DNA of 64,000 bases. Source: Alitta virens. Taxonomy: Eukaryota > Annelida > Polychaeta > Phyllodocida > Nereididae. A program made the position numbers and the translations under genes. Positions within the stretch are counted from its first letter, which is position 1, and every line of letters begins with the position of its first letter. Of this stretch, positions 1 to 64,000 are shown one piece after another. Location of the stretch: assembly GCA_932294295.1 (NCBI GenBank), contig OW028581.1, positions 10,933,526 through 10,997,525 on the forward strand, read 5' to 3'. The notes beneath the pieces were generated by a model. The model was not told the DNA's origin. It did no database searches and saw only the letters and a program-made list of their open reading frames with translations.

Positions 1-2900
1 TGTACATTGCTGGAAACTGAGGGGTCTAGAAAATTTGGAGTTTTTGCATCGAAGACTTAATTTCCAAATTGCTCCTACTTAGTCTGCTTGAGTTCTCAAA
101 AAAAGTTTTCGATAGAATACATAGGAATGGAAAATGGACAATAAAATACTTTGATAAATAACATAAAAACATATAAATTTATTTCGCTTTCATATTCAGT
201 ATAAATTGCCTGAAATAGGCCTACACAAAAAAAAACATGACCACTATCTTACAGCATGTATTTCAGATTTACTAAATAAAAATCCCTGCTGGCTAAGAGC
301 CTAAGAATGACCAACACATTGTGTATACAAAGCAGATAATTCGAAGTTAATTATGTACACAAATGTATTGGTGGTGCAATTATGGCTTAAATGGAAACAT
401 CTCCGATCTTATTTTTTCATAAATGAAATCGTGAATCGGCGACACTCTTCATAACGTTATAATTTCAGTAAGGTAATTTTCCAGGCAGACAAATTTGCTT
501 ACAAGCAACAATATCACGTAAGGTTTGTTGACAAATAAAATTAACTGTTCTAGGCATGGTAAGCATGATTGTTAATAAACTAATGTACCCTTCCAGGTCA
601 GCTAATTTGGCCCTAAATGCTACAACAGCACATTTTATAATAGCAGTCGTTCACACAGGCCTGGTGAGTATAAGATGAGAACACAAAAGAAGAGATCTGT
701 TTGGCTGAAATCTTCTAACCTCTTCTCTGATTGGTCAAGACTGATCACATGTCTCCCATGTTCAAACTCCCCTATTGGCAATATTTGTCGCCTTGTAAAC
801 CAACCAAAGGTCAGTGCCATCAACGCCACCATGCCTAGCACCCGCGTGGAAAACAGAAATTACAAAATCCAGACCAATCACTAGGATATTATTAATATTT
901 CGAGTGATGTCATTAAGAGAAATACTGGAAATACATGCAGCACAAAAATATTGAACTCACTACTCGGTTATAGAAATGTAATAATGATCTGTATATTATG
1001 AAAATGGCAAGCTAGTTACCACCTTGGTTTGCACAGTATCCCAGGCTTCTTTTCAGTCCTTGTACCTCTGTTTGATTGTATTTGTCTTTTATTCCAGTTT
1101 GAAGTTAGGATCATAACACTCTTTCAACCTGAAAATAAGAAGAAGAGAAATATAGCTGTAGGCATGGCAGATCAAGTGTGCAGAGCAATGATTTGAATAG
1201 ACTTGCAGTCAATCTTATATGCACAGAAATTTACATAAATAGTATCATCCACAAAACACACCAAATAAAAACTCTATCTGAGAGGCTATCTCATACTCTC
1301 ACATCATATTGATGATATCTGATTGATATCACCATGAGATCGCCATTTGTTTTCACCAGGTGTCACTAGAATAGCCCTAGTAGTGATGCCTGGTGGATGT
1401 CTGCTGGACATTGCGTGCATGTTTGTTGGCTTTTGGTGCAAGACTGTAGCTATGGCATCATCTACAATTAAGCAAAAGGTAGGTGGATTTGGTCATGTAA
1501 ACTTATGTTGCTAAAATGTTTATAATAAATGATTTGAACCTAATTTCAGGTATTACGAGTTTTATGTCAAAAAAGAAATAATAAAATTATATCACAAGGA
1601 TGTCCACATGATCTCACAGGTTGATATCAAATGTCGAGAACGCTGTGAGATCAATATGTGATTACAGATTGATCTCGCAGTGATCTCATAATTATCTCGT
1701 ATGATGAGATCACCTAAGAGATCACTGTGAGATCACTAACTTTAAACAATATATATGTGAAATTTTAACTTTGATATTGTGTAGATTTAAGTTTTGAATA
1801 TCTGATCAGATGTATTTAATGCATAACATTGTCAATATCACTCATTTGTAATTTTGGCCTGATATTTTGGATCTTAGCACGTGCTCAAACAGCTAAGTGG
1901 ATGTTCACACAACTGCACTAGACTGTCCTCTGGTGTTGGCACGCTAAAATAATTGCACTAGCTGAGTTAGTATTATAATAATGGTTATGTGGTATATTTT
2001 TATATTCCCCAAGAGTGAACCGATTGGCCAGGATTCTGAAGCCAAAAAAGTGATTTTTTTTTTGTCATTGGCCTGCCATACATAGAAGTATGTGGTATAC
2101 ATTTCCCATCCTTGTAAGGTAAACCATGTAGTATAGATATGTATACCACATAGGCTGTACCACATGGCTTTTCTATGTGGTATACAGGTTATTGTGGGAT
2201 ATATTATAATTTCTGGATATTATCGAATAGTTAGGTCTATATTGTATGTCACAATATTGCAAAAATGTTGTCATGCTGGAGAAGTTACTTTGAGTTTCAG
2301 GGACTTGCTTTGAATTCTGAAGTGGCCTTTGCTCCCATTGGCGGCTCGCATTGGCGGCTCCCACTGGCTTCAGGCAATAGTCACTTGACTGCCATGGGAT
2401 ACAAATGCCCTATCAGAATATGAGGGGAAATGTTTTCACCAGTGGTTACCAAGCATACACTAATGTGTGTATTATACACTGTTTTCATAATGTTCTGAGC
2501 AAGCAACCAACTATTCGTAATATAACTAATACATATCCCTCATAGTCGGAAGTTAAGCTTCAGCCTCGGGATATAACCAACAAAAATGTTGGTTAACTCC
2601 CTCATATTCCAGATATAACTATTACTTAGTGTGACCACCCACTGCAGAAAAAGGAATAGTTAACGCCTTATTTCCTACTTAACTTACATCAGTTGGTGAG
2701 TTGGTCTGAGAGTGAGTTCTACAATGGAAACTGCCTTTAGACCACTTCTCTATTAAACCACTTCACTATTAAGACCACTTCACTATTAAGACCACCTAAC
2801 TATTAGGACCACAAAATTTGTTCTGAGTCCAGCTGTTGTGTGAAGAAAATCTTGTGTGCAATTTTCCGAGATCATAACGCTATATCCCCAATGACCAACT
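1..2900. other. Intergenic, no gene recognised
   Basis: Only short chance ORFs. Features seen: GATATC/GAGATCAC-rich sequence at 1.30-1.74 kb, TATGTGGTATAC inverted units at 2.08-2.19 kb, and three ACCACTTCACTATTAAG units at 2.74-2.81 kb. None could be assigned to a family. Confidence 0.4.
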
Positions 2901-2925
2901 GGCCAACTGAGGTTTTGACCACTCC

Positions 2926-3080
2926 TACATGGCCAATTGTACCACGTGCATTTTCCATGCGTTTGGATAAACGCATGGAAAACGCATGGTTTTTGCCTCA
3001 TTATAATTAGTTAAAAACCATGCGTTTTCCATGCGTTTATCCTTCTCATGGAAAGCGCACATGGCGCATTTGGCCATGTA
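2926..3080. mobile_element. 155-bp palindromic MITE, copy 1
   Basis: Ends TACATGGCCAA and TTGGCCATGTA; internal inverted CCATGCGTTTGGATAAACGC units. The second copy of the same length is at 5440. Confidence 0.85.
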
Positions 3081-3393
3081 GTCAACAACCTCAGTCCACT
3101 AACGGGACTCAACTACCCTACACATGAGGCCAGAGGGGACCGGATTGTACACCATCTTGTGTGCAACTTTCCTGCACTCTAACAGTTGAGCTAAAGAGCA
3201 GCTGCCCTCCAGCCAAGTGCTAGTAGGCGAGGTAGTTGTGTACCGAGATTGTAGGGAGTATAGTCAAAACGGCCAACGACCATAACGGCCACTCCCATTG
3301 ACGGCCAACTAGCCAAAACGGCCACCCCCCATAACGGCCAATCGACCAAAACAGCCAATTACCAGGACGGCCAACTCAATATTTTTTTAAATC

Positions 3394-3398
<5 letters not shown>

Positions 3399-3430
<32 letters not shown>
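3399..3430. repeat. (TA)n microsatellite
   Basis: Uninterrupted TA repeat inside the fold-back element. Confidence 0.9.
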
Positions 3431-3432
<2 letters not shown>

Positions 3433-3754
3433 GTTGAGTAGTAGTTTGCAAATTATCATATTTTCCCCTATTATTACATGCTTTCTTGGAATTATTCTCT
3501 TTCCAAATATTTTGATATGATCATGTCCCAAAGCTTCCTTCCCAAGATTTCAATTACCAGATTTTCTAATACACGAGCAACTCTCATTGATAACATACTC
3601 TGGAAAGATATTAAGAATACCTAGAAAACAATCAAACCAAAATAATGATAAACAAAAGTATCCAAAATAATTTAATTTAAAAGGCACAATGACCTCTAAT
3701 CACAACGTAATAGCAAATGAGTTCAATCAGTTTTTCAATAGATAAAAACTGCCT

Positions 3755-3756
<2 letters not shown>

Positions 3757-3786
<30 letters not shown>
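3757..3786. repeat. (TA)n microsatellite
   Basis: Second TA run in the same element. Confidence 0.9.
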
Positions 3787-3788
<2 letters not shown>

Positions 3789-5439
3789 ATTGATTACATC
3801 AGCAGTGTAGTGCTGGTTTTATGTTAGTTATGTAATAGCAATCAGCCGTGACCATTATGTCAACTGCTAGTAGCATTTTGAATGATGAAAAGAATGGGGT
3901 AAATCATGCTTTTTCATCATCGATCATATTGAAACTCTGAATTTCAACTGATTCTTGTTTATTATGCATATTAAAGAGTGAGATTGTACAACTACGACAA
4001 AATTAATAATTTATATGAAATGAAATAAATATCTAAAATTAATACTGTAAAAGTTCTTTATATACAATTAAGTAATTCATATTTTAAATACCTGTACACT
4101 CTATTTATACTTATTTTTAGATTTTAGCGCTATACAAATAAACATATTATGTACAGCCTGCACATTTTCAAATGAAACCAGTCACATTTATATGGAGAAT
4201 ACTTCTTTTTGGTAGGAAATATGACATTTATTTATCATTTAATATACAGACTAGATGTATATATACAGGTTAGAAGAAGATAAATGCGAAAGCATATATT
4301 CTACAAAAAAGCTGCAAATAGTATAATTGGCCGTTTTGGTAGGTGGCCGTTTTATCCTTTGGCCGTCTTGGTATGGTGGCCGTTTTTGCGATTGGCCGTC
4401 CTGGTATGTTGGCCGTTATGAATTTGGCCGTTTTGACCAGACCCCGATTGTAATACTATAAAAGTATTACATACTATAATCTTTAATTCAAACATCTTGA
4501 CGTCATCGTTAATACTATCCGATCAGAAGCAGACAAGAAGTTCAGCACTATATCAAAACAAAGTCTTGACATCACATCTTTTTCATCTTTGAAAGTCTGT
4601 TTGTCACAATCTTTTAGTGACAATTGAATAGCAAACTACGAACAGTGAACGATTCGAATATAAACTCAAATGAGAATCTAATTCCCAGGTATGCAAATTG
4701 CATTCGTTGGTACTTTTTGGCTTATGCGACCTCAGGGTTATTTTACTGCTGCATGGAACGGATTTATTATTTTCTTAAATCGAATTTTAGGTGCATCTTT
4801 TCTTGAAAACAATAATCATAAGCACAGTGGTATTCTTTATTTTGTTTCAAATCAACGAACAACAATAAAATTATACTCGACATACACAATTAGTATATAA
4901 ATTTTGCTGAAAATTTTAGTAATATCGGTCGGGCAACAATCTGGTATTCTGTTGGGGATTCTTAGGAAATGTTGAGAAGATCAAGATATGCTTTCCATTC
5001 ACCGTTTCCTACATGCTACTACTATTGTAACAACCAGAGATGCCAAGTTCTGGAGTGGTGAATGCGTGAGTTTTGGCCCTTTCAACCATTTTAAATGAGA
5101 ATGTTAAAGATTTATTCTGGTTCTCTTAGGGTGAGACAAATTCAAATATAAAGAAAATACTCAAGAGGAGTGAGACAGCAACCAAATGAGCAAGACTCAC
5201 GCTAAATGAGCGAGACTTGGCATGTCTGGTAACAGCCAATTTGTATCATATCTTGATATGATAATTTGAAAGTAAGACAATAGATTTTCACAGTGTAGTG
5301 GCCAAATAATAAATGCATTTCGTGTATAGATTCTATTCTAATTTTTTATCATGAATTTGGAACATCAATTTAATTTTGACATCAGTTTCAATCTCAAATG
5401 CAAAAGCTGTTTTCCCTATCATGAAGAATTTTTTAACCT

Positions 5440-5594
5440 TACATTGCCAAATGTGCCACATGCGTTTACCATGCGTTTGGATAAACGAATGGAAAACGCC
5501 TAGTTTTCCCCTTATTTTAATTAGGCAAAAACCATGCGTTTTCCATGCGTTTATCCTTCTCATGGACAACGCACGTGGCACATTTGGCCATGTA
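5440..5594. mobile_element. 155-bp palindromic MITE, copy 2
   Basis: Same family and length as 2926-3080, with ends TACATTGCCAAATGTGCCAC and its complement. It lies 3' of the membrane-protein gene. Confidence 0.85.
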
Positions 5595-5641
5595 ATTCTG
5601 TTAATTAGGACTCGTAGAAAAAAAATCAAAAAGGAAAAAAA

Positions 5642-5647
5642 TTTATT
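5642..5647 (-). terminator. Possible poly(A) signal for the minus-strand membrane-protein gene
   Basis: AATAAA on the minus strand, about 490 bases past the stop codon. It is the first exact hexamer I see downstream. It is weak evidence in AT-rich DNA. Confidence 0.25.
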
Positions 5648-6135
5648 TCAAGAAAAATAAAATACAATTCTGAACCTGATTCTGTACGTGTGTGTTGATC
5701 GGCTGTTACACTTCAGTTCTGTCTGCAATTGCATTCAATGGAATGTCACATTATAAACCATTCAAAAATTCTTAGCAATAATGTTTTTGCTTCCGCGTTA
5801 AAATATATTGGGACTGTTCCCAGTCGTTTTGATGGAAAGTAATTCTATGACAATGACAAAAAATACATAGCACGATATCTGGTACAATCTATGGCAGCTT
5901 GAAGTGTCTGTTAAAAATATAAATGTCACGTATACATGCTTGAACATAAATGTCAGATGAAAAAACTTAAAAACTAACAGAAAACACTTGGTTTAAACGT
6001 TTTTAGAGTACAATGTACTATCCGTTTGACAGACATTAACAAATATTTAAAAAAACCTGTTAAAATTTGTTTAATCCGTGTTGCTTATAGGATATACAAT
6101 TTTGTACTTGTTTTAAGAAAGCTGGGCAATTTTCA

Positions 6136-6713
6136 CTAAGCAGTTTTAGGTTGCCCATCTCCTAGCAAAGGGTCAGTCACTTGTTGGCCATTAATTTTGG
6201 AGATGTTATTATCAGCAGTTTCTATTGTAATAATAATATCATTGTTTATATCAGTAGGTGTAGCATCCAATAACTTAGTTGTTTCGGCAACATCAGGCTC
6301 AGGCTGCGTGTCACTTTCTGGATCTGGCTCAATCATTGACCGTCGAAAGTTTTCAACAACCCTAGCAAAATCAGTTTCAGATTCCGATCTGTCATTTGTA
6401 CTCATTACTGGATCTTCCAGGCCATCCAACAGCTTCGACAATCGCTTCTTCAGATTTTTGATTTTTGGTTTCTTTCTTGGCTCGAAGCCATCGTACGGTG
6501 GTCTTCCAAGGGCCTGTGCTTCTTCATCGTCACTAACATCATCGATGAAACTAAGCTCACGAGAGTCGTAAAAAGTCTTGCGCTGCATTTTGGGAAATGT
6601 ATGCGACCGTTTAGCTGGAACTCTTGCCTTTTCACCATCAGTTTCTGAGGTGTCCACAGATTCAGGGGCGCCATTCGTTGGTTGCTTCTGAGGGAACATC
6701 ATTGGATCGTTCG
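6136..6713 (-). CDS. Acidic type I membrane protein: terminal cytoplasmic exon
   Basis: The exon starts after TTGCACAG|CGAACG and ends at a TAG-type stop region at 6136, giving 191 residues. It encodes a mixed-charge tail: a basic patch (KKPKIKNLKKRLSKLL) flanked by acidic stretches, and possible trafficking signals: YDGF (YxxPhi type) and ETTKLL (acidic dileucine type). The complete set of seven exons sums to 3390 bases, a multiple of three, which supports the model. The tail is much longer than that of TGN38-like acidic sorting proteins, so that family is not claimed. Function is unknown. Confidence 0.8.
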
Positions 6714-7755
6714 CTGTGCAACAAAAAGGAACATCTAACTCTGACTTTTGATCATCATTTAATAAACATTTGCTTCTTACAAATTTTCAGTTTTCATTGC
6801 ATCAATCCCTTTAATCAACAACAATTTGAGTAAATAAACGTAAGAATATAAATAATGTAAGTAAACAAAGCATTTGTTGACAATAACAAGAAATGATTGC
6901 TCATAATACTGAATGACAAATTCTGGAGATATGTTTTGAAAGCGCTAATTTTCCAGAAAAAAATACATGTTACAATTCACTGCCAAGCTGACCTCTTCAT
7001 ATCAAGCAAAGCAATGGTATAATGCAGAGCTTTTTATCTGAGGGGTGTTATATTGCAAATATTCTGCATCAAATTGAATTTCAATCATAATTGTATGTGC
7101 AGCAAAAATTTGAAACTTTTTGGGGTCTCTGGGTAGAATCCTCATGGGAGACCAGTTGGAAAATACAGAAGATGCAAGTAATGTTCTTTCACATGTGGGT
7201 GGCAATGATGACATAAAAAATGAAGGTGGGAAGCTTTCAACTAAGTCACTTTTTTGTGAATTAGCCTGGCCATTTTAAGCATATACATTAATAATTAGTG
7301 GTGATATCATATATGCTCATGTCTTTTAACTGAAAAGTGATTTGAAAGACTGATTATGACATCACCATGATATAAAGGTTTCTAGTTCAATAAATCCATA
7401 ACAATTTAGTTTCCCACCCAATGAGCCAAACATTTACTGAATATATAATTGTGCCTGAAACTTCATTCGATGCAGAATAATTGCAATATAACATCATCCA
7501 ATCATATGCTTTGCAATTTCGATTTTGGGGAAATGGGCCTATACACGGTTGGGCCTATCAGACATTCAAGCTACAGATCCCAGATAACATGCCAAATCAG
7601 TACAACGTAAGCGCACCATTGGCACTGTCAACTCAATTTCAGCTTGACATAGGCTTGTTGGCCAGATTTGACATGAGATGGGAGTTCATCAAAAGCAAAG
7701 CTGAAAATTGTCTATGAAGCAAAGCAGTCATCTACCAATACAAGCAAGTAGTATT

Positions 7756-8095
7756 GTTCCAGATAACATGACCCGGCACCCGTGTCGACTCAAGCACTGT
7801 TGGCCATAAGTCAGCACTATACCAGTCAATGTCAAAAGGACATCTTGCGCACTGGTATGATGTTATCTGGAATGCAATCTGGGGTGGAATAATCCATATA
7901 TTCATTCTCTGAAGCCAAGAGCACATGCCAGATTGGGCCGACATCATTCTAATGTTGCCGGTTGGCGACCATCATTGCGCCTATGTGATAGGTTAAGTTT
8001 TTATTGTCAAAATCTCAGCACTATACCGGTCAATGTTACAATCATCTTGCGCACCAGTATGCAATCTGAGGTGGAGTAATCCAAGGATGTGTTAT
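7756..8095. repeat. Local duplication with inverted CCAGATAACAT
   Basis: TTCCAGATAACAT at 7757 pairs with ATGTTATCTGGAAT near 7872. The AGCACTATACCAGTCAATG ... GGTGGA(A/G)TAATCC stretch is repeated at 8010-8090. Probably a nested MITE in the intron before the last exon. Confidence 0.45.
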
Positions 8096-8229
8096 TTCAT
8101 AGTAATCATGTTATAACTTACTAATGACAGAACACTGAACTTGTGATAGTTAAACCACCAGATATATATATAACAAGCCACATTAGCCAATGTTAGTCTG
8201 ACGTCCCAATCAGGCATGCCATCTGGCCA

Positions 8230-8434
8230 TACACCCTTTTCACACTGTTGGCATTTCTGCCTCATTGACCTCTCGTTGCACTCAGATATAGTATTGTGAC
8301 TTCATCAATAGACCATGGCCAGGTCACAGAGTGCAATGACCATGGAGAAGTAATGATGTCATAATATATGACGCAATCAAAATGAGGTCAATGAGGCAGA
8401 AATACCAGCATGGCTGCCACGCAAAAAAGGTGTA
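8230..8434. mobile_element. 205-bp MITE, copy 1
   Basis: Ends TACACCCTTTTCAC and GCAAAAAAGGTGTA. Sub-terminal inverted GCCTCATTGACCTC and GAGGTCAATGAGGC. Second copy at 18813. Confidence 0.85.
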
Positions 8435-8802
8435 TATCAGACCACATTTAGTATTGATAAATGACAGTTGAAATATTTATTGCAAGACATTCCACACCAA
8501 CAGAAAGATGACAAAGCGAGAAAACAACAGAAACAAAACAACACAACAGCAGAAACACAACAGATGCAAAACACATGCTAATTAATCAAAAATCAAAAAC
8601 TACACAAAAACTACACGAGATCTTCAAAATCAAAGTTTTAACCAAACTGTGGATGTCTTTGGAATCTCGTTTCAGGATATATATAATTTCTTCAATCAAT
8701 TATATGCACTTCAGATGTAAACTACAGAAAGACTGTGCATATTGAAATAAGGCAGTCAACGTGGCAGGATTGTCAACATGGCTTGGATGAAACTTCAATT
8801 AC

Positions 8803-8902
8803 CCTGAAGCATTGGAGTTCCCTCGGACGGTTTCCCATTGTCGAATCGCGGTGGTGGAATCATTGCTGATCGAGCTGAACCATCTTCGACATTACGAGTT
8901 TT
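8803..8902 (-). CDS. Acidic type I membrane protein: juxtamembrane cytoplasmic exon
   Basis: This 100-base exon runs from TGTTTTAG|AAAACTCG to CAGG|GTAATT and ends in phase 1. It encodes KTRNVEDGSARSAMIPPPRF and then DNGKPSEGTPMLQ, a proline- and serine-rich juxtamembrane stretch. Its end joins in frame to the final exon at 6713 (G|CG gives Ala). I see no catalytic or adaptor domain. Confidence 0.75.
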
Positions 8903-9063
8903 CTAAAACAGAATATTAAATTAAAAGAATTATATCTCATTTCGAGTTATTCAAATATGAATACAAAGGGGAACTCTACCTAAATACCACAACCTTTGTG
9001 ATGTCATATGCACTCGATTAGTATAATGCATATTCTGTAAGTTAAAAACGAGGCAAAACTTAC

Positions 9064-9180
9064 TCGCTTATGTCCCGGTGACTTGTGGTAGCAAGCCGAA
9101 ACAATTAAACCCAGCACAAAACAGACTAGACCAGCGATTAAAGCCGCCACTAGGATGGGCCACTGGAATCCATTGTCCTC
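9064..9180 (-). CDS. Acidic type I membrane protein: transmembrane exon
   Basis: This 117-base exon is phase 0 at both ends, from TTGAAG|GAGGAC to a strong donor CGA|GTAAGT. It encodes EDNGFQWP, then a single transmembrane helix (ILVAALIAGLVCFVLGLIVS), then ACYHKSPGHKR. The positive residues after the helix put the C-terminus in the cytoplasm. Together with the signal peptide this makes a type I single-pass protein. Counting from the acceptor of the large exon, the helix covers about residues 874-896. Confidence 0.85.
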
Positions 9181-9850
9181 CTTCAAGTGAAAAAAAAGTT
9201 GAAATAATGTTTTGTATTAATGTTTCCTTTTATTTTACTTTTTTTTTCCAATTTCTGTTCAGAAGCTCTACAATACTGTGTACCTACACTGGGTAGAGCT
9301 ACCTGCAGAACTTACATTTGGATATTAATTGTAAATTTTTATAAAAGAAAAAGTAACAACTTTATGCAAATAAACATCTACCTTACTACTCTAATCAGTG
9401 CTAATGTATTCACCGTACAGCGGTGCCCAGATAACATGCAACAATTAGCCCGAATAAATTAATTGCATGCAAATTAATTCCATCCCATATACAGTCAAAC
9501 CTGTCCTTATAGCCACCTGTATATATAAAGATAAAATGACTAATGCAAAAAGTGAGAAGTGCCACAAGTTCCCTTGGTTGACCACCTAAAATTAACACAG
9601 GCTTGACTATAGTTATTTCAGGCCTATATATTGGCAGGACCTATGAAACCGTCTTAAGACCACATCACCATCACCAAGATATTTCAAGTAAATGCCAAGT
9701 AGCCAGCGCCAGGTAGCTGACTTCACAGATCTCCATTTTGGACCAGGTCTGTCTCTGCTCAGGACTTGTGAATCTTCAAGAGTTAAAAAAATTCATTCGT
9801 CACCATACATAGGTCTTAACCGTGACAGTGTGAACACCCCACCCTTTAAG

Positions 9851-9883
9851 GGATAGATAGATAGATAGAGATAGATAGATAGT
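9851..9883. repeat. (GATA)n microsatellite
   Basis: Imperfect GATA run. Confidence 0.9.
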
Positions 9884-10002
9884 AGATATACCAGCTCCGC
9901 TGAAAGGGGCCTGTGGTTTTACTGAGTGAAGTCAGCAGGAAGCGCCAATTGCATGGTGATTACAGAAAATAAACAGAAAAAAAAGGTCATCGTGGTGATA
10001 GC

Positions 10003-10310
10003 AGCTGGGTGGCCTAATGGTTAAGGCATCTGTCAATTCCACATTGGCCAGCTGAAGCCCAAGGCCAAGTTTGATTCCTGGCCCGGGCACTCTTAATGAG
10101 CTACATCCTAGCTGGATGTCGATGGCAAATGTTAAACTGGAGTTGCCTTGTACTCGGTGTCTATATGCTGAGGCAAGTCATGGATTTACAAGTCAAAGAC
10201 CCCACCTATGAGGTAAATGTGTAACATGTGGACTCCAAGCATTATCTTCATTACATCTGCTTTTGGCAGCTGGTCATATAAGAAGCTTCAGACCCAGTAG
10301 CATTGGGATA
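10003..10310 (+). mobile_element. tRNA-derived SINE, plus strand
   Basis: Box A GGTGGCCTAATGGTTAAGGC and box B GTTTGATTCCTGG at tRNA spacing. Body: CATCCTAGCTGGATGTCGAT, TTGTACTCGGTGTCTATATG. Tail: GGCAGCTGGTCATATAAG. Related copies are at 20560 (minus), 12424 (partial) and 23290 (tail). Confidence 0.8.
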
Positions 10311-10607
10311 TTTAACATTGGACATCTTAATGCAGCTAGGCCAAAATGAGTGCTACGGTAGTTAAGACTGGTTGAGCATCCAAAACAGGCCCCTATAGAG
10401 ATTTAACTATTTCCCTGGGATGCAGCTGCTGATATGTTGAGGGGTAAGGTCACAGACTGTCCTATGTGTGCAATTTTCATGTATTTTGAACTCGGGTCCT
10501 ATGCAGAGTACAGAAATCTGTGGCTTATTGGCAAAAACGTTCAGAATAGGTTTAACGATATATTTTCTAAGTATCTCATTAAGCTGTGTCGTAAGGTAGC
10601 GATCAAT

Positions 10608-10753
10608 CAGGGGCGGATTTAGAGGGGGTTCAAAGGGTTCTCTGGCAGAAATGCCCCGACCCCCTTAGCACATCGCACCATCGCTGTTTGTACAAGTCCT
10701 ATATATGCCTGACCCCCCCCCCCCCCTTTCCAAAAATCCTAGATCTGCCCCTG
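10608..10753. mobile_element. Short hAT-like MITE
   Basis: Ends CAGGGGCGGATTTAG and CCTAGATCTGCCCCTG, with a poly-C stretch inside. The CAGGGGCGGAT terminus is widespread on animal hAT-type MITEs. Confidence 0.6.
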
Positions 10754-11199
10754 CCCATATACACATTAGCCTACATCCCAATATAACATGTTCATTAAGG
10801 ATTTAATGTTAATTTATCTTTTTTTTTAATTTATAAATTATAATATTTGTGACCTAGCTGAAATTAGTTTAATCCGTTAACTTAGCAGATCTAATACAGG
10901 TAATAGCTTTTAGAAATGGAGGTGTAGGCTATTACAATTCTATAAAATAGTTTAGGCATTAAAAACATAATCTAATTAAGCACAGGTCTGTAGATAAATC
11001 TAGACATAAATATTAAGAATCATACATCATATGTACATGTAGGCCTACATTTAAGCACAACAGGATAGCTCAGGATGCAGCCTAATTAGGCATAATATGC
11101 ATGTAAAAAGAGCTAAAAAGGCCAATCTATATAGGCTTCATTCCCCATTTATCCCTAATTTACATTTTCCCAGAAAGCGCCAAAATAGTGATGTCTGGT

Positions 11200-11480
11200 G
11201 GAACTAGGACAGGACTTGACCCACTTTCTCGTGCGCAGACAGCGAAGTCGCAAGACACCGAAATAACTCCCTCGTGTTGTGATAAGGTTTGTATTATTTT
11301 CGGCCGATATCTAACATGACAGTAACAGTCGAACAGCTGAAATAGTGCTTCTAATAGTAGTGATTGATTTTTTGGGAGTTAATTCGCTGTAAATGTGTTG
11401 TTTTTAGTCTAATTTGACTCAATCAGTGACAATGCAGGCGGCCATGGTTGGAGAAGTTTCGGTTTCCCGGAAAAATGACA
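11200..11480. promoter_or_regulatory. CpG-enriched patch, possible promoter or first exon
   Basis: CpG density is far above the surroundings (TCTCGTGCGCAGACAGCGAA, CGCAAGACACCGAAA, GGTTTCCCGG). A plausible donor ATAAG|GTTTGT follows at 11286. It lies in the 4-kb intron of the minus-strand gene. It could start a plus-strand transcript (for example the 5' UTR of the BTB gene) or be an internal promoter. Weak evidence. Confidence 0.25.
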
Positions 11481-12423
11481 TCGTGTGTTTATCCATGTAT
11501 ACATGCAATTACAAGGCCCATGGCAGTCCTAGGTTCTATATATATTAATAATGGAAATAAGTTGCTTATTACATTACTGATTAGGCCTACATGTAGCTAT
11601 GATTAGATTAGGCCTATGGTAAAAGTTCATTTAATTTTATCATGAACTTAATTTTATCAAGGCCTATAATTCATGAACTTAAATTCTTAAATTAGGCCAA
11701 TTGACAACAAATATATGTGGGACACTTGTGTGTGCCTGTCACTGTTGTGACCGTGCTTATTTCATATTACATAATTGTCATATTTGTAATTTTAATATTA
11801 TTCACTCCCTAACCAGGACAAGTCCGGTCACGGAATGTTTTCCCGGAAAATGAGTCTGGTCTGGTTAGTGAGTTCCAAGCAGACCAGAATATTGAGAATA
11901 GGCCTAACCTTGATGTAACAGAGGGACACCTTGAGACCATTATTTGAATACATTCCCCAAACAAGTAAAATGGTAGAATTATGTACCAATATATATATTT
12001 TTTTTTTTACACCACTTACTGTGGCATTTTATATCCAGGTTCCATAATTACACAAAGTAATGTTCACCATTTACTTGCAAAATTAAAATTGACAATTGCA
12101 ATCCTATTTTCAGGGGTCTAATTGCAAAATACTACTAATTTTTAAAATAAAAATCACAGTTACATGTGGAGGTGAATTAAGTGAGTCATAAAATGGCCTT
12201 TGGTCACCAAATCTTTGTCTTGGAAACCGGGACAGTGAGTCTGGTCTTGTTAGCGAGTCTCTAATACATAAGAAAGGGGAATAATGGTCACAAATATTTT
12301 GTCCTGGATAGCGAGTCCTGTCTGGGGGGAGTCCCGACTGTATGTCACTTTGACCTTGAATGAACAGAGATCATCCTAGCTTTGCCAAAGGAATATGAAA
12401 TGCCTGACCTCTAGAGCTCTGTC

Positions 12424-12660
12424 ATTGTGCTGGTTAGCTCCTCAAATTGAGGGTCCTGGGTTCCAGTCCCTAGGAACCTGGCATCATTTTGCAGTGACTT
12501 GGTATCTAATAAATCGATAGATAACCTATGATAGATAGGTGTCGGCGCTGGCCCGACCGATGGGAGTTAATGTATAACAATGTATAACATGGTGTTGATA
12601 TATGTCTTATAATCTCATCATTGTGCCTGCCTCTAGCAGCTGGTCATATTATTGTAGTCC
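12424..12660 (+). mobile_element. SINE, worn
   Basis: Box B-like GGGTCCTGGGTTCCAGTCCC and the tail CTAGCAGCTGGTCATATT shared with the SINE at 10003. Confidence 0.5.
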
Positions 12661-13215
12661 CATGAATAAACATAATTTTATGTGATTCTGAACGGTGTAG
12701 ATGTTACATGCAAAACGTGGGTTAAACGTCGGGGACAGGTATTAAGTCCTGACTTGATGAGAGACAAGTGAAATAGAGAGTAACAGGTCTGGCATAATTA
12801 GGCCATTTAACTATGTATTTGCCAGAGCAAATATTTATGAAGAAAAAATAATTTACGAAAATCTGATGAGAAGATCATTTGGGCAGATCCTATTATTACA
12901 GGTGATTTGGCATGACTGTTAAGTCTGACAACAAAATGAAATTGATTATGGCTGGGTGAGACGCGCTTTACATCCTATAATTTTGCACCATATATGGCTG
13001 ATCAGGACAGGCATGTGCCCAGGCGATGAGGCGAATGGAAATGAAATAAAGAGTATCGTAATGTAAAAAACTGCTGATAAATCAATGGGTCAATGATCTG
13101 GAACAGAAACCCTTGATCCACTCGTTATCATTCTATTCCATGCCAAAAAATGTTATTATAGGAAAGCTTTACTAAAGGTAATTCTACTAAAATTCTGGTG
13201 TTTTTTTTCACCCAC

Positions 13216-13292
13216 CTCTGCTCCTTCCTTAGTTTCACCTACAATTGGTTCATCCTCGGAATTACCCAAATGGATTAGCACTGGTTCCTCAA
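13216..13292 (-). CDS. Acidic type I membrane protein: exon 4
   Basis: This 77-base exon lies between AATTGCAG|TTGAGG and GCAGAG|GTGGGT. It completes the phase-1 codon and leaves in phase 0. It encodes VEEPVLIHLGNSEDEPIVGE and a short KEGAE tail, again a hydrophobic 'hLG' island in acidic sequence. It is the last extracellular segment before the membrane exon, from which it is separated by a 4.0-kb intron. Confidence 0.65.
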
Positions 13293-14222
13293 CTGCAATT
13301 AAATTGTGAATTGAATGTTATGCTGGTGATGCTGAACCCAAAACCTTATTCACGACTTGATGTGATGCTATTTATTACTCCGAAGTACAATATAGTTGTA
13401 CAATAAACTTGGTTGATCTGTTACGAAAACTCCTGCTTGGAAATTGCTTTGCAAGAAACTCATTGACATTAATTTATAATTAATTTACACCATAATATAT
13501 CTGTTGATATCAACTGTACAGCTGGGGTTTGATTGAAATTTTGTTAACTCTAGACAGGTAATGAAACTACAGTTAAGTAAAAGTTTGCTATGCAAGAAAG
13601 TTACTCAGAAGGGTATGTTAATTTAAAGGGAAATGTCTCCATGACATCAACTGTCATAGTCATCATCATATTTACCTACATTCCCTCCTCAGTAAAATTA
13701 TCTATCAAGTCCACCAGTTTTCAGGTAATATCATCCAGCAAGTGTCAAGATAAGCTATTTTATCTAAATTACAGTTGTAACTGCCATTTCACCCTCCCTC
13801 CACTCAGAGACCCTGCTCCCATGATGTCTCTCTGCCCCACGTGACCCCAGAGCCTGACTCTGATTTGACCTAATTCTGACCAGCAGGTTTCAAACAGTTG
13901 AAAATGGGAAGCTTCAAAATTTGAGTCCAGATAGGATTTAAATCATGCCAATTACTGGTAATAGGTTTAGCTGAATGACAAATTTCACCCAGAATAATGG
14001 ATTGTAGTACGATATATATATAATATATATGAAAATGGAGACCATTTTAGGGAATGGGCCTTTATATTGCTGCGAGTTGAGGAACAATTCCCTTTAAATC
14101 TTTAATGTCAGTTAATATCACATGCCTGGACAGAATGTCATTGGGGTTGGTTTAAAAAATCATAGTCTCAGAGATAATTAGAATTTACTGAGATGGTTAA
14201 TCAGTCACTATACCACACCAAC

Positions 14223-14339
14223 CTATAATTTCTTCTTTGTCCTTTGCTGCAGTGGCGTCCAATTCTGTTTTATTGACCGTGATTTCTTCTAATGGGTCAT
14301 CCAGATTTGGTAAAGCTACATTTGCAACTCCCGTAGGTG
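14223..14339 (-). CDS. Acidic type I membrane protein: exon 3 (phase 1-1)
   Basis: This 117-base exon is bounded by TTTCCAG|CACC and ATAG|GTTGGT and is phase 1 at both ends, like the exon before it. It encodes an acidic segment beginning APTGVANVALPNLDDP and ending in DKEEIIG, with one NKT sequon. Its size and phase match exon 2, which suggests the two arose by exon duplication; sequence identity between them is low. Confidence 0.7.
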
Positions 14340-14445
14340 CTGGAAATCAGAATTATTTTCAGTCAGTGACATGAAAGCTAATGCCATGGTTTTGCTATGA
14401 TCAATGATGATAAATGATTTTAATATCCTTTTATATTGTACAAAC

Positions 14446-14559
14446 CTATGACAAGTTCTTTTGCATTTGATCCACTCGAAGTAGTCTCATTTGGCGATTT
14501 ATTTGTAGAATTTTGGTCCTCTGTCACAAGCAAAGGTACAGCTGCTATTCCCAAAGGTC
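14446..14559 (-). CDS. Acidic type I membrane protein: exon 2 (phase 1-1)
   Basis: This 114-base exon is bounded by ATACTCAG|GACC and ATAG|GTTTGT, with both ends in phase 1. It is therefore a symmetric exon that could be skipped or duplicated without breaking the frame. It encodes GPLGIAAVPLLVTED followed by a short stretch with three N-glycosylation sequons (NST, NKS, NET). It repeats the 'PLG' island seen in the large exon. The three sequons in about ten residues support an extracellular position. Confidence 0.75.
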
Positions 14560-14669
14560 CTGAGTATGGAAAAAATATATATTGGATATTATTGTTGATG
14601 AATTAGATGCTGGTCACATTTTGAATATATATGAAGAATGAAGACAAGATATTTTTATGATATGCAAAC

Positions 14670-16956
14670 CTTTAACTTCTTTTTCTGTAGATTGGGGGGC
14701 AACTAAATCTGGATTTTCTTTGTCAGAAACATCTTTGCAGTCATTGAGTGGGGTGTCCTTGTCACCAGTCTGCTGGTCGCAGTTTTTTGTGGCATCCGCT
14801 GCACCAGGAGTAATTTCATTAATTGGTGAATTAGAATCCTTTACCTTGTTTTCATCTTGCTGAATTGGTTTCGTTTCACTCGAGTCATTTTGAAGATGTA
14901 TTTCTGGCGACAGAAGCATATCATTGTCTTTTGACTGAAAAACGATTGATGTTTTCACTTGTCCTGCTTCAGATTTTTCTGCATCTGGGTTACTCTCACC
15001 AGTCATCCCATCCCTGAATTCATCTGGATTCTCAGTTTTGACCGGATTATCAACAGATGTCTTATCAACAGTCAAGTTCTTCGGTACGGTTATTTCTGGT
15101 ACAACCACTCCTTCAGGGTTGAGGTCAGTCTCCGGGTCCTTTTCTTTTAAGTCGCTGTCATCAACTTTTTCATAAGGAAAGACACCAGTGTCTTCTTTCA
15201 TAGCTAGTTTTTCCGATTCACCTTCTGGTACAGGAATAACTTGCTCTGATTCGGGAATGCCTTCATGTTCTTCGTAGTCACTCAAGTCATTTGTCTTATT
15301 ACCGGTCGGACCAGTTTCTAACCCTGGGATGTCTGATCTCAGTAAGGGCACAATAAGACTTGGTTCTTGGGCTTTTCCATCTTTTTCCTCCAACGACAAT
15401 TCATCATCTAGTTTGTCCTCTTCAGATTCATCAATTGTTTCTTCCTCAGAAGATTTATCATCTACCGTATCATCATCGGATGGTTGCACCTTACTAATCA
15501 AATCACCCTGAGGGTCTGTTTCTATTCCTTCATCTTTATTGGATTCTTGATTGCCTACTTCACTATTGACTACTTCACCCTGAGGAACTAAAGGTATTTC
15601 TGGATCTGATACCCCTGGGGAACTGACATTGCCAACTAGTACTTGGTCCACCTCACGACCTGAGGGAATTAATGCTGGAACTTCTTGATTTGGTTCAACT
15701 TTATCATTATTGGATTCTGGTACAACTTGACTTTTGCCATCAGGTGTTTCTAACTGTTCCATGCCATCTTGATTCTCTGGAGTTCCAGCAGGTGTCTCTT
15801 TAACATCTACATTATCTACAGGGGCAGCATGTTGTTGAGGCTCTTGTATGGTGTCTGCAACTGTACCCTTGTCATCAGTTTCCTTCAGAGGCGGATCTAT
15901 GACTTGATCATTTTCTGGTCCTTCTAGCAGTGGAATTGGATCACCTTCAGATAATTCTGTCTCTTTCAAGAGAGTATTGTCAGTTTCTGATTGCTCTGGT
16001 ACATCTGGATTTTCCAAGTTAACATTTGGTTTAGGTACGGTATCTTGTCCTTCTGACACACTGTCCGATGGGGCACCAGCCGGTTCTTCTTTCACTACTG
16101 GTGCAGGATTTTCCAAAAGAACTTCAGATACTTCAGGTATTGGATGCCCATCTTTTCCGTCATTTGTTCCCAAAGGTATCAAATCAACTTCCTGAGCTTC
16201 TGGAGGTGACGATTCACTTTGCTTTTCTGCCTGATTGTCATTGAGAGAATTTGGTTCTTTGTGGTCAGACGGAGCAGTATCTTGATTCGTCTCTCCTGCG
16301 GTATGTTCAGTACTATCGCTATTTTCAGGTTTTGTCGCATTACTTTGAGGACTTTGTTGCACTGGTTGTTCCACTTTATCTTCTACTTTTTCTTGCGGTT
16401 TTGCATGATCGCTGTTATCTACTGAAGTTGCAACTGGATTGGCATCATGCGCCACGGATTCATCGTCTACTTCATCACCTAACAGAACGGCATCAATTTG
16501 TGCGTTTTCAGCAATGAGCTGCTGTTTTCCAGTTTGTGATGGGATGCCGGATGCTGGTACGTTTGCATCTTGTGAAACTACTTCACTCTTCGGTGTATTG
16601 TCAGCATCATGACTGTTTGTAACCTGGCTGTCTGGTTCTACCTTGGCGGTTGCACTCGTATCACCCAGAGGAACGAGATCTCTTTGTTGTGATTGGTCAG
16701 TGTCTGGCGTCTTCTGTTGTGCTTCTTTGTCTGAAGTTTTTAATGTCTGGCCTTGACCTTGTGGCTTCTGTTCAACATCTGCTTTTTCTTGTTCACCTTT
16801 TGTTATTTCTTGGTGAGGTGCCTCTGGTTCAGTGTCTATAGAATATGGCAACTCTTGGAGGTTCTTGATTTCTGGTACGCTGTCTTCAGCCGGTATGGTG
16901 AAATCTAATGGCACGGCGAAGATAACTGCTGACAAGACAATGGCACTCAGAAAAAT
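14670..16956 (-). CDS. Acidic type I membrane protein: large extracellular exon
   Basis: This is the main exon of a minus-strand gene that continues to 6136. It encodes 762 codons plus one base. The first residues (IFLSAIVLSAVIFA, then VPLD) are the hydrophobic core and likely cleavage region of a signal peptide. The exon starts at a splice acceptor (TTATTTTCAG|ATT). The reading frame stays open upstream only to a TTG, so the initiator ATG must lie in a further exon above 16.96 kb that I could not locate. The rest is strongly acidic and rich in E, D, P, Q, N, S and T, with no cysteine pattern or globular domain, so it is probably disordered. Short hydrophobic islands of the form D-[LP]-[IV]-P-L-G recur every 80-100 residues. 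The exon ends AAAG|GTTTGC in phase 1. I recognise no orthologue; secreted-side, mucin-like or matrix or ion-binding roles are guesses. Confidence 0.85.
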
Positions 16957-18812
16957 CTGAAAATAATTATATGTAAACAATTAAAGATTGACTTAAAATA
17001 ATTATAATTTTATGACGCTTAATCCAAAGCTGGTAAAAAATCACTGGTGACATACAGAGTTGATAAAAATCATGATTTAAAAAGAATATTTAAAATCTAT
17101 ATTTTGAAATTTAAATCATATTTTGTAAATGATGCAATTAGGGCCCAAGTACTGTCTAGCATAAGCCAAGTTTGATAATTATTCCAGCATTCAAGTTTGA
17201 TAATTATTCCAGCATTCAAAAATCAACTAAAAAAAAAATCATGTTTTCAAATGAAGTCGTAAAAAATCTGAATTAACTTTTTAAATTAAACAAAAATCTA
17301 AATTGTTGATTTTTTTTGCCTTGATTTAAATCATGATTTAAATCTGCCAACCCTGGTGACATGCCATGTGCATTTCACAGCAGCTAAAAATAAAGAAAGC
17401 AAAGTTCTGAAATCAAATTTCTTATTTTTGGCTGGTTAGTGAAATGCTTCTCTATTTATGTAGTTGAATGACATACTCAAATTTTTAATTAGATAAATAG
17501 GGATTTTCCCCAAGGCTGCTTGTAGTACTGTTTATGCTGAGATCTGTGGACAAAGACAGGCTTATTATCACATTTCAAGTGTTACATTTATTAACAGGAT
17601 GCTGACAATTTTGATTGTAATAAACAACACTTGTAAGTACTGCCCTGCAGTATTACTTTACGAACAAGTTTACAAATTGTAACACTGGAGTTAAACCAGA
17701 CATCTGATTTACAAGTTAGAAGATTAAAAGAAAGACTTTGATGAATTTGCGTAGCATTCAGATAACTCGTTAGCAATAAATCGCAATGGCGTTTATAATA
17801 GAGTGTTTATAATAGATTAGGGATAAGGTGATAAATTTGAAACACTTGAAAATTTGTGTACGCGTTTTTAAACAAAATAGATCAGAATAAGATGTAAGAA
17901 AAAGTTTTAATTAATAAGATGGTATCAAGTTTTTGTTTATTTTTATTAATCTGTTATATCTAATCAACTATGTTGTACAGTGGAACTCCCTTATAGACCA
18001 CCTCACTATTAGGACCACCTTGCTATTAAGTTTCACACTTTCTGTTATGTCCTACATTTGGACCGTTAAGAAGGGGTGCTGTAAATTACTCTGTTACAAA
18101 TGACCGCTCTTTCTACTGCTTTTCCTTTAAAGTACTTGGCATAGTGATTGCTGACAGCTGCAAATTAAAAAATTAATCGTGACAATAAATATTTCCATGA
18201 TCCAAAATTCAAAACTATGGAAAATTGGGACAATAGGTTTTTCAAATGTAACTACTGTGGTATCTATATATAGTCCACCTGAATACACTCCAAATATGTC
18301 ATTAATAACCATAGTTTTGGAAAAAGTGACCATCACTGGCATATGTCTACATCCGCAATACCAGCTTTAGTGGAAGCGCTTCTTTGTGTTCTAATTATTG
18401 AGAAATAATCTTAAAGTCATAAGTGACCCTTTTTTTAAAAATTAAACTTCAAAATTTTCAAGTATTAAGATATTGCAAAAAATTCATGAACCAGACACCC
18501 TCAATAATCGATATATGATAAAAATGAACAAAATTAATTCACACAGCTTGGCAGGTTATTTGAGGTGTATTAATAATTTCATCATAAATATTTACTCTGA
18601 AACATGCAGCATTTCAAATTGCTATGTCTGCCAAATTAAGAAGCGATTGTACGGACTCACAATCTTGTACTGATACGGCCAAATTTTATTTATAATATTT
18701 TATTCATGAGGTGGCCTTGTGGCAGCAGCATTAATTGCCATAAGAAGGTCTCCTGACTGTATATTTTTATGACATAATGTCATTATGTACCAAATTTGGT
18801 CAAATAAAGTTA

Positions 18813-19026
18813 TACACCCTTTTCACGCGGCACCCATGTTGGCATTTTTGCCTCATTGACCTCTCTTTGCACTCAGATATAGAATTGTGACGTCATCAGT
18901 CGATAATGGCCATGGTCAGGTTACAGAGTGCAAGAACAATGGAGAAGTAATGATCATAATATATAACGTCATCAAAATGAGGTCAATGAGGCAAAAATGC
19001 CAACATGGCTGCTGCACGATAATATG
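18813..19026. mobile_element. 205-bp-type MITE, copy 2
   Basis: Same family as 8230: TACACCCTTTTCACG at the left and the internal inverted GCCTCATTGACCTC pair. The right end is worn. Confidence 0.85.
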
Positions 19027-20335
19027 TATTGTCTGTCTGTCTTGTGTACCTCTCATTTGAGACCACCTTATCAAATACCAGGAAATGTTGTACGAATGGT
19101 GCTCTTAATAGTTAGGTCCCACTGTAGTCTAATTGTGCTGAAAGCTTTTAAATAATGATAGGAGATAATATAATATATTGACTAGAGTTCACTTAGTTAA
19201 ACATTGTTAAAAGAGATAACATGTCTAGACCTGGGAAAAAAACATCTTTATCGGCTTCAGTTTCACATTGTAACAATAATTAATGCGATTATTAATCATA
19301 TGAATTTGTGATAATTAAGCCAATATGATAACAGCATTTTATCAAGCTATTAGCTTATCAGTAATCATATTGCTCATATTAGGTTCTTAAGAGACTTCTA
19401 TATCATTATGATAATGATATTCTGTAAATGGTTGCACTTTTAGGTTTATTGGATGTTTGGAACCATCTTGAAGTACTTTGTGCTAAATTGGATTAGCAAT
19501 TATCAAGAAAATAATTATGACAAAAATATAAGTAGATAGATGGATAGGTAGACAGATAGTGTTTAATATACAGAAACATTTGTTTTACAGGTGTGTAACA
19601 CTATGAATATTTGATTACATGAATATTTTGTATTATAAATCTCATTTTAAAGTTAGGTAATGATTACCTACCTTATATATCCAGCTGCCCATGTCTATGA
19701 ATGTTATTTTGCTAAGTCCTATAATGAAACAAATAGCATGATAAAGGTCTGGTAGTCTGATCAAATAGTGATTTGAATATATGATCTCCTCACTCACTCA
19801 CCTTTCAATTTTAATACTGTGATATTATAATCTCTTGTGATTTTGAATTATAATTTGTAACAGCTAACAACATGAAAATTCTCCTATAATTCCATTATGC
19901 AATATTACGTGGTGTTCCAGTGCTAGCTCCACAACAAAGATATAGCTTCTGAACTATATTATATGTGAAATTGTTATCTGATATTTATCAGTGTTAGACT
20001 GTGACGCACTCTTAAAGATACTTCAGAGCTATCAGTAATTTTGTAGCAAAGACTCTGAGATAGTGAGTGGAATAGCCTAAATATATGTGAGTATTGTATA
20101 AGAACTTGTATTTTAATTATTAATTAGTCTTAACAAGAATTAGTGATTATTAGCCATTTAGCTGCAGGTAATTATTAATCTGCTGATGTATTAGTATCCG
20201 AAATGAGTACGGGCAATTACCAGAATAAGTAATAGTATTGATTGGGTGTGATTGCAGGAGTTTTTAATGGTTGTTGTTGAGGTGTAAATTTGTATTGCAG
20301 AACTTTAAGGACTATAACGTTTAGCCTATACATAG

Positions 20336-20800
20336 GATAGGATGGGATAGGATAGGTAGGACAGGATAGGTAGGAGGACAGGATATGATAGATAGGACAG
20401 GATATGATATGATAGATAGGACATGACAGGATAGGATATGATAGATAGGATAGGAAAGGATAGGATATGATAAATAGGATAGGACAGGACACAGGAGAGA
20501 TAGAGAAAGAGCTAGAGATAGAGATATAGAGAGAGAGATAGATAGATAGATAGATAGAATCATTTACTTGCCTCAGCATAGACGCTGAGTACAAGGGTCG
20601 CCAATTTACTGTCTCATCCAAACAACATTCAGCTAGGATGCTGCTCATAAAGGGTGCCCAGCCCGAGATTGAATCCAGATCCTTTAGAGTAGCAGGTGAG
20701 CGACTTATCATTAGACCACCAAGCTGCTATGGATAGGATAGGATATGATAGATAGGACAGGATGGGATAGGATAGGACAAGATAGGATAGGATAGGATAT
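20336..20800. repeat. GGATA/GATA microsatellite split by a SINE
   Basis: GGATAGGATATGATAGATAG-type repeats at 20336-20556 and 20730-20800, with a minus-strand SINE between them. Confidence 0.85.
20560..20732 (-). mobile_element. tRNA-derived SINE, minus strand
   Basis: On the minus strand: box A GGTGGTCTAATGATAAGTCG and box B GGATTCAATCTCGGG, then CATCCTAGCTGAATG and TTGTACTCAGCGTCTATGCT, matching the SINE at 10003. It is inserted in the GGATA array. Confidence 0.8.
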
Positions 20801-21371
20801 GTTAAGCTGAAGTATTATAGCTGCCAAAAGTAGGACTTAACCCTGGATCGGAAAAAACTAAAATGCCCTCTTACCCTATCTTTCCTTTGCTTTCTCTTTC
20901 TTCTTTTTTGTCAGTAGTTGCTCTTATCCATGAGACACACACAGCACCTTACAGCGTATTACATTGACTTGGAAACTGAACTCCCCAAATACCATGTGAA
21001 TCCAGGACCCTCAAATAGCCCAGGCAATCCTGCAGCCAATGGGGAGTCCCGGGTTCACATCCAGTACATTTCTAGTGTACAGTAAAATGTTGTTTATGAA
21101 CAATTCAGAACTGGTTAACCATCGTCTACAGTTGTAGACTTATAGTCCTATTTAATAGGTGGGGACTACTGTACTCAGTATATGTACTGGGGAAAGTAAC
21201 CGGTCCCTTCATTAAAATTCATATTCAGTAGTACATATTAATATTACTGTGGCATTGTATACTCTTAGTCAATTTTTACTCAAGATTTGTGTTTAACACA
21301 TCAAGTGACTGATTTGAAATTAAATTTGTGCGATCTTTAATTGCCACTAATTTTCTTGCAGAACATTCAAG

Positions 21372-21580
21372 ATGGTTGTGGACATCAAAAAACGTCTGTT
21401 GACGATGCTGGAAGATGCCTTCCTGACTGACGTCCTCTTCGTCGTACAAGGCACAGAGATCAAGTGTCACAAACTGATCCTCAGTTCGTGCGAAAATCGT
21501 CTGAAGCAACTTGTGGCGAACAATCCTGATAAGGTTGATATTGATGATGTCGCTCCGCACACTTTTCAAGCAATCTTGAA
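21372..21580 (+). CDS. BTB-BACK protein: BTB exon
   Basis: The ATG lies ten bases after a good acceptor (ATTTTCTTGCAG|AACATTCAAG), so an upstream 5' UTR exon exists. The exon encodes the BTB/POZ core: LTDVLFVVQGTEIKCHKLIL, with the conserved Asp before the first strand and the conserved His, then a DIDDVAPHTFQAIL segment leading into the next exon. It ends at GAA|GTGAGT in phase 2. BTB domains dimerise and, in proteins that also carry BACK, typically bind the CUL3 ubiquitin ligase. The family match (BTBD1/2/3/6-like) is by motif reading. It joins the exon at 22066 in frame. Confidence 0.88.
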
Positions 21581-22065
21581 GTGAGTATCAGTAATGGTGA
21601 ATTATTGGTGATGATGATCATATGATAATGCAGGTACATTGAAGATGAAATCGCACAATTATTGGAACTTTGCTGGTAATTATGGCAGGAAAATCAGACA
21701 AATCATCTTTGTTTACCCGATTAATGATTTATTTTAAAATATTAGCTCGATGATATCTCTACTAGTTTTCAAGATGTGGCCTTCTAAAATTTGGGCATTT
21801 TCGATTACTTAATATATTTTATGAGATGACCTAATGTGCCTGCCGAAGAAATTATCGCCTCTTAACTTAGCTAAAGTAATAAAAGGCCTTACCTGCAATA
21901 AGCTGTGATCAAGAAATATAGACTGTGACCCTGTGGGGATAATACAACTTGTGCTTGGAAAACTTACTTTGGAAAGATTTAAGTTTAGAAACTGAATGAA
22001 GAGGCTAAATTCATTAAAGATCATTTACTGATAAAACTCAACACATCATGTTTATTTTTATCCAG

Positions 22066-22606
22066 ATATTTGTATGCTGATGATTGCATTGTCACTGATG
22101 CGAACGTCTTTGAATTGATGCACGCCGCCAAGAAGTTCGCCCTGGATGACCTTGAACACTCCTGCTCGGAATTCATTTTGAAGAAACTGACGGAAGTGAA
22201 TGTGAGCTTTTTCACCAGCCAATCTCTTCAGTTTAATGCGAAAGACAGTCTCAAAGTGTGCCTGGATTATTTCAGGACTAACAGCCTGAAAGTCCTGTCG
22301 ACAAGCGGGTTTCTGCAAATTCCACGAGAAGTACTGGTCACTTTCTGCGAAAACAAGGGTGCTGATTGTACGGAATCAAAATTCTTCTCTGCCTGCTTTG
22401 AATGGGCCAAGGCTGAGTGTGAGAGGCAGAACCTGGAGCAAGTGCACAAGAATTTTCGAACTGTCTTAGGTGAAGACTTGCTTGACCTCATCGAGTTCCA
22501 GCGAATGTACCTAAAAGAATTTCTGAACATTGTAGTTCCTATGAAGGTGTTAACTCATGAGGAGATAGGACGCCATGTTGAGGAATTTCAAACACGTCAG
22601 ATTAAG
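22066..22606 (+). CDS. BTB-BACK protein: end of BTB and BACK domain
   Basis: The exon starts at TATCCAG|ATATTTG, completes a Lys codon and adds 180 codons. It gives YLYADD (end of BTB), then LMHAAKKFALDDLEHSCSEF (start of BACK), then the BACK core with FFSACFEWAKAECERQNL and VLGEDLLDLIEFQRMYLKEF, and ends ...EEFQTRQIK|GTAATG in phase 0. The FEWAKAEC and LTHEEI positions match BTBD1/2/3/6, in which a PHR domain would follow. No PHR-coding sequence is present downstream in the window. BTB plus BACK total 250 residues. The next candidate exon is 9.4 kb away. Confidence 0.88.
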
Positions 22607-23289
22607 GTAATGGTACTTCTATTTTGCACCTCGTGTAGATTGCAAGTTTTAGTGTGTGGCTTGCGATGGTACCATAAATTGGCCTTACTCTGAACAGCTA
22701 AATTGGGCTTACCATAGTCTTAACAGGGTGCCCATGGTATTGAGAAAAGTAGGGAATCTGAAAAAGCGATTTTCATGGTCTGGAAAAGTAAGGAATTTTA
22801 TTTTGTAGTCTGGAAAATTATGTCTGTTTAAAAATGACATTAGTGAATGACACGCTTATACAAAGTAAGTCAAACGTAAACAAAATGCACTCTGGATCAT
22901 ATCAGAAATTAATTGTTGACATATTTAGCATTGATCCTTTTGACAGGAGTTTCATTAAAATCCATCTTGTAAATAAAAAGTTATGGACGCTTGTGTGACA
23001 TTAAGCAGTAAAAATCTGTTTTTTTTTTGTCTGGAAAAAGTCTTGAAATAGTAGGGAATTCTTTTTGGTGGAAGATGTGGGGTACCCATAGAACATATTG
23101 TAGAAGAGTTAGAAAATTCCAGGGAAACTTTTTTCTGGCATGTTCATAATGATTATTACATTCTACCTAATTTTCTTTTGGTTAAGAAAAAAAGTCTTAC
23201 AGCAATCACTTGTTTGGATTAACAGACTGTTGACCATTTGTCATCTCAATATCAATTTATTTGAAAAGCCAATTTTTACCTGAAGCGGT

Positions 23290-23425
23290 GATTCAATGGT
23301 TGAATGCTTCAATGCTACTGGCTAGTAGAACTGGGTTTGAAGCTTAGTCAGCTTATGTGACCAGCTGCCAGAGGTAGATGTAATGATGAGATGAAGGAGT
23401 TCACGCCATGTTATATGGGTGGTTT
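23290..23425 (-). mobile_element. SINE 3' fragment
   Basis: On the minus strand, CATCTCATCATTACATCTAC, GGCAGCTGGTCACATAAG and CAAACCCAG match the tail of the SINE at 10003. Confidence 0.55.
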
Positions 23426-25116
23426 TTTTTTACCTGTATCAGCTTAGCCACCGAGAACTATGTTCTGCTTTGAAACTAGGCTAAAAGCATATAAATGACA
23501 GATAGTCAGCAAAATTGTTCAATTTAAGCCTAGTTTATGGTACTGGCTTACAGCAATTTGGTTCCAAGTTGTGCACAGCAGTCACTTATTATATAACTGA
23601 GCTTTTTCGAAAGTGCCCACTAATTAGCAATTTTTTAACTGCAAACTGTTTAAGTGATGTATATATGATTTGTTACTTCGGTGAGGTAAGTCTTCGCTTC
23701 TTGTCTCTGCGTTGGATGTCAGATCACAAATCGCCAGCATTTCTACACACACTAACTAAAAATGCAAGGTTGTCGTACTTGTGGATGCAGTAACAAACTT
23801 GTGTTTGAGGTGAGTGGAGTTAGTTCTACATGCTTGTCTGAAAACGGAAGGACATCATACCGAAGTATTGCCAGCTTCCGGATACGGGATCATCTTGTCG
23901 GACAGGAACTCAAACATGAAACGCCTCTCATGATGCACTGCACTCTGCATCGCTGATGGATGAGATCACACTCAGAAAGATATTGCAGGGTTGTCTGAAG
24001 AGAAATTGGTGCTACTAGGTCAGACCATACTGGAATCCATCTTGCCATGGACCTAAGGAGATTGTGGACTGTGTTCTTTACAGCAGTGCTCATCTGATAA
24101 GCATGGGCCATCATGTTAGGTAAGTAGACAGATGAAACCATCTGGATGAAGGACATCGCCGGCTCAACTGAAAGATATCTACTACCTGGTTGCAGTAGCG
24201 GTTACGGGAGGACATGGGTTCAACCATTCTCACAACCCTGCATTTACCACAAGAAACCATCAGCACCAAATGTATTAGCACGCACGCAGTTGAAGGATGA
24301 GATGAGAAATTCTTTCCAAGTGACTTGATCCTTGTGAAAATGTGGCAATTAGTAGCCTTAATGCTCAGAAGTCACTGCTATATGCTGACAACTGCTTAAT
24401 TGTGAATCAGGACTATCCTGTAAGTTGAAAACATTATCAGATAAGTATGGTGTCGTCAAGTATTGATATTTGAAAAGGTCTCATGATTACTTTAGATAAC
24501 CACCAATTAGTCATAAAACTCGTAACCCGCTCCGTCATGAGGTCCTCATGCTGGGATCTTTGTCTAATGACGTCCTCCTGTGGTGCATTGAATGAGGTGA
24601 TCAAGCTTAGCTGGGTCTGGTTAAAACATCCACTGAGTTGCACATGCGATGTGTACTTCCATAACTTTGTTTTTAATTTGTGGGCATGGTAACGCCCAAG
24701 AATTATTCCAATCTCTTCAGTGGGCATCAGTGGGAGTCAGTGGGAGTCAGTGGGCGTCAGCCTTAAGCCATAGGGCAAAATCAATTGATGTTGTGGGGCA
24801 GTTTGCAGGCACTGCAGCAAATTTCAAAACACCAATAGCAGTCTGAGGAGATTACAAGCAGGTGACATGGAGTGTAATTGACTAGAATGGGGCTGAAGGG
24901 CAGCAAATTAGAATTGGGCTTGGCTGGAGCTGGCATACGTGAAATAATGCCTGCACCAGCACTGTGAGCGGGTTAAAATGCATCATTTCAAGCGGGACAT
25001 AATGCCCAAACTACCAACAACTTGCACAAATAAGTCCCTGTTATCTGGGCATGCAATAATAAGCAAAGTTCGGGCTTGTCCGCTTTGGCCATCGATTGTG
25101 CTTCCTGCTTGGCTGA

Positions 25117-25385
25117 GGCGAGCACGCTCGACCAATGGAAAGCAAGCATACATTAATGCTCAGGCGTTTGCGATGTTTTGCGTTGTAACCTGTGCTCTAA
25201 TTGGCCGGTCTTCAGGATCGCCTAAAACGCCCTGATGCCAAGCATGTTCAACCAATGGAAAACGAGCTTACATTAATGCTTGGTCATGTGCAACAATGAA
25301 CTATAAGAGTTCAATGATTTGCAATGCTTTGCGCTTGTAACCTGCACTATGATTGGCCGGTCTTAGGGATTGGTTAAAATGCCAA
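25117..25385. repeat. Tandem duplication with CCAAT/ATTGG boxes
   Basis: Two units of about 115 and 150 bp share ACCAATGGAAA, CATTAATGCT, TTTGCG-TTGTAACCTG and ATTGGCCGGTCTT. The CCAAT and inverted ATTGG boxes in CpG-richer sequence could be promoter-like, but no transcript start can be assigned. Confidence 0.5.
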
Positions 25386-27453
25386 TGCTATGACTTTAAA
25401 AAGGCTTCTCTAATAGCTCATTGTGACCGCTTTAGATGTTTAGCAACCCACCCCACGAATTTCGCAACCTGCGGGTTCTAGTTTGAGTTACTGATCTTAT
25501 GTGTGCAAGATAATTAGGGTTTATGGTAGACATAAATAAAAATGTATACTGAAAACTGGTTATGAATGTGTCTATAACTTATAAAAAAAAGAAACACTCC
25601 ACTTTAAAAGACACCATGAAACAGACTTCTCACATAGATCGGATAGTCAACTTGGGATATTATGTTTGCAATAATGAATGTTTCATGGTTAGAGACTAAT
25701 ACAGATGTATTATAGTGTCATAGAAATTTAATGAAATACAGACATTTGCCCTGAAACAAATAGAATAGTATCAGATATGAAAATGAAATTATGTTCGCAT
25801 TGATGCAACAATTATGTCCTGAAACTAATAGTATAGTATCATATTTATTAAAAACTTGGTATTGTTTGCATTATGAAAGACATATTTACTGAAACCAATA
25901 GTCAGTTATGGCATTATGTTAGCATTGATTATTAACAATTTATGTTCTATCTAGCGTAGTTTCAGCGATAAAATATTGATGACCAATGTTTTGGTGATTC
26001 CTCAATGTATTTAAACTAACAAAACCCATCAAGGGGTTTCTTCACTTGAGCAGCGTTGAGCTTGATTGAGGAAATGGAAAGGCGCACTTGTGATTGATGT
26101 TCAAATATATACACTAATTTCAGTCTGTCACGATTTCTTGCCAATAGTTTGCATAGATGGAATTAATTGAATATGTGAGAGTTTCGTCGTTTCTTGAGCA
26201 TCACCCTCCTATATGACTGCAGTTAATTGTGGAATTACCTGAACCTTCTTCAAAAATAGTAATAGCTCTTACCTACATTCCAAAGTATAAGTAAGGATAA
26301 TTATATTCTGGTAGCAGGTAGGTCTAGGAGGACCTCTATAACCAGATTACAATCTGTTCGACATGTATAGTATGACTATATTTGCTACTCAGAGAGTCAG
26401 ACAACCCGTAGTTCCGGTGTAAAGGTACAAACATGTACATGTTTGAATGAAGTTTCTTGTGTGAGTATATATACATATAACCCTGGCTGATCAGACAACC
26501 GGAGAAATCTTACTAGATAATTAAGGTCTCATTGTTTAGTTAATTAATAGATTATATACGTAATGGAATATAGATACAAGCTATATACATCCTATTTGCA
26601 ATTGCATATGCTATGACTGCTCATGCAACTGAGGTAATCATCTAATTCTAGTGTGGTAGCACCTAGTAATTGAATTCGTACTTGCATGGCACTTTGGTCT
26701 AAAGCATTACACAGATGATAGAAGAAAGGTTGTCCGTGTGCCATCTGGTCTAGCTCAATTTATTAAGCATGTTAAGAATGGACTGATTTGATTTGATTTG
26801 AATTTATTTACCAATAATATATAAATTTATATATGACATAATAGCGCAAGGAAACAAAATGCTTATTTTCAATGTGGTCCTTGACTGCGGTAGCGACTTG
26901 GTGAAAAGGTTCTGATACTGAAAGGTGTGGGTTGGTGTGCCTCCCATTTATGTTGAATAAGGTAGAGACCGCTATTTTATGAGTCCCACATCACAGGGCA
27001 TATTGTTTTCATGAAATAGATTGGCAACTTCTGGAGTTATGGATGATGGAGATAAACATCTACATGTATTTTATATTTTTTTCACACTGATAGTTGATTA
27101 CTCCATGTGATAAAAGGTCTGTTAAATGTAATAATGCTGGTGACTGGTGTGCACTACATATCAATTCATACGTCATTAATATGAAAATACCATACAATGT
27201 AATAATTAGCTCTGCCCCCGGAGGGGAAGAGCTTTTGTTATCACTACGGCCTCCCGAGATGATGTCGCCTCCTCGGTGATGTCGCCAAAATCACTCATGC
27301 ATGTAGCCGATGAAAACAAAAGTTAGCGGCCATATTTCGCTGCATCACCTTCTGTTAAGCTTGCTATTGCTTTTTGGCCTGTTCCGTGGCTTTATTAGCC
27401 CACACGGCACACATTTTCTGTGCTGCTTTGCGCTCCATTGCAACCTTCATTTG

Positions 27454-28177
27454 GTAGACACGCAAACTCGTTGACATGCCAAGTCGTTGACACTTTTTAG
27501 GGTCATGTACAAATTCGTTGACAAACCAACTCGTATAAATTTGTCAGGGACCAAGTCGTTGACAAACTTAAAATTGCTTAAACCAACTCGTTGACAGGTC
27601 ATGACCATTTCATTGACAATTTCATGCAAAATCGTTGACAGCCAATTTGGCTATGTACCATTTTGTCGATAAGTCGGTAAACTCTAGGCGGCGCTACGAT
27701 CCTGTGTTACCACCAGACAAGCGCCGTCTTGTGGAGAGGGGTGGGCAGCAAAGGCAATGGTTTTCAAATAGATTGAATGTGCGGGAGTTACTCCAGAGAG
27801 TCACAAATCTGCAATAAGTTCTGTGTGTGAATTGTAAATAAAATGTTGATATTGTGATATTTTTATAATAAAAAAGATTTAAACTGAATGGTTCTATGTT
27901 TCTTTTGACTTGTTGTAAGGTGGCAGCACTGGCTTAATAACTACATAACATACTGGGGCGACATCTGGCTAATTTTCGTGAACTAAAAAAATAGTTGTCA
28001 ACGAATTGGCACAACCAACTGGTCGACATGTCAACGAGTTGGTATAGCCACAAATTTCTGTCAACGAGTTTGTCGTCCGAAATATTTGTCAACGAGTTGG
28101 TAGTCCTCATGTCAACAGGTTGGTGTCAATGAATTTGCTGTCGACCATTGTGCGTGTCGACCATTTTGCGTGTCTAC
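27454..28177. mobile_element. Fold-back element with compound inverted repeats (TCGTTGACA)
   Basis: Outer inverted ends GTAGACACGCAAA and TTTGCGTGTCTAC. Each arm (about 190 bp) is a series of ACTCGTTGACA units, in opposite orientation at the two sides. The 350-bp core has a 60-codon ORF (27635-27817, basic) with no recognised homology. Confidence 0.8.
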
Positions 28178-31100
28178 GAAGTGACTCGATACCGTCTCGC
28201 CATGGCTCGAGACTTGCGTATGACATCATCACTGGATTCCCCCACTGGGTGAAGCCCACAGTATGCGTGCTTCCATTTTTTGCCCACGATGCCGTTTCTG
28301 ACCCTTTGCCACTCCACAGAAGTCATTCTAACTCTACAATTGTATTTACTCATTCCAGCTTACTTTTGTCTGTTAGAGGTCGTTTTCGCGCTCTACTACC
28401 TGAGTTGACCTCCTCACTTGCTCGTCGCGAAATTGCTTCTTGGCCCAGTATGCAACCCACATAAATGGCGGGAAATGCCGTGCTTTGGATCCCCACTTGA
28501 TCTGTGGCAGGCAACCGTTACATACCTTGTTTCGTTCGCAAATGCAAGCTCGACCACTTCATGATGTCCAATTATTATTTTACTATGGCAAAAATGGTTA
28601 CTTTATAGATGTAGTAGCCCTATTAAATAAAGAAAACGCAGAAAGATAATCTGTATTTTAATTTTTTAATAATACATAGTAAATAATATAGTCAAAAACT
28701 GACAAGATGAGCATAAAACCAGTTTCATGTATTTAAAACATATAATAATTAACATAATTAATAAAATATTGCATCTATATTAGACTAACTTATTATGTAT
28801 GAACACAGATTATTTGTTAATTTATTGATCATTATTAATTACAAATGATTCATTTCGCTTCATCACAACAAACCATGATTACAGGAATGACTTTATCCAG
28901 GCTGCTTCAAAGTGTTTCATGTAATGATTACAGATAGCATGTAGTGAATCAGATGAAGCTCTGCAATAGCAATTAGGCTACGGATATTATTCGGTCTCAA
29001 TGACGTCTGTTGTTTACAAATACCATGTTAAACTGCCATTTATAATTAAATCATTTTACTTGCATATTGCTTTTTCGTTATTTGTCAATGTGGGCGGACA
29101 TACTAAGCATATATCTGTGTTGCCGCATTTACCGTTCACCGAATTCCCTTAACCGACTTCACTATTTTTTGCAGCAACTTCTCCTTTCTAGCCACGCCAA
29201 ACGCGCATTTGCCCCAAATTCACCCGCATTCCTTTATTTCACCTCTTCCATTCAGCTCTCCCTTATTGTATTCAGCAATTTAGACCCCTCTACAACAAGC
29301 AGTATCCCTGCTGCCATGGCAGAGCTCCGCACATCCCATGTGCATTCTAGTTCATCACGTGATACATTGTCCCAACATTAATATTCCATCACAAAAGTGT
29401 GGTAAAGGTCTTTTTAAGTAGGAAAGAAACTAAAATGTGTTCTTAAAACTTGCTCATACTCAGGAACTAACTATCATATTTCAGGTATCTTGTATTCTTC
29501 AAGAAAAAATTATGATTAGTTTATTATGTAAAGGATGAAGTAGTTTGAACTTCATGTTAAAGATAACTCTGTATTAGATTCTTCTGTTTAGAAATTTCTG
29601 ATTGCATATATTGTACCTTTACGGTCAGTTCTTTTAGTCTTAATACATTTCAAAGTAAGGCATCTTCATGCATAAGAGTTTTGGCTTCACTGTTATATTC
29701 TGTTGAAATGGAAGAAAAAAATGCATTCGAAATCAATTTGTACTTTAAAATGATCAATTGTGCATTTTGACCAAAACATTAACCAGCCAATATGCAGATT
29801 GTTTTGTACTTGATAACCCATTTTATTTTTCATAAATGGATAGTTAAGCCAGAGAATTTCGGTAGAGAGCGTTTAAAGTGTCTTACTGCAGAGAGGTTTA
29901 TGTCATATAATAAAGAGCTGATAATGATTTCTCACAAGAAGACATGATGATTTCTGTTATTAAGTACTCCATTTCATGGAAGTTCAAAGATTTTGAATTA
30001 GAAGTTCAAAAGTTCACAACTTTCCAGCTGCATGTAGTTCGGATGAGGTATTTTCATTCAGCGTCTGTGCTGGGGCTGTAAAAGACCCACTCATGTGAAC
30101 AATGCAATTCTCTGTCTTTCTCATCAATCAACTCTTATGAGTGGCAAGTACTTGAGGTAGAGGGGTGTGCTCTTCATGTGTATCTGTCTATTTTAGTCTA
30201 AATCTATTATATGGTGGGAACCAGCATCCAACTCGCTTGTGAGAGGTGAAATAAAAAAGTTTATTTTGTAATCCAAAGTTACACTGACATGAACAAAGTC
30301 AAACAAAAGATTTCTTTTTGACATTACAACCAACTAAACTCAGACTTGGACCAGACTCGGACCGGTGAATCACAACACAGTCATCCAAGATTTCAGGTTG
30401 AATCCTGCTTGAGATTAATGATGATTGCTTTGGGCTGAGTCTCCAATTCACCAAATCAGTCTTACAACACTGTAACTTCTAAAAGGATCAAAACCTTGCT
30501 TTGTTGATTAAGCTTCCATCATTTGCAACTGCAGGTGGCTGTCAAAGACACCACCATTTGCCATCTGAAAGAGGAAAATAGCTTAAGATTATATAAATAG
30601 CAGTTATTTAACCTCTTTGTACAGAGAGAAATTTCATCAAAACATACAATGAAATAAATGGTTAAAAACAAATAATATGCATCATTTAAAATGAGATAGG
30701 ATAAATTATATAGATAAAAGTTTAACAAATTCAATACATTTCAAATATGTCATAATTAGGAGTCTGATAGATTATCAAATAGGTAACACAAGACGTCCAT
30801 GCATGGGGTAAATGTCTGACATAATGTGTACTCAAAATAGCGGAAAATTTTCAAAGCACACTTTAATTAATGGCAACTAATACTCTTAGAAAATTGAAGT
30901 ATATACACCTGTTAATGATTGATTAATTGTTAACTGCAGTTTAAAGTTGGGAGGTGACACACCATGGCATTGTTCATGCAATTGCATTGGTATTAACCTA
31001 TACAATAAATACTACCTTTTCATTCTTTTACTATCTGCAGTGTGAAGTTTTAAATCTGTGTAAGTTCTATTGCACTTGAAGTAATTCATTATAACTTAGA

Positions 31101-32035
31101 ATATTAGTATGTGCTTATTTTCAAGTCAAATGTTTTAAGTTTTAAAAATGCAAATGCAAGTGCAAATCTTTGCAATAGAAATGTGAGTGCAAATGCAAAT
31201 GTGTTGAGATGTGAACGAAAACATTTAAATGCAAATGCAACATTTTCAACCTGAAACCCAACCCTGGAAAATACTGGAATCGAGGAAAACAAATATGGAC
31301 AGGCTCCCTCCAGTATTAATCTTTAACAGGAGATCTCAAGGCTATTAAACCTGGCTGTATCATTTCCTATTGGCTACAGATAATAAGAAATTAGTTTAAT
31401 AAATTTGATGAAGTAAAACTGCTTTGAGCTGGAAAATAAAAGAAGACTTTATCGAAGTGCTGTGGCTGCTCCACTTGCCTCTATCAATTAAATATTTTCA
31501 AAAATCAAATTGGTCATGTTAATTGCTAAACTATCAAATATTTAGTTCACTGATTCTCATATGTATGACATTGCTCCATTGCATGATGACACAGCTTCTG
31601 TCAGAACCAGATGTTCATATTCCTTAATTACATAATTTGTTTGGGGGTATGAGCCTGCGTGTACTTGGTTGGTCTGCCTTATTGGCAATCATTTCGCAAA
31701 GGTTTGTCAGACATGCTCTTGTAAGACCCTCAACCAAATGTTTGCAAAGATTCACAAGTTATTTGAAAAAAGAAAAATAATTAGTCATGTGGTGGTGTAT
31801 CAAGTGTGCACTTAAACTAGTGCTGACTTTTGGCTACTGAAAATCATTCTTAACGACTTGCAATGCTTAAATTACTCACAAGCAATTTGACCTTATATAA
31901 TCTTTCAATGGCTTCTTGTATTTGAAACAGTATATAACTATCGGAGCTACTTAAAATTTTAATGGATGTTCTTGTGTGAAGATGTACTTTGTGTGAATTT
32001 TTTCTTTGTATTTTCAATGAAATTTGGTTTTACAG

Positions 32036-32149
32036 ACTTTGGCAGACGATCATGTCGATCTTATTGCAATGTGGTCAGCTTTTTATCCAGAAGGTTTCCA
32101 GAAACCTTTAAGATATTTGGATGAGTACATCCGAGTGAAGAGGGGATGA
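32036..32149 (+). CDS. BTB-gene exon 3: cassette or short terminal exon
   Basis: The acceptor TTTTACAG|ACTTTG joins exon 2 in phase 0. The frame reads TLADDHVDLIAMWSAFYPEG, FQKPLRYLDEYIR, then a possible donor CGA|GTGAAG at 32135 (phase 0) or VKRG and a TGA at 32147. Used as a cassette (32036-32134, 33 codons) it links in frame to any phase-0 ubiquitin-like exon. Read through, it gives a short isoform with AATAAA 364 bases on. No known domain is recognised. A decayed copy is visible at 59.88-59.95 kb. Exon status is inferred from splice sites and frame only. Confidence 0.55.
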   Translation, partial: TLADDHVDLIAMWSAFYPEGFQKPLRYLDEYIRVKRG

Positions 32150-32512
32150 TTCAGGAAATTTTCAAACGAATAACCTCAGTAGAGATCAAGCTGAGCAGTG
32201 TCTCCTAGGGCTCAGTATACTTTAAAATGCATTGCGAATATCGTTCGGCTCGATTCATTAGGAAGGATAGGGGTATTGTGCTAAAGAATGCATTAAATGA
32301 ATGTGTACAGGGCTCAGAGCGTTCGTCATTTCACCCGCAAACCTAGCTCCTGGAGCTTTGTTTGCATTTCGCTGACAACTTCCGGCTGACTTTTGAGCAA
32401 TGTTTTGAACTTTTCAAGGCTTTACCATGCAAGAAAAGTGATTCTGAAGTCGCGTTAGTGTGTTAGTGACATATTCCAACTTAGTTTTCTCTAAGAGGCC
32501 ATTGTTGAGCTG

Positions 32513-32518
32513 AATAAA
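32513..32518 (+). terminator. Poly(A) signal after the exon-3 stop
   Basis: AATAAA in TGAATAAAAGACAGCAGAG, 364 bases after the in-frame stop of exon 3. The surrounding segment recurs at 49.18 kb and 60.50 kb with the hexamer kept. Confidence 0.4.
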
Positions 32519-33274
32519 AGACAGCAGAGCACAATGTGAGAATTTCTATTTTTTTGACTGATAAACAAAACTTACAAATGGCTTATTTCATAATTTGCGT
32601 GCTTGCCGACTCAGATAATAAAAGGGTACAGCAGCTGTATGTCCAGTGTGCATGCATTATATTTCTTTTGGCCACAAATGCATTATGTACTGCATTAATC
32701 TCAAATAATTTATGAGTTCTAAATTTCGTTTGTTTTCTTTCATTATTCCAATACACTGCTTGCTGTGTCAGCCTGCCTTAACTGGTAATGTGTATTGAAT
32801 GTATTCCTACCTTTCTGTCTGTAAGAGATTCTACTATATTGGCTAATCAATTTATCTATCTAATATCCATCTTTCTATCTCTTTATGGCTATTTCAAAGT
32901 TGTCCACTGTAAAATAAAACATAGGCTGCGCTGCAAGCAATACCTTCAGCGAAAGGACACATTGCACACAAGCCATATTATGATTGGTCAAGATAAACTC
33001 TGTATCTTCATGATGGAATTTGCAGTCTGATCTCTTTTTAGGTTTGTTGCGATTATCATACAGCATAAAAAAGAAATTGAGCAATGCCCATTTTCTGCTA
33101 AACGCAATTGAAATAGTTGGAAAATAAAGTGTTTGAAATACATGTATCGATAATTGGTTGCTGGGGTATTAGAATGAGAAATTCTTTTGATAGGTTGCTA
33201 AGGTATTAATATAAGAACTTGTTTAGGTTGATTTAGAAGAAGGATAAAAGGATAACATCAGTTACTGGTTTCAG

Positions 33275-33718
33275 GTGACCATCAAAGACCATAATGGAAT
33301 ACAAACCACCATCAGCCGACCTCTACAAAACACTGTTAATGCTTTGAAAAGAAAAAAGATTTGGAATGGAGGACAGCAAAGTCATCCTGCAGATAAATTC
33401 ACACTGAGTCACAAAGGGAAGACGCTACAAGATGACATGTCTCTGGCTGAAATAATCTCTCCTTCAGAGGATCTGCGTCTGGAGATAGAGACATTTGATG
33501 TTATTTTAGAACATGTGCGGACCAGTGAAAGAAAGCCGTGCACCTTGAAAGTGAAGGAATTAGATAATGTGACCAATGTTATTCATAGATTCATACGTAC
33601 GATTAAAAATGTGCCTCGATTGTATTTATATGCTGATAAGAATGAGAGCACTCGTGTTACATCACTGGACAAAAGTGCACTCATGCCTGACTCTGTCATT
33701 TACTACTATGCCAACTAA
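33275..33718 (+). CDS. Ubiquitin-like terminal exon, copy A (intact)
   Basis: This exon of 147 codons plus stop follows the acceptor GGTTTCAG|GTGACC in phase 0. Residues 1-72 look like a ubiquitin fold: VTIKDHNG (strand 1), TTISRP (strand 2), then FTLSHKGKTLQDDMSLAEII and LRLEIE. These parallel the ubiquitin stretch from strand 3 to strand 5 (LIFAGKQLEDGRTLSDYNI ... LHLVL). Residues 86-147 form a second beta-rich segment, from CTLKVKEL to DSVIYYYAN, that may be another degenerate beta-grasp. There is no C-terminal Gly-Gly, so it is unlikely to be conjugated. Spliced from exons 1-3, it yields a 430-residue BTB-BACK-UBL protein. The GTG at its start is the splice junction, not a start codon. 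Confidence 0.75.
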   Translation: MTIKDHNGIQTTISRPLQNTVNALKRKKIWNGGQQSHPADKFTLSHKGKTLQDDMSLAEIISPSEDLRLEIETFDVILEHVRTSERKPCTLKVKELDNVTNVIHRFIRTIKNVPRLYLYADKNESTRVTSLDKSALMPDSVIYYYAN

Positions 33719-34191
33719 TAACATGTGATAGAGCAAGTTGTATATCGTATATTGACTGGTTGTATGTCAATTTATTTCGTACACAGCATGTAGAAAATAC
33801 AAGTTTTGATTGTAGTTGAACACCAGCCATGAAACTCAAATAGGATTGTGTTTAATGCACCTTCCTGGCTTTATGAATTGTTAATATTGGTTTTTTCAAT
33901 TGTGTTATATATGCATCACTGAACAGTCCTTTATGCAATAATTTTAACACATTCAGTGAGGCATTTGTGGATTGTTATATCTTAAGGGTAAAATAGGCTT
34001 ATTATACAAAGATATTACCATTATATGCACTACACACCAGCTGGATTTCATTATTCATAATATATTACCTAAGTTATGTCATATATGGTAGAAAAAAGTT
34101 TGAAAATGATGCAGTAAATCTCTTCATGTAATGATTGTGCATCACATATTCATCTTATGGTACATATAAAGAGAGAAATTACTTATTTGAG

Positions 34192-34482
34192 GTACACTTC
34201 ATGGACCGCAAACGATTGCGAATGACTGTGACACAACCTGCGTATACCACTATTTACAGTTGGAAAATAGAATGGGGTGGACTACAGATATATTCACTCT
34301 TGAGTCACAAGGACAAGACGTTACAGGATGACAAGACTCTGGCTGATATATTTCTTCCTTCTGAGGATGTGCATCTGGAAATTGATTCATTTGATGTTGA
34401 TTTGGTAAATGTGATGAACCACAGGGAAAGAAAGACATGTACCTTGAAAGTTAAGGAAATGGGTAATCATATGAATTTGTGA
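34192..34482 (+). pseudogene. Ubiquitin-like exon, copy B (truncated)
   Basis: This copy is related to copy A. Its acceptor reads TTTGAG|GTACAC instead of TTTCAG. The first ubiquitin-like segment is shortened (SLLSHKDKTLQDDKTLADIF is kept) and the frame stops at 34480, before the C-terminal tail. The remains of that tail are readable in another frame at 34536-34620 (SSVIYYHAKN). It could still make a one-domain product, but loss of the tail and the weak acceptor favour a decaying exon. Its block-duplicate partner is at 49659. Confidence 0.6.
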
Positions 34483-35382
34483 TGGGATTGGTAAAAAGTA
34501 TTATGAATATGTAATTTGTGTGGATCAGCAGAGACAGGAATGCAGCCAGAAACGTTCGCTTTCCTTCCCTTGAGACTGGAGAACTGAGACCTAGTTCTGT
34601 CATTTATTACCATGCCAAGAACATGTGCATGGATGTACTTCTTATAACTTTCATGTTGGTACAGAAAGTTTATCTTGATGGTTGTGAGACGCTTTATGGT
34701 TTTGTATTTTCATCCATTATGTGTACAGTTCTTTTTAGTGTTTAACGTTTTATATCCAGCACATTTCTATGGGTGATTATAACTTATACAACTAATCACC
34801 AGTATACCATATCACAATATTATATTAACGCAATAGAAAATACTATTTACAACACAGTAGCTTACAGTATCTCTCATGCATCTGACTTTGTTTCATTTAC
34901 TAACATGGATGATCCTTCTTATTGGTGATATCCAACTAAGCAATTGCAAATTTTATATTTCTTTTGCCAAAAATTCATTATGTACTTTGTTTGTTTTAAT
35001 TAATCTCAAGTAATCTATCTATCTAATATCCATCTTTCTATCTCTGTATGGCTATTTCAAAGTTGTCATGGTCAACTGTAAAAAATAACATAGACTGCGC
35101 TGCAGCAATACCTTTAGCAAAAGCACATACTGCTCACAAGGAATATTATGATTGGTCAAGATACCCTCTATGGTGTCATTTGCATCTTCATGATTGAATT
35201 CACAATCTGATCTCTTTTCAGGTTTGCTGCAATTGTCAAACAGCATATTATGAACAAAAATAAGAAATTGAGCAATGCCCATTTTTCTGCTAAACGCAAT
35301 CGATATAGTGGAAAATAAATTGTTTGAAATACATGTCTCAATAATTGGTTCCTGGGGTATTAGAATAAGATATTCTTTTGAG

Positions 35383-37214
35383 TTTTTGAGTTTGTTTATT
35401 TGCACCAAACAAAGTGAATACATTTTGCAAATTATAGTCAACATAGTAACAATATAGAACATATCAGATTGGTGCAAGGGATACACCCGAGTATCATATA
35501 CTATCGCCCGATAGGGTGGGTGCTCCCTTTTATAAAAATTTAATCAAAATGAAAAATAGTTAATAATTATGTATGTAACATAGAAGCAAAGACAGAAAAG
35601 AAGAAGAAATACAATTCAATACAGCAAAAATAATTATCGAACATTTGACATTCATATCAATCAATTTCAATATAAGTAAATATATGTCACACCAATTATT
35701 TCAATACATGAACATACTTTAGTAGGAACTTAAACAAGAATGTGTGTAAGTTTTAGAAAACAGTTTTTTAGTTTTAGCTGATTTTAGAGTATTTGATAAA
35801 TGTAACCAAAGATGAGGTGCTCTACCCAAAAAACTTTTATTATATATTTCTAAACTATGAACAGGTGTTAGCAGTGAGTTTCTATTGCGAGTAATTCGAT
35901 CATGTGTTTGTATCTCATATAAATTAGTAATACGAAGTGGGAGATAATCATTTACATATCTATATGAAATATTTAAAAGTGACAAATTCATCAAGTCTTC
36001 AAAATTCAATAGTCTGGCCTTTTTTAAAAATGGTTTCACAGATGTTCTTCTATTGAGATTAAAAATGGCTCTAATTGCATGGTTTTGCTTTACTTTTACT
36101 TTATTTCGATTACTTGAAGTTAACATAGATCCCCAAACACACACGGCATAATTCAAATGACTCTGTATATTTGCTAAATATATTATACGCTTTAAATAAA
36201 AAGGAACAATATTTTTTACCATATTTAAACTGAATTCCTGCAGTCAGTTTAGATAACATATGTTTAACATGGCTGTTCCAGTCAAGATTTTCATCAATAA
36301 CTACCCCCCAAAAATTTTGTATCTCTAACATTCCTTATTTCTTTGCCCCCAATCTCAATCTTGTTGTTACAATTTATTTTCTTACTTTTCATTCTGAACA
36401 AGATATAATTAGACTTTTCTACATTAAGGGATAAGGAATTACTTACGAACCATAAATTTAATCTTTTAAGATCTTTATTTACTTTTTTAAATAGGAATTT
36501 AATATTTCTACCTGATGCAAAAACTGTTGTGTCATCTGCAAATGATACACAGGAACAAAATTTTAAACATTTGATCAAATCATTTGCAAGGACAATATAC
36601 AATAAAGGGCCTAATACAGAGCCCTGTGGAATACCAAAATCAACTGTGTACTGATCTGAAAGGGTATTTTTAAATTTTACTTGCAGTTTCCTATTACTTA
36701 AATAACTTTTTAACCAATTGAAAACTGTACCTCTAATGCCATAATTCTGTAATTTATCAAAAGCCTTAGTCATATCTAAAAATATTCCTATTGTAAACAT
36801 TCCCTTATTAAAACTATGTAATATGTTACCAGTTAAATCCATAATAGCATCTGTTGTATTTCTTTGTCTCCTAAACCCATATTGCCCCTCGTATAGAAAT
36901 TTATGCTTTGTGAAAAATGTTACTAATCTAATGCTAACTAATTTTTCTAAAATTTTTGAAATTATTGGTAGTAGTGATATTGGCCTGTTATTACAAATTT
37001 CATGAATGTCTTTTGTTTTATATAGTGGTCTAATAATAGCTAATTTCATACTATTTGGAAATTCACCAGATATTAAAGACTTATTAAATATAATCCACAA
37101 TGCTTTAAGAATACTGGGATATATACCTTTAAGAATATTATTTGATACATTGTCATACCCTTTACTGTTTTTAGATTTTAAATTCTTAATTATCTTTTCT
37201 ATTTCATTCTGATA
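35383..37214 (-). mobile_element. 5'-truncated CR1/L2-like LINE
   Basis: Minus-strand reverse-transcriptase sequence with NRPISLLPIISKILEKL, GIPQGSVLGPLLY and the FADDT catalytic motif. It is split by a frameshift near 36.25 kb and shows an internal loss after KAFD. The 3' end at 35383 carries short CTCAAAAA-type tail repeats, as is typical of CR1-like elements. It is inserted in the spacer 5' of copy C: the flanks (...ATTCTTTTGA and TAGGTTGCTAA...) are contiguous upstream of copy A. It is dead. Confidence 0.85.
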
Positions 37215-37297
37215 GCTTAGGTTGCTAAAGGTATTAATATAAGAACTTTTTCAGGTTGATTTAGAAGAAGCATAACATCAGAAGTTACTGGTTTCAG

Positions 37298-37759
37298 GTG
37301 ACCATCAAGGACCATAATGGTCAACAAACCACCATCAGCCGACCTCTAAAAACCACTGTTTACACTTTGAAAACAGAAAAGATATGGAATGGAGGGCAGC
37401 GAAGTCATCTTGCAGATAAATTCACTCTGAGTCACAAGGACAAGACATTACATGATGACATTACTCTTGCTGATATATTCTCTCCTTTGGATGATCTGCG
37501 TCTGGAGATAGAGACATTTGATGTTATTTTAGAAAATGGGATGAACAGTGAAAGAAAGACATGCACCTTGAAAGTGAAGGAGTTAGATAATGTGACCAAT
37601 GTCATTCACAGATTCATACCTAGTGTTACTAACCTGACCTACATATTTATTAATACTGATAAGAATGCAGCCCTGAGGAGGTACACAGCAATACCAAACA
37701 GAAGTGCATTTATGCCTGACTTGGTTGTTTACTACTATGCCACCAACGATATTTGGTGA
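37298..37759 (+). CDS. Ubiquitin-like terminal exon, copy C (intact)
   Basis: This exon of 153 codons plus stop follows GGTTTCAG|GTGACC in phase 0. It has the same plan as copy A: VTIKDHNGQQTTISRP, then FTLSHKDKTLHDDITLADIF and LRLEIE, then CTLKVKEL and a tail ending DLVVYYYATNDIW. The C-terminal tail (INTDKNAALRRYTAIPNRSA) differs from copy A and is nearly identical to copy J. Many of the differences from J that I could read in the first half are at third codon positions, consistent with protein-level constraint. No Gly-Gly end. Confidence 0.75.
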   Translation: MTIKDHNGQQTTISRPLKTTVYTLKTEKIWNGGQRSHLADKFTLSHKDKTLHDDITLADIFSPLDDLRLEIETFDVILENGMNSERKTCTLKVKELDNVTNVIHRFIPSVTNLTYIFINTDKNAALRRYTAIPNRSAFMPDLVVYYYATNDIW

Positions 37760-37863
37760 ACTCTAAATACAGTAATTAAAATGTATCTTTATTGGGTTTG
37801 TTGTAGTATTTACTGTGATGAGTGAAATTTTTAACCTTCATTTACACTATGTTTATATATATA

Positions 37864-39166
37864 CGCTCCTGGGCAAAAAAAGGGAGCCAAGCCAATCTGG
37901 ATATCACTTTGTACCCCATTGTTAGCCAATTAGATTGTTAGTAATGGATGGAAAACTTAATAGGTCATCCATACTATCGATACAAATGCAATATGGCCAA
38001 GGTGAAATGCAAGTATTACTGCAATGCTGAGATCAAAAGCTGCTTCATTGGTCTGCGCCAGGGTGGCATGACATATGGAAACATCCATAAGTTGCTGAAA
38101 AGTGAGAAAATACCAGTGTCACTGCCGACAATAAAGAAAATTGGTCTGCAATTCAATACCACAGGGTCCATTCAACGGCAAAAGGGGTCTGGAAGACCAA
38201 AAGTGACCATACCACGTCTCAAATTTGCTGTGTTAAAGGACCGGATAAAGTCGATCAAAACTTGACACAGGAGGTCATCACTGCCAGTGGTAACAAGGTT
38301 TCAAGACGGACCATCAGCAATGATTAGCAGAAGGCTATCACAATATGGTTTTTCTTCGAAAAAGTGTGCCAACAAGCCACTCCTATCCAAAAAGAACATC
38401 AGGGATAGGCTGCGTTTCCACTCGGAGTATGGTAATCTAGATGAAGAGTGGTTTGATAAGGTCATCTGGAGTAATGAATCTCGGTTCGAATTGTTCTCTG
38501 ATGCTCCTGAACGTTGCATAAGATGTCCCAATGAAAGATTTCACCCTGACTGGATTTCCACTACAGTCAAGAATGGTGGAGGTGGAATCATGGTCTGAGC
38601 TGCCTTCTCAAGTGCTGGCGTTAGCGAGCTTATCAGATGTTATAAGTCTGTAAATGCAGCCATATACTTGAAAATTTTGAAGAAAGGCCTTCTCCCTAGT
38701 ATTAGAAAACTTTTCCCTGGTGAAAAAAATTAAAGTGTAGTATTCCAGCATGATAATGCCCCTGCTCACACCGCAAAAGTGACAATACAATATTAGAACG
38801 CAAGTCTATTACTTCCATGTTTTCGCCGGAACAAAGTCCGGATTTAAATCCAATTGAGAACCTGTGGGCCTCCATGGAGGGCAAACTAACTGGACGGAAA
38901 ACTAACTGGACGGAAGTTTGCAAACACAGAGGAGCTTTGGAAAGTGGGAAAATGTAGACAGGTGTTTAAGGCTCACGAAAAGTGTGGCGAAAAGACTAAC
39001 TCTTTTTAAAAAAGCCAAATGAAAAGCCATCCCCTATTTAATTTAAGCTATGTTTGTGTGATACATAACAATATAATGCAACATGGCTCTGTATTTCGTG
39101 TAGAAATCAAGCAACATTAAAATGACATGAAATTCTGACTTGGCTAATTCTTTTTGCCCAGGAGTG
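37864..39166 (+). mobile_element. Tc1/mariner element, inactivated
   Basis: This is a 1303-bp element flanked by TA on both sides, with inverted termini CTCCTGGGCAAAAA and TTTTTGCCCAGGAG. The transposase frames are broken. Visible parts are an HTH region (GSIQRQKGSGRPKV), the catalytic region around VIWSNESRFELFSD, HDNAPAHTA and SPDLNPIENLW. It sits between copies C and D and is absent from the duplicate block (50.83-50.93 kb), so it arrived after the block duplication. Confidence 0.92.
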
Positions 39167-39278
39167 TAGATTGTTTGTAATTATGAGACCAGAAAAGGTA
39201 TAACATCCCCTTTGACATTCATATGATGTAGGGTACTCAATATCGTTTACAGTTATTCATATGGATTGAATCTGTCAG

Positions 39279-39645
39279 AATCTGTGTTTATTTATGTGAG
39301 AGATGCCAATGGCAAGATTGTCACACTTAGCTGGAAAACATCTGGAATGGGGGAAGCAAATGGTATGCTGCAGATTTCTTCACTCTGTGTCATGAACACC
39401 AGACACTAAATAATGAACTTATTTATATCTGCACTCCAGGGAAAGATCTGCTACTGCAGGTTGACTCAATTGGTGTCATTCTTCAAAATTGTGCTAATTA
39501 TACACAGAAAACCTGTAACTTGAAAATGAAAGAGTTAAATAATGGACGTGTACTTGTCAGGGCATATACAGTGCCTTGCAAAAGTATTGGCACTCCTTGG
39601 ATTTGGCAAGCAAATATGTCTACGACAATTATGCACAGGACATGA
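39279..39645 (+). pseudogene. Ubiquitin-like exon, copy D (frameshifted)
   Basis: A diverged copy. VFIYVRDANGKIVTLS covers strands 1-2. A 7-base loss relative to copy C just before TGGAATGG then shifts the frame. In the original frame the body still reads as ubiquitin-like (ADFFTLCHEHQTLNNEL, then DLLLQVDSIGV). The C-terminal part is replaced from 39566 on by sequence resembling a Tc1-type terminus. It is the partner of copy K at 51039. Confidence 0.6.
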
Positions 39646-39914
39646 ATGGCACAAGCAATTAGCACAATTATTTCAGATGTGATAATTTACAGAGGGTAGT
39701 AAAGTTTAAAGGTGATTTGCAGCATATAAAATCGACTTCATGATATTTTGATGTAGTGAATATTTTTATGGTTTTCACCAGATAACCTCTGAATTTGCTG
39801 AAATGAACCCCTGTGAAATATCAAGCAGCTAATGGTTATCGAGACTTTTAGTGTACAATAAATTGGGGAAAATGCATTAATATTTAAATCTTATTTTTAT
39901 AAATGACTAAGTAT

Positions 39915-40965
39915 TGCATGTTTGTTTGTTTGCTTGTATGTTTATTAACCAGAAAAAGCATATATGCTTATCGAGCTGGTACAAATTAATGATAGAGAAT
40001 ATATAACAATACATTGTGATATTGAGATAATGATTTAAAATGATAACGAAACAGTTGAATAAAGTAATTTTTATGCTATAAAAGGGTAGATGAAGGCAAA
40101 ATTTTGATAATTTGGAATAATATCTGGAAATATTTTAAAAATTACGATTGTTGATACCTTATGTATATAAGATAATTCTTTATTGTTCTACATGCCCTTA
40201 ATGACATTTTCTCTACCTCAAAATGTGACGGCAGCTGTGAAATAATTTCATTCCATATGCATTCTCCCTGATATTTTGTCATTTTTTTGCCTTGTTCTGT
40301 TCTAACTCTGGGCAATTTTCATTTCATTCTATTTCTTGTATTTGGATAAATGTTATCTGCTAATTCTTGGAAATAGTTTGCATATATGTGCAGCAATATT
40401 TTCATTTTATGTTGGTACACTATTTTGGCCATGTTTAAGGCATAATGATCTTTGATAGTAATACTTTATATTTGTTATGTAATGATGTTGTGGAAGTTAA
40501 TGGATCAAGATTAAAGAGGCCTAATGTTGCAAAACTTCAATCTTTTTTAGGTGTCTTTTGGTACCATAAATAGCTAATCTTTGAATGAAAATAAGCATGG
40601 TACAGTTGCATTTTTCCTTTGTTTGTGATCTTATTATTTATGATTTTGAATGCTCTGATTACTTTTAACTAGTCCTTTGCATATTTGAGATATGTGCTCA
40701 TTAAATTTTAGTTTTGAGTCAAGAATGACACCCAAATATTTTTTCTGTATTTTTCCTATGGATGATTTTATTTCTTAGTTTTATTTCTTTTAAAATATCA
40801 GGAATATTTTTCATTTCACAAAACACCACATAGTTTGTTTTGCTGTCATTTACAATTAAACCATTTGCCTGGAACCACTTTGTTAGGTTCTCTAAACATA
40901 GTTCTGCATTAGCAATTTGTGTGTTATTTGTTTATTTCTTTTTTGGCTTTGTCTTTTTAGGATTA
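39915..40965 (-). mobile_element. Degenerate LINE 3' region (block 1)
   Basis: Matches 52240-54530 in the second block, where reverse-transcriptase residues are still readable. Here the RT core has been deleted. No coding sequence remains. Confidence 0.5.
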
Positions 40966-41380
40966 ATAAGTGGTCTCAGAAATATATTGGTAAATGATTA
41001 GTCATTGAGTAATCAGAAATTGAAGTTTCAAATGGCCAGCCAAAAATCACTATCCACATGTGAGAAGTGTAAAATATAGCATTTTCTGACTATCAGGTCC
41101 AGATGTAAAGTTGCGTCAATATGAAAAGTGCCAATAATATGAATGAAATTTCTCCAATATAACTGCTGTATGAAACAAAATTTATATCTGAACAAAAATA
41201 ATGCTTTGCTCAACAATAACTATGAGGCTATACAACAAATTATAGGCATATACTCAGATTGCCTGATTAATGGGATTTAGCATGCATATGATTTCATAAT
41301 GTTATATAATGATTTCATTGCCTGTATCTTTTGTCGATACTCAAAACTAATCCTCTGAAACATTTTTTGATGGTTACAAT

Positions 41381-41507
41381 CCTGTGTAGAATTAAAGTTG
41401 GCATATTTACATCCTGTGTAGAATTAAAGTTGGCATATTTACATCCTGTGTAGAATTAAAGTTGGCATATTTACATCCTGTGTAGAATTAAAAGTGGCAT
41501 ATTTTGC
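41381..41507. repeat. Tandem repeat, about 32 bp x 4
   Basis: Four copies of a unit containing ATCCTGTGTAGAATTAAAG and TTGGCATATTTAC. The paralogous site at about 54986 has a single copy, so the expansion is local and recent. Confidence 0.9.
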
Positions 41508-42399
41508 AAAGTTCTTGCAATGCCAGTACTTCTAAAAGGCACTGTATCTATGCTACTGACAGGATATTTTCTTAAAACGTGAGGGTTACATCCAACAGGA
41601 AAAGTCTCTCTTTCAGTAACTGTTCTGTGCCATCTCTCAACGACTTTATACTTGGCTCTGTCATTTCCTAAAAGGAGATGCCATGACTGAAAATGCAGCT
41701 TATCTATTACAGATAACTTGTTATTAATCCACTTTTTCGCTGATAATATATTGAAAAAGTTATCTGAATAAACTAAAACATGCTTGTAAACAAGCATTGT
41801 TTGTTAACCTAGTAATTTGACCATGCCTTGATGGCTTAATGAAGTACTGAATGATGTAATGGCTGATGGATTTCCAGTGCAGGAAATGTTAACCTGCAGT
41901 TTGTGTTCTGATTTAGTGTTGCATGTTATTGTAAATGACATTTACGCGAGGCAATTAAGGAGCTAGGTACTTCCTGTTCAGGATACAATAATGTGCTTGG
42001 TTTAGTCTCAAGTGATTTTCTTGATTTGATACGGAAATATTTTCTAATTTTTGGTAACTGAGATATGCTTTCAATACGAAATATGAATCAGATGAAAAGT
42101 CTTCTTTGTAATTTTATACTTCCAATTGATTCATAATCGAAATGGTGAACATAGATACTTTGAGAAGGTTTATAGAGCCCTAAATGTATATGTCTTCAGT
42201 AATATATAACATAGAATTTATTTATTGACATTTTTATATTGTGGTTGCCTTTGTGTAACTTATACACCTATGAATATTTGTTTTTGCATGTCTATCATCA
42301 AAGCATTTTAAGCATGTTCTTAGAACGTGTCATATGAATGGTTCCCAATACCAACACAGGATAACCTGATGCTGATATGGAAAACATCGGTAATTTCAG

Positions 42400-42852
42400 G
42401 TTAATGTCACTGGTAATTGGGGAATACAAGCCACTGTCATTCGGCCTTGTTGCACCACACTTCACAGTTTCAAAGATGAAAAGATTTGGGATGAAAGGCA
42501 GGAAAGTTATCCTGCTGATAAATTCACACTGAGTCAAAACGGGAAGACACCACAAGATGACATGACTCTGGCTGATATATTCTCCCCTTTGGAAGATCTG
42601 TATTTAGAAATTGAGAAGTTTGACGTAGTTCTTGAAAATGTGAAAACTAAGGAAAGAAAAGCATGTACCTTGAAAGTGAAGGAAGTACCAAATAGTGGGA
42701 GAGAAGTTAAACAGATGCTAATGCCGTTCATGGATGGCTATTCAGTGGGGATGACTACTGATAAGAAAGCAACTGAAACTAAAAAGTCATGGCCATATCC
42801 AGACTCTAGTGCCATCTTCCCTGACTCTGTTGTGTACTACCAAATAAAATAG
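42400..42852 (+). CDS. Ubiquitin-like terminal exon, copy E (intact, divergent)
   Basis: This exon of 150 codons plus stop has the acceptor TAATTTCAG|GTTAATG in phase 0. An ORF search starting at ATG sees only its second half, but the frame is open from 42400. It starts VNVTGNWGIQATVIRP, with two cysteines after it, then FTLSQNGKTPQDDMTLADIF, LYLEIEKFDVVL, CTLKVKEV, and a tail ending DSVVYYQIK that differs from all other copies. It is the most divergent intact copy and has no partner in the second block, where the corresponding site (55.75-55.9 kb) lacks it. Confidence 0.72.
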   Translation, partial: VNVTGNWGIQATVIRPCCTTLHSFKDEKIWDERQESYPADKFTLSQNGKTPQDDMTLADIFSPLEDLYLEIEKFDVVLENVKTKERKACTLKVKEVPNSGREVKQMLMPFMDGYSVGMTTDKKATETKKSWPYPDSSAIFPDSVVYYQIK

Positions 42853-43606
42853 TATTAATTACCCAGTTGTAAAGTATTTGTGCTATTTGTCCGTATATTT
42901 TGTAATTTCAATTTGAACGACTTTCGATTTTGTGTATGTAATGCAATGAATGCAACGAAGTGTAACTTTACATCTTCTAACTACAGCTATATAAGTTGAT
43001 AAAACACGGACTCGTAAAAATTTTCTTTGTGGTTCAACGGCTTTGCTTCAGACCTTATTACATTTGTGTTGCAAGATGTTTAAATTTTTTATGGATGAAA
43101 GGAAGAACTTGTAGTTTGAAATTTCAATAAATTGGAAGTATTTGTTTCCTTTTTACACAATTGTGAAGATGCTGTCAGTGTATCTCTTGAGTATGACATT
43201 GTTTTGCCATGTTCAGGCAATTCATTGCTTGCCATGTCAAAACTGCTCTTAAAGCCACTTTTGCATAAAATTGGCATAGCCTTTTTCACGCCAATTACAA
43301 GTTTTCTAGTTATATTATTTTTGCAATAGTGGTTTTAATAGTTCTAACAGCTGTCACCTGATGTCAATATTTCATGACAGTGTTGTCAATACTGTATACT
43401 TTGCTTAATCCATTTGTTTGAAGCCCACACTGGATTTTAGTTTAGACAGACGAACAGAGACAGATAGTTTATTTCATAGAAACACTGAGAAGTTGCACTA
43501 TCATAAATTTCAAGATGCCAATAACAATGTTATTACTATTATCTCTCACCTACCTCCATAAGTATGAGATGCTGCATGATGACAATTGCTGATGGTTCCT
43601 TATATA

Positions 43607-43655
43607 TACACTCCAGGGGAAGATCTGCTTCTGCAAGTTGACTCAATTGACTGAT
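43607..43655 (+). pseudogene. Short relic of a D/K-type ubiquitin-like exon
   Basis: About 50 bases (CACTCCAGGGGAAGATCTGC and the following stretch) match copy D at 39434-39470. No frame is left. Confidence 0.4.
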
Positions 43656-44124
43656 ACAAGACAACAGATTCCCTTTATATTTTTACCATTTAAATTACAG
43701 ATGTAAATAAGTACACAGCACTCAGAGAGTGTAAACCTCAGTTAGGAGCCCAAATGAACCATTGCCAGATCAGTGTTGACTCAATAGTCTTTGCTTTGTC
43801 CGGCCGACCCACTAATGGGTAAATTCTATCTCTGCTTGGGACCTTTGAATCCAAACAAATTAGTTCAATGTTTGTCGCTTCAGCCTAATTTAGGCTATTT
43901 TTTTGTTCCTTGAATATTAATTTGCAACCTTCAATTGAGAGGACCATATATCGGTCAGTTGTGTGAGCACTGTGGTGCGTTGTTTACAATTAGATTCTGC
44001 TTGCCCAATTAAATCACTATGGTTGGTGCAGGCACTCGACTTGTAGACTGGTAAATTTGTCATGTAGGTCCACAGTCAAGATGGTCCATTTTCTGTGTGG
44101 TGTAATGTGTTCCTAGTGTCAGCC

Positions 44125-44345
44125 CCCTGTGAAGTTTCAATCTTGGCCCAATGTTGGCTAAATGGCCCAACAATGCCCCTTCACCATGTGGTTGACCTAA
44201 TCTTTAATCTGTTTTTTTTTTCTTTAATATGTTTTTTTTTTCAAAATCTTTGCTAAATGTCAGTTCACCCAATATTAGCTTATTGTCTGGGGGTTCCCAA
44301 TGCTAGTCTATGTCGGCCAAATTCTGGTTCAATGTCAACTCAATG
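44125..44345. repeat. Dispersed repeat with CCAATGTTGGC-like motifs
   Basis: A run of imperfect 10-14-base units around CAATGTTGGC. Related stretches lie at 48700-48960 and 60118-60215. Confidence 0.5.
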
Positions 44346-44609
44346 TTGGACTGGTCTATTACTAATTGTATGCACGAATCCGCGAATGACATTGGTCACA
44401 TTATCTAATTCCTTCACTTTTAAGGTGCATGTCTTTCTCTCACTGTTCATCTCATTTTCTAAAATAACATCCAGACACAGATGCTCCAAAGGAGAGAATA
44501 TATTAGCTAGAGTCAAATCATTATGTAGTGTCTTGTCCTTGTGACTCAGTGTGAATTTATCAGCAGGAAAACTTTGCTGTCCTCCATTCCAAATCTTTTC
44601 AGTTTTTGT
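44340..44609 (-). pseudogene. Ubiquitin-like exon, copy F (inverted fragment)
   Basis: Read on the minus strand, an open frame of 89 codons covers KTEKIWNGGQQ through FTLSHKDKTLHNDLTLANIF, with a 15-base in-frame deletion before DVILEN, and ends shortly after CTLKVKELDNV. The first 25 codons, the acceptor and the tail are missing. The flank at 44612 onward is plus-strand 3' sequence like that following copy A (33.77 kb), so only the exon piece is inverted. Confidence 0.65.
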
Positions 44610-45551
44610 ATAGGTCAGGTTATTTCGTACACGTCAAGTACAAAATACAAAGTTTGATTGTAGTTGAACACCAGCCATGAAATTCAAATAGGATTGTGTT
44701 TGATACACCTCCTTAGCTTTCTTAATATTGGTTTTTCAAATGTGTTATATATGCATCACTGAAGAGTCCTTTGTGTATTAAATGTAACACATTCAGTAAG
44801 GATTTATGGATTGTTGTATCTTAAGGGGTAAAATAGGCTTACTATAGAAAGATATTATCATTATATGCACTGTGCACCAGCTGAATTTCATATATTTTCG
44901 AAAGTATAAGTTTAATTTATTTCCAAAATAGTCCTGGTAATAAAGATATTTCAACCCAGATATTTCAATGTGAAAATATTCATTGATGACTACTTTGGGG
45001 TAGATGCCAAAAAATATATTGAAAAGTTGTGTCATATATTGTAGAAAAAAGTTCACATAAATACAGTCTTAATCCTGTAGAAATGCACCACTTATACAGA
45101 TAGATTATATATATATAATAAATAATGAAATATAGCGAGAAATATGAATTGTATGGTATATGGGTCATTATCGGAATTAACTTTTATCCAATTACAAGAT
45201 TTATTCAGTTTGATCATGGGTGCAATTGACTGCTTAAGGGTAATAAAGATGGCCATCTGGCAAATGTAGGTAGCCACTGTTGGCAGATTATGGGTGGTAA
45301 TTCAACAGAGGAGTGAAAGAATGAAAATACAGCCCAGCCGAATCATTTACAGCAGGTGACCATGCTATACAGGAGGCTGCTAAGGCAGGATTGACTACAG
45401 ACAGTGTAGATACATGATCAACGCAGTTTTGGTGCATAATGTACCTACTACATTGTATGATGTTGTCAAGTAGTTGTGAAATAGGTGCTTGTTGCAGTAT
45501 GTTTATCAAAATTTGCGGCACAATGATAAAACCAGGAATTACTGATTTCAG

Positions 45552-45998
45552 GTGACCATCAAAGATCATAATGGACAACAGACCACCATCAGCCGACCTC
45601 CCCTTACCACTATTTACAGTTTGAAAACGGAAAAGATTTGGAATGGAGGGCAGCAGATATTTCCTGCTGATAAATTCACTCTGAGTCACAAGGACAAGAC
45701 ACTACATAATGACATGACCCTGGCTGATATATTCTCTCCTTTGGAGGATCTGTTTCTGGAGATAGAGACATTTGATATTATATTACAAAATTTAAGAAAC
45801 AGCGAAAGAAAGACACGCACCTTGAAAGTGAAGGAGTTGGATAATGTGGAAAATTTCATTTGTGGATGCATACGTACTATTAGTAATATGCAAAAATCAT
45901 ATTTATATGCTGACAGATATAAAAATAATTATGCATCATTGAAGAGAAGTGCACTCATGCCTGACACTGTCATTTACTACGAGGCTAGCCACTACTGA
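45552..45998 (+). CDS. Ubiquitin-like terminal exon, copy G (intact)
   Basis: This exon of 148 codons plus stop has the acceptor TGATTTCAG|GTGACC in phase 0. It reads VTIKDHNGQQTTISRP, FTLSHKDKTLHNDMTLADIF, LFLEIETFDIIL, TLKVKEL, and a tail SALMPDTVIYYEASHY close to copy A. AATAAA lies 164 bases past the stop and is kept in the duplicate copy L. No Gly-Gly end. Intact reading frame, acceptor and poly(A) signal together make it a good candidate for a used terminal exon. Confidence 0.75.
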   Translation: MTIKDHNGQQTTISRPPLTTIYSLKTEKIWNGGQQIFPADKFTLSHKDKTLHNDMTLADIFSPLEDLFLEIETFDIILQNLRNSERKTRTLKVKELDNVENFICGCIRTISNMQKSYLYADRYKNNYASLKRSALMPDTVIYYEASHY

Positions 45999-46161
45999 CA
46001 TGTTGGTTTCAGGTACCAGAGTGCTTCTTACGACTGTCAAATCAGGACAAGTTATCTTGCATTGACAGATTGTGATGTCACACGGTGTTCATTGTAATTT
46101 TCATCTCGATATATTAAAGCTCTATAACTTCTCTAAATAGTCGCCATTATGTTTATAAGTG

Positions 46162-46167
46162 AATAAA
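46162..46167 (+). terminator. Poly(A) signal of copy G
   Basis: AATAAA in GTGAATAAAGTTGTC, 164 bases after the stop. It is conserved at 58163 after copy L. Confidence 0.5.
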
Positions 46168-46319
46168 GTTGTCTTTGCCCTATGCAATTGGATAATTTGT
46201 AATTTTTATAGATACATCTTCTTGTCTATATTTTGCTAATATTGGTCCTTTATATGTATGTGTTATATGCATCACTGAACATCTCAATTATGTATCTTTA
46301 TTGTTGGGTAAAATTTCCA

Positions 46320-46680
46320 TCCCTCATGTATCACTAGCGCAAAGCTGCGTGGGTAACTGCAGCTAGCCAATGACAAGTTAACTGGCCCATTTCAGTCGAT
46401 AAATAGAAAGATTTAAATTATAAATTTCATAATGTAAAACTGCTTTGAGCTGGGAAAGAAAAAGTAAAATTTGTGTTGATCAAATAGCTCTTATTGCTCT
46501 ACTTACCTCTGTTATAAGTACACACAAGATTTTCCCTGATGTGACAAATAAAAGAATGTTATGTTATCTTACCTATCAGATATGCAGTTCATATATTCCT
46601 ATATTTAACATTGCTGCATTGTATGGTGGCACAGCCTCTGTCAGAACAAGATTTTCATATTCCTTAATTACATAATTTTT
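46320..46680 (+). repeat. Block-boundary repeat (also at 31.42-31.64 and 59.20-59.56 kb)
   Basis: The stretch containing AAACTGCTTTGAGCTGGG and TTCCTTAATTACATAATTT occurs three times in the same orientation. It marks the period of the large tandem duplication (about 15 and 13 kb between occurrences). Confidence 0.8.
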
Positions 46681-47352
46681 TTGGGGTTATGATCTTTATG
46701 CTGGATATGGCATGTTCGTTTGCGAACAAATAATTTATACAATGAACATGGCTATGGAGTTTTAGCCAGGTAGATTTTAAGTGTACTGGTTTGGTCGGCT
46801 TCATTGGCAATCATTTGATAAAGGTTTGTCTCACAAATGCTCATGGAAGAACCTGAACCAAATGTTCGCTTAAATTCTAAAGTTGTTCACAAATAAGTGT
46901 TTGTCAAAAAGTTGTATAAAGTGCACACTTGTGCTGACTTTTGGCAAATGTTTATTGAACATCTGATTTCTGGCTTGGTGCATGTTACTACTTAAAACCA
47001 TTCTGAACGACTTCCATTGGCATAATTGTTCACACGCAATGTGACCATATAAATTATCTTTCGTTTGCTTCCTCTTTGTACATGTATAATAGTTAACTAA
47101 GAAGAGCTATTAGAGATACATGAAAAATTGATGTTCATGTGAGAACAAGGAGTAATCGTGACTTTTTCTTTGTATGTGTTTTCAATTAATAATTTCGTCA
47201 ACAGTTGTTATTGCACCACATTCCATAAATCCATCTCTTACACATATTAATTCTTTTAAAATGTGTATGTTACACTCATCTTGAATTGATGGTTTTTACT
47301 TGTGTGATATAAATTTTGTTGAGATATTTCTCTTGGCTTTTGTGTTTTCTAG

Positions 47353-47560
47353 TTTGAATTTGAAGTAGACATAAAATATGCCAATAACAAGATAACTACT
47401 ACACTTTAACCTGCATCCAAAAACATTTACAGTCTGGGAGAAAATATCTCAAATGGTGGTAAAAAACATCCTGCTGATAAATTAACTCCTGAGTCATGAG
47501 AAGATTTGCATCTTTACGTGATGAGTGTTGCTGATATCTATTGTACAGTATCCGACAGTG
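47353..47560 (+). pseudogene. Ubiquitin-like exon relic, copy H
   Basis: After TTTTCTAG, decayed sequence matches the family: a strand-1/2-like part stops early, then CATCCTGCTGATAAATTAAC and a GAGTCA block match the codons for HPADKFTLSH. Frames are broken throughout. Confidence 0.5.
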
Positions 47561-48493
47561 AATTTTATTCCATCAATAGACTTGCGGGCTCTAATAACGC
47601 CGGCCAGGGGCGGATCCAAAACATTCCGTCTGACAAGAACAATAGATATTTCCCTCATCTTCAGCTTTTTTTTTGTCAATGTTTCAGTGTTGGTTACTGT
47701 GCACTATATAACAGGTGGAGTGTTTTGGGAGCAAGTGACAGGGTCCCAGAATGGTCTAGAACTGACCCGCTAGGCATTTATATGATCGTCATTCACTGAA
47801 ATTTTGAAATAACAGCCGTATTTTGAGAAAAATAACAAAATGATGGCTATTTTTGTGGTATTTCCCAAATTTATGGTTCTTGGCCTTGAATGCAGTCTGC
47901 TATAGTGCCCCTGGTAGAGAATATAAGAACTACTGAGCAGAAACCCTGCTTGTCAGAGTTAGATTCCTCCCCCAAACAGTGAAGATTCAGAAACCATTTA
48001 ACAGTGAGTCAGTTCACTGATATATTATTTTTGAGACCTGGCCGGGAAATGCCCCGAATTGGATAGCACTGGATCCCAACTCCAACTTTTCAGATTCAGA
48101 TACATTTATTTGCAATTTACAGATACCCGGAACTGAACAAGTTTGTTAAGTTTACTAGCTCTTACTAACTGGAACAACTGACCGTATGACTTACATGTGT
48201 TAAATGCACTTGATTTGAAATCCATCTACTATAATTGCATTTAGCTATAAAAAAAGGCATTAGACAATTCCCATTCGTTGCATGATCATTTTCTCATTGT
48301 TTTTATTGAAAGTATGTCAGCAGTCTGAGGCCACAACATTTTTGTTTCTTTCTCTGTAATGAGAGCTGTCAGGTCTAGGATTTATGCCATTGACAATTAC
48401 AGACATAGACGAGTATATAAAGCACCCAGAGCCACTGGAATCATTTCCAGTTCCTATTGACCCAGTCTATCCTTTGACAGGTCAACCCAGGGC

Positions 48494-48680
48494 GGGGGGC
48501 CTAGCTCAGAGGTAGCGCTCTGGGCTTCCAACTGCTGGGTCCCGGGTTGGAATTTCCGGTCGAGCCTAAGTTGGATGGCTGTTTCATCCTTTATCTCATT
48601 GCCATGGTCTCTGCCTGTCCTAATTAGCCCAACTGGTGCAGAAATACAGGACGTAAAGCCCTAATCACTCACTCACAGGT
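48494..48680 (+). mobile_element. tRNA-like SINE
   Basis: Box A-like GGCCTAGCTCAGAGGTAGCG and box B-like GGGTCCCGGGTTGGAATTTC at tRNA spacing, followed by an unrelated body. Too divergent for a functional tRNA. Confidence 0.5.
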
Positions 48681-48699
48681 CAATCCACCATTGGGCAAA

Positions 48700-48960
48700 T
48701 TTGTCATGTTTGTCCGAAGTCGGTCCATTTCCTGGGTGCCCACTGTGCAGTTCCAATGTTGGCATACTGGCCCAATGCTGGCATATTTACCATGTTGTTG
48801 CAACAGTCGGGTTTTCCCGATGTTGGCTTCATGTCGACCCAATCTTGGTTCAAAGTCAACCTAATGTTGGACTTGTCCAGATGACACAATGTTAGCTCAC
48901 TCGTTCAATATTGGCCCGTTTCATGCCAATATTGTCTTTTGTCTGTTTGTTTCTGGGATA
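48700..48960. repeat. Dispersed repeat with CAATGTTGGC-like motifs (second)
   Basis: Same family as 44125-44345; contains TTGTCATGTTTGTCCG and TTCCAATGTTGGC units. Confidence 0.5.
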
Positions 48961-49658
48961 TTGCAGTCCTGAATGTTGACCCTACCACCATAATGATAAA
49001 CAGTAAGTAACACTGTTCTTGATGATGAAAGATTACCATGATTCTGTTTATGTTGCAAAATATTGTGTTGTTAGCAATTAGTTGGCAGAATATTGTTAAA
49101 TACTGATTCAGTATAATCAGGGAACAGGCATTATCCATATAACATACTTAATGCATTCTCCTCAAAGCATTTGAATAAAAGACCGCAGAGCACAATGTGA
49201 GAATTTTTCTTTTTTTGGACTGATTAACAAAACTTACAAATGGCTTATTTCATAATTTGCGTGCTTGCCAACTCACATACTAAAATGGTACAGCCGCTGT
49301 ATGTCCAGGGAGCATCCGGTCTGGCCAATTTTAACATTTCCGTTTCACACTGATTGTATTACTGCATATTAATGTCAATTTGATGAGGCAGATGAAGCTG
49401 ATTTTCAAGACATGATGGAGTTCATAGCTCTTGGATATAATTTATAACTACTATTATAATTAATGAAATATGTTGAATTGTGTTGCATTTATACAGTGAC
49501 AAGCAATGTTTTCAGAGGCATCATTTTGTGGGTTTGCTCATTAAAGTTGCTTTTGAGTTTCAAACTTTGAAATTGATGCATTAAATCTCTTCATGTAATG
49601 ATAGTGCATCACATATTCATCTTATGGTACATATAAAGAGAGAAATTACTGATTTGAG

Positions 49659-49949
49659 GTACACTTAATGGACCACAAACGATTGTGAATGACTGTGACA
49701 CAACCTGCGTATACCACTATTTACAGTTGGAAAATAGAATGGGGTGGACTACAGATATATTCACTCTTGAGTCAAAAGTGCAAGATGTTACACGATGACA
49801 TGACTGTGGCTGATTTATTTCTTCCTTCTGAGGATGTGCATCTGGAAATTGATTCATTTGATGTTGATTTAGTAAATGTGATGAACCACAGGGAAAGAAA
49901 GACATGTACCTTGAAAGTTAAGGAAATGGGTAATCATATGAATTTGTGA
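49659..49949 (+). pseudogene. Ubiquitin-like exon, copy I (stop codon)
   Basis: Block-duplicate of copy B. The altered acceptor TTTGAG is shared, and a TGA falls at about codon 10. The remaining frame from MTVTQPAYTT keeps DDMTVADLF. Tail remains continue to about 50073, where homology breaks. Non-functional. Confidence 0.7.
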
Positions 49950-50266
49950 TGGGATTAAAAAAAGTATTATGAATATGTAATTTGTGTGGATCAGCAGAGA
50001 CAGGAATGCTGCCAGAAACGTTCGCTTTCCTTCCCTTGAGACTGGAGAACTGAGACCTAGTTCTGTCATTTATTGTTCTGATTGTCAACTGAATATTCTG
50101 CCACTGTTTTAAGAACAACATAAACCTTTTAATAAACTTCAATATTTTGATTAACTTACGTTTTATGCCATTATTATACTGTATACATTTATTTCCTCAC
50201 CTTAATGACTGCAAAATATATGGGGCATTTTAGAAGAAGGATGAAATCAGAAATTACTGATTTCAG

Positions 50267-50728
50267 GTGACCATCAAAGACCATAATGGACAACAAACCA
50301 CTATCAGCCAACCTCGAGAAACCACTGTTTATGCTTTGAAAGCAGAAAAAATATGGAATGGAGGACAGCAAAGTTATCCTGCTGATAAATTCACACTGAG
50401 TCACAAAGGGAAGACACCACAAGATGACATGACTCTGGCTGATATAATCTCTCCTTTAGAGGATCTGTGTCTGGAGATAGAGACATTTGATGTTATTTTA
50501 GAAAATGGGATGAACAGTAGTGAGAGAATGACTTGCACCTTGAAAGTGAAGGAGTTAGATAATGTGACCAATGTCATTCGCAGATTCATACATAGTGTTA
50601 CTAACATGACTTATGTGTTTATTAATACTGATAAGAATGCAGCCCTGAGGAGGTGCACAGCAATACCAAACAGAAGTGCATTTATGCCTGATTTGGTTGT
50701 TTACTACTATGCCACCAACGGATATTAA
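50267..50728 (+). CDS. Ubiquitin-like terminal exon, copy J (intact)
   Basis: This exon of 153 codons plus stop has the acceptor TGATTTCAG|GTGACC in phase 0. It is the second-block partner of copy C: the C-terminal tail is nearly identical (INTDKNAALRRCTAIPNRSA, end DLVVYYYATNGY), while the ubiquitin-like half shows several changes (SQPRETT; GKTPQDDMTLADIISPLEDL). That half resembles copies A and E in places, which hints at exchange between copies. Frame and acceptor are intact. Confidence 0.75.
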   Translation: MTIKDHNGQQTTISQPRETTVYALKAEKIWNGGQQSYPADKFTLSHKGKTPQDDMTLADIISPLEDLCLEIETFDVILENGMNSSERMTCTLKVKELDNVTNVIRRFIHSVTNMTYVFINTDKNAALRRCTAIPNRSAFMPDLVVYYYATNGY

Positions 50729-51038
50729 AATTCTAATTACAGTACTTAAAATGTATCTTTATTGGGTTAGATGTAATTGTTACTGTGTATTTTTAGTGAA
50801 TTTTTAACCTTCATTTACGCTATGTTTATTTCAGTAATGATTTAAAGCATTACATAGGTTTTTGTATTTTCATGTGTAAAGTAACATAAATGCTTCAATG
50901 AAAAAAAAAAAATTATCACCTAAAGTTGGATGTATGTAGATTGTTTGTAATTATGAAACCAGAAAAGGTATAACATCCCCTATAACATTCATATTGATAT
51001 AGGGTACACAAACTCTCGTTTACAGTTATTCATATGGA

Positions 51039-51416
51039 ATGAATCTGTCAGAATCTGTGTTTATTTATGTGAGAGATGCCAATGGCAAGATTGTCACACT
51101 TAGCTTGAAAAAATCTGGAATGGGGGAAGCAAATGGTATGCTGCAGATTTCTCTGTGTCATGAACACCAGACACTAAATAATGAACTTATTTATATCTGC
51201 ATTCTAGGGAAAGATCTGCTACTGCAGGTTGACTCAATTGGTGTCATTCTTCAAAATTGTGCTAATTATACACAGAAAACCAGTAACTTGAAAGTTGAAG
51301 AGTTAAATAATGGACATGCATTTGTCAGGACATATACAGTGCCTTGCAAAAGTATTGGCACTCCTTGGATTTTGCAAGCAAATATGTCTACGACAATTAT
51401 GCACACAGGCATATAA
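51039..51416 (+). CDS. Ubiquitin-like exon, copy K (compensated frameshift)
   Basis: Partner of copy D. The frame is open for 125 codons from an ATG at 51039: VFIYVRDANGKIVTLS, then about 12 out-of-frame-derived residues, then LCHEHQTLNNEL and DLLLQVDSIGVILQN. It shares D's 7-base loss, but a further 5-base loss brings the frame back. The C-terminus derives from a Tc1-type terminus, and a MITE sits immediately after the last codons. The usual GTGACC acceptor is absent; CTGTCAG|AATCTG would be phase 1. Whether it is expressed is open: either a tolerated variant or a pseudogene with chance restoration. Confidence 0.4.
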   Translation: MNLSESVFIYVRDANGKIVTLSLKKSGMGEANGMLQISLCHEHQTLNNELIYICILGKDLLLQVDSIGVILQNCANYTQKTSNLKVEELNNGHAFVRTYTVPCKSIGTPWILQANMSTTIMHTGI

Positions 51417-51927
51417 AAACCCAGTCGATTTTTGCCCCTTAACAGACGCTGTAGACGTCTAGTGGCTCCTATATTAGGCAAGAATAGACGTCTGTTACGT
51501 TATGAATTTCTGTTCTTACAGACTGGCAAAATCCAGGCTTCTAGACATCTAGAGTTACCACTTTCCCCATTCTTACAGACCATTAATTGAAATATTAGGG
51601 TAGTCTGTAGTTTACATATTTCTAGATTTACAGACCATCTGCATTTATTCAAAATTCCAGCATGCAGACGTCTAAATTTGCATGTATTATTGTTATAGAC
51701 CTTTTATAGATGTCTGTATCTATATCGGATTAAGGTCACTTTTCAGTATGCTACTGATGGTCTGTAAAAGCTGGTTTTGGACTACATACAGACTTCTGTG
51801 ATTGTATCCTGACTGTTTGGAAGTCCATGTCTGTACATGTGCAGACGTCTAAAATTGGGAAAATCAGCTTGTGACAGACGTCTACTGCGTCTGGAAGGAT
51901 GTATTTTTGGGTATGGTTTTTAGCTGA
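51410..51927. mobile_element. MITE with repeated AGACGTCT palindromes
   Basis: About 518 bp inserted in copy K relative to copy D, flanked by CACAGG on both sides. The two ends carry inverted CAGACGC(T/A)GTAGACGTCT. The palindrome AGACGTCT or a near match recurs about eight times. No ORF. Confidence 0.7.
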
Positions 51928-52239
51928 CACAGGACATGAATGGCACAAGCAATCAACCAAAATATTTCAGATGTGATAATTTACAGTGGGTAATTAAGTT
52001 GAAAGCTGATTTACAGCTGTTATGTAATGTCACATAACTGGTGCACATACAAAATCGACTTCATGATATTTTGATATAGTGAATATTTTTATGGTTTTCA
52101 CCAGATAACCTCTGAATTTGCTGAAATGAACCCCTGTGAAATATCAAGCAGCTAATAGTTAGCAAGACTTTTAGTGTACAATAAATTGGGAAAAATGTAT
52201 TAATATTTAAATCTTATTTTCATAAATCACTCAGTATTG

Positions 52240-54530
52240 CATGTTTGTTTGTTTGTTTGTTTGCTTGTATGTTTATTAACCAGATAAAGCATATATGCTT
52301 ATCGAGCTGGTACAAATAAAGATAGAGAATATATAACAATACATTGTGATATTGAGATAATAATTACATGTATAAAATGGTAATGAAACAGATTTGAATA
52401 AAGTAATTTTGCATACTATAAAATGGTAGTTGAAAGCAAAAATTTTGATAATTTGGAATAATATCTGGAAATATTTTAAAAATTACAATTGTTGATACCT
52501 TATGTATATAAGATAAATCGTTATTGTTTTACTACATGCCTTTAAGGAAACTTTCTCTACCTCAAAATGTGACAGCAGCTGTGAAATAATTTCTTTCCAT
52601 ATGCATGCTCCCTGACATTTTGTCATTTTTTTGCCTTCTGTTCTTACTCTGGGCAATTTTCATTTCATTCTATTTCTTGTATTTGCATAATTGGTATCTG
52701 CTAATTCTTGGAAATAGTTTGCATATATGTGCAGTAATATTTTCATTTTATGTTGGTACACTATTTTGGCCATGTTTAAGGCATAATGATCTTTGATAGT
52801 AATACTTGTTATGTAATGATGTTGAGGAAGTTAGTGGATCAAGATTAAAAAGGCCTTTGCAAAATTTCAATCCTTTTTAGGTGTCTTTTGGCAGCTGTAC
52901 CATGAATTTCATTTCCATAGCTAATCTTTGAATGAAAATAAGCATGGTACAGTTGCATTTTCCCTTTGTTTGTGACCTTATTATTTATGATTTTGAATGC
53001 TCTGATGAATTTAAACTAGTCATTTGCATATTTGAGAAAGATATGAGTGTTGTGCTAAAAAATTCATAAAATGAGTGTTTTTTGCAACATTTTCGTGGTA
53101 TTTCGCCGTTTTTGTGGCTCTTGGCCTTGTATGCAACCCACCTCAGGGCCCTGGGTGGCGAATTTAAAAACTAGGTTCAAGCGGCAAAAATGGCGGGATC
53201 CCAACTTTTCAGACCTGTCCAGAAATGCAATTACTAGTGACTTGTATAAATGTTTTAATTGCACTTGAGCTTTGTTGAGAGCATGCCACTGTAGGTGTGC
53301 CAAGGGTGAATGTAATTCATAATGTAATTAAGCTGAGGATGTTGCACTCATTCACACATTGCATTGAGTGATTAACTCTTAGTCATTGTTATAATTAACA
53401 TATAGCCCCATTTGGTAGTACTCTAGCACTAACACTCTACCAATCCACTACATGTACAATATCAGCACCTTCTGGATTCAGCACCGTAAGGCTCTAGTTC
53501 CTTAGTTTTATTTCTTTTAAAATATCAGGAATATTTTTCATTTCACAAAACACCGCGTAGTGTGTTTTTGCTGTCATTTACAATTAAACCATTTGCCTGG
53601 AACCACATTGTTAGGTTCTCTAAAGATTGTTCTGCTTCTTGTTTCAGTTTTTGTGGGTCATTTCCTGATAAAAAGATACTTGTGTCATTCAGTTGCATTT
53701 TTTAGGTCATTAAAACGAACTAGAAAGAGAAGTGGGCCTAAAATAGAACCATTTTAACAGTTTTTGGATTCTGATGTTTCATTTTTTATGTTAACTTTCT
53801 GTTGCCTATTAGTAAAATATGATTTTATCAATTCAATGGCGGGTCCTCTTACGCCATATTTTTCTAGTTTTGTAAGTTTGTGTTTTATGAGGTTAAATGC
53901 CTTTGTTAAGTCTAGGAATATTCCAATTGTCATTTCTTTATTATCTATTGATTGGCGAATGGTGTCTATTACTTTAACCAATGCCAATGATGAAATCTAA
54001 ACTGACAGTTATAAAGATTTTTTTGCTTCTCCAAGAAATTTTACACTCTATTGTAAATAACTTTTTCTATTACTTTGTTTATGCCACTTAATAAAGTAAT
54101 AGTTCTATAATTATTTGGATCATCAGTATTGTTTCCTTAGTGAATTGGAATTACCTTGCCTGTTTTAGGGGATCTGGATATTTCCCTGTTTTTAATATCT
54201 GGTTGCATAGGAGAACCAAAGGCATTAGGCTATAACAGTGCTGAAGAATTTTATTTGAGATTCCATCGATTCCCGGTGCTTTTTTTAATTTTTTTGAAAT
54301 AAGAAATTATTCTTTGTATTTCTTCTTGATTTGTAGGGTATATGTACATACTGCTTTTGCATGATGTCTTTAAATAATTTTGAAATTTTATTGTCCTACA
54401 ATATGGAGTTTTTAATTTCCTACATTTATAAAATGATCACAGTGCATTAGCAATTTCTTGGTCACCAGTAAATACTTTTCCTTTGTGTGTTATTTTGTTT
54501 ATTTCTTTCTTGGCTTTTTTCTTTTTAGGA
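52240..54530 (-). mobile_element. Degenerate LINE with RT remnant (block 2)
   Basis: At 53754-53987 (minus) MTIGIFLDLTKAF and KYGVRGPAIELIKSYFTNRQ identify a non-LTR reverse transcriptase. It is interrupted at about 53.04-53.50 kb by an unrelated insertion. The 3' part matches 39915-40965. Confidence 0.65.
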
Positions 54531-56249
54531 TTAATAACTGGTCTCAGAATTATATTGGTAAATGATTAGTCATTGAGTAATCAGAAATTAAAGTTTCAAA
54601 TGGACAGCCAAAAGTCACTATCCACATGTGAGAAGTGTAAAATATAGCATTTCCTGACTATCAGGACCAGATGTAAAGTTGCGTCAATCTGAAAAGTGCC
54701 AATAATATGAATGAAATTTCTCCAAAACAATGACTTCATAACTGGCTCTGTCATTTCCTGCTGTATGAAAAAAAATTTATATCTGAACAAAAATAATGCT
54801 TGGATCAACAATAACTATGAGGCTGTACAACAAATTATAGGCATATACTCAGGTTGCCTGATTAATGGGATTTAGCATGCATATTATTTCATAATGTTAT
54901 ATAATGATTTCATTGCCTGTATCTTTGGTCGATACTCAAAACTATTCCTCTGAAACATTTTTTGATGGTTACATGTGCCGTTTACATCCTGTGTAGAATT
55001 AAAATTGGCATATTTTGCAAATTTCTTGCGGTGCCAGTACTTCTAAAAGGCACTGTATCTATGCTACTGACAGAATATTTCTTTAAAACGTGAGGGTTAC
55101 ATCCAACAGGAAAAGTCTCTCTTTCAGTAACTTCTGTGCCATCTCTCAATGACTTCATACCTGGCTCTGTCATTTCCTAAAAGGAGATGCCATGACTGAA
55201 AATGCAGCTTATCTATTACAGATAACTTGTTATTAATCCACTTTTTCGCTGATAATATATTGAAAAAGTTATCTGAATAAAATAAAACATGCTTGTAAAC
55301 AAGCCTTGTGTTTGTTAACCTAATAATTGACCATGCCTTGATGGCTTACTGAGGTAATTAATGATGTAAAGGCTGATTGATTTCCAGTGCAGGAAATGTT
55401 AACCTGCAGTTTGTGTTCTGATTAAGTGTTTCATGTTATTGTAAATGACATTTACGCAAGGCAATTAAGGAGCTAGGTTTAGTCTCAAGTGATTTTCTTG
55501 ATTTGATACGGAAATATTTTCTAATTTTTGGTAACTGAGATATGCTTTTCAATACGAAATATGAATCAGATGAAAAGTCTTCTTAGTAATTTTATACTTC
55601 CAATTGATTCATAATCGAAATGGTGAACATAGATACTTTGAGGAGGTTTATAGAGCCCTAAATGTATATGTCTTCAGTCATATATAACATAGAATTTATT
55701 TATAGACATTTTTATATTGTGGTTGCCTTTGTGTAACTTATACACCTGTGAATAAAGCCATAAAGCTTATTTCTGATAGCTTTCAAAATTTTCATGTTCA
55801 GGTCAAATGGTTTTTGACAATGTAATGCAACATACAATTGAACTATATATCATATATATACAGCTATATTTTTTAAGTTATGGATGGAACATGGGACTCC
55901 CGAAAACTTTTGTCTTAATGATTCAGCGGTTTTGCTTCAGGCAGTAATATATTTGTATTATAAGAGCTTTAAATGTATCCTGGAATAAAGGGAAAACGTG
56001 TTGCATGATTACTTAAACTTACAAAGAGTTTTCTATTTTCTTTGTAAATAATTAATAAAACACAATAGTTTTTTTGTGAAAAACAAGCATATAAAATGGG
56101 ATTTTATGGTTTCATGTGACTAATTGTAAAATGACATGGTAAACAAATACAAATTGGAAAAGAAGACTTTGTAAGACATGTGTAAGTAAAAACATGAATT
56201 CTGCTACATAAAGTGAACAAATGGCAGTTAAATAATACCTAAAACTACT

Positions 56250-57195
56250 AGAGTCTTTGACATAGTACACAGTCACAAGAAATGCAGGATACCCTGAAGG
56301 AGAGCCAAAAGTAGTGTAAAGTTACCACTGGAATCCCACATGAAACAATCATCATGCTGCAAGAGTCACTTGAAGGGCATAGCACCTGGCATGGCCGGAG
56401 TGCTGGCCAAAGGATGGTAGATCTGAGTGCTTTGGCTGGAAGTAGCACCTGGCATGGACGGAGTTCGCACAGAATAGCGATTCCATTTTGTTTGTGAACA
56501 ACACCTGGGATGCCCAGTGCATTGTTATGGAGGTGGTGCACCTAGCATGGCTGGTGTGCACATGTTTCAGTTCATTTTGAGAGGAGTGTGTGTTATATTT
56601 TGTAGGGTCAAGGACTATTGCTTGTATCACAGGTTTGAGGGTTGCGCTGAAGGTGTTGCAGTCGATTGGCAATCGCTGGTCGTTTGTGAATGTCAAACCA
56701 CTGTGCATTCCTTAGACGTTGATGGATGTTGGCAGAGTACGCATAGGGCAGCAGGAAACTTCTGTTTCCTGTTGGAGTACGAGAGTTGTTGTGTTGCGCT
56801 GGCTATGTATGAGGAGAAATGGAAATGGTCAGCTGTTGAAGAAATAGTAATCAGATTAAAGGTCAACATGAGTTCTTTGTTGGTAACTTGCACCAGCTCC
56901 CCTGCCCTTAGGCAACCATGATATGTGAAGGCAAATATGGTGGCCCAGAGTTTCTGATCATAGTGGTGATGAATGATTGAGGGAAGGATACCAATAAGTT
57001 GTCTCAGTATAGATATTTTGATGGGTAAAAGCTGCCTAAATGGGCTGGTCAAGCTTTTGTTCGTGAGACCTTGTAGGGTTTTTGTCACAATGAAAGATGC
57101 GGTAGTCTCATGGTGTTGGTGCATCTTGTGGACAAAGGAGATGGACGATATATAGGTGGTAATAGATTTGTGGGATAGCCCCTTCTTGTGCAAAT
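56250..57195 (-). mobile_element. Tyrosine-recombinase fragment (DIRS/Ngaro- or Crypton-like)
   Basis: On the minus strand, KGLSHKSITTYISSISFVHK (core-binding region), then FAFTYHGCLRAGELVQVT with the first catalytic Arg. In a second frame, LPIDCNTFSATLKPVIQ and a YNTHSSQ stretch stand where the His-x-x-Arg box should be. A stop and a frameshift separate the two, the second Arg is lost, and no reverse transcriptase is linked. It is a dead fragment. Confidence 0.6.
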
Positions 57196-57360
57196 GTGTA
57201 ATGAATACTAAGTTACCTACTTATGCTGTGATTTTGTTGACAAGCAAACATTTGAACAGGTCAACTTGTCTCAATACTATAGTGGGGTATAGCCCAATGT
57301 CAAAATTGTCTCCACTAAACTGCTGAAGGAGTAACCAGTGAATTCACCTTATTGTGAAAA

Positions 57361-57457
57361 CCATCCTGTCTGTCTATCTGTCTGTCTAGCTGTCTAGCTG
57401 TCTGACTGTCTATCTGTCTGACTGTCTGACTGTCTGACTGTCTGCCTGCCTGCCTTT
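57361..57457. repeat. (CTGT)n / (CTGA)n microsatellite
   Basis: About 95 bases of imperfect CTGTCTGACTGTCTAT units just upstream of copy L. Confidence 0.9.
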
Positions 57458-57567
57458 TTTTGCATGATGTGCCTGATTTTGTCAGGTAATTGTGAAATTG
57501 GTGCTTGTTGCAGTATTTTTATCAATATTTGCTGCACAATGATAACACCAGGAATAACTGATTTCAG

Positions 57568-57999
57568 GTGACCATCAAAGATCATAATGGACAACAAACC
57601 ACCATCAGTCGACCTCAACATACCACTGTTTACGCTTTGAAAACAGAAAATGTTTGGAATGGAGGACAGCAATGTTATCCTGCTGATAAATTCACACTGA
57701 GTCAAAATGGGAATACGCTACGAGATGACATGTCTCTGGTTGATATAATCTCTCCTTTGGAGGATCTGTGTCTGAAGATAGAGACATTTGATGTTATTTT
57801 AGAAAATGGGATGTGCAAGAAGTACATGCACCTTGAAAGTGAAGGAGTTAGATAATGTGGAAAATGTCATTCGTGGATTCATATGTACCAGTAATATGTT
57901 CAGTTTACATTTATATGCTGATAAAAATCAAACTTGCATCATTGAACAGAAGTGCACTCATGCCTGACTCTGTCATTTACTACTATGCAATCTACTAAC
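57568..57999 (+). pseudogene. Ubiquitin-like exon, copy L (two frameshifts)
   Basis: Block-duplicate of copy G. The acceptor (TGATTTCAG|GTGACC) and first 80 codons are good (VTIKDHNGQQTTISRP; FTLSQNGNTLRDDMSLVDII). A length change after ENGM shifts the frame and gives an early stop at 57853. The tail is still recognisable in other frames, with a second shift near 57930. AATAAA is kept at 58163. A truncated one-domain product is conceivable. Confidence 0.65.
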
Positions 58000-58162
58000 A
58001 GGTTTTTTTCAAGCACCAGAGTGCTTTTTACGACTTTCAAATCAGGACAAGTCATATCTTGAATTGACAGATTGTGATGTCAAACTGTGTCATTGTAATT
58101 TTCATCTCGATATATTAAAGCTCTATAACTTGTCTGAATAGTCGCCATTATGTTTATAAGCA

Positions 58163-58168
58163 AATAAA
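58163..58168 (+). terminator. Poly(A) signal of copy L
   Basis: AATAAA in CAAATAAAATTGTC, matching the signal after copy G. Confidence 0.4.
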
Positions 58169-58384
58169 ATTGTCTTTGCCCTATGCAATTGGATAATTTG
58201 TAATTTTTCTATTATTCTGGAATACTGAGTACACAAGCAGTCGAAGTCATATAGGATTGGCATTAGATACATCTTCTTGTCTATATTTTGCTAATATTGG
58301 TTCTTCGTATGTATGTGTTATATATGCATCACTGAACATCTCAATTATGTATCTTGATTTTTCGGTGAAATTTCCATCCCTCAT

Positions 58385-59200
58385 CCCAGCAAGCACACCA
58401 ACATTATTTCAACGTTGAAACAACCTTTACCATAACCTTTAAATAACGTTGATATCACATGTAGAATGAACGTTATTTCATGGAGGTTATTTTAACGTTG
58501 AGGTTTGGAGGTTATTTTAACGTTGAGGTTTAGAGGTTATTTTAACATTGACGTTTGGAGGTTATTTTAACGTTGAGGTTTGGAGGTTATTTTAACATTG
58601 AGGTTTGGAGGTTATTTTAACGTTGAGGTTTGGAGGTTATTTTAACATTGAGGTGTGGAGGTTATTTCAACGTTGCAGTTTGGAGGTTATAATTCTTAGT
58701 TCTAGGCCATGCATGAAACAGCAACATGTATACACTACAACAAATTTGTGCAGCTTAATTTAGAGCGATCAATCCCCATGCAATTAAAGAACCATCAGAT
58801 CTTATTAAACATTTGTGTGTAAATTACTCTTGAACAACAAAGGATGACAAAGATTATAGCAGATTAAAAACTTACACAAATTTAAACAAAATGGCGCGGC
58901 TTCCTCCTTCAGCTAGGATGATGTCAGGCCAATTCCACCAGGGACGTTTGATTACATTAAAATTTGGTTAAAAAATGGTTTTGATATTAACATGAGATTA
59001 ACGTTAATACAACATTTATATAAGGTTTGATTACATACAAATCTAGTTGGTTTTGATTTAAAAATTGCATTAATATTGAAACAACATATTTTGATAACAT
59101 TCTAATCTGGTTTGAAGTATTAATTTTTTTTGGTTTGGTAACGTTATTAGTGTATCTGGTGTAATATCAACGTTGATTTAAGGTTTGTGTGCTTGCTGTG
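58385..59200. mobile_element. Non-autonomous DNA transposon with internal minisatellite
   Basis: Inverted ends CCCAGCAAGCACACCAAC and GTTTGTGTGCTTGCTGTG, flanked by AT. The empty site is seen at 46325 after copy G. AACGTTGA units occur throughout. No ORF. Confidence 0.8.
58482..58690. repeat. 25-bp minisatellite, about 8-9 copies
   Basis: Unit GGAGGTTATTTTAACGTTGA plus GGTTT, repeated with few changes, inside the element at 58385-59200. Confidence 0.92.
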
Positions 59201-59869
59201 ATGTATCACTAGTGCAAAGCTGCGTGGGTAACTGCAGCTAGCCAATGACAAGTTAACTGGCCACGTTTCAGTCCATAAATAGAAAGATTTAAATTATAAA
59301 TTTCATAATGTAAAACTGCTTTGAGCAGAGAAAGAATGATTAAAATTTTATCAAATAGCTCTAATTGCTCTACTTCACTCTGTCATTGGTACACACAAGA
59401 TTTTCCCTGATGTGACAAATAAAAGAATGTTATGTTATCTTACCTATCAGATATGCAGTTCATATATTCTCATATTTGACATTGCTCCATTGCATGGTCA
59501 CACAGCCTCTGTCAGAACCAGATGTTCATATTCCTTAATTACATATTTTTTTTGGGGTTATGATCTTTATGCTGCATATGGCATGTTCGTTTGATAGATT
59601 TAAGTGTACTGGGTTGGTCGGCTTCATTGGCAATCATTTGATAAAGGTTTGTCTCACAAATGCTCATGGAAGAACCTGAACCAAATGTTCGCTTTCATTC
59701 GAAAGTTGTTCACAAATAAATTTTTGTCAAAAGCAATGACAATAGATAACTAAGAAGAGCTATTAGAGATACGAGAAAAATTGATGTTCATGTGTGAAAT
59801 AGCAACACATTCATTAAATCCATCTCTTACACATATAAATTCTTTTAAAATATGTATGTTACACTCATC

Positions 59870-60040
59870 TTGAACTGATGTTTTTATCCAGAAGGTTGTG
59901 AAAGCAGTCCTTCAGGATATTGTCATAGTATGAGATGTGATTGAGTGGAACAGTCAAGAAAATTTTCAAATGAATAAGCTCAGTGGCTATCAAGCTGAGT
60001 AGTGTCACATGTTGCTCAGTCTACTTTAAAATGCATTGCG
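59870..60040 (+). pseudogene. Relic of BTB-gene exon 3 (third block)
   Basis: TTTTTATCCAGAAGG and the following 3' sequence, through ACTTTAAAATGCATTGCG, match 32088-32240. The acceptor and first half of the exon are lost and stops are present. Confidence 0.55.
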
Positions 60041-60659
60041 CAACATTCTTTGGCACGTTTTTTAGGACGGATATATGTAGTTTGCTAAAAAATCATAAAA
60101 TGAGTGTGTACGGGGCCCAGAGTTTTTTCCCGATGTTGGCTTTATGTCGACCCAATTTCGTTTGGAAGTTAACCTAATGTTGGACTTATCCAGATGACAC
60201 AATTTGTCTGTGTTTCTGAGATATTGCAGTCCTATAGTTTGACCCTGCCACAAACATGAGGATCAATGATTACCATGATTTTGTGTATGTTGCCAAATAT
60301 TGTGGCGTTAGCAATTAGTTGGCAGTCAGTCTTCAACCATGTGTGTTGCTGTTATATTAAGCACACAATTGGTCAACACTTCATTTGTCCCATGTAGTTA
60401 AGGATTTTGTTAAATACTGCTTTTGTTGCACACAAACAGTATAGTCAGGGAACAGGCATTATCCATATAACACAATTAATGCATTCTCCTTAAAGCATTT
60501 GAATAAAATATCGCAGAGCACAATGTGAGAATTTTTCTTCTTTTTTTGGACTGATTAAAAAAAAAATTACAAATGGCTTATTTTGTACCAGGTTTAGTTG
60601 GTTATTTATTATAGTGCCGAGCATAAAAGTGGTTACACTGGCAAACAATGAAAAATGTG

Positions 60660-60778
60660 GATGGATGGATGGATAGATAGCTAGATAGATTGATAGACAG
60701 ATTGATTGATTGATTGATTGATCAACAGATTGATTGATAGATTGATTGATCGATTGATAGATTGATTGATTGATTGTT
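60660..60778. repeat. (GATT)n / (GATA)n microsatellite
   Basis: Imperfect GATTGATTGATAGATT units. Confidence 0.9.
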
Positions 60779-61071
60779 ATAAACATCATTTAATATATCT
60801 GAAAACTGAAATATTCATCATAGTCTATATACAGAGGCGTTGCAATGGGGGCAAACTCTTACCCCTCCCAAAGGGATTTTGGGGAAACTAAACTACCTGA
60901 TTTTGATATTTCTTCAAATTTTTTTCTCCCTTCTATAGCTATTTCATCATTCTTACCATATATACAATGAAACTTTACTTTTAGCTCACCTTATTAAGCT
61001 CACATAACTATTAATATAAGACCTCACAATTAAAACCACTTCGTAAGTTCATTATTGATACCGCCAAATCT

Positions 61072-61102
61072 ATGTATGTATGTATATATGTATGTATGTA
61101 TG

Positions 61103-61151
<49 letters not shown>

Positions 61152-61222
61152 GTCTACCAATCTACCAATCTATTAATATCTACCTATCTATCTATCTGTC
61201 TATCTGTCTATCTATATCTATC
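61072..61222. repeat. (TATG)n and (TATC)n microsatellite
   Basis: TATGTATG followed by a long TATCTATC run with a few CTGT and CCAA interruptions. Confidence 0.92.
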
Positions 61223-61482
61223 GATATCTTTCTTGCTTTCTTTCTGTTATTTTGCTTTTCTCTAATAACGTATTTACCCTTCACACCAACAATACAATAT
61301 GCATTATAATAATTTTTTTTATTATAATATTTTAAAACAACTTTTTTTCAGTATGATCTGCTACTTGTGTAAAAAAAGATGAAGTTCCGTCAATTGCCAT
61401 CAAGCAAACAGCCGCTTACTATGAACTGTTAATAACAACAAACTGAGTTGAGCATCATATTGTACGCTGTTATCTGTATACA

Positions 61483-61611
61483 ATGGACATCGAGGATTGC
61501 GAGACTACTAGCAGTGGAGGGGGTAGTCAGATTAGGAGGGGGGGTGTTAATTGGCTATTAGATAACGGAGGAATGCCTGACCTCTGGGGAGAACATGATA
61601 AACTATTAAGG
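61483..61611 (+). CDS. Hypothetical first exon
   Basis: ATG followed by 43 codons (MDIEDCETTSSGGGSQIRRG ... WGEHDKLLR) ending at a plausible donor AAGG|GTAAAG. It reads to a stop at 61704 if unspliced. No homology is recognised and no partner exon was found in the window. It may be chance. Confidence 0.22.
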
Positions 61612-61984
61612 GTAAAGTTGTATCATTACCATTCTGTCGGGAATGCTAGAAATTATGAAAACAAACTCTTACGAGCACTTTTTTACCCTTTCGATCACTT
61701 TTGAAGAAAAAATTCATGAGTAAACTAGAGACACTGGGTTAACTTTTAGTGATGGTTTGAGTCGATAGGGCAATTGTAACATATTCAAAAAAATGTTTGA
61801 AGGTGAAAATCAGCCTCATAGCGTTACCACAGGAGTGTAATGGTCCTTGCAGACCTGCCTATCATTACCAATGGTAGCGGTAGAGCGCTACTATTTCATG
61901 ATAATTCACTCTCGACTGATTATCAAACTTGATCACGATCATTTGCCTTCCCGGAAGTCCGCTAGGTGTAAAATGCAGACCAGC

Positions 61985-62893
61985 GGTAAACCTTGGAGGA
62001 ATTAGAGAAGGAGAGGACACTTTGGTACATCAAAGGTAGAATCATGGTCGCTCCAAAAGCTTAATGACCTAAGGAACCGCCCCTAATTGGGGGGCAATTG
62101 TGCAACAATATGCATGAAATATACATATTTATCTGTTTTCAACCAATTTTTTATATTGCATGATATACATATAACTTTTTTATCCTGAGCACTTAAGCAC
62201 TAAAAACACAGACTGAGTATGGTATTTGGTGGACAACACTCTTATGGATAATACACTTAATTTGAATTCACTTAGATGCTTAGTTATTAAGATATAGCTG
62301 GATTAATGTCATTAGTATGTTTTTGTGTTTATTATAATATTAAGCAGACTTGCCACAGAAAGCCGTGAATGTAGGTTATATCATTTTGATGGCCAGAATA
62401 TTTAGTTTCATCTAAGCACAATTGCATTGTGTGGGTATTTGTGGGTTTTATGTAATGACAGTTTTAATAACAAATTCCTAAATCTTTCTCATTTATTTTC
62501 GTTTAACTATACCTCCACCAAAAATGCTTTGATTTTCACCAAAGAAGAATCTTATTGTAGAACACAAAACTGGCTTTTGTGGTAATGAAATAGATACATT
62601 TAATTGGGTTAATAACTAAACAGTACCATTTCTGCTGAGTATAGTTCATACTAATTAGTAGGAGATTCAACATAAAGGGCCACTGCCTCCCCCCAGCCAG
62701 GCTAAGCCAGCGCGACGCTGATTGCACACAAGAACTTTTATTGCCCTGATGCTTAATTGCTTAAAATGACGATTTCAAAGGCCAACTAAGAGAAAACCTG
62801 TGAAATCTGAGGAAATACAGACTTTCATTAGGGCATGCTCATGTTGCAAATTCCGAGTGTCCTCTCCTTCTCTAATTCCTCCAAGGGTAAACC
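61985..62893. mobile_element. Non-autonomous DNA transposon, 909 bp
   Basis: Inverted termini of about 37 bp: left GGTAAACCTTGGAGGAATTA..., right the reverse of GGTTTACCCTTGGAGGAATT... They share GAGAAGGAGAGGACAC. No transposase. Confidence 0.7.
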
Positions 62894-63519
62894 AATCAAA
62901 AATGTGGGTAGAGAGTAGCTGGGTAGTGGGTAGACGCGAATAGGCATGGTGCTATATATATATATGGCTTGTATTATGAAACTACCGCAACTTGACATCT
63001 AGTTAACATTTTTTCAACATTTAAACAGATTCTGGTATCCCTGGGTGAGTGAAAATTGGCTATGAGTAATTTAATACAAAGGTATATCAATTTGGTGTTT
63101 CATGAGATAATTAGTTATAAACTAAAAAAGTTGTTTTTCTTGAAAATTAAAAAAGTGGAACCAGTTTTTTTTATTTACTTTTTTTTTTTATCTGATAGCA
63201 TCTAAATACCACATTTTATTGTATCTCACATTTCCCATGCATGGGGGTTAAAAACAAAAGAATAAATACATAAGAAAAATTACTGTTTAATTTAGTAGAA
63301 ATTATACATATATATATGGCTATTGCAAACTAATTTTATAAATTGATTGTATAAATTAATGCAATAACACAAATGTGCATACACAATAAGAAGTATGGTG
63401 CCAGACAAAGGGAGGATGCAAAGATATTATGCATATTTTACTGAATTGGATAGAACTTACATTTCAGGATTGTATAAGGTTAGAAAATGCATGAAGTGTT
63501 AATTAAGAATCATGTGCCT

Positions 63520-64000
63520 TAACTTATATGAGCTACAAACCAGCTGTATTTCATTATTCACAATATATTACCTAAGTTATTTCATATATTGTAGAAAAAA
63601 GTTCAAGTTTAAGTTCAGTTTATTTCCAAAATAGTCCTGGTAATAAAGATATTTCAACCAAGATATTTCAACGTGAAGATATTCATTGATGACAACTTTG
63701 GGGTAGATGCCAAAAAAACATTGAAAAGTTGTGTCATATATTGTAGCAAAAAGTTCACATAAATACTGTCTAAATCCTGTAGAAATGCACCACTTATATA
63801 ATATATAATAAAATATAGCAAAAAAAATTAATTGTACGGTATATGGAACATAATCAGAATTATCCGGCATCTAATTACTAGATTTATTCAGTTTGATCAT
63901 GGTTGCAATTGACTGCTTAAGAAAGATGGCCATCTGGCAAATGTAGGTAGCCACTGTTGGCAGATTATGGACGGTAATTCAACAGAGGAGTGAAAGAATG
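63520..64000 (+). repeat. Start of a further array segment at the window edge
   Basis: Matches 44850-45318, the spacer that precedes copy G (and, in its first part, 34.0-34.1 kb). By this alignment the next ubiquitin-like exon would begin about 230 bases beyond the window. Confidence 0.75.

Follow-up and report, generated by a model that had tools for sequence, protein, structure and literature searches.

The window analysed here, a 64,000-nt stretch of the Alitta virens genome, carries a BTB-BACK gene on the plus strand, and its coding stem is followed by an array of ubiquitin-like (Ubl) terminal exons. Coding exon 1 (21372..21580, +) contains the start codon and the N-terminal part of the BTB domain, ends at the donor GTGAGT and is found as the same exon in paralogues; the exon probably starts at 21362, right after TTGCAG. 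Coding exon 2 (22066..22606, +) encodes the remaining BTB and the BACK domain and ends at the phase-0 donor AAG/GTAATG (slashes mark splice junctions), and the paralogue donors have the same phase. The two exons total 750 nt, giving a stem of 250 residues that ends in phase 0, as the sequence-only reading had proposed. A Pfam scan of the joined protein recovered BTB (PF00651, 73.5 bits, cut-off 20.5) and BACK (PF07707, 31.2 bits, cut-off 20.9), and a sequence search of solved structures with the 250-residue stem placed KBTBD2 first (1.6e-12, residues 4-189). The second stem end suggested at 32134 found no support, as its partner at 59881-60122 is disrupted by indels.

Twelve Ubl-like stretches lie 3' of this stem within the window. 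Five are intact terminal exons on the plus strand, each with its own stop as previously claimed: 33275..33718 (147 aa of tandem Ubl, stop TAA), 37298..37759 (153 aa, stop TGA), 42400..42852 (150 aa, the most diverged of the five), 45552..45998 (148 aa, stop TGA) and 50267..50728 (153 aa, stop TAA). Their acceptors were also read correctly, namely TTTCAG/GTTAATG at 42400 and TTTCAG/GTGACC at the other four. A fifth TTTCAG/GTGACC is left intact in a frameshifted copy (57568..57995, +). The remaining plus-strand stretches comprise two decayed copies with TTTGAG at the acceptor (34192..34616, with an early stop, and 49659..50073, with a stop after 9 codons), a diverged, frameshifted copy (39272..39690), its diverged near-duplicate (51045..51413, 120-123 aa open) and a fragment corresponding to exon residues 106-145 (41546..41665). 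The twelfth stretch (44352..44630) is an inverted fragment on the minus strand that lacks the exon start and the acceptor. Thus, the earlier count of about twelve related exons stands, and their assignment to a single strand holds for 11 of them.

The array does not end at 58000 as had been assumed; it continues to C9:11016230, with six further intact exons past the window end (64230, 69912, 73109, 75357, 77175 and 79754, corresponding to C9:10997755, 11003437, 11006634, 11008882, 11010700 and 11013279). In full, it comprises 20 stretches over about 50 kb and lies within segmental duplications that carry transposon insertions. All 11 intact exons have a TTTCAG acceptor, a phase-0 frame of 143-153 codons and their own stop. 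Against use of the array, 9 of the 20 stretches are decayed, diverged or fragmentary, and the pyrimidine tract of the array acceptors is poorer than that of single-gene acceptors. The poly(A) hexamers AATAAA/ATTAAA occur within 500 nt past the stop in 9 of the 11 exons, which is close to background (about two thirds would be expected from 2.2 per kb in the window), and none was found within 1200 nt after 33275 or 50267. Identity to exon 75357 falls as low as 37% among the array exons, and they may therefore not all share one function.

An expanded gene family with tandem ubiquitin-like ends

Outside chromosome 9, 44 of 49 related Ubl stretches are located 0.3-6.0 kb 3' of a same-strand BACK paralogue, and none of these 44 is paired on the opposite strand; the other five have no BACK within 12 kb. 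The BACK-Ubl junction is in phase 0 in all 11 loci modelled. Given this pairing and the common phase, BTB-BACK-Ubl is a real, expanded gene family in Alitta virens. The paralogues have an identical layout of three coding exons (BTB, BACK and Ubl), usually with one Ubl exon per gene. Altogether, this single annelid genome holds 41 further loci of the BTB-BACK-tandem Ubl type, some of them broken (at least 5 of the 41 have a stop within the matched BACK or Ubl stretch), and each carries one or two Ubl exons, 38 of them a single one. Such paralogues, together with the conserved exons and acceptors of the array, bear out the view that the Ubl exons are parts of BTB-BACK genes. Outside C9, 54 BACK paralogues score 100 bits or more; for 15 of them (8 on C6, 4 on C4 and 3 on C10) no downstream Ubl match (12 kb, two queries) was obtained, and two others share one Ubl exon with a third. 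Part of the wider family therefore has other ends, or ends that have diverged beyond the reach of the two queries. A second C9 locus (stem at C9:5347941) has six copies, two on the opposite strand, one of which retains TTTCAG and a 150-codon open frame.

The ends proved to be ubiquitin-like, as had been supposed: the predicted structure of a Ubl exon product (pLDDT 91) consists of two tandem beta-grasp domains. ISG15 and linear diubiquitin were the top Foldseek matches, with FAT10 and OASL also among the matches. Eleven array stretches, excluding 64230 and 79754, were scanned with PF00240 (cut-off 25.4 bits): exon 75357 reached 26.2 bits, 33275, 37298, 45552, 50267, 57568, 69912, 73109 and 77175 scored 13.0-22.8, and 42400 and 51054 (within 51045..51413) gave no match. 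Two single-gene proteins scored 20.2 and 25.0 bits. According to the model, the array ends resemble ISG15, FAT10 and OASL in having a tandem beta-grasp pair, but the two-domain TM-scores are only about 0.4, and the mutual placing of the domains is therefore unlike. Moreover, the C-terminal Gly-Gly of the conjugated modifiers ISG15 and FAT10 is absent from all 11 intact exons, and the Ubl domains are predicted to lie behind BTB-BACK.

Conservation of array exons and acceptors

When the 11 intact exons are compared in all 55 pairs without gaps, identity averages 0.28-0.31 upstream of -20. It climbs to 0.84 over the final 10 bases of the intron, stands near 0.6 where the exon begins and returns to 0.28-0.32 from 3 nt beyond the coding end. 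Ungapped identity underestimates flank homology, and BLAST finds longer likeness in a few close pairs (45552/64230 from -600 to +54 and 69912/73109 from -94 to +42). Since TTTCAG is in phase in all 11 exons and identity peaks at the acceptor and exon relative to the flanks, the pattern is not a chance one. The sequences also show that copies have exchanged Ubl halves as blocks. An omega of 0.52, with omega 1 rejected, places the array exons under weak purifying selection, an estimate biased by exchange between copies. In nine single-exon genes, omega values of 0.59 for Ubl and 0.14 for BACK indicate that Ubl evolves faster than BACK.

Proposed alternative terminal exons and competing explanations

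We consider it likely (probability roughly 0.7) that the window gene is a BTB-BACK-di-Ubl family member whose duplicated terminal exons are used as alternative ends. Most family loci have one di-Ubl exon 0.3-6 kb 3' of BACK. In the window gene, tandem duplication of this exon has given rise to the 20 stretches, 11 of them intact, all of which follow one BTB-BACK stem. The stem donor is most likely joined to one intact acceptor per transcript, and the products would combine a constant BTB-BACK half, which looks suited to protein-protein contacts, with alternative di-Ubl halves. BTB-BACK would form dimers and engage a partner, for which CUL3 is one candidate, and the fast-evolving di-Ubl half would pick the binding target.

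Alternatively, the locus could hold an ordinary BTB-BACK-di-Ubl gene with a single terminal exon in use, the other copies being decaying by-products of tandem duplication. The single Ubl exon at 38 of 41 other loci, the decayed copies (34192, 39272, 49659, 51045 and 57568) and the position of the array within segmental duplications with transposon insertions fit this explanation, but it appears unlikely when 11 copies keep 143-153-codon frames and in-phase acceptors while most of their flanks are no longer alignable. In a rough neutral simulation, the chance of an open frame at distance 0.1 was 0.18 per copy without indels and 0.01 with indels, and the rejection of omega 1 also argues against mere decay. 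It is considerably less probable that each distal copy forms a gene of its own, with a promoter and short 5' exons, and produces a free di-Ubl protein like ISG15. Excerpts of PMC4667647 describe the 3' parts of mod(mdg4)-type loci as independent primary transcripts, two of the six copies at the second C9 locus are inverted, an in-frame Met comes early in two array exons (73109 at residue 7 and 79754 at residue 12), and five Ubl stretches outside C9 stand without a nearby BACK. However, the first Met lies at residue 55 or beyond in the other 9 of the 11 exons, the Gly-Gly end is absent from all of them, and a BACK exon precedes 44 of the 49 stretches.

Joining of stem and ends in trans, which would make copies on either strand usable, is the least probable explanation. 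It accords with the inverted exon of the second C9 locus that retains its acceptor and frame, and with the trans joining of mod(mdg4) in flies and moths, as given in PMC4667647. On the other hand, all intact copies in the window are on the stem strand, the lone inverted copy is a fragment, opposite-strand pairing is absent among the 44 paired stretches outside C9, and cis-splicing suffices. Building on alternative use of the terminal exons, a doubtful extension is germline diversification: one stem would be joined to a large di-Ubl array, exchange of blocks meeting at the border between Ubl1 and Ubl2 would shuffle the Ubl halves among copies, end sets would differ between individuals, and the variable, fast-evolving Ubl halves would recognise foreign or fast-changing proteins (e.g. 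ubiquitin-binding effectors) and hand them to the BTB-BACK half, which stays constant.

Relation to known BTB proteins

The BTB-BACK plus tandem Ubl architecture was not found among the papers listed from an open-licence PMC library, and it is new within that scope, although it may have been published elsewhere. Likeness to BTBD1/2/3/6, which place a PHR domain after BACK, was not upheld, as no PHR domain appeared in the Pfam scan of the stem joined to exon 33275. The KLHL/KBTBD adaptors of CUL3 share BTB and BACK with the stem, whose best match is KBTBD2, but they carry Kelch repeats where the window gene has tandem Ubl and no Kelch. PMC13061254 and PMC3616122 give a phi-x-E motif in BTB as a feature of CUL3 substrate receptors. 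In the window gene, the alignment to KBTBD2 has a 5-residue gap here and the stretch LVANNPDK contains no Glu; on its sequence, the gene is not classed among CUL3 substrate receptors of the BTB-BACK type. An LLE stretch in the C4 paralogues might serve as phi-x-E, the alignment being ambiguous. Since CUL3 binding that needs none of these motifs is described for many KCTD proteins (PMC13061254), the window gene may still work like a CUL3 receptor.

The array, with 11 in-phase exons and their own stops behind one stem, has the layout of an alternative-3'-exon array. Like mod(mdg4) and lola, it has one BTB-bearing 5' part and many 3' ends sharing a domain type. For mod(mdg4), the excerpted text of PMC4667647 gives at least 31 isoforms, with a common BTB 5' part and many 3' ends, most of which carry a FLYWCH zinc finger. 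In contrast, the stem described here adds BACK, its ends are tandem Ubl, and the array is known from genomic sequence alone. If spliced as proposed, it would extend the mod(mdg4)/lola principle to another protein class, with ubiquitin-like ends, and the use of variable Ubl modules in recognition by annelids would become testable. An RNA-Seq run, ERR10123675, is named in PMC10352625. The nematode MATH-BTB and F-box adaptor families likewise change fast, with one half conserved on the cullin side while the other diversifies (PMC4334554, citing Thomas 2006), but MATH-BTB proteins have MATH in place of BACK and Ubl. Positive selection is called strong for the nematode families, whereas it is only hinted at in the present family (2dlnL 7.1).

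The stem and its ubiquitin-like terminal exons

The window (C9:10933526-10997525, in a genome of 671,116,069 bases on 23 contigs) carries a stem of two forward-strand coding exons, 21372-21580 and 22066-22606, the second of which ends in phase 0 at AAG|GTAATG. Together they encode 250 residues with BTB and BACK domains that both score above the Pfam cut-offs. Except for two BTB matches with E values of 0.06 and 0.16, tblastn found no further BTB or BACK exon in the 84 kb holding the array. Beyond the array, at C9:11029133-11029486, lies a broken opposite-strand BACK match with one stop.

A total of 20 ubiquitin-like (Ubl) stretches were counted in the window and the 20 kb beyond it, 19 on the strand of the stem and one as an inverted fragment. 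Eleven of the 20 are intact exons with frame, stop and acceptor on the stem's strand, located at 33275, 37298, 42400, 45552 and 50267 inside the window and at C9:10997755, 11003437, 11006634, 11008882, 11010700 and 11013279 beyond it (the tail of the last has diverged). Each has its own stop, after an open frame of 143-153 codons, and TTTCAG immediately precedes the phase-0 start in all of them. Ungapped identity, a measure lowered by indels, was averaged over the 55 pairs of these exons segment by segment: 0.28-0.31 before position -20, 0.35 between -20 and -10, 0.84 in the 10 intron bases next to the exon, about 0.6 where the exon begins, 0.37 across the final 30 coding bases and 0.28-0.32 downstream of the stop. 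By BLAST, homology starts within 45 bases of the acceptor in 24 of the 27 exon pairs aligning across it, and a few close array pairs are similar well beyond the exon, such as 45552/64230 (window numbering continued past its end) from -600 to +54. CAG is missing at three of 19 inspected copy starts (34192, 49659 and, at a second locus on C9, 14702), all of which have also lost the frame; copies 57568 and 82487 retain the acceptor and are broken.

Mobile-element sequences were also observed in the array. A reverse transcriptase ORF (36294-37250, minus strand; RVT_1, 5e-25) sits between two Ubl copies, and a Tc3-like transposase piece (HTH_Tnp_Tc3_2, 3e-7, slightly under the cut-off) occupies 38266-38598. 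The minus-strand ORF at 56693-57220, which has no Pfam match, presumably resembles a tyrosine recombinase.

BTB-BACK-Ubl loci across the genome

Searching the genome with the BACK exon matched 56 exons at 100 bits or more (query included), 37 of them on C4, and a Ubl search with two query exons yielded 49 distinct stretches outside C9. When compared with the best 65 of 150 BACK matches, 44 of these 49 have a same-strand BACK exon upstream, at 299-6039 bp (median 1426), and the other five lack a BACK exon within 12 kb. For the 44, the closest BACK exon in either direction always shares their strand, and in 43 cases it lies upstream. These 44 stretches represent 41 BACK loci, of which 38 have a single Ubl exon and three have two, and at least five of the loci have a stop within the BACK or Ubl match. 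Conversely, a downstream Ubl match within 12 kb is present for 39 of the 54 BACK exons outside C9 (≥100 bits) and absent for 15. An upstream BTB exon is present in 26 of 30 BACK loci examined with 1.5 kb flanks; 15 of the 30 have a Ubl match in reach, from which 11 gene models were built. In every one of the 11, the BACK donor is in phase 0 (GTNCAG|GT in 10, GTGGAG|GT in one), as is the AG|GT acceptor of the Ubl exon. At the level of gene structure, the pairing and shared splice phase in these paralogue loci show that Ubl ends and BTB-BACK belong together.

BTB-BACK-Ubl loci are densely clustered at C4:32.5-45.7 Mb; chromosome 4 of the assembly is described as having a repeat region of uncertain order (PMC10352625), which may or may not be this one. 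At C6:29.7-29.9 Mb and C10:19.3-20.3 Mb lie BACK paralogues scoring 106-128 bits, the majority with no Ubl match close by. Ubl stretches at C13:8973047, 9043134 and 18077471, the first two with stops, have no nearby BACK exon among the best 65 of 150 matches.

The second C9 locus (C9:5347001-5373000) has a stem 97% (BTB exon) and 92% (BACK exon) identical to that of the window, and six Ubl copies, two of them inverted, one of which retains TTTCAG and a 150-codon open frame. In a tree of 27 Ubl exons, the 13 from other chromosomes cluster together (100/100), opposite a group of the 14 C9 exons in which three from the second locus fall among those of the window.

Proposed alternative ends for one stem

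The best explanation of the array, at a probability of roughly 0.7, is that the BTB-BACK stem would be joined by splicing to alternative ends of two tandem beta-grasp domains (di-Ubl), most likely in cis and to a single intact end per transcript. Nine of the 11 intact exons have no Met ahead of residue 55, and since stops are present at all ends, the best reading is that they are terminal exons belonging to an upstream part, which the gene family shows to be BTB-BACK. Two exons do have an early Met, as would be expected if the Ubl copies were separate genes, and for this reason joining to the stem was rated slightly lower and separate genes slightly higher, although the latter remain very improbable. 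A BTB stem with alternative 3' ends, as proposed here, is already described for mod(mdg4) (PMC4667647). A literature search of open-licence papers did not find a BTB-BACK stem with a tandem Ubl end.

BTB-BACK is a dimerising unit that docks a partner, as in KLHL proteins. If MATH-BTB adaptors are a guide, target binding would fall to the di-Ubl end, the counterpart of the half away from the cullin in which those adaptors are described as diversifying (PMC4334554). In nine single-exon genes (paralogue loci with one Ubl exon; Nei-Gojobori, 36 pairs), omega is 0.59 for the Ubl exon versus 0.14 for the BACK exon; it is thus the Ubl end that varies. M2a outperformed M1a by 2dlnL 7.1, a signal carried by three sites in the second Ubl that may stem from recombination. 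CUL3 is perhaps a candidate partner of the BTB-BACK half. Phi-x-E and the 3-box are given as the usual marks of CUL3 binders (PMC13061254, PMC3616122); phi-x-E was not found in the BTB of the window gene, and some BTB proteins are described as binding CUL3 without it (PMC13061254).

Exchange and selection among copies

The distribution of differences points plainly to block exchange among Ubl copies, switching at the border of the two Ubl domains. Array exons 45552 and 64230 differ at 4/216 sites in the first half and 50/213 in the second, and second-locus exons 20163 and m5813 at 35/216 and 1/147, with the switch point at the domain border in both comparisons. A faster-evolving second half cannot account for 20163/m5813, whose second halves are nearly identical. 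Segments 34095-42276 and 49562-55754 are duplicates in which mismatches mostly amount to 1-8% per 100 columns, and exons 37298 and 50267 within them differ by up to 16%, an excess of the kind that exchange with further copies would produce. Metagenome ORFs P0003 and P0005 pair Ubl1 and Ubl2 halves from different copies (compared with 50267, 57568 and L069:230, in the sequence beyond the window), reflecting either exchange or assembly chimeras.

For the 11 array exons, a one-ratio codon model gave an omega of 0.52, and omega 1 was rejected (fit poorer by 2dlnL 50.8). On a grid of values, the first half was fitted best by 0.35 and the second by 0.55.

Elsewhere in the window, a 788-codon minus-strand ORF at 14614-16980, with no Pfam match, has a hydrophobic start followed by an acidic, low-complexity stretch. 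Two palindromic elements (2906-3095 and 5439-5595), about 80% self-complementary and 88% alike, are probably a small transposon.
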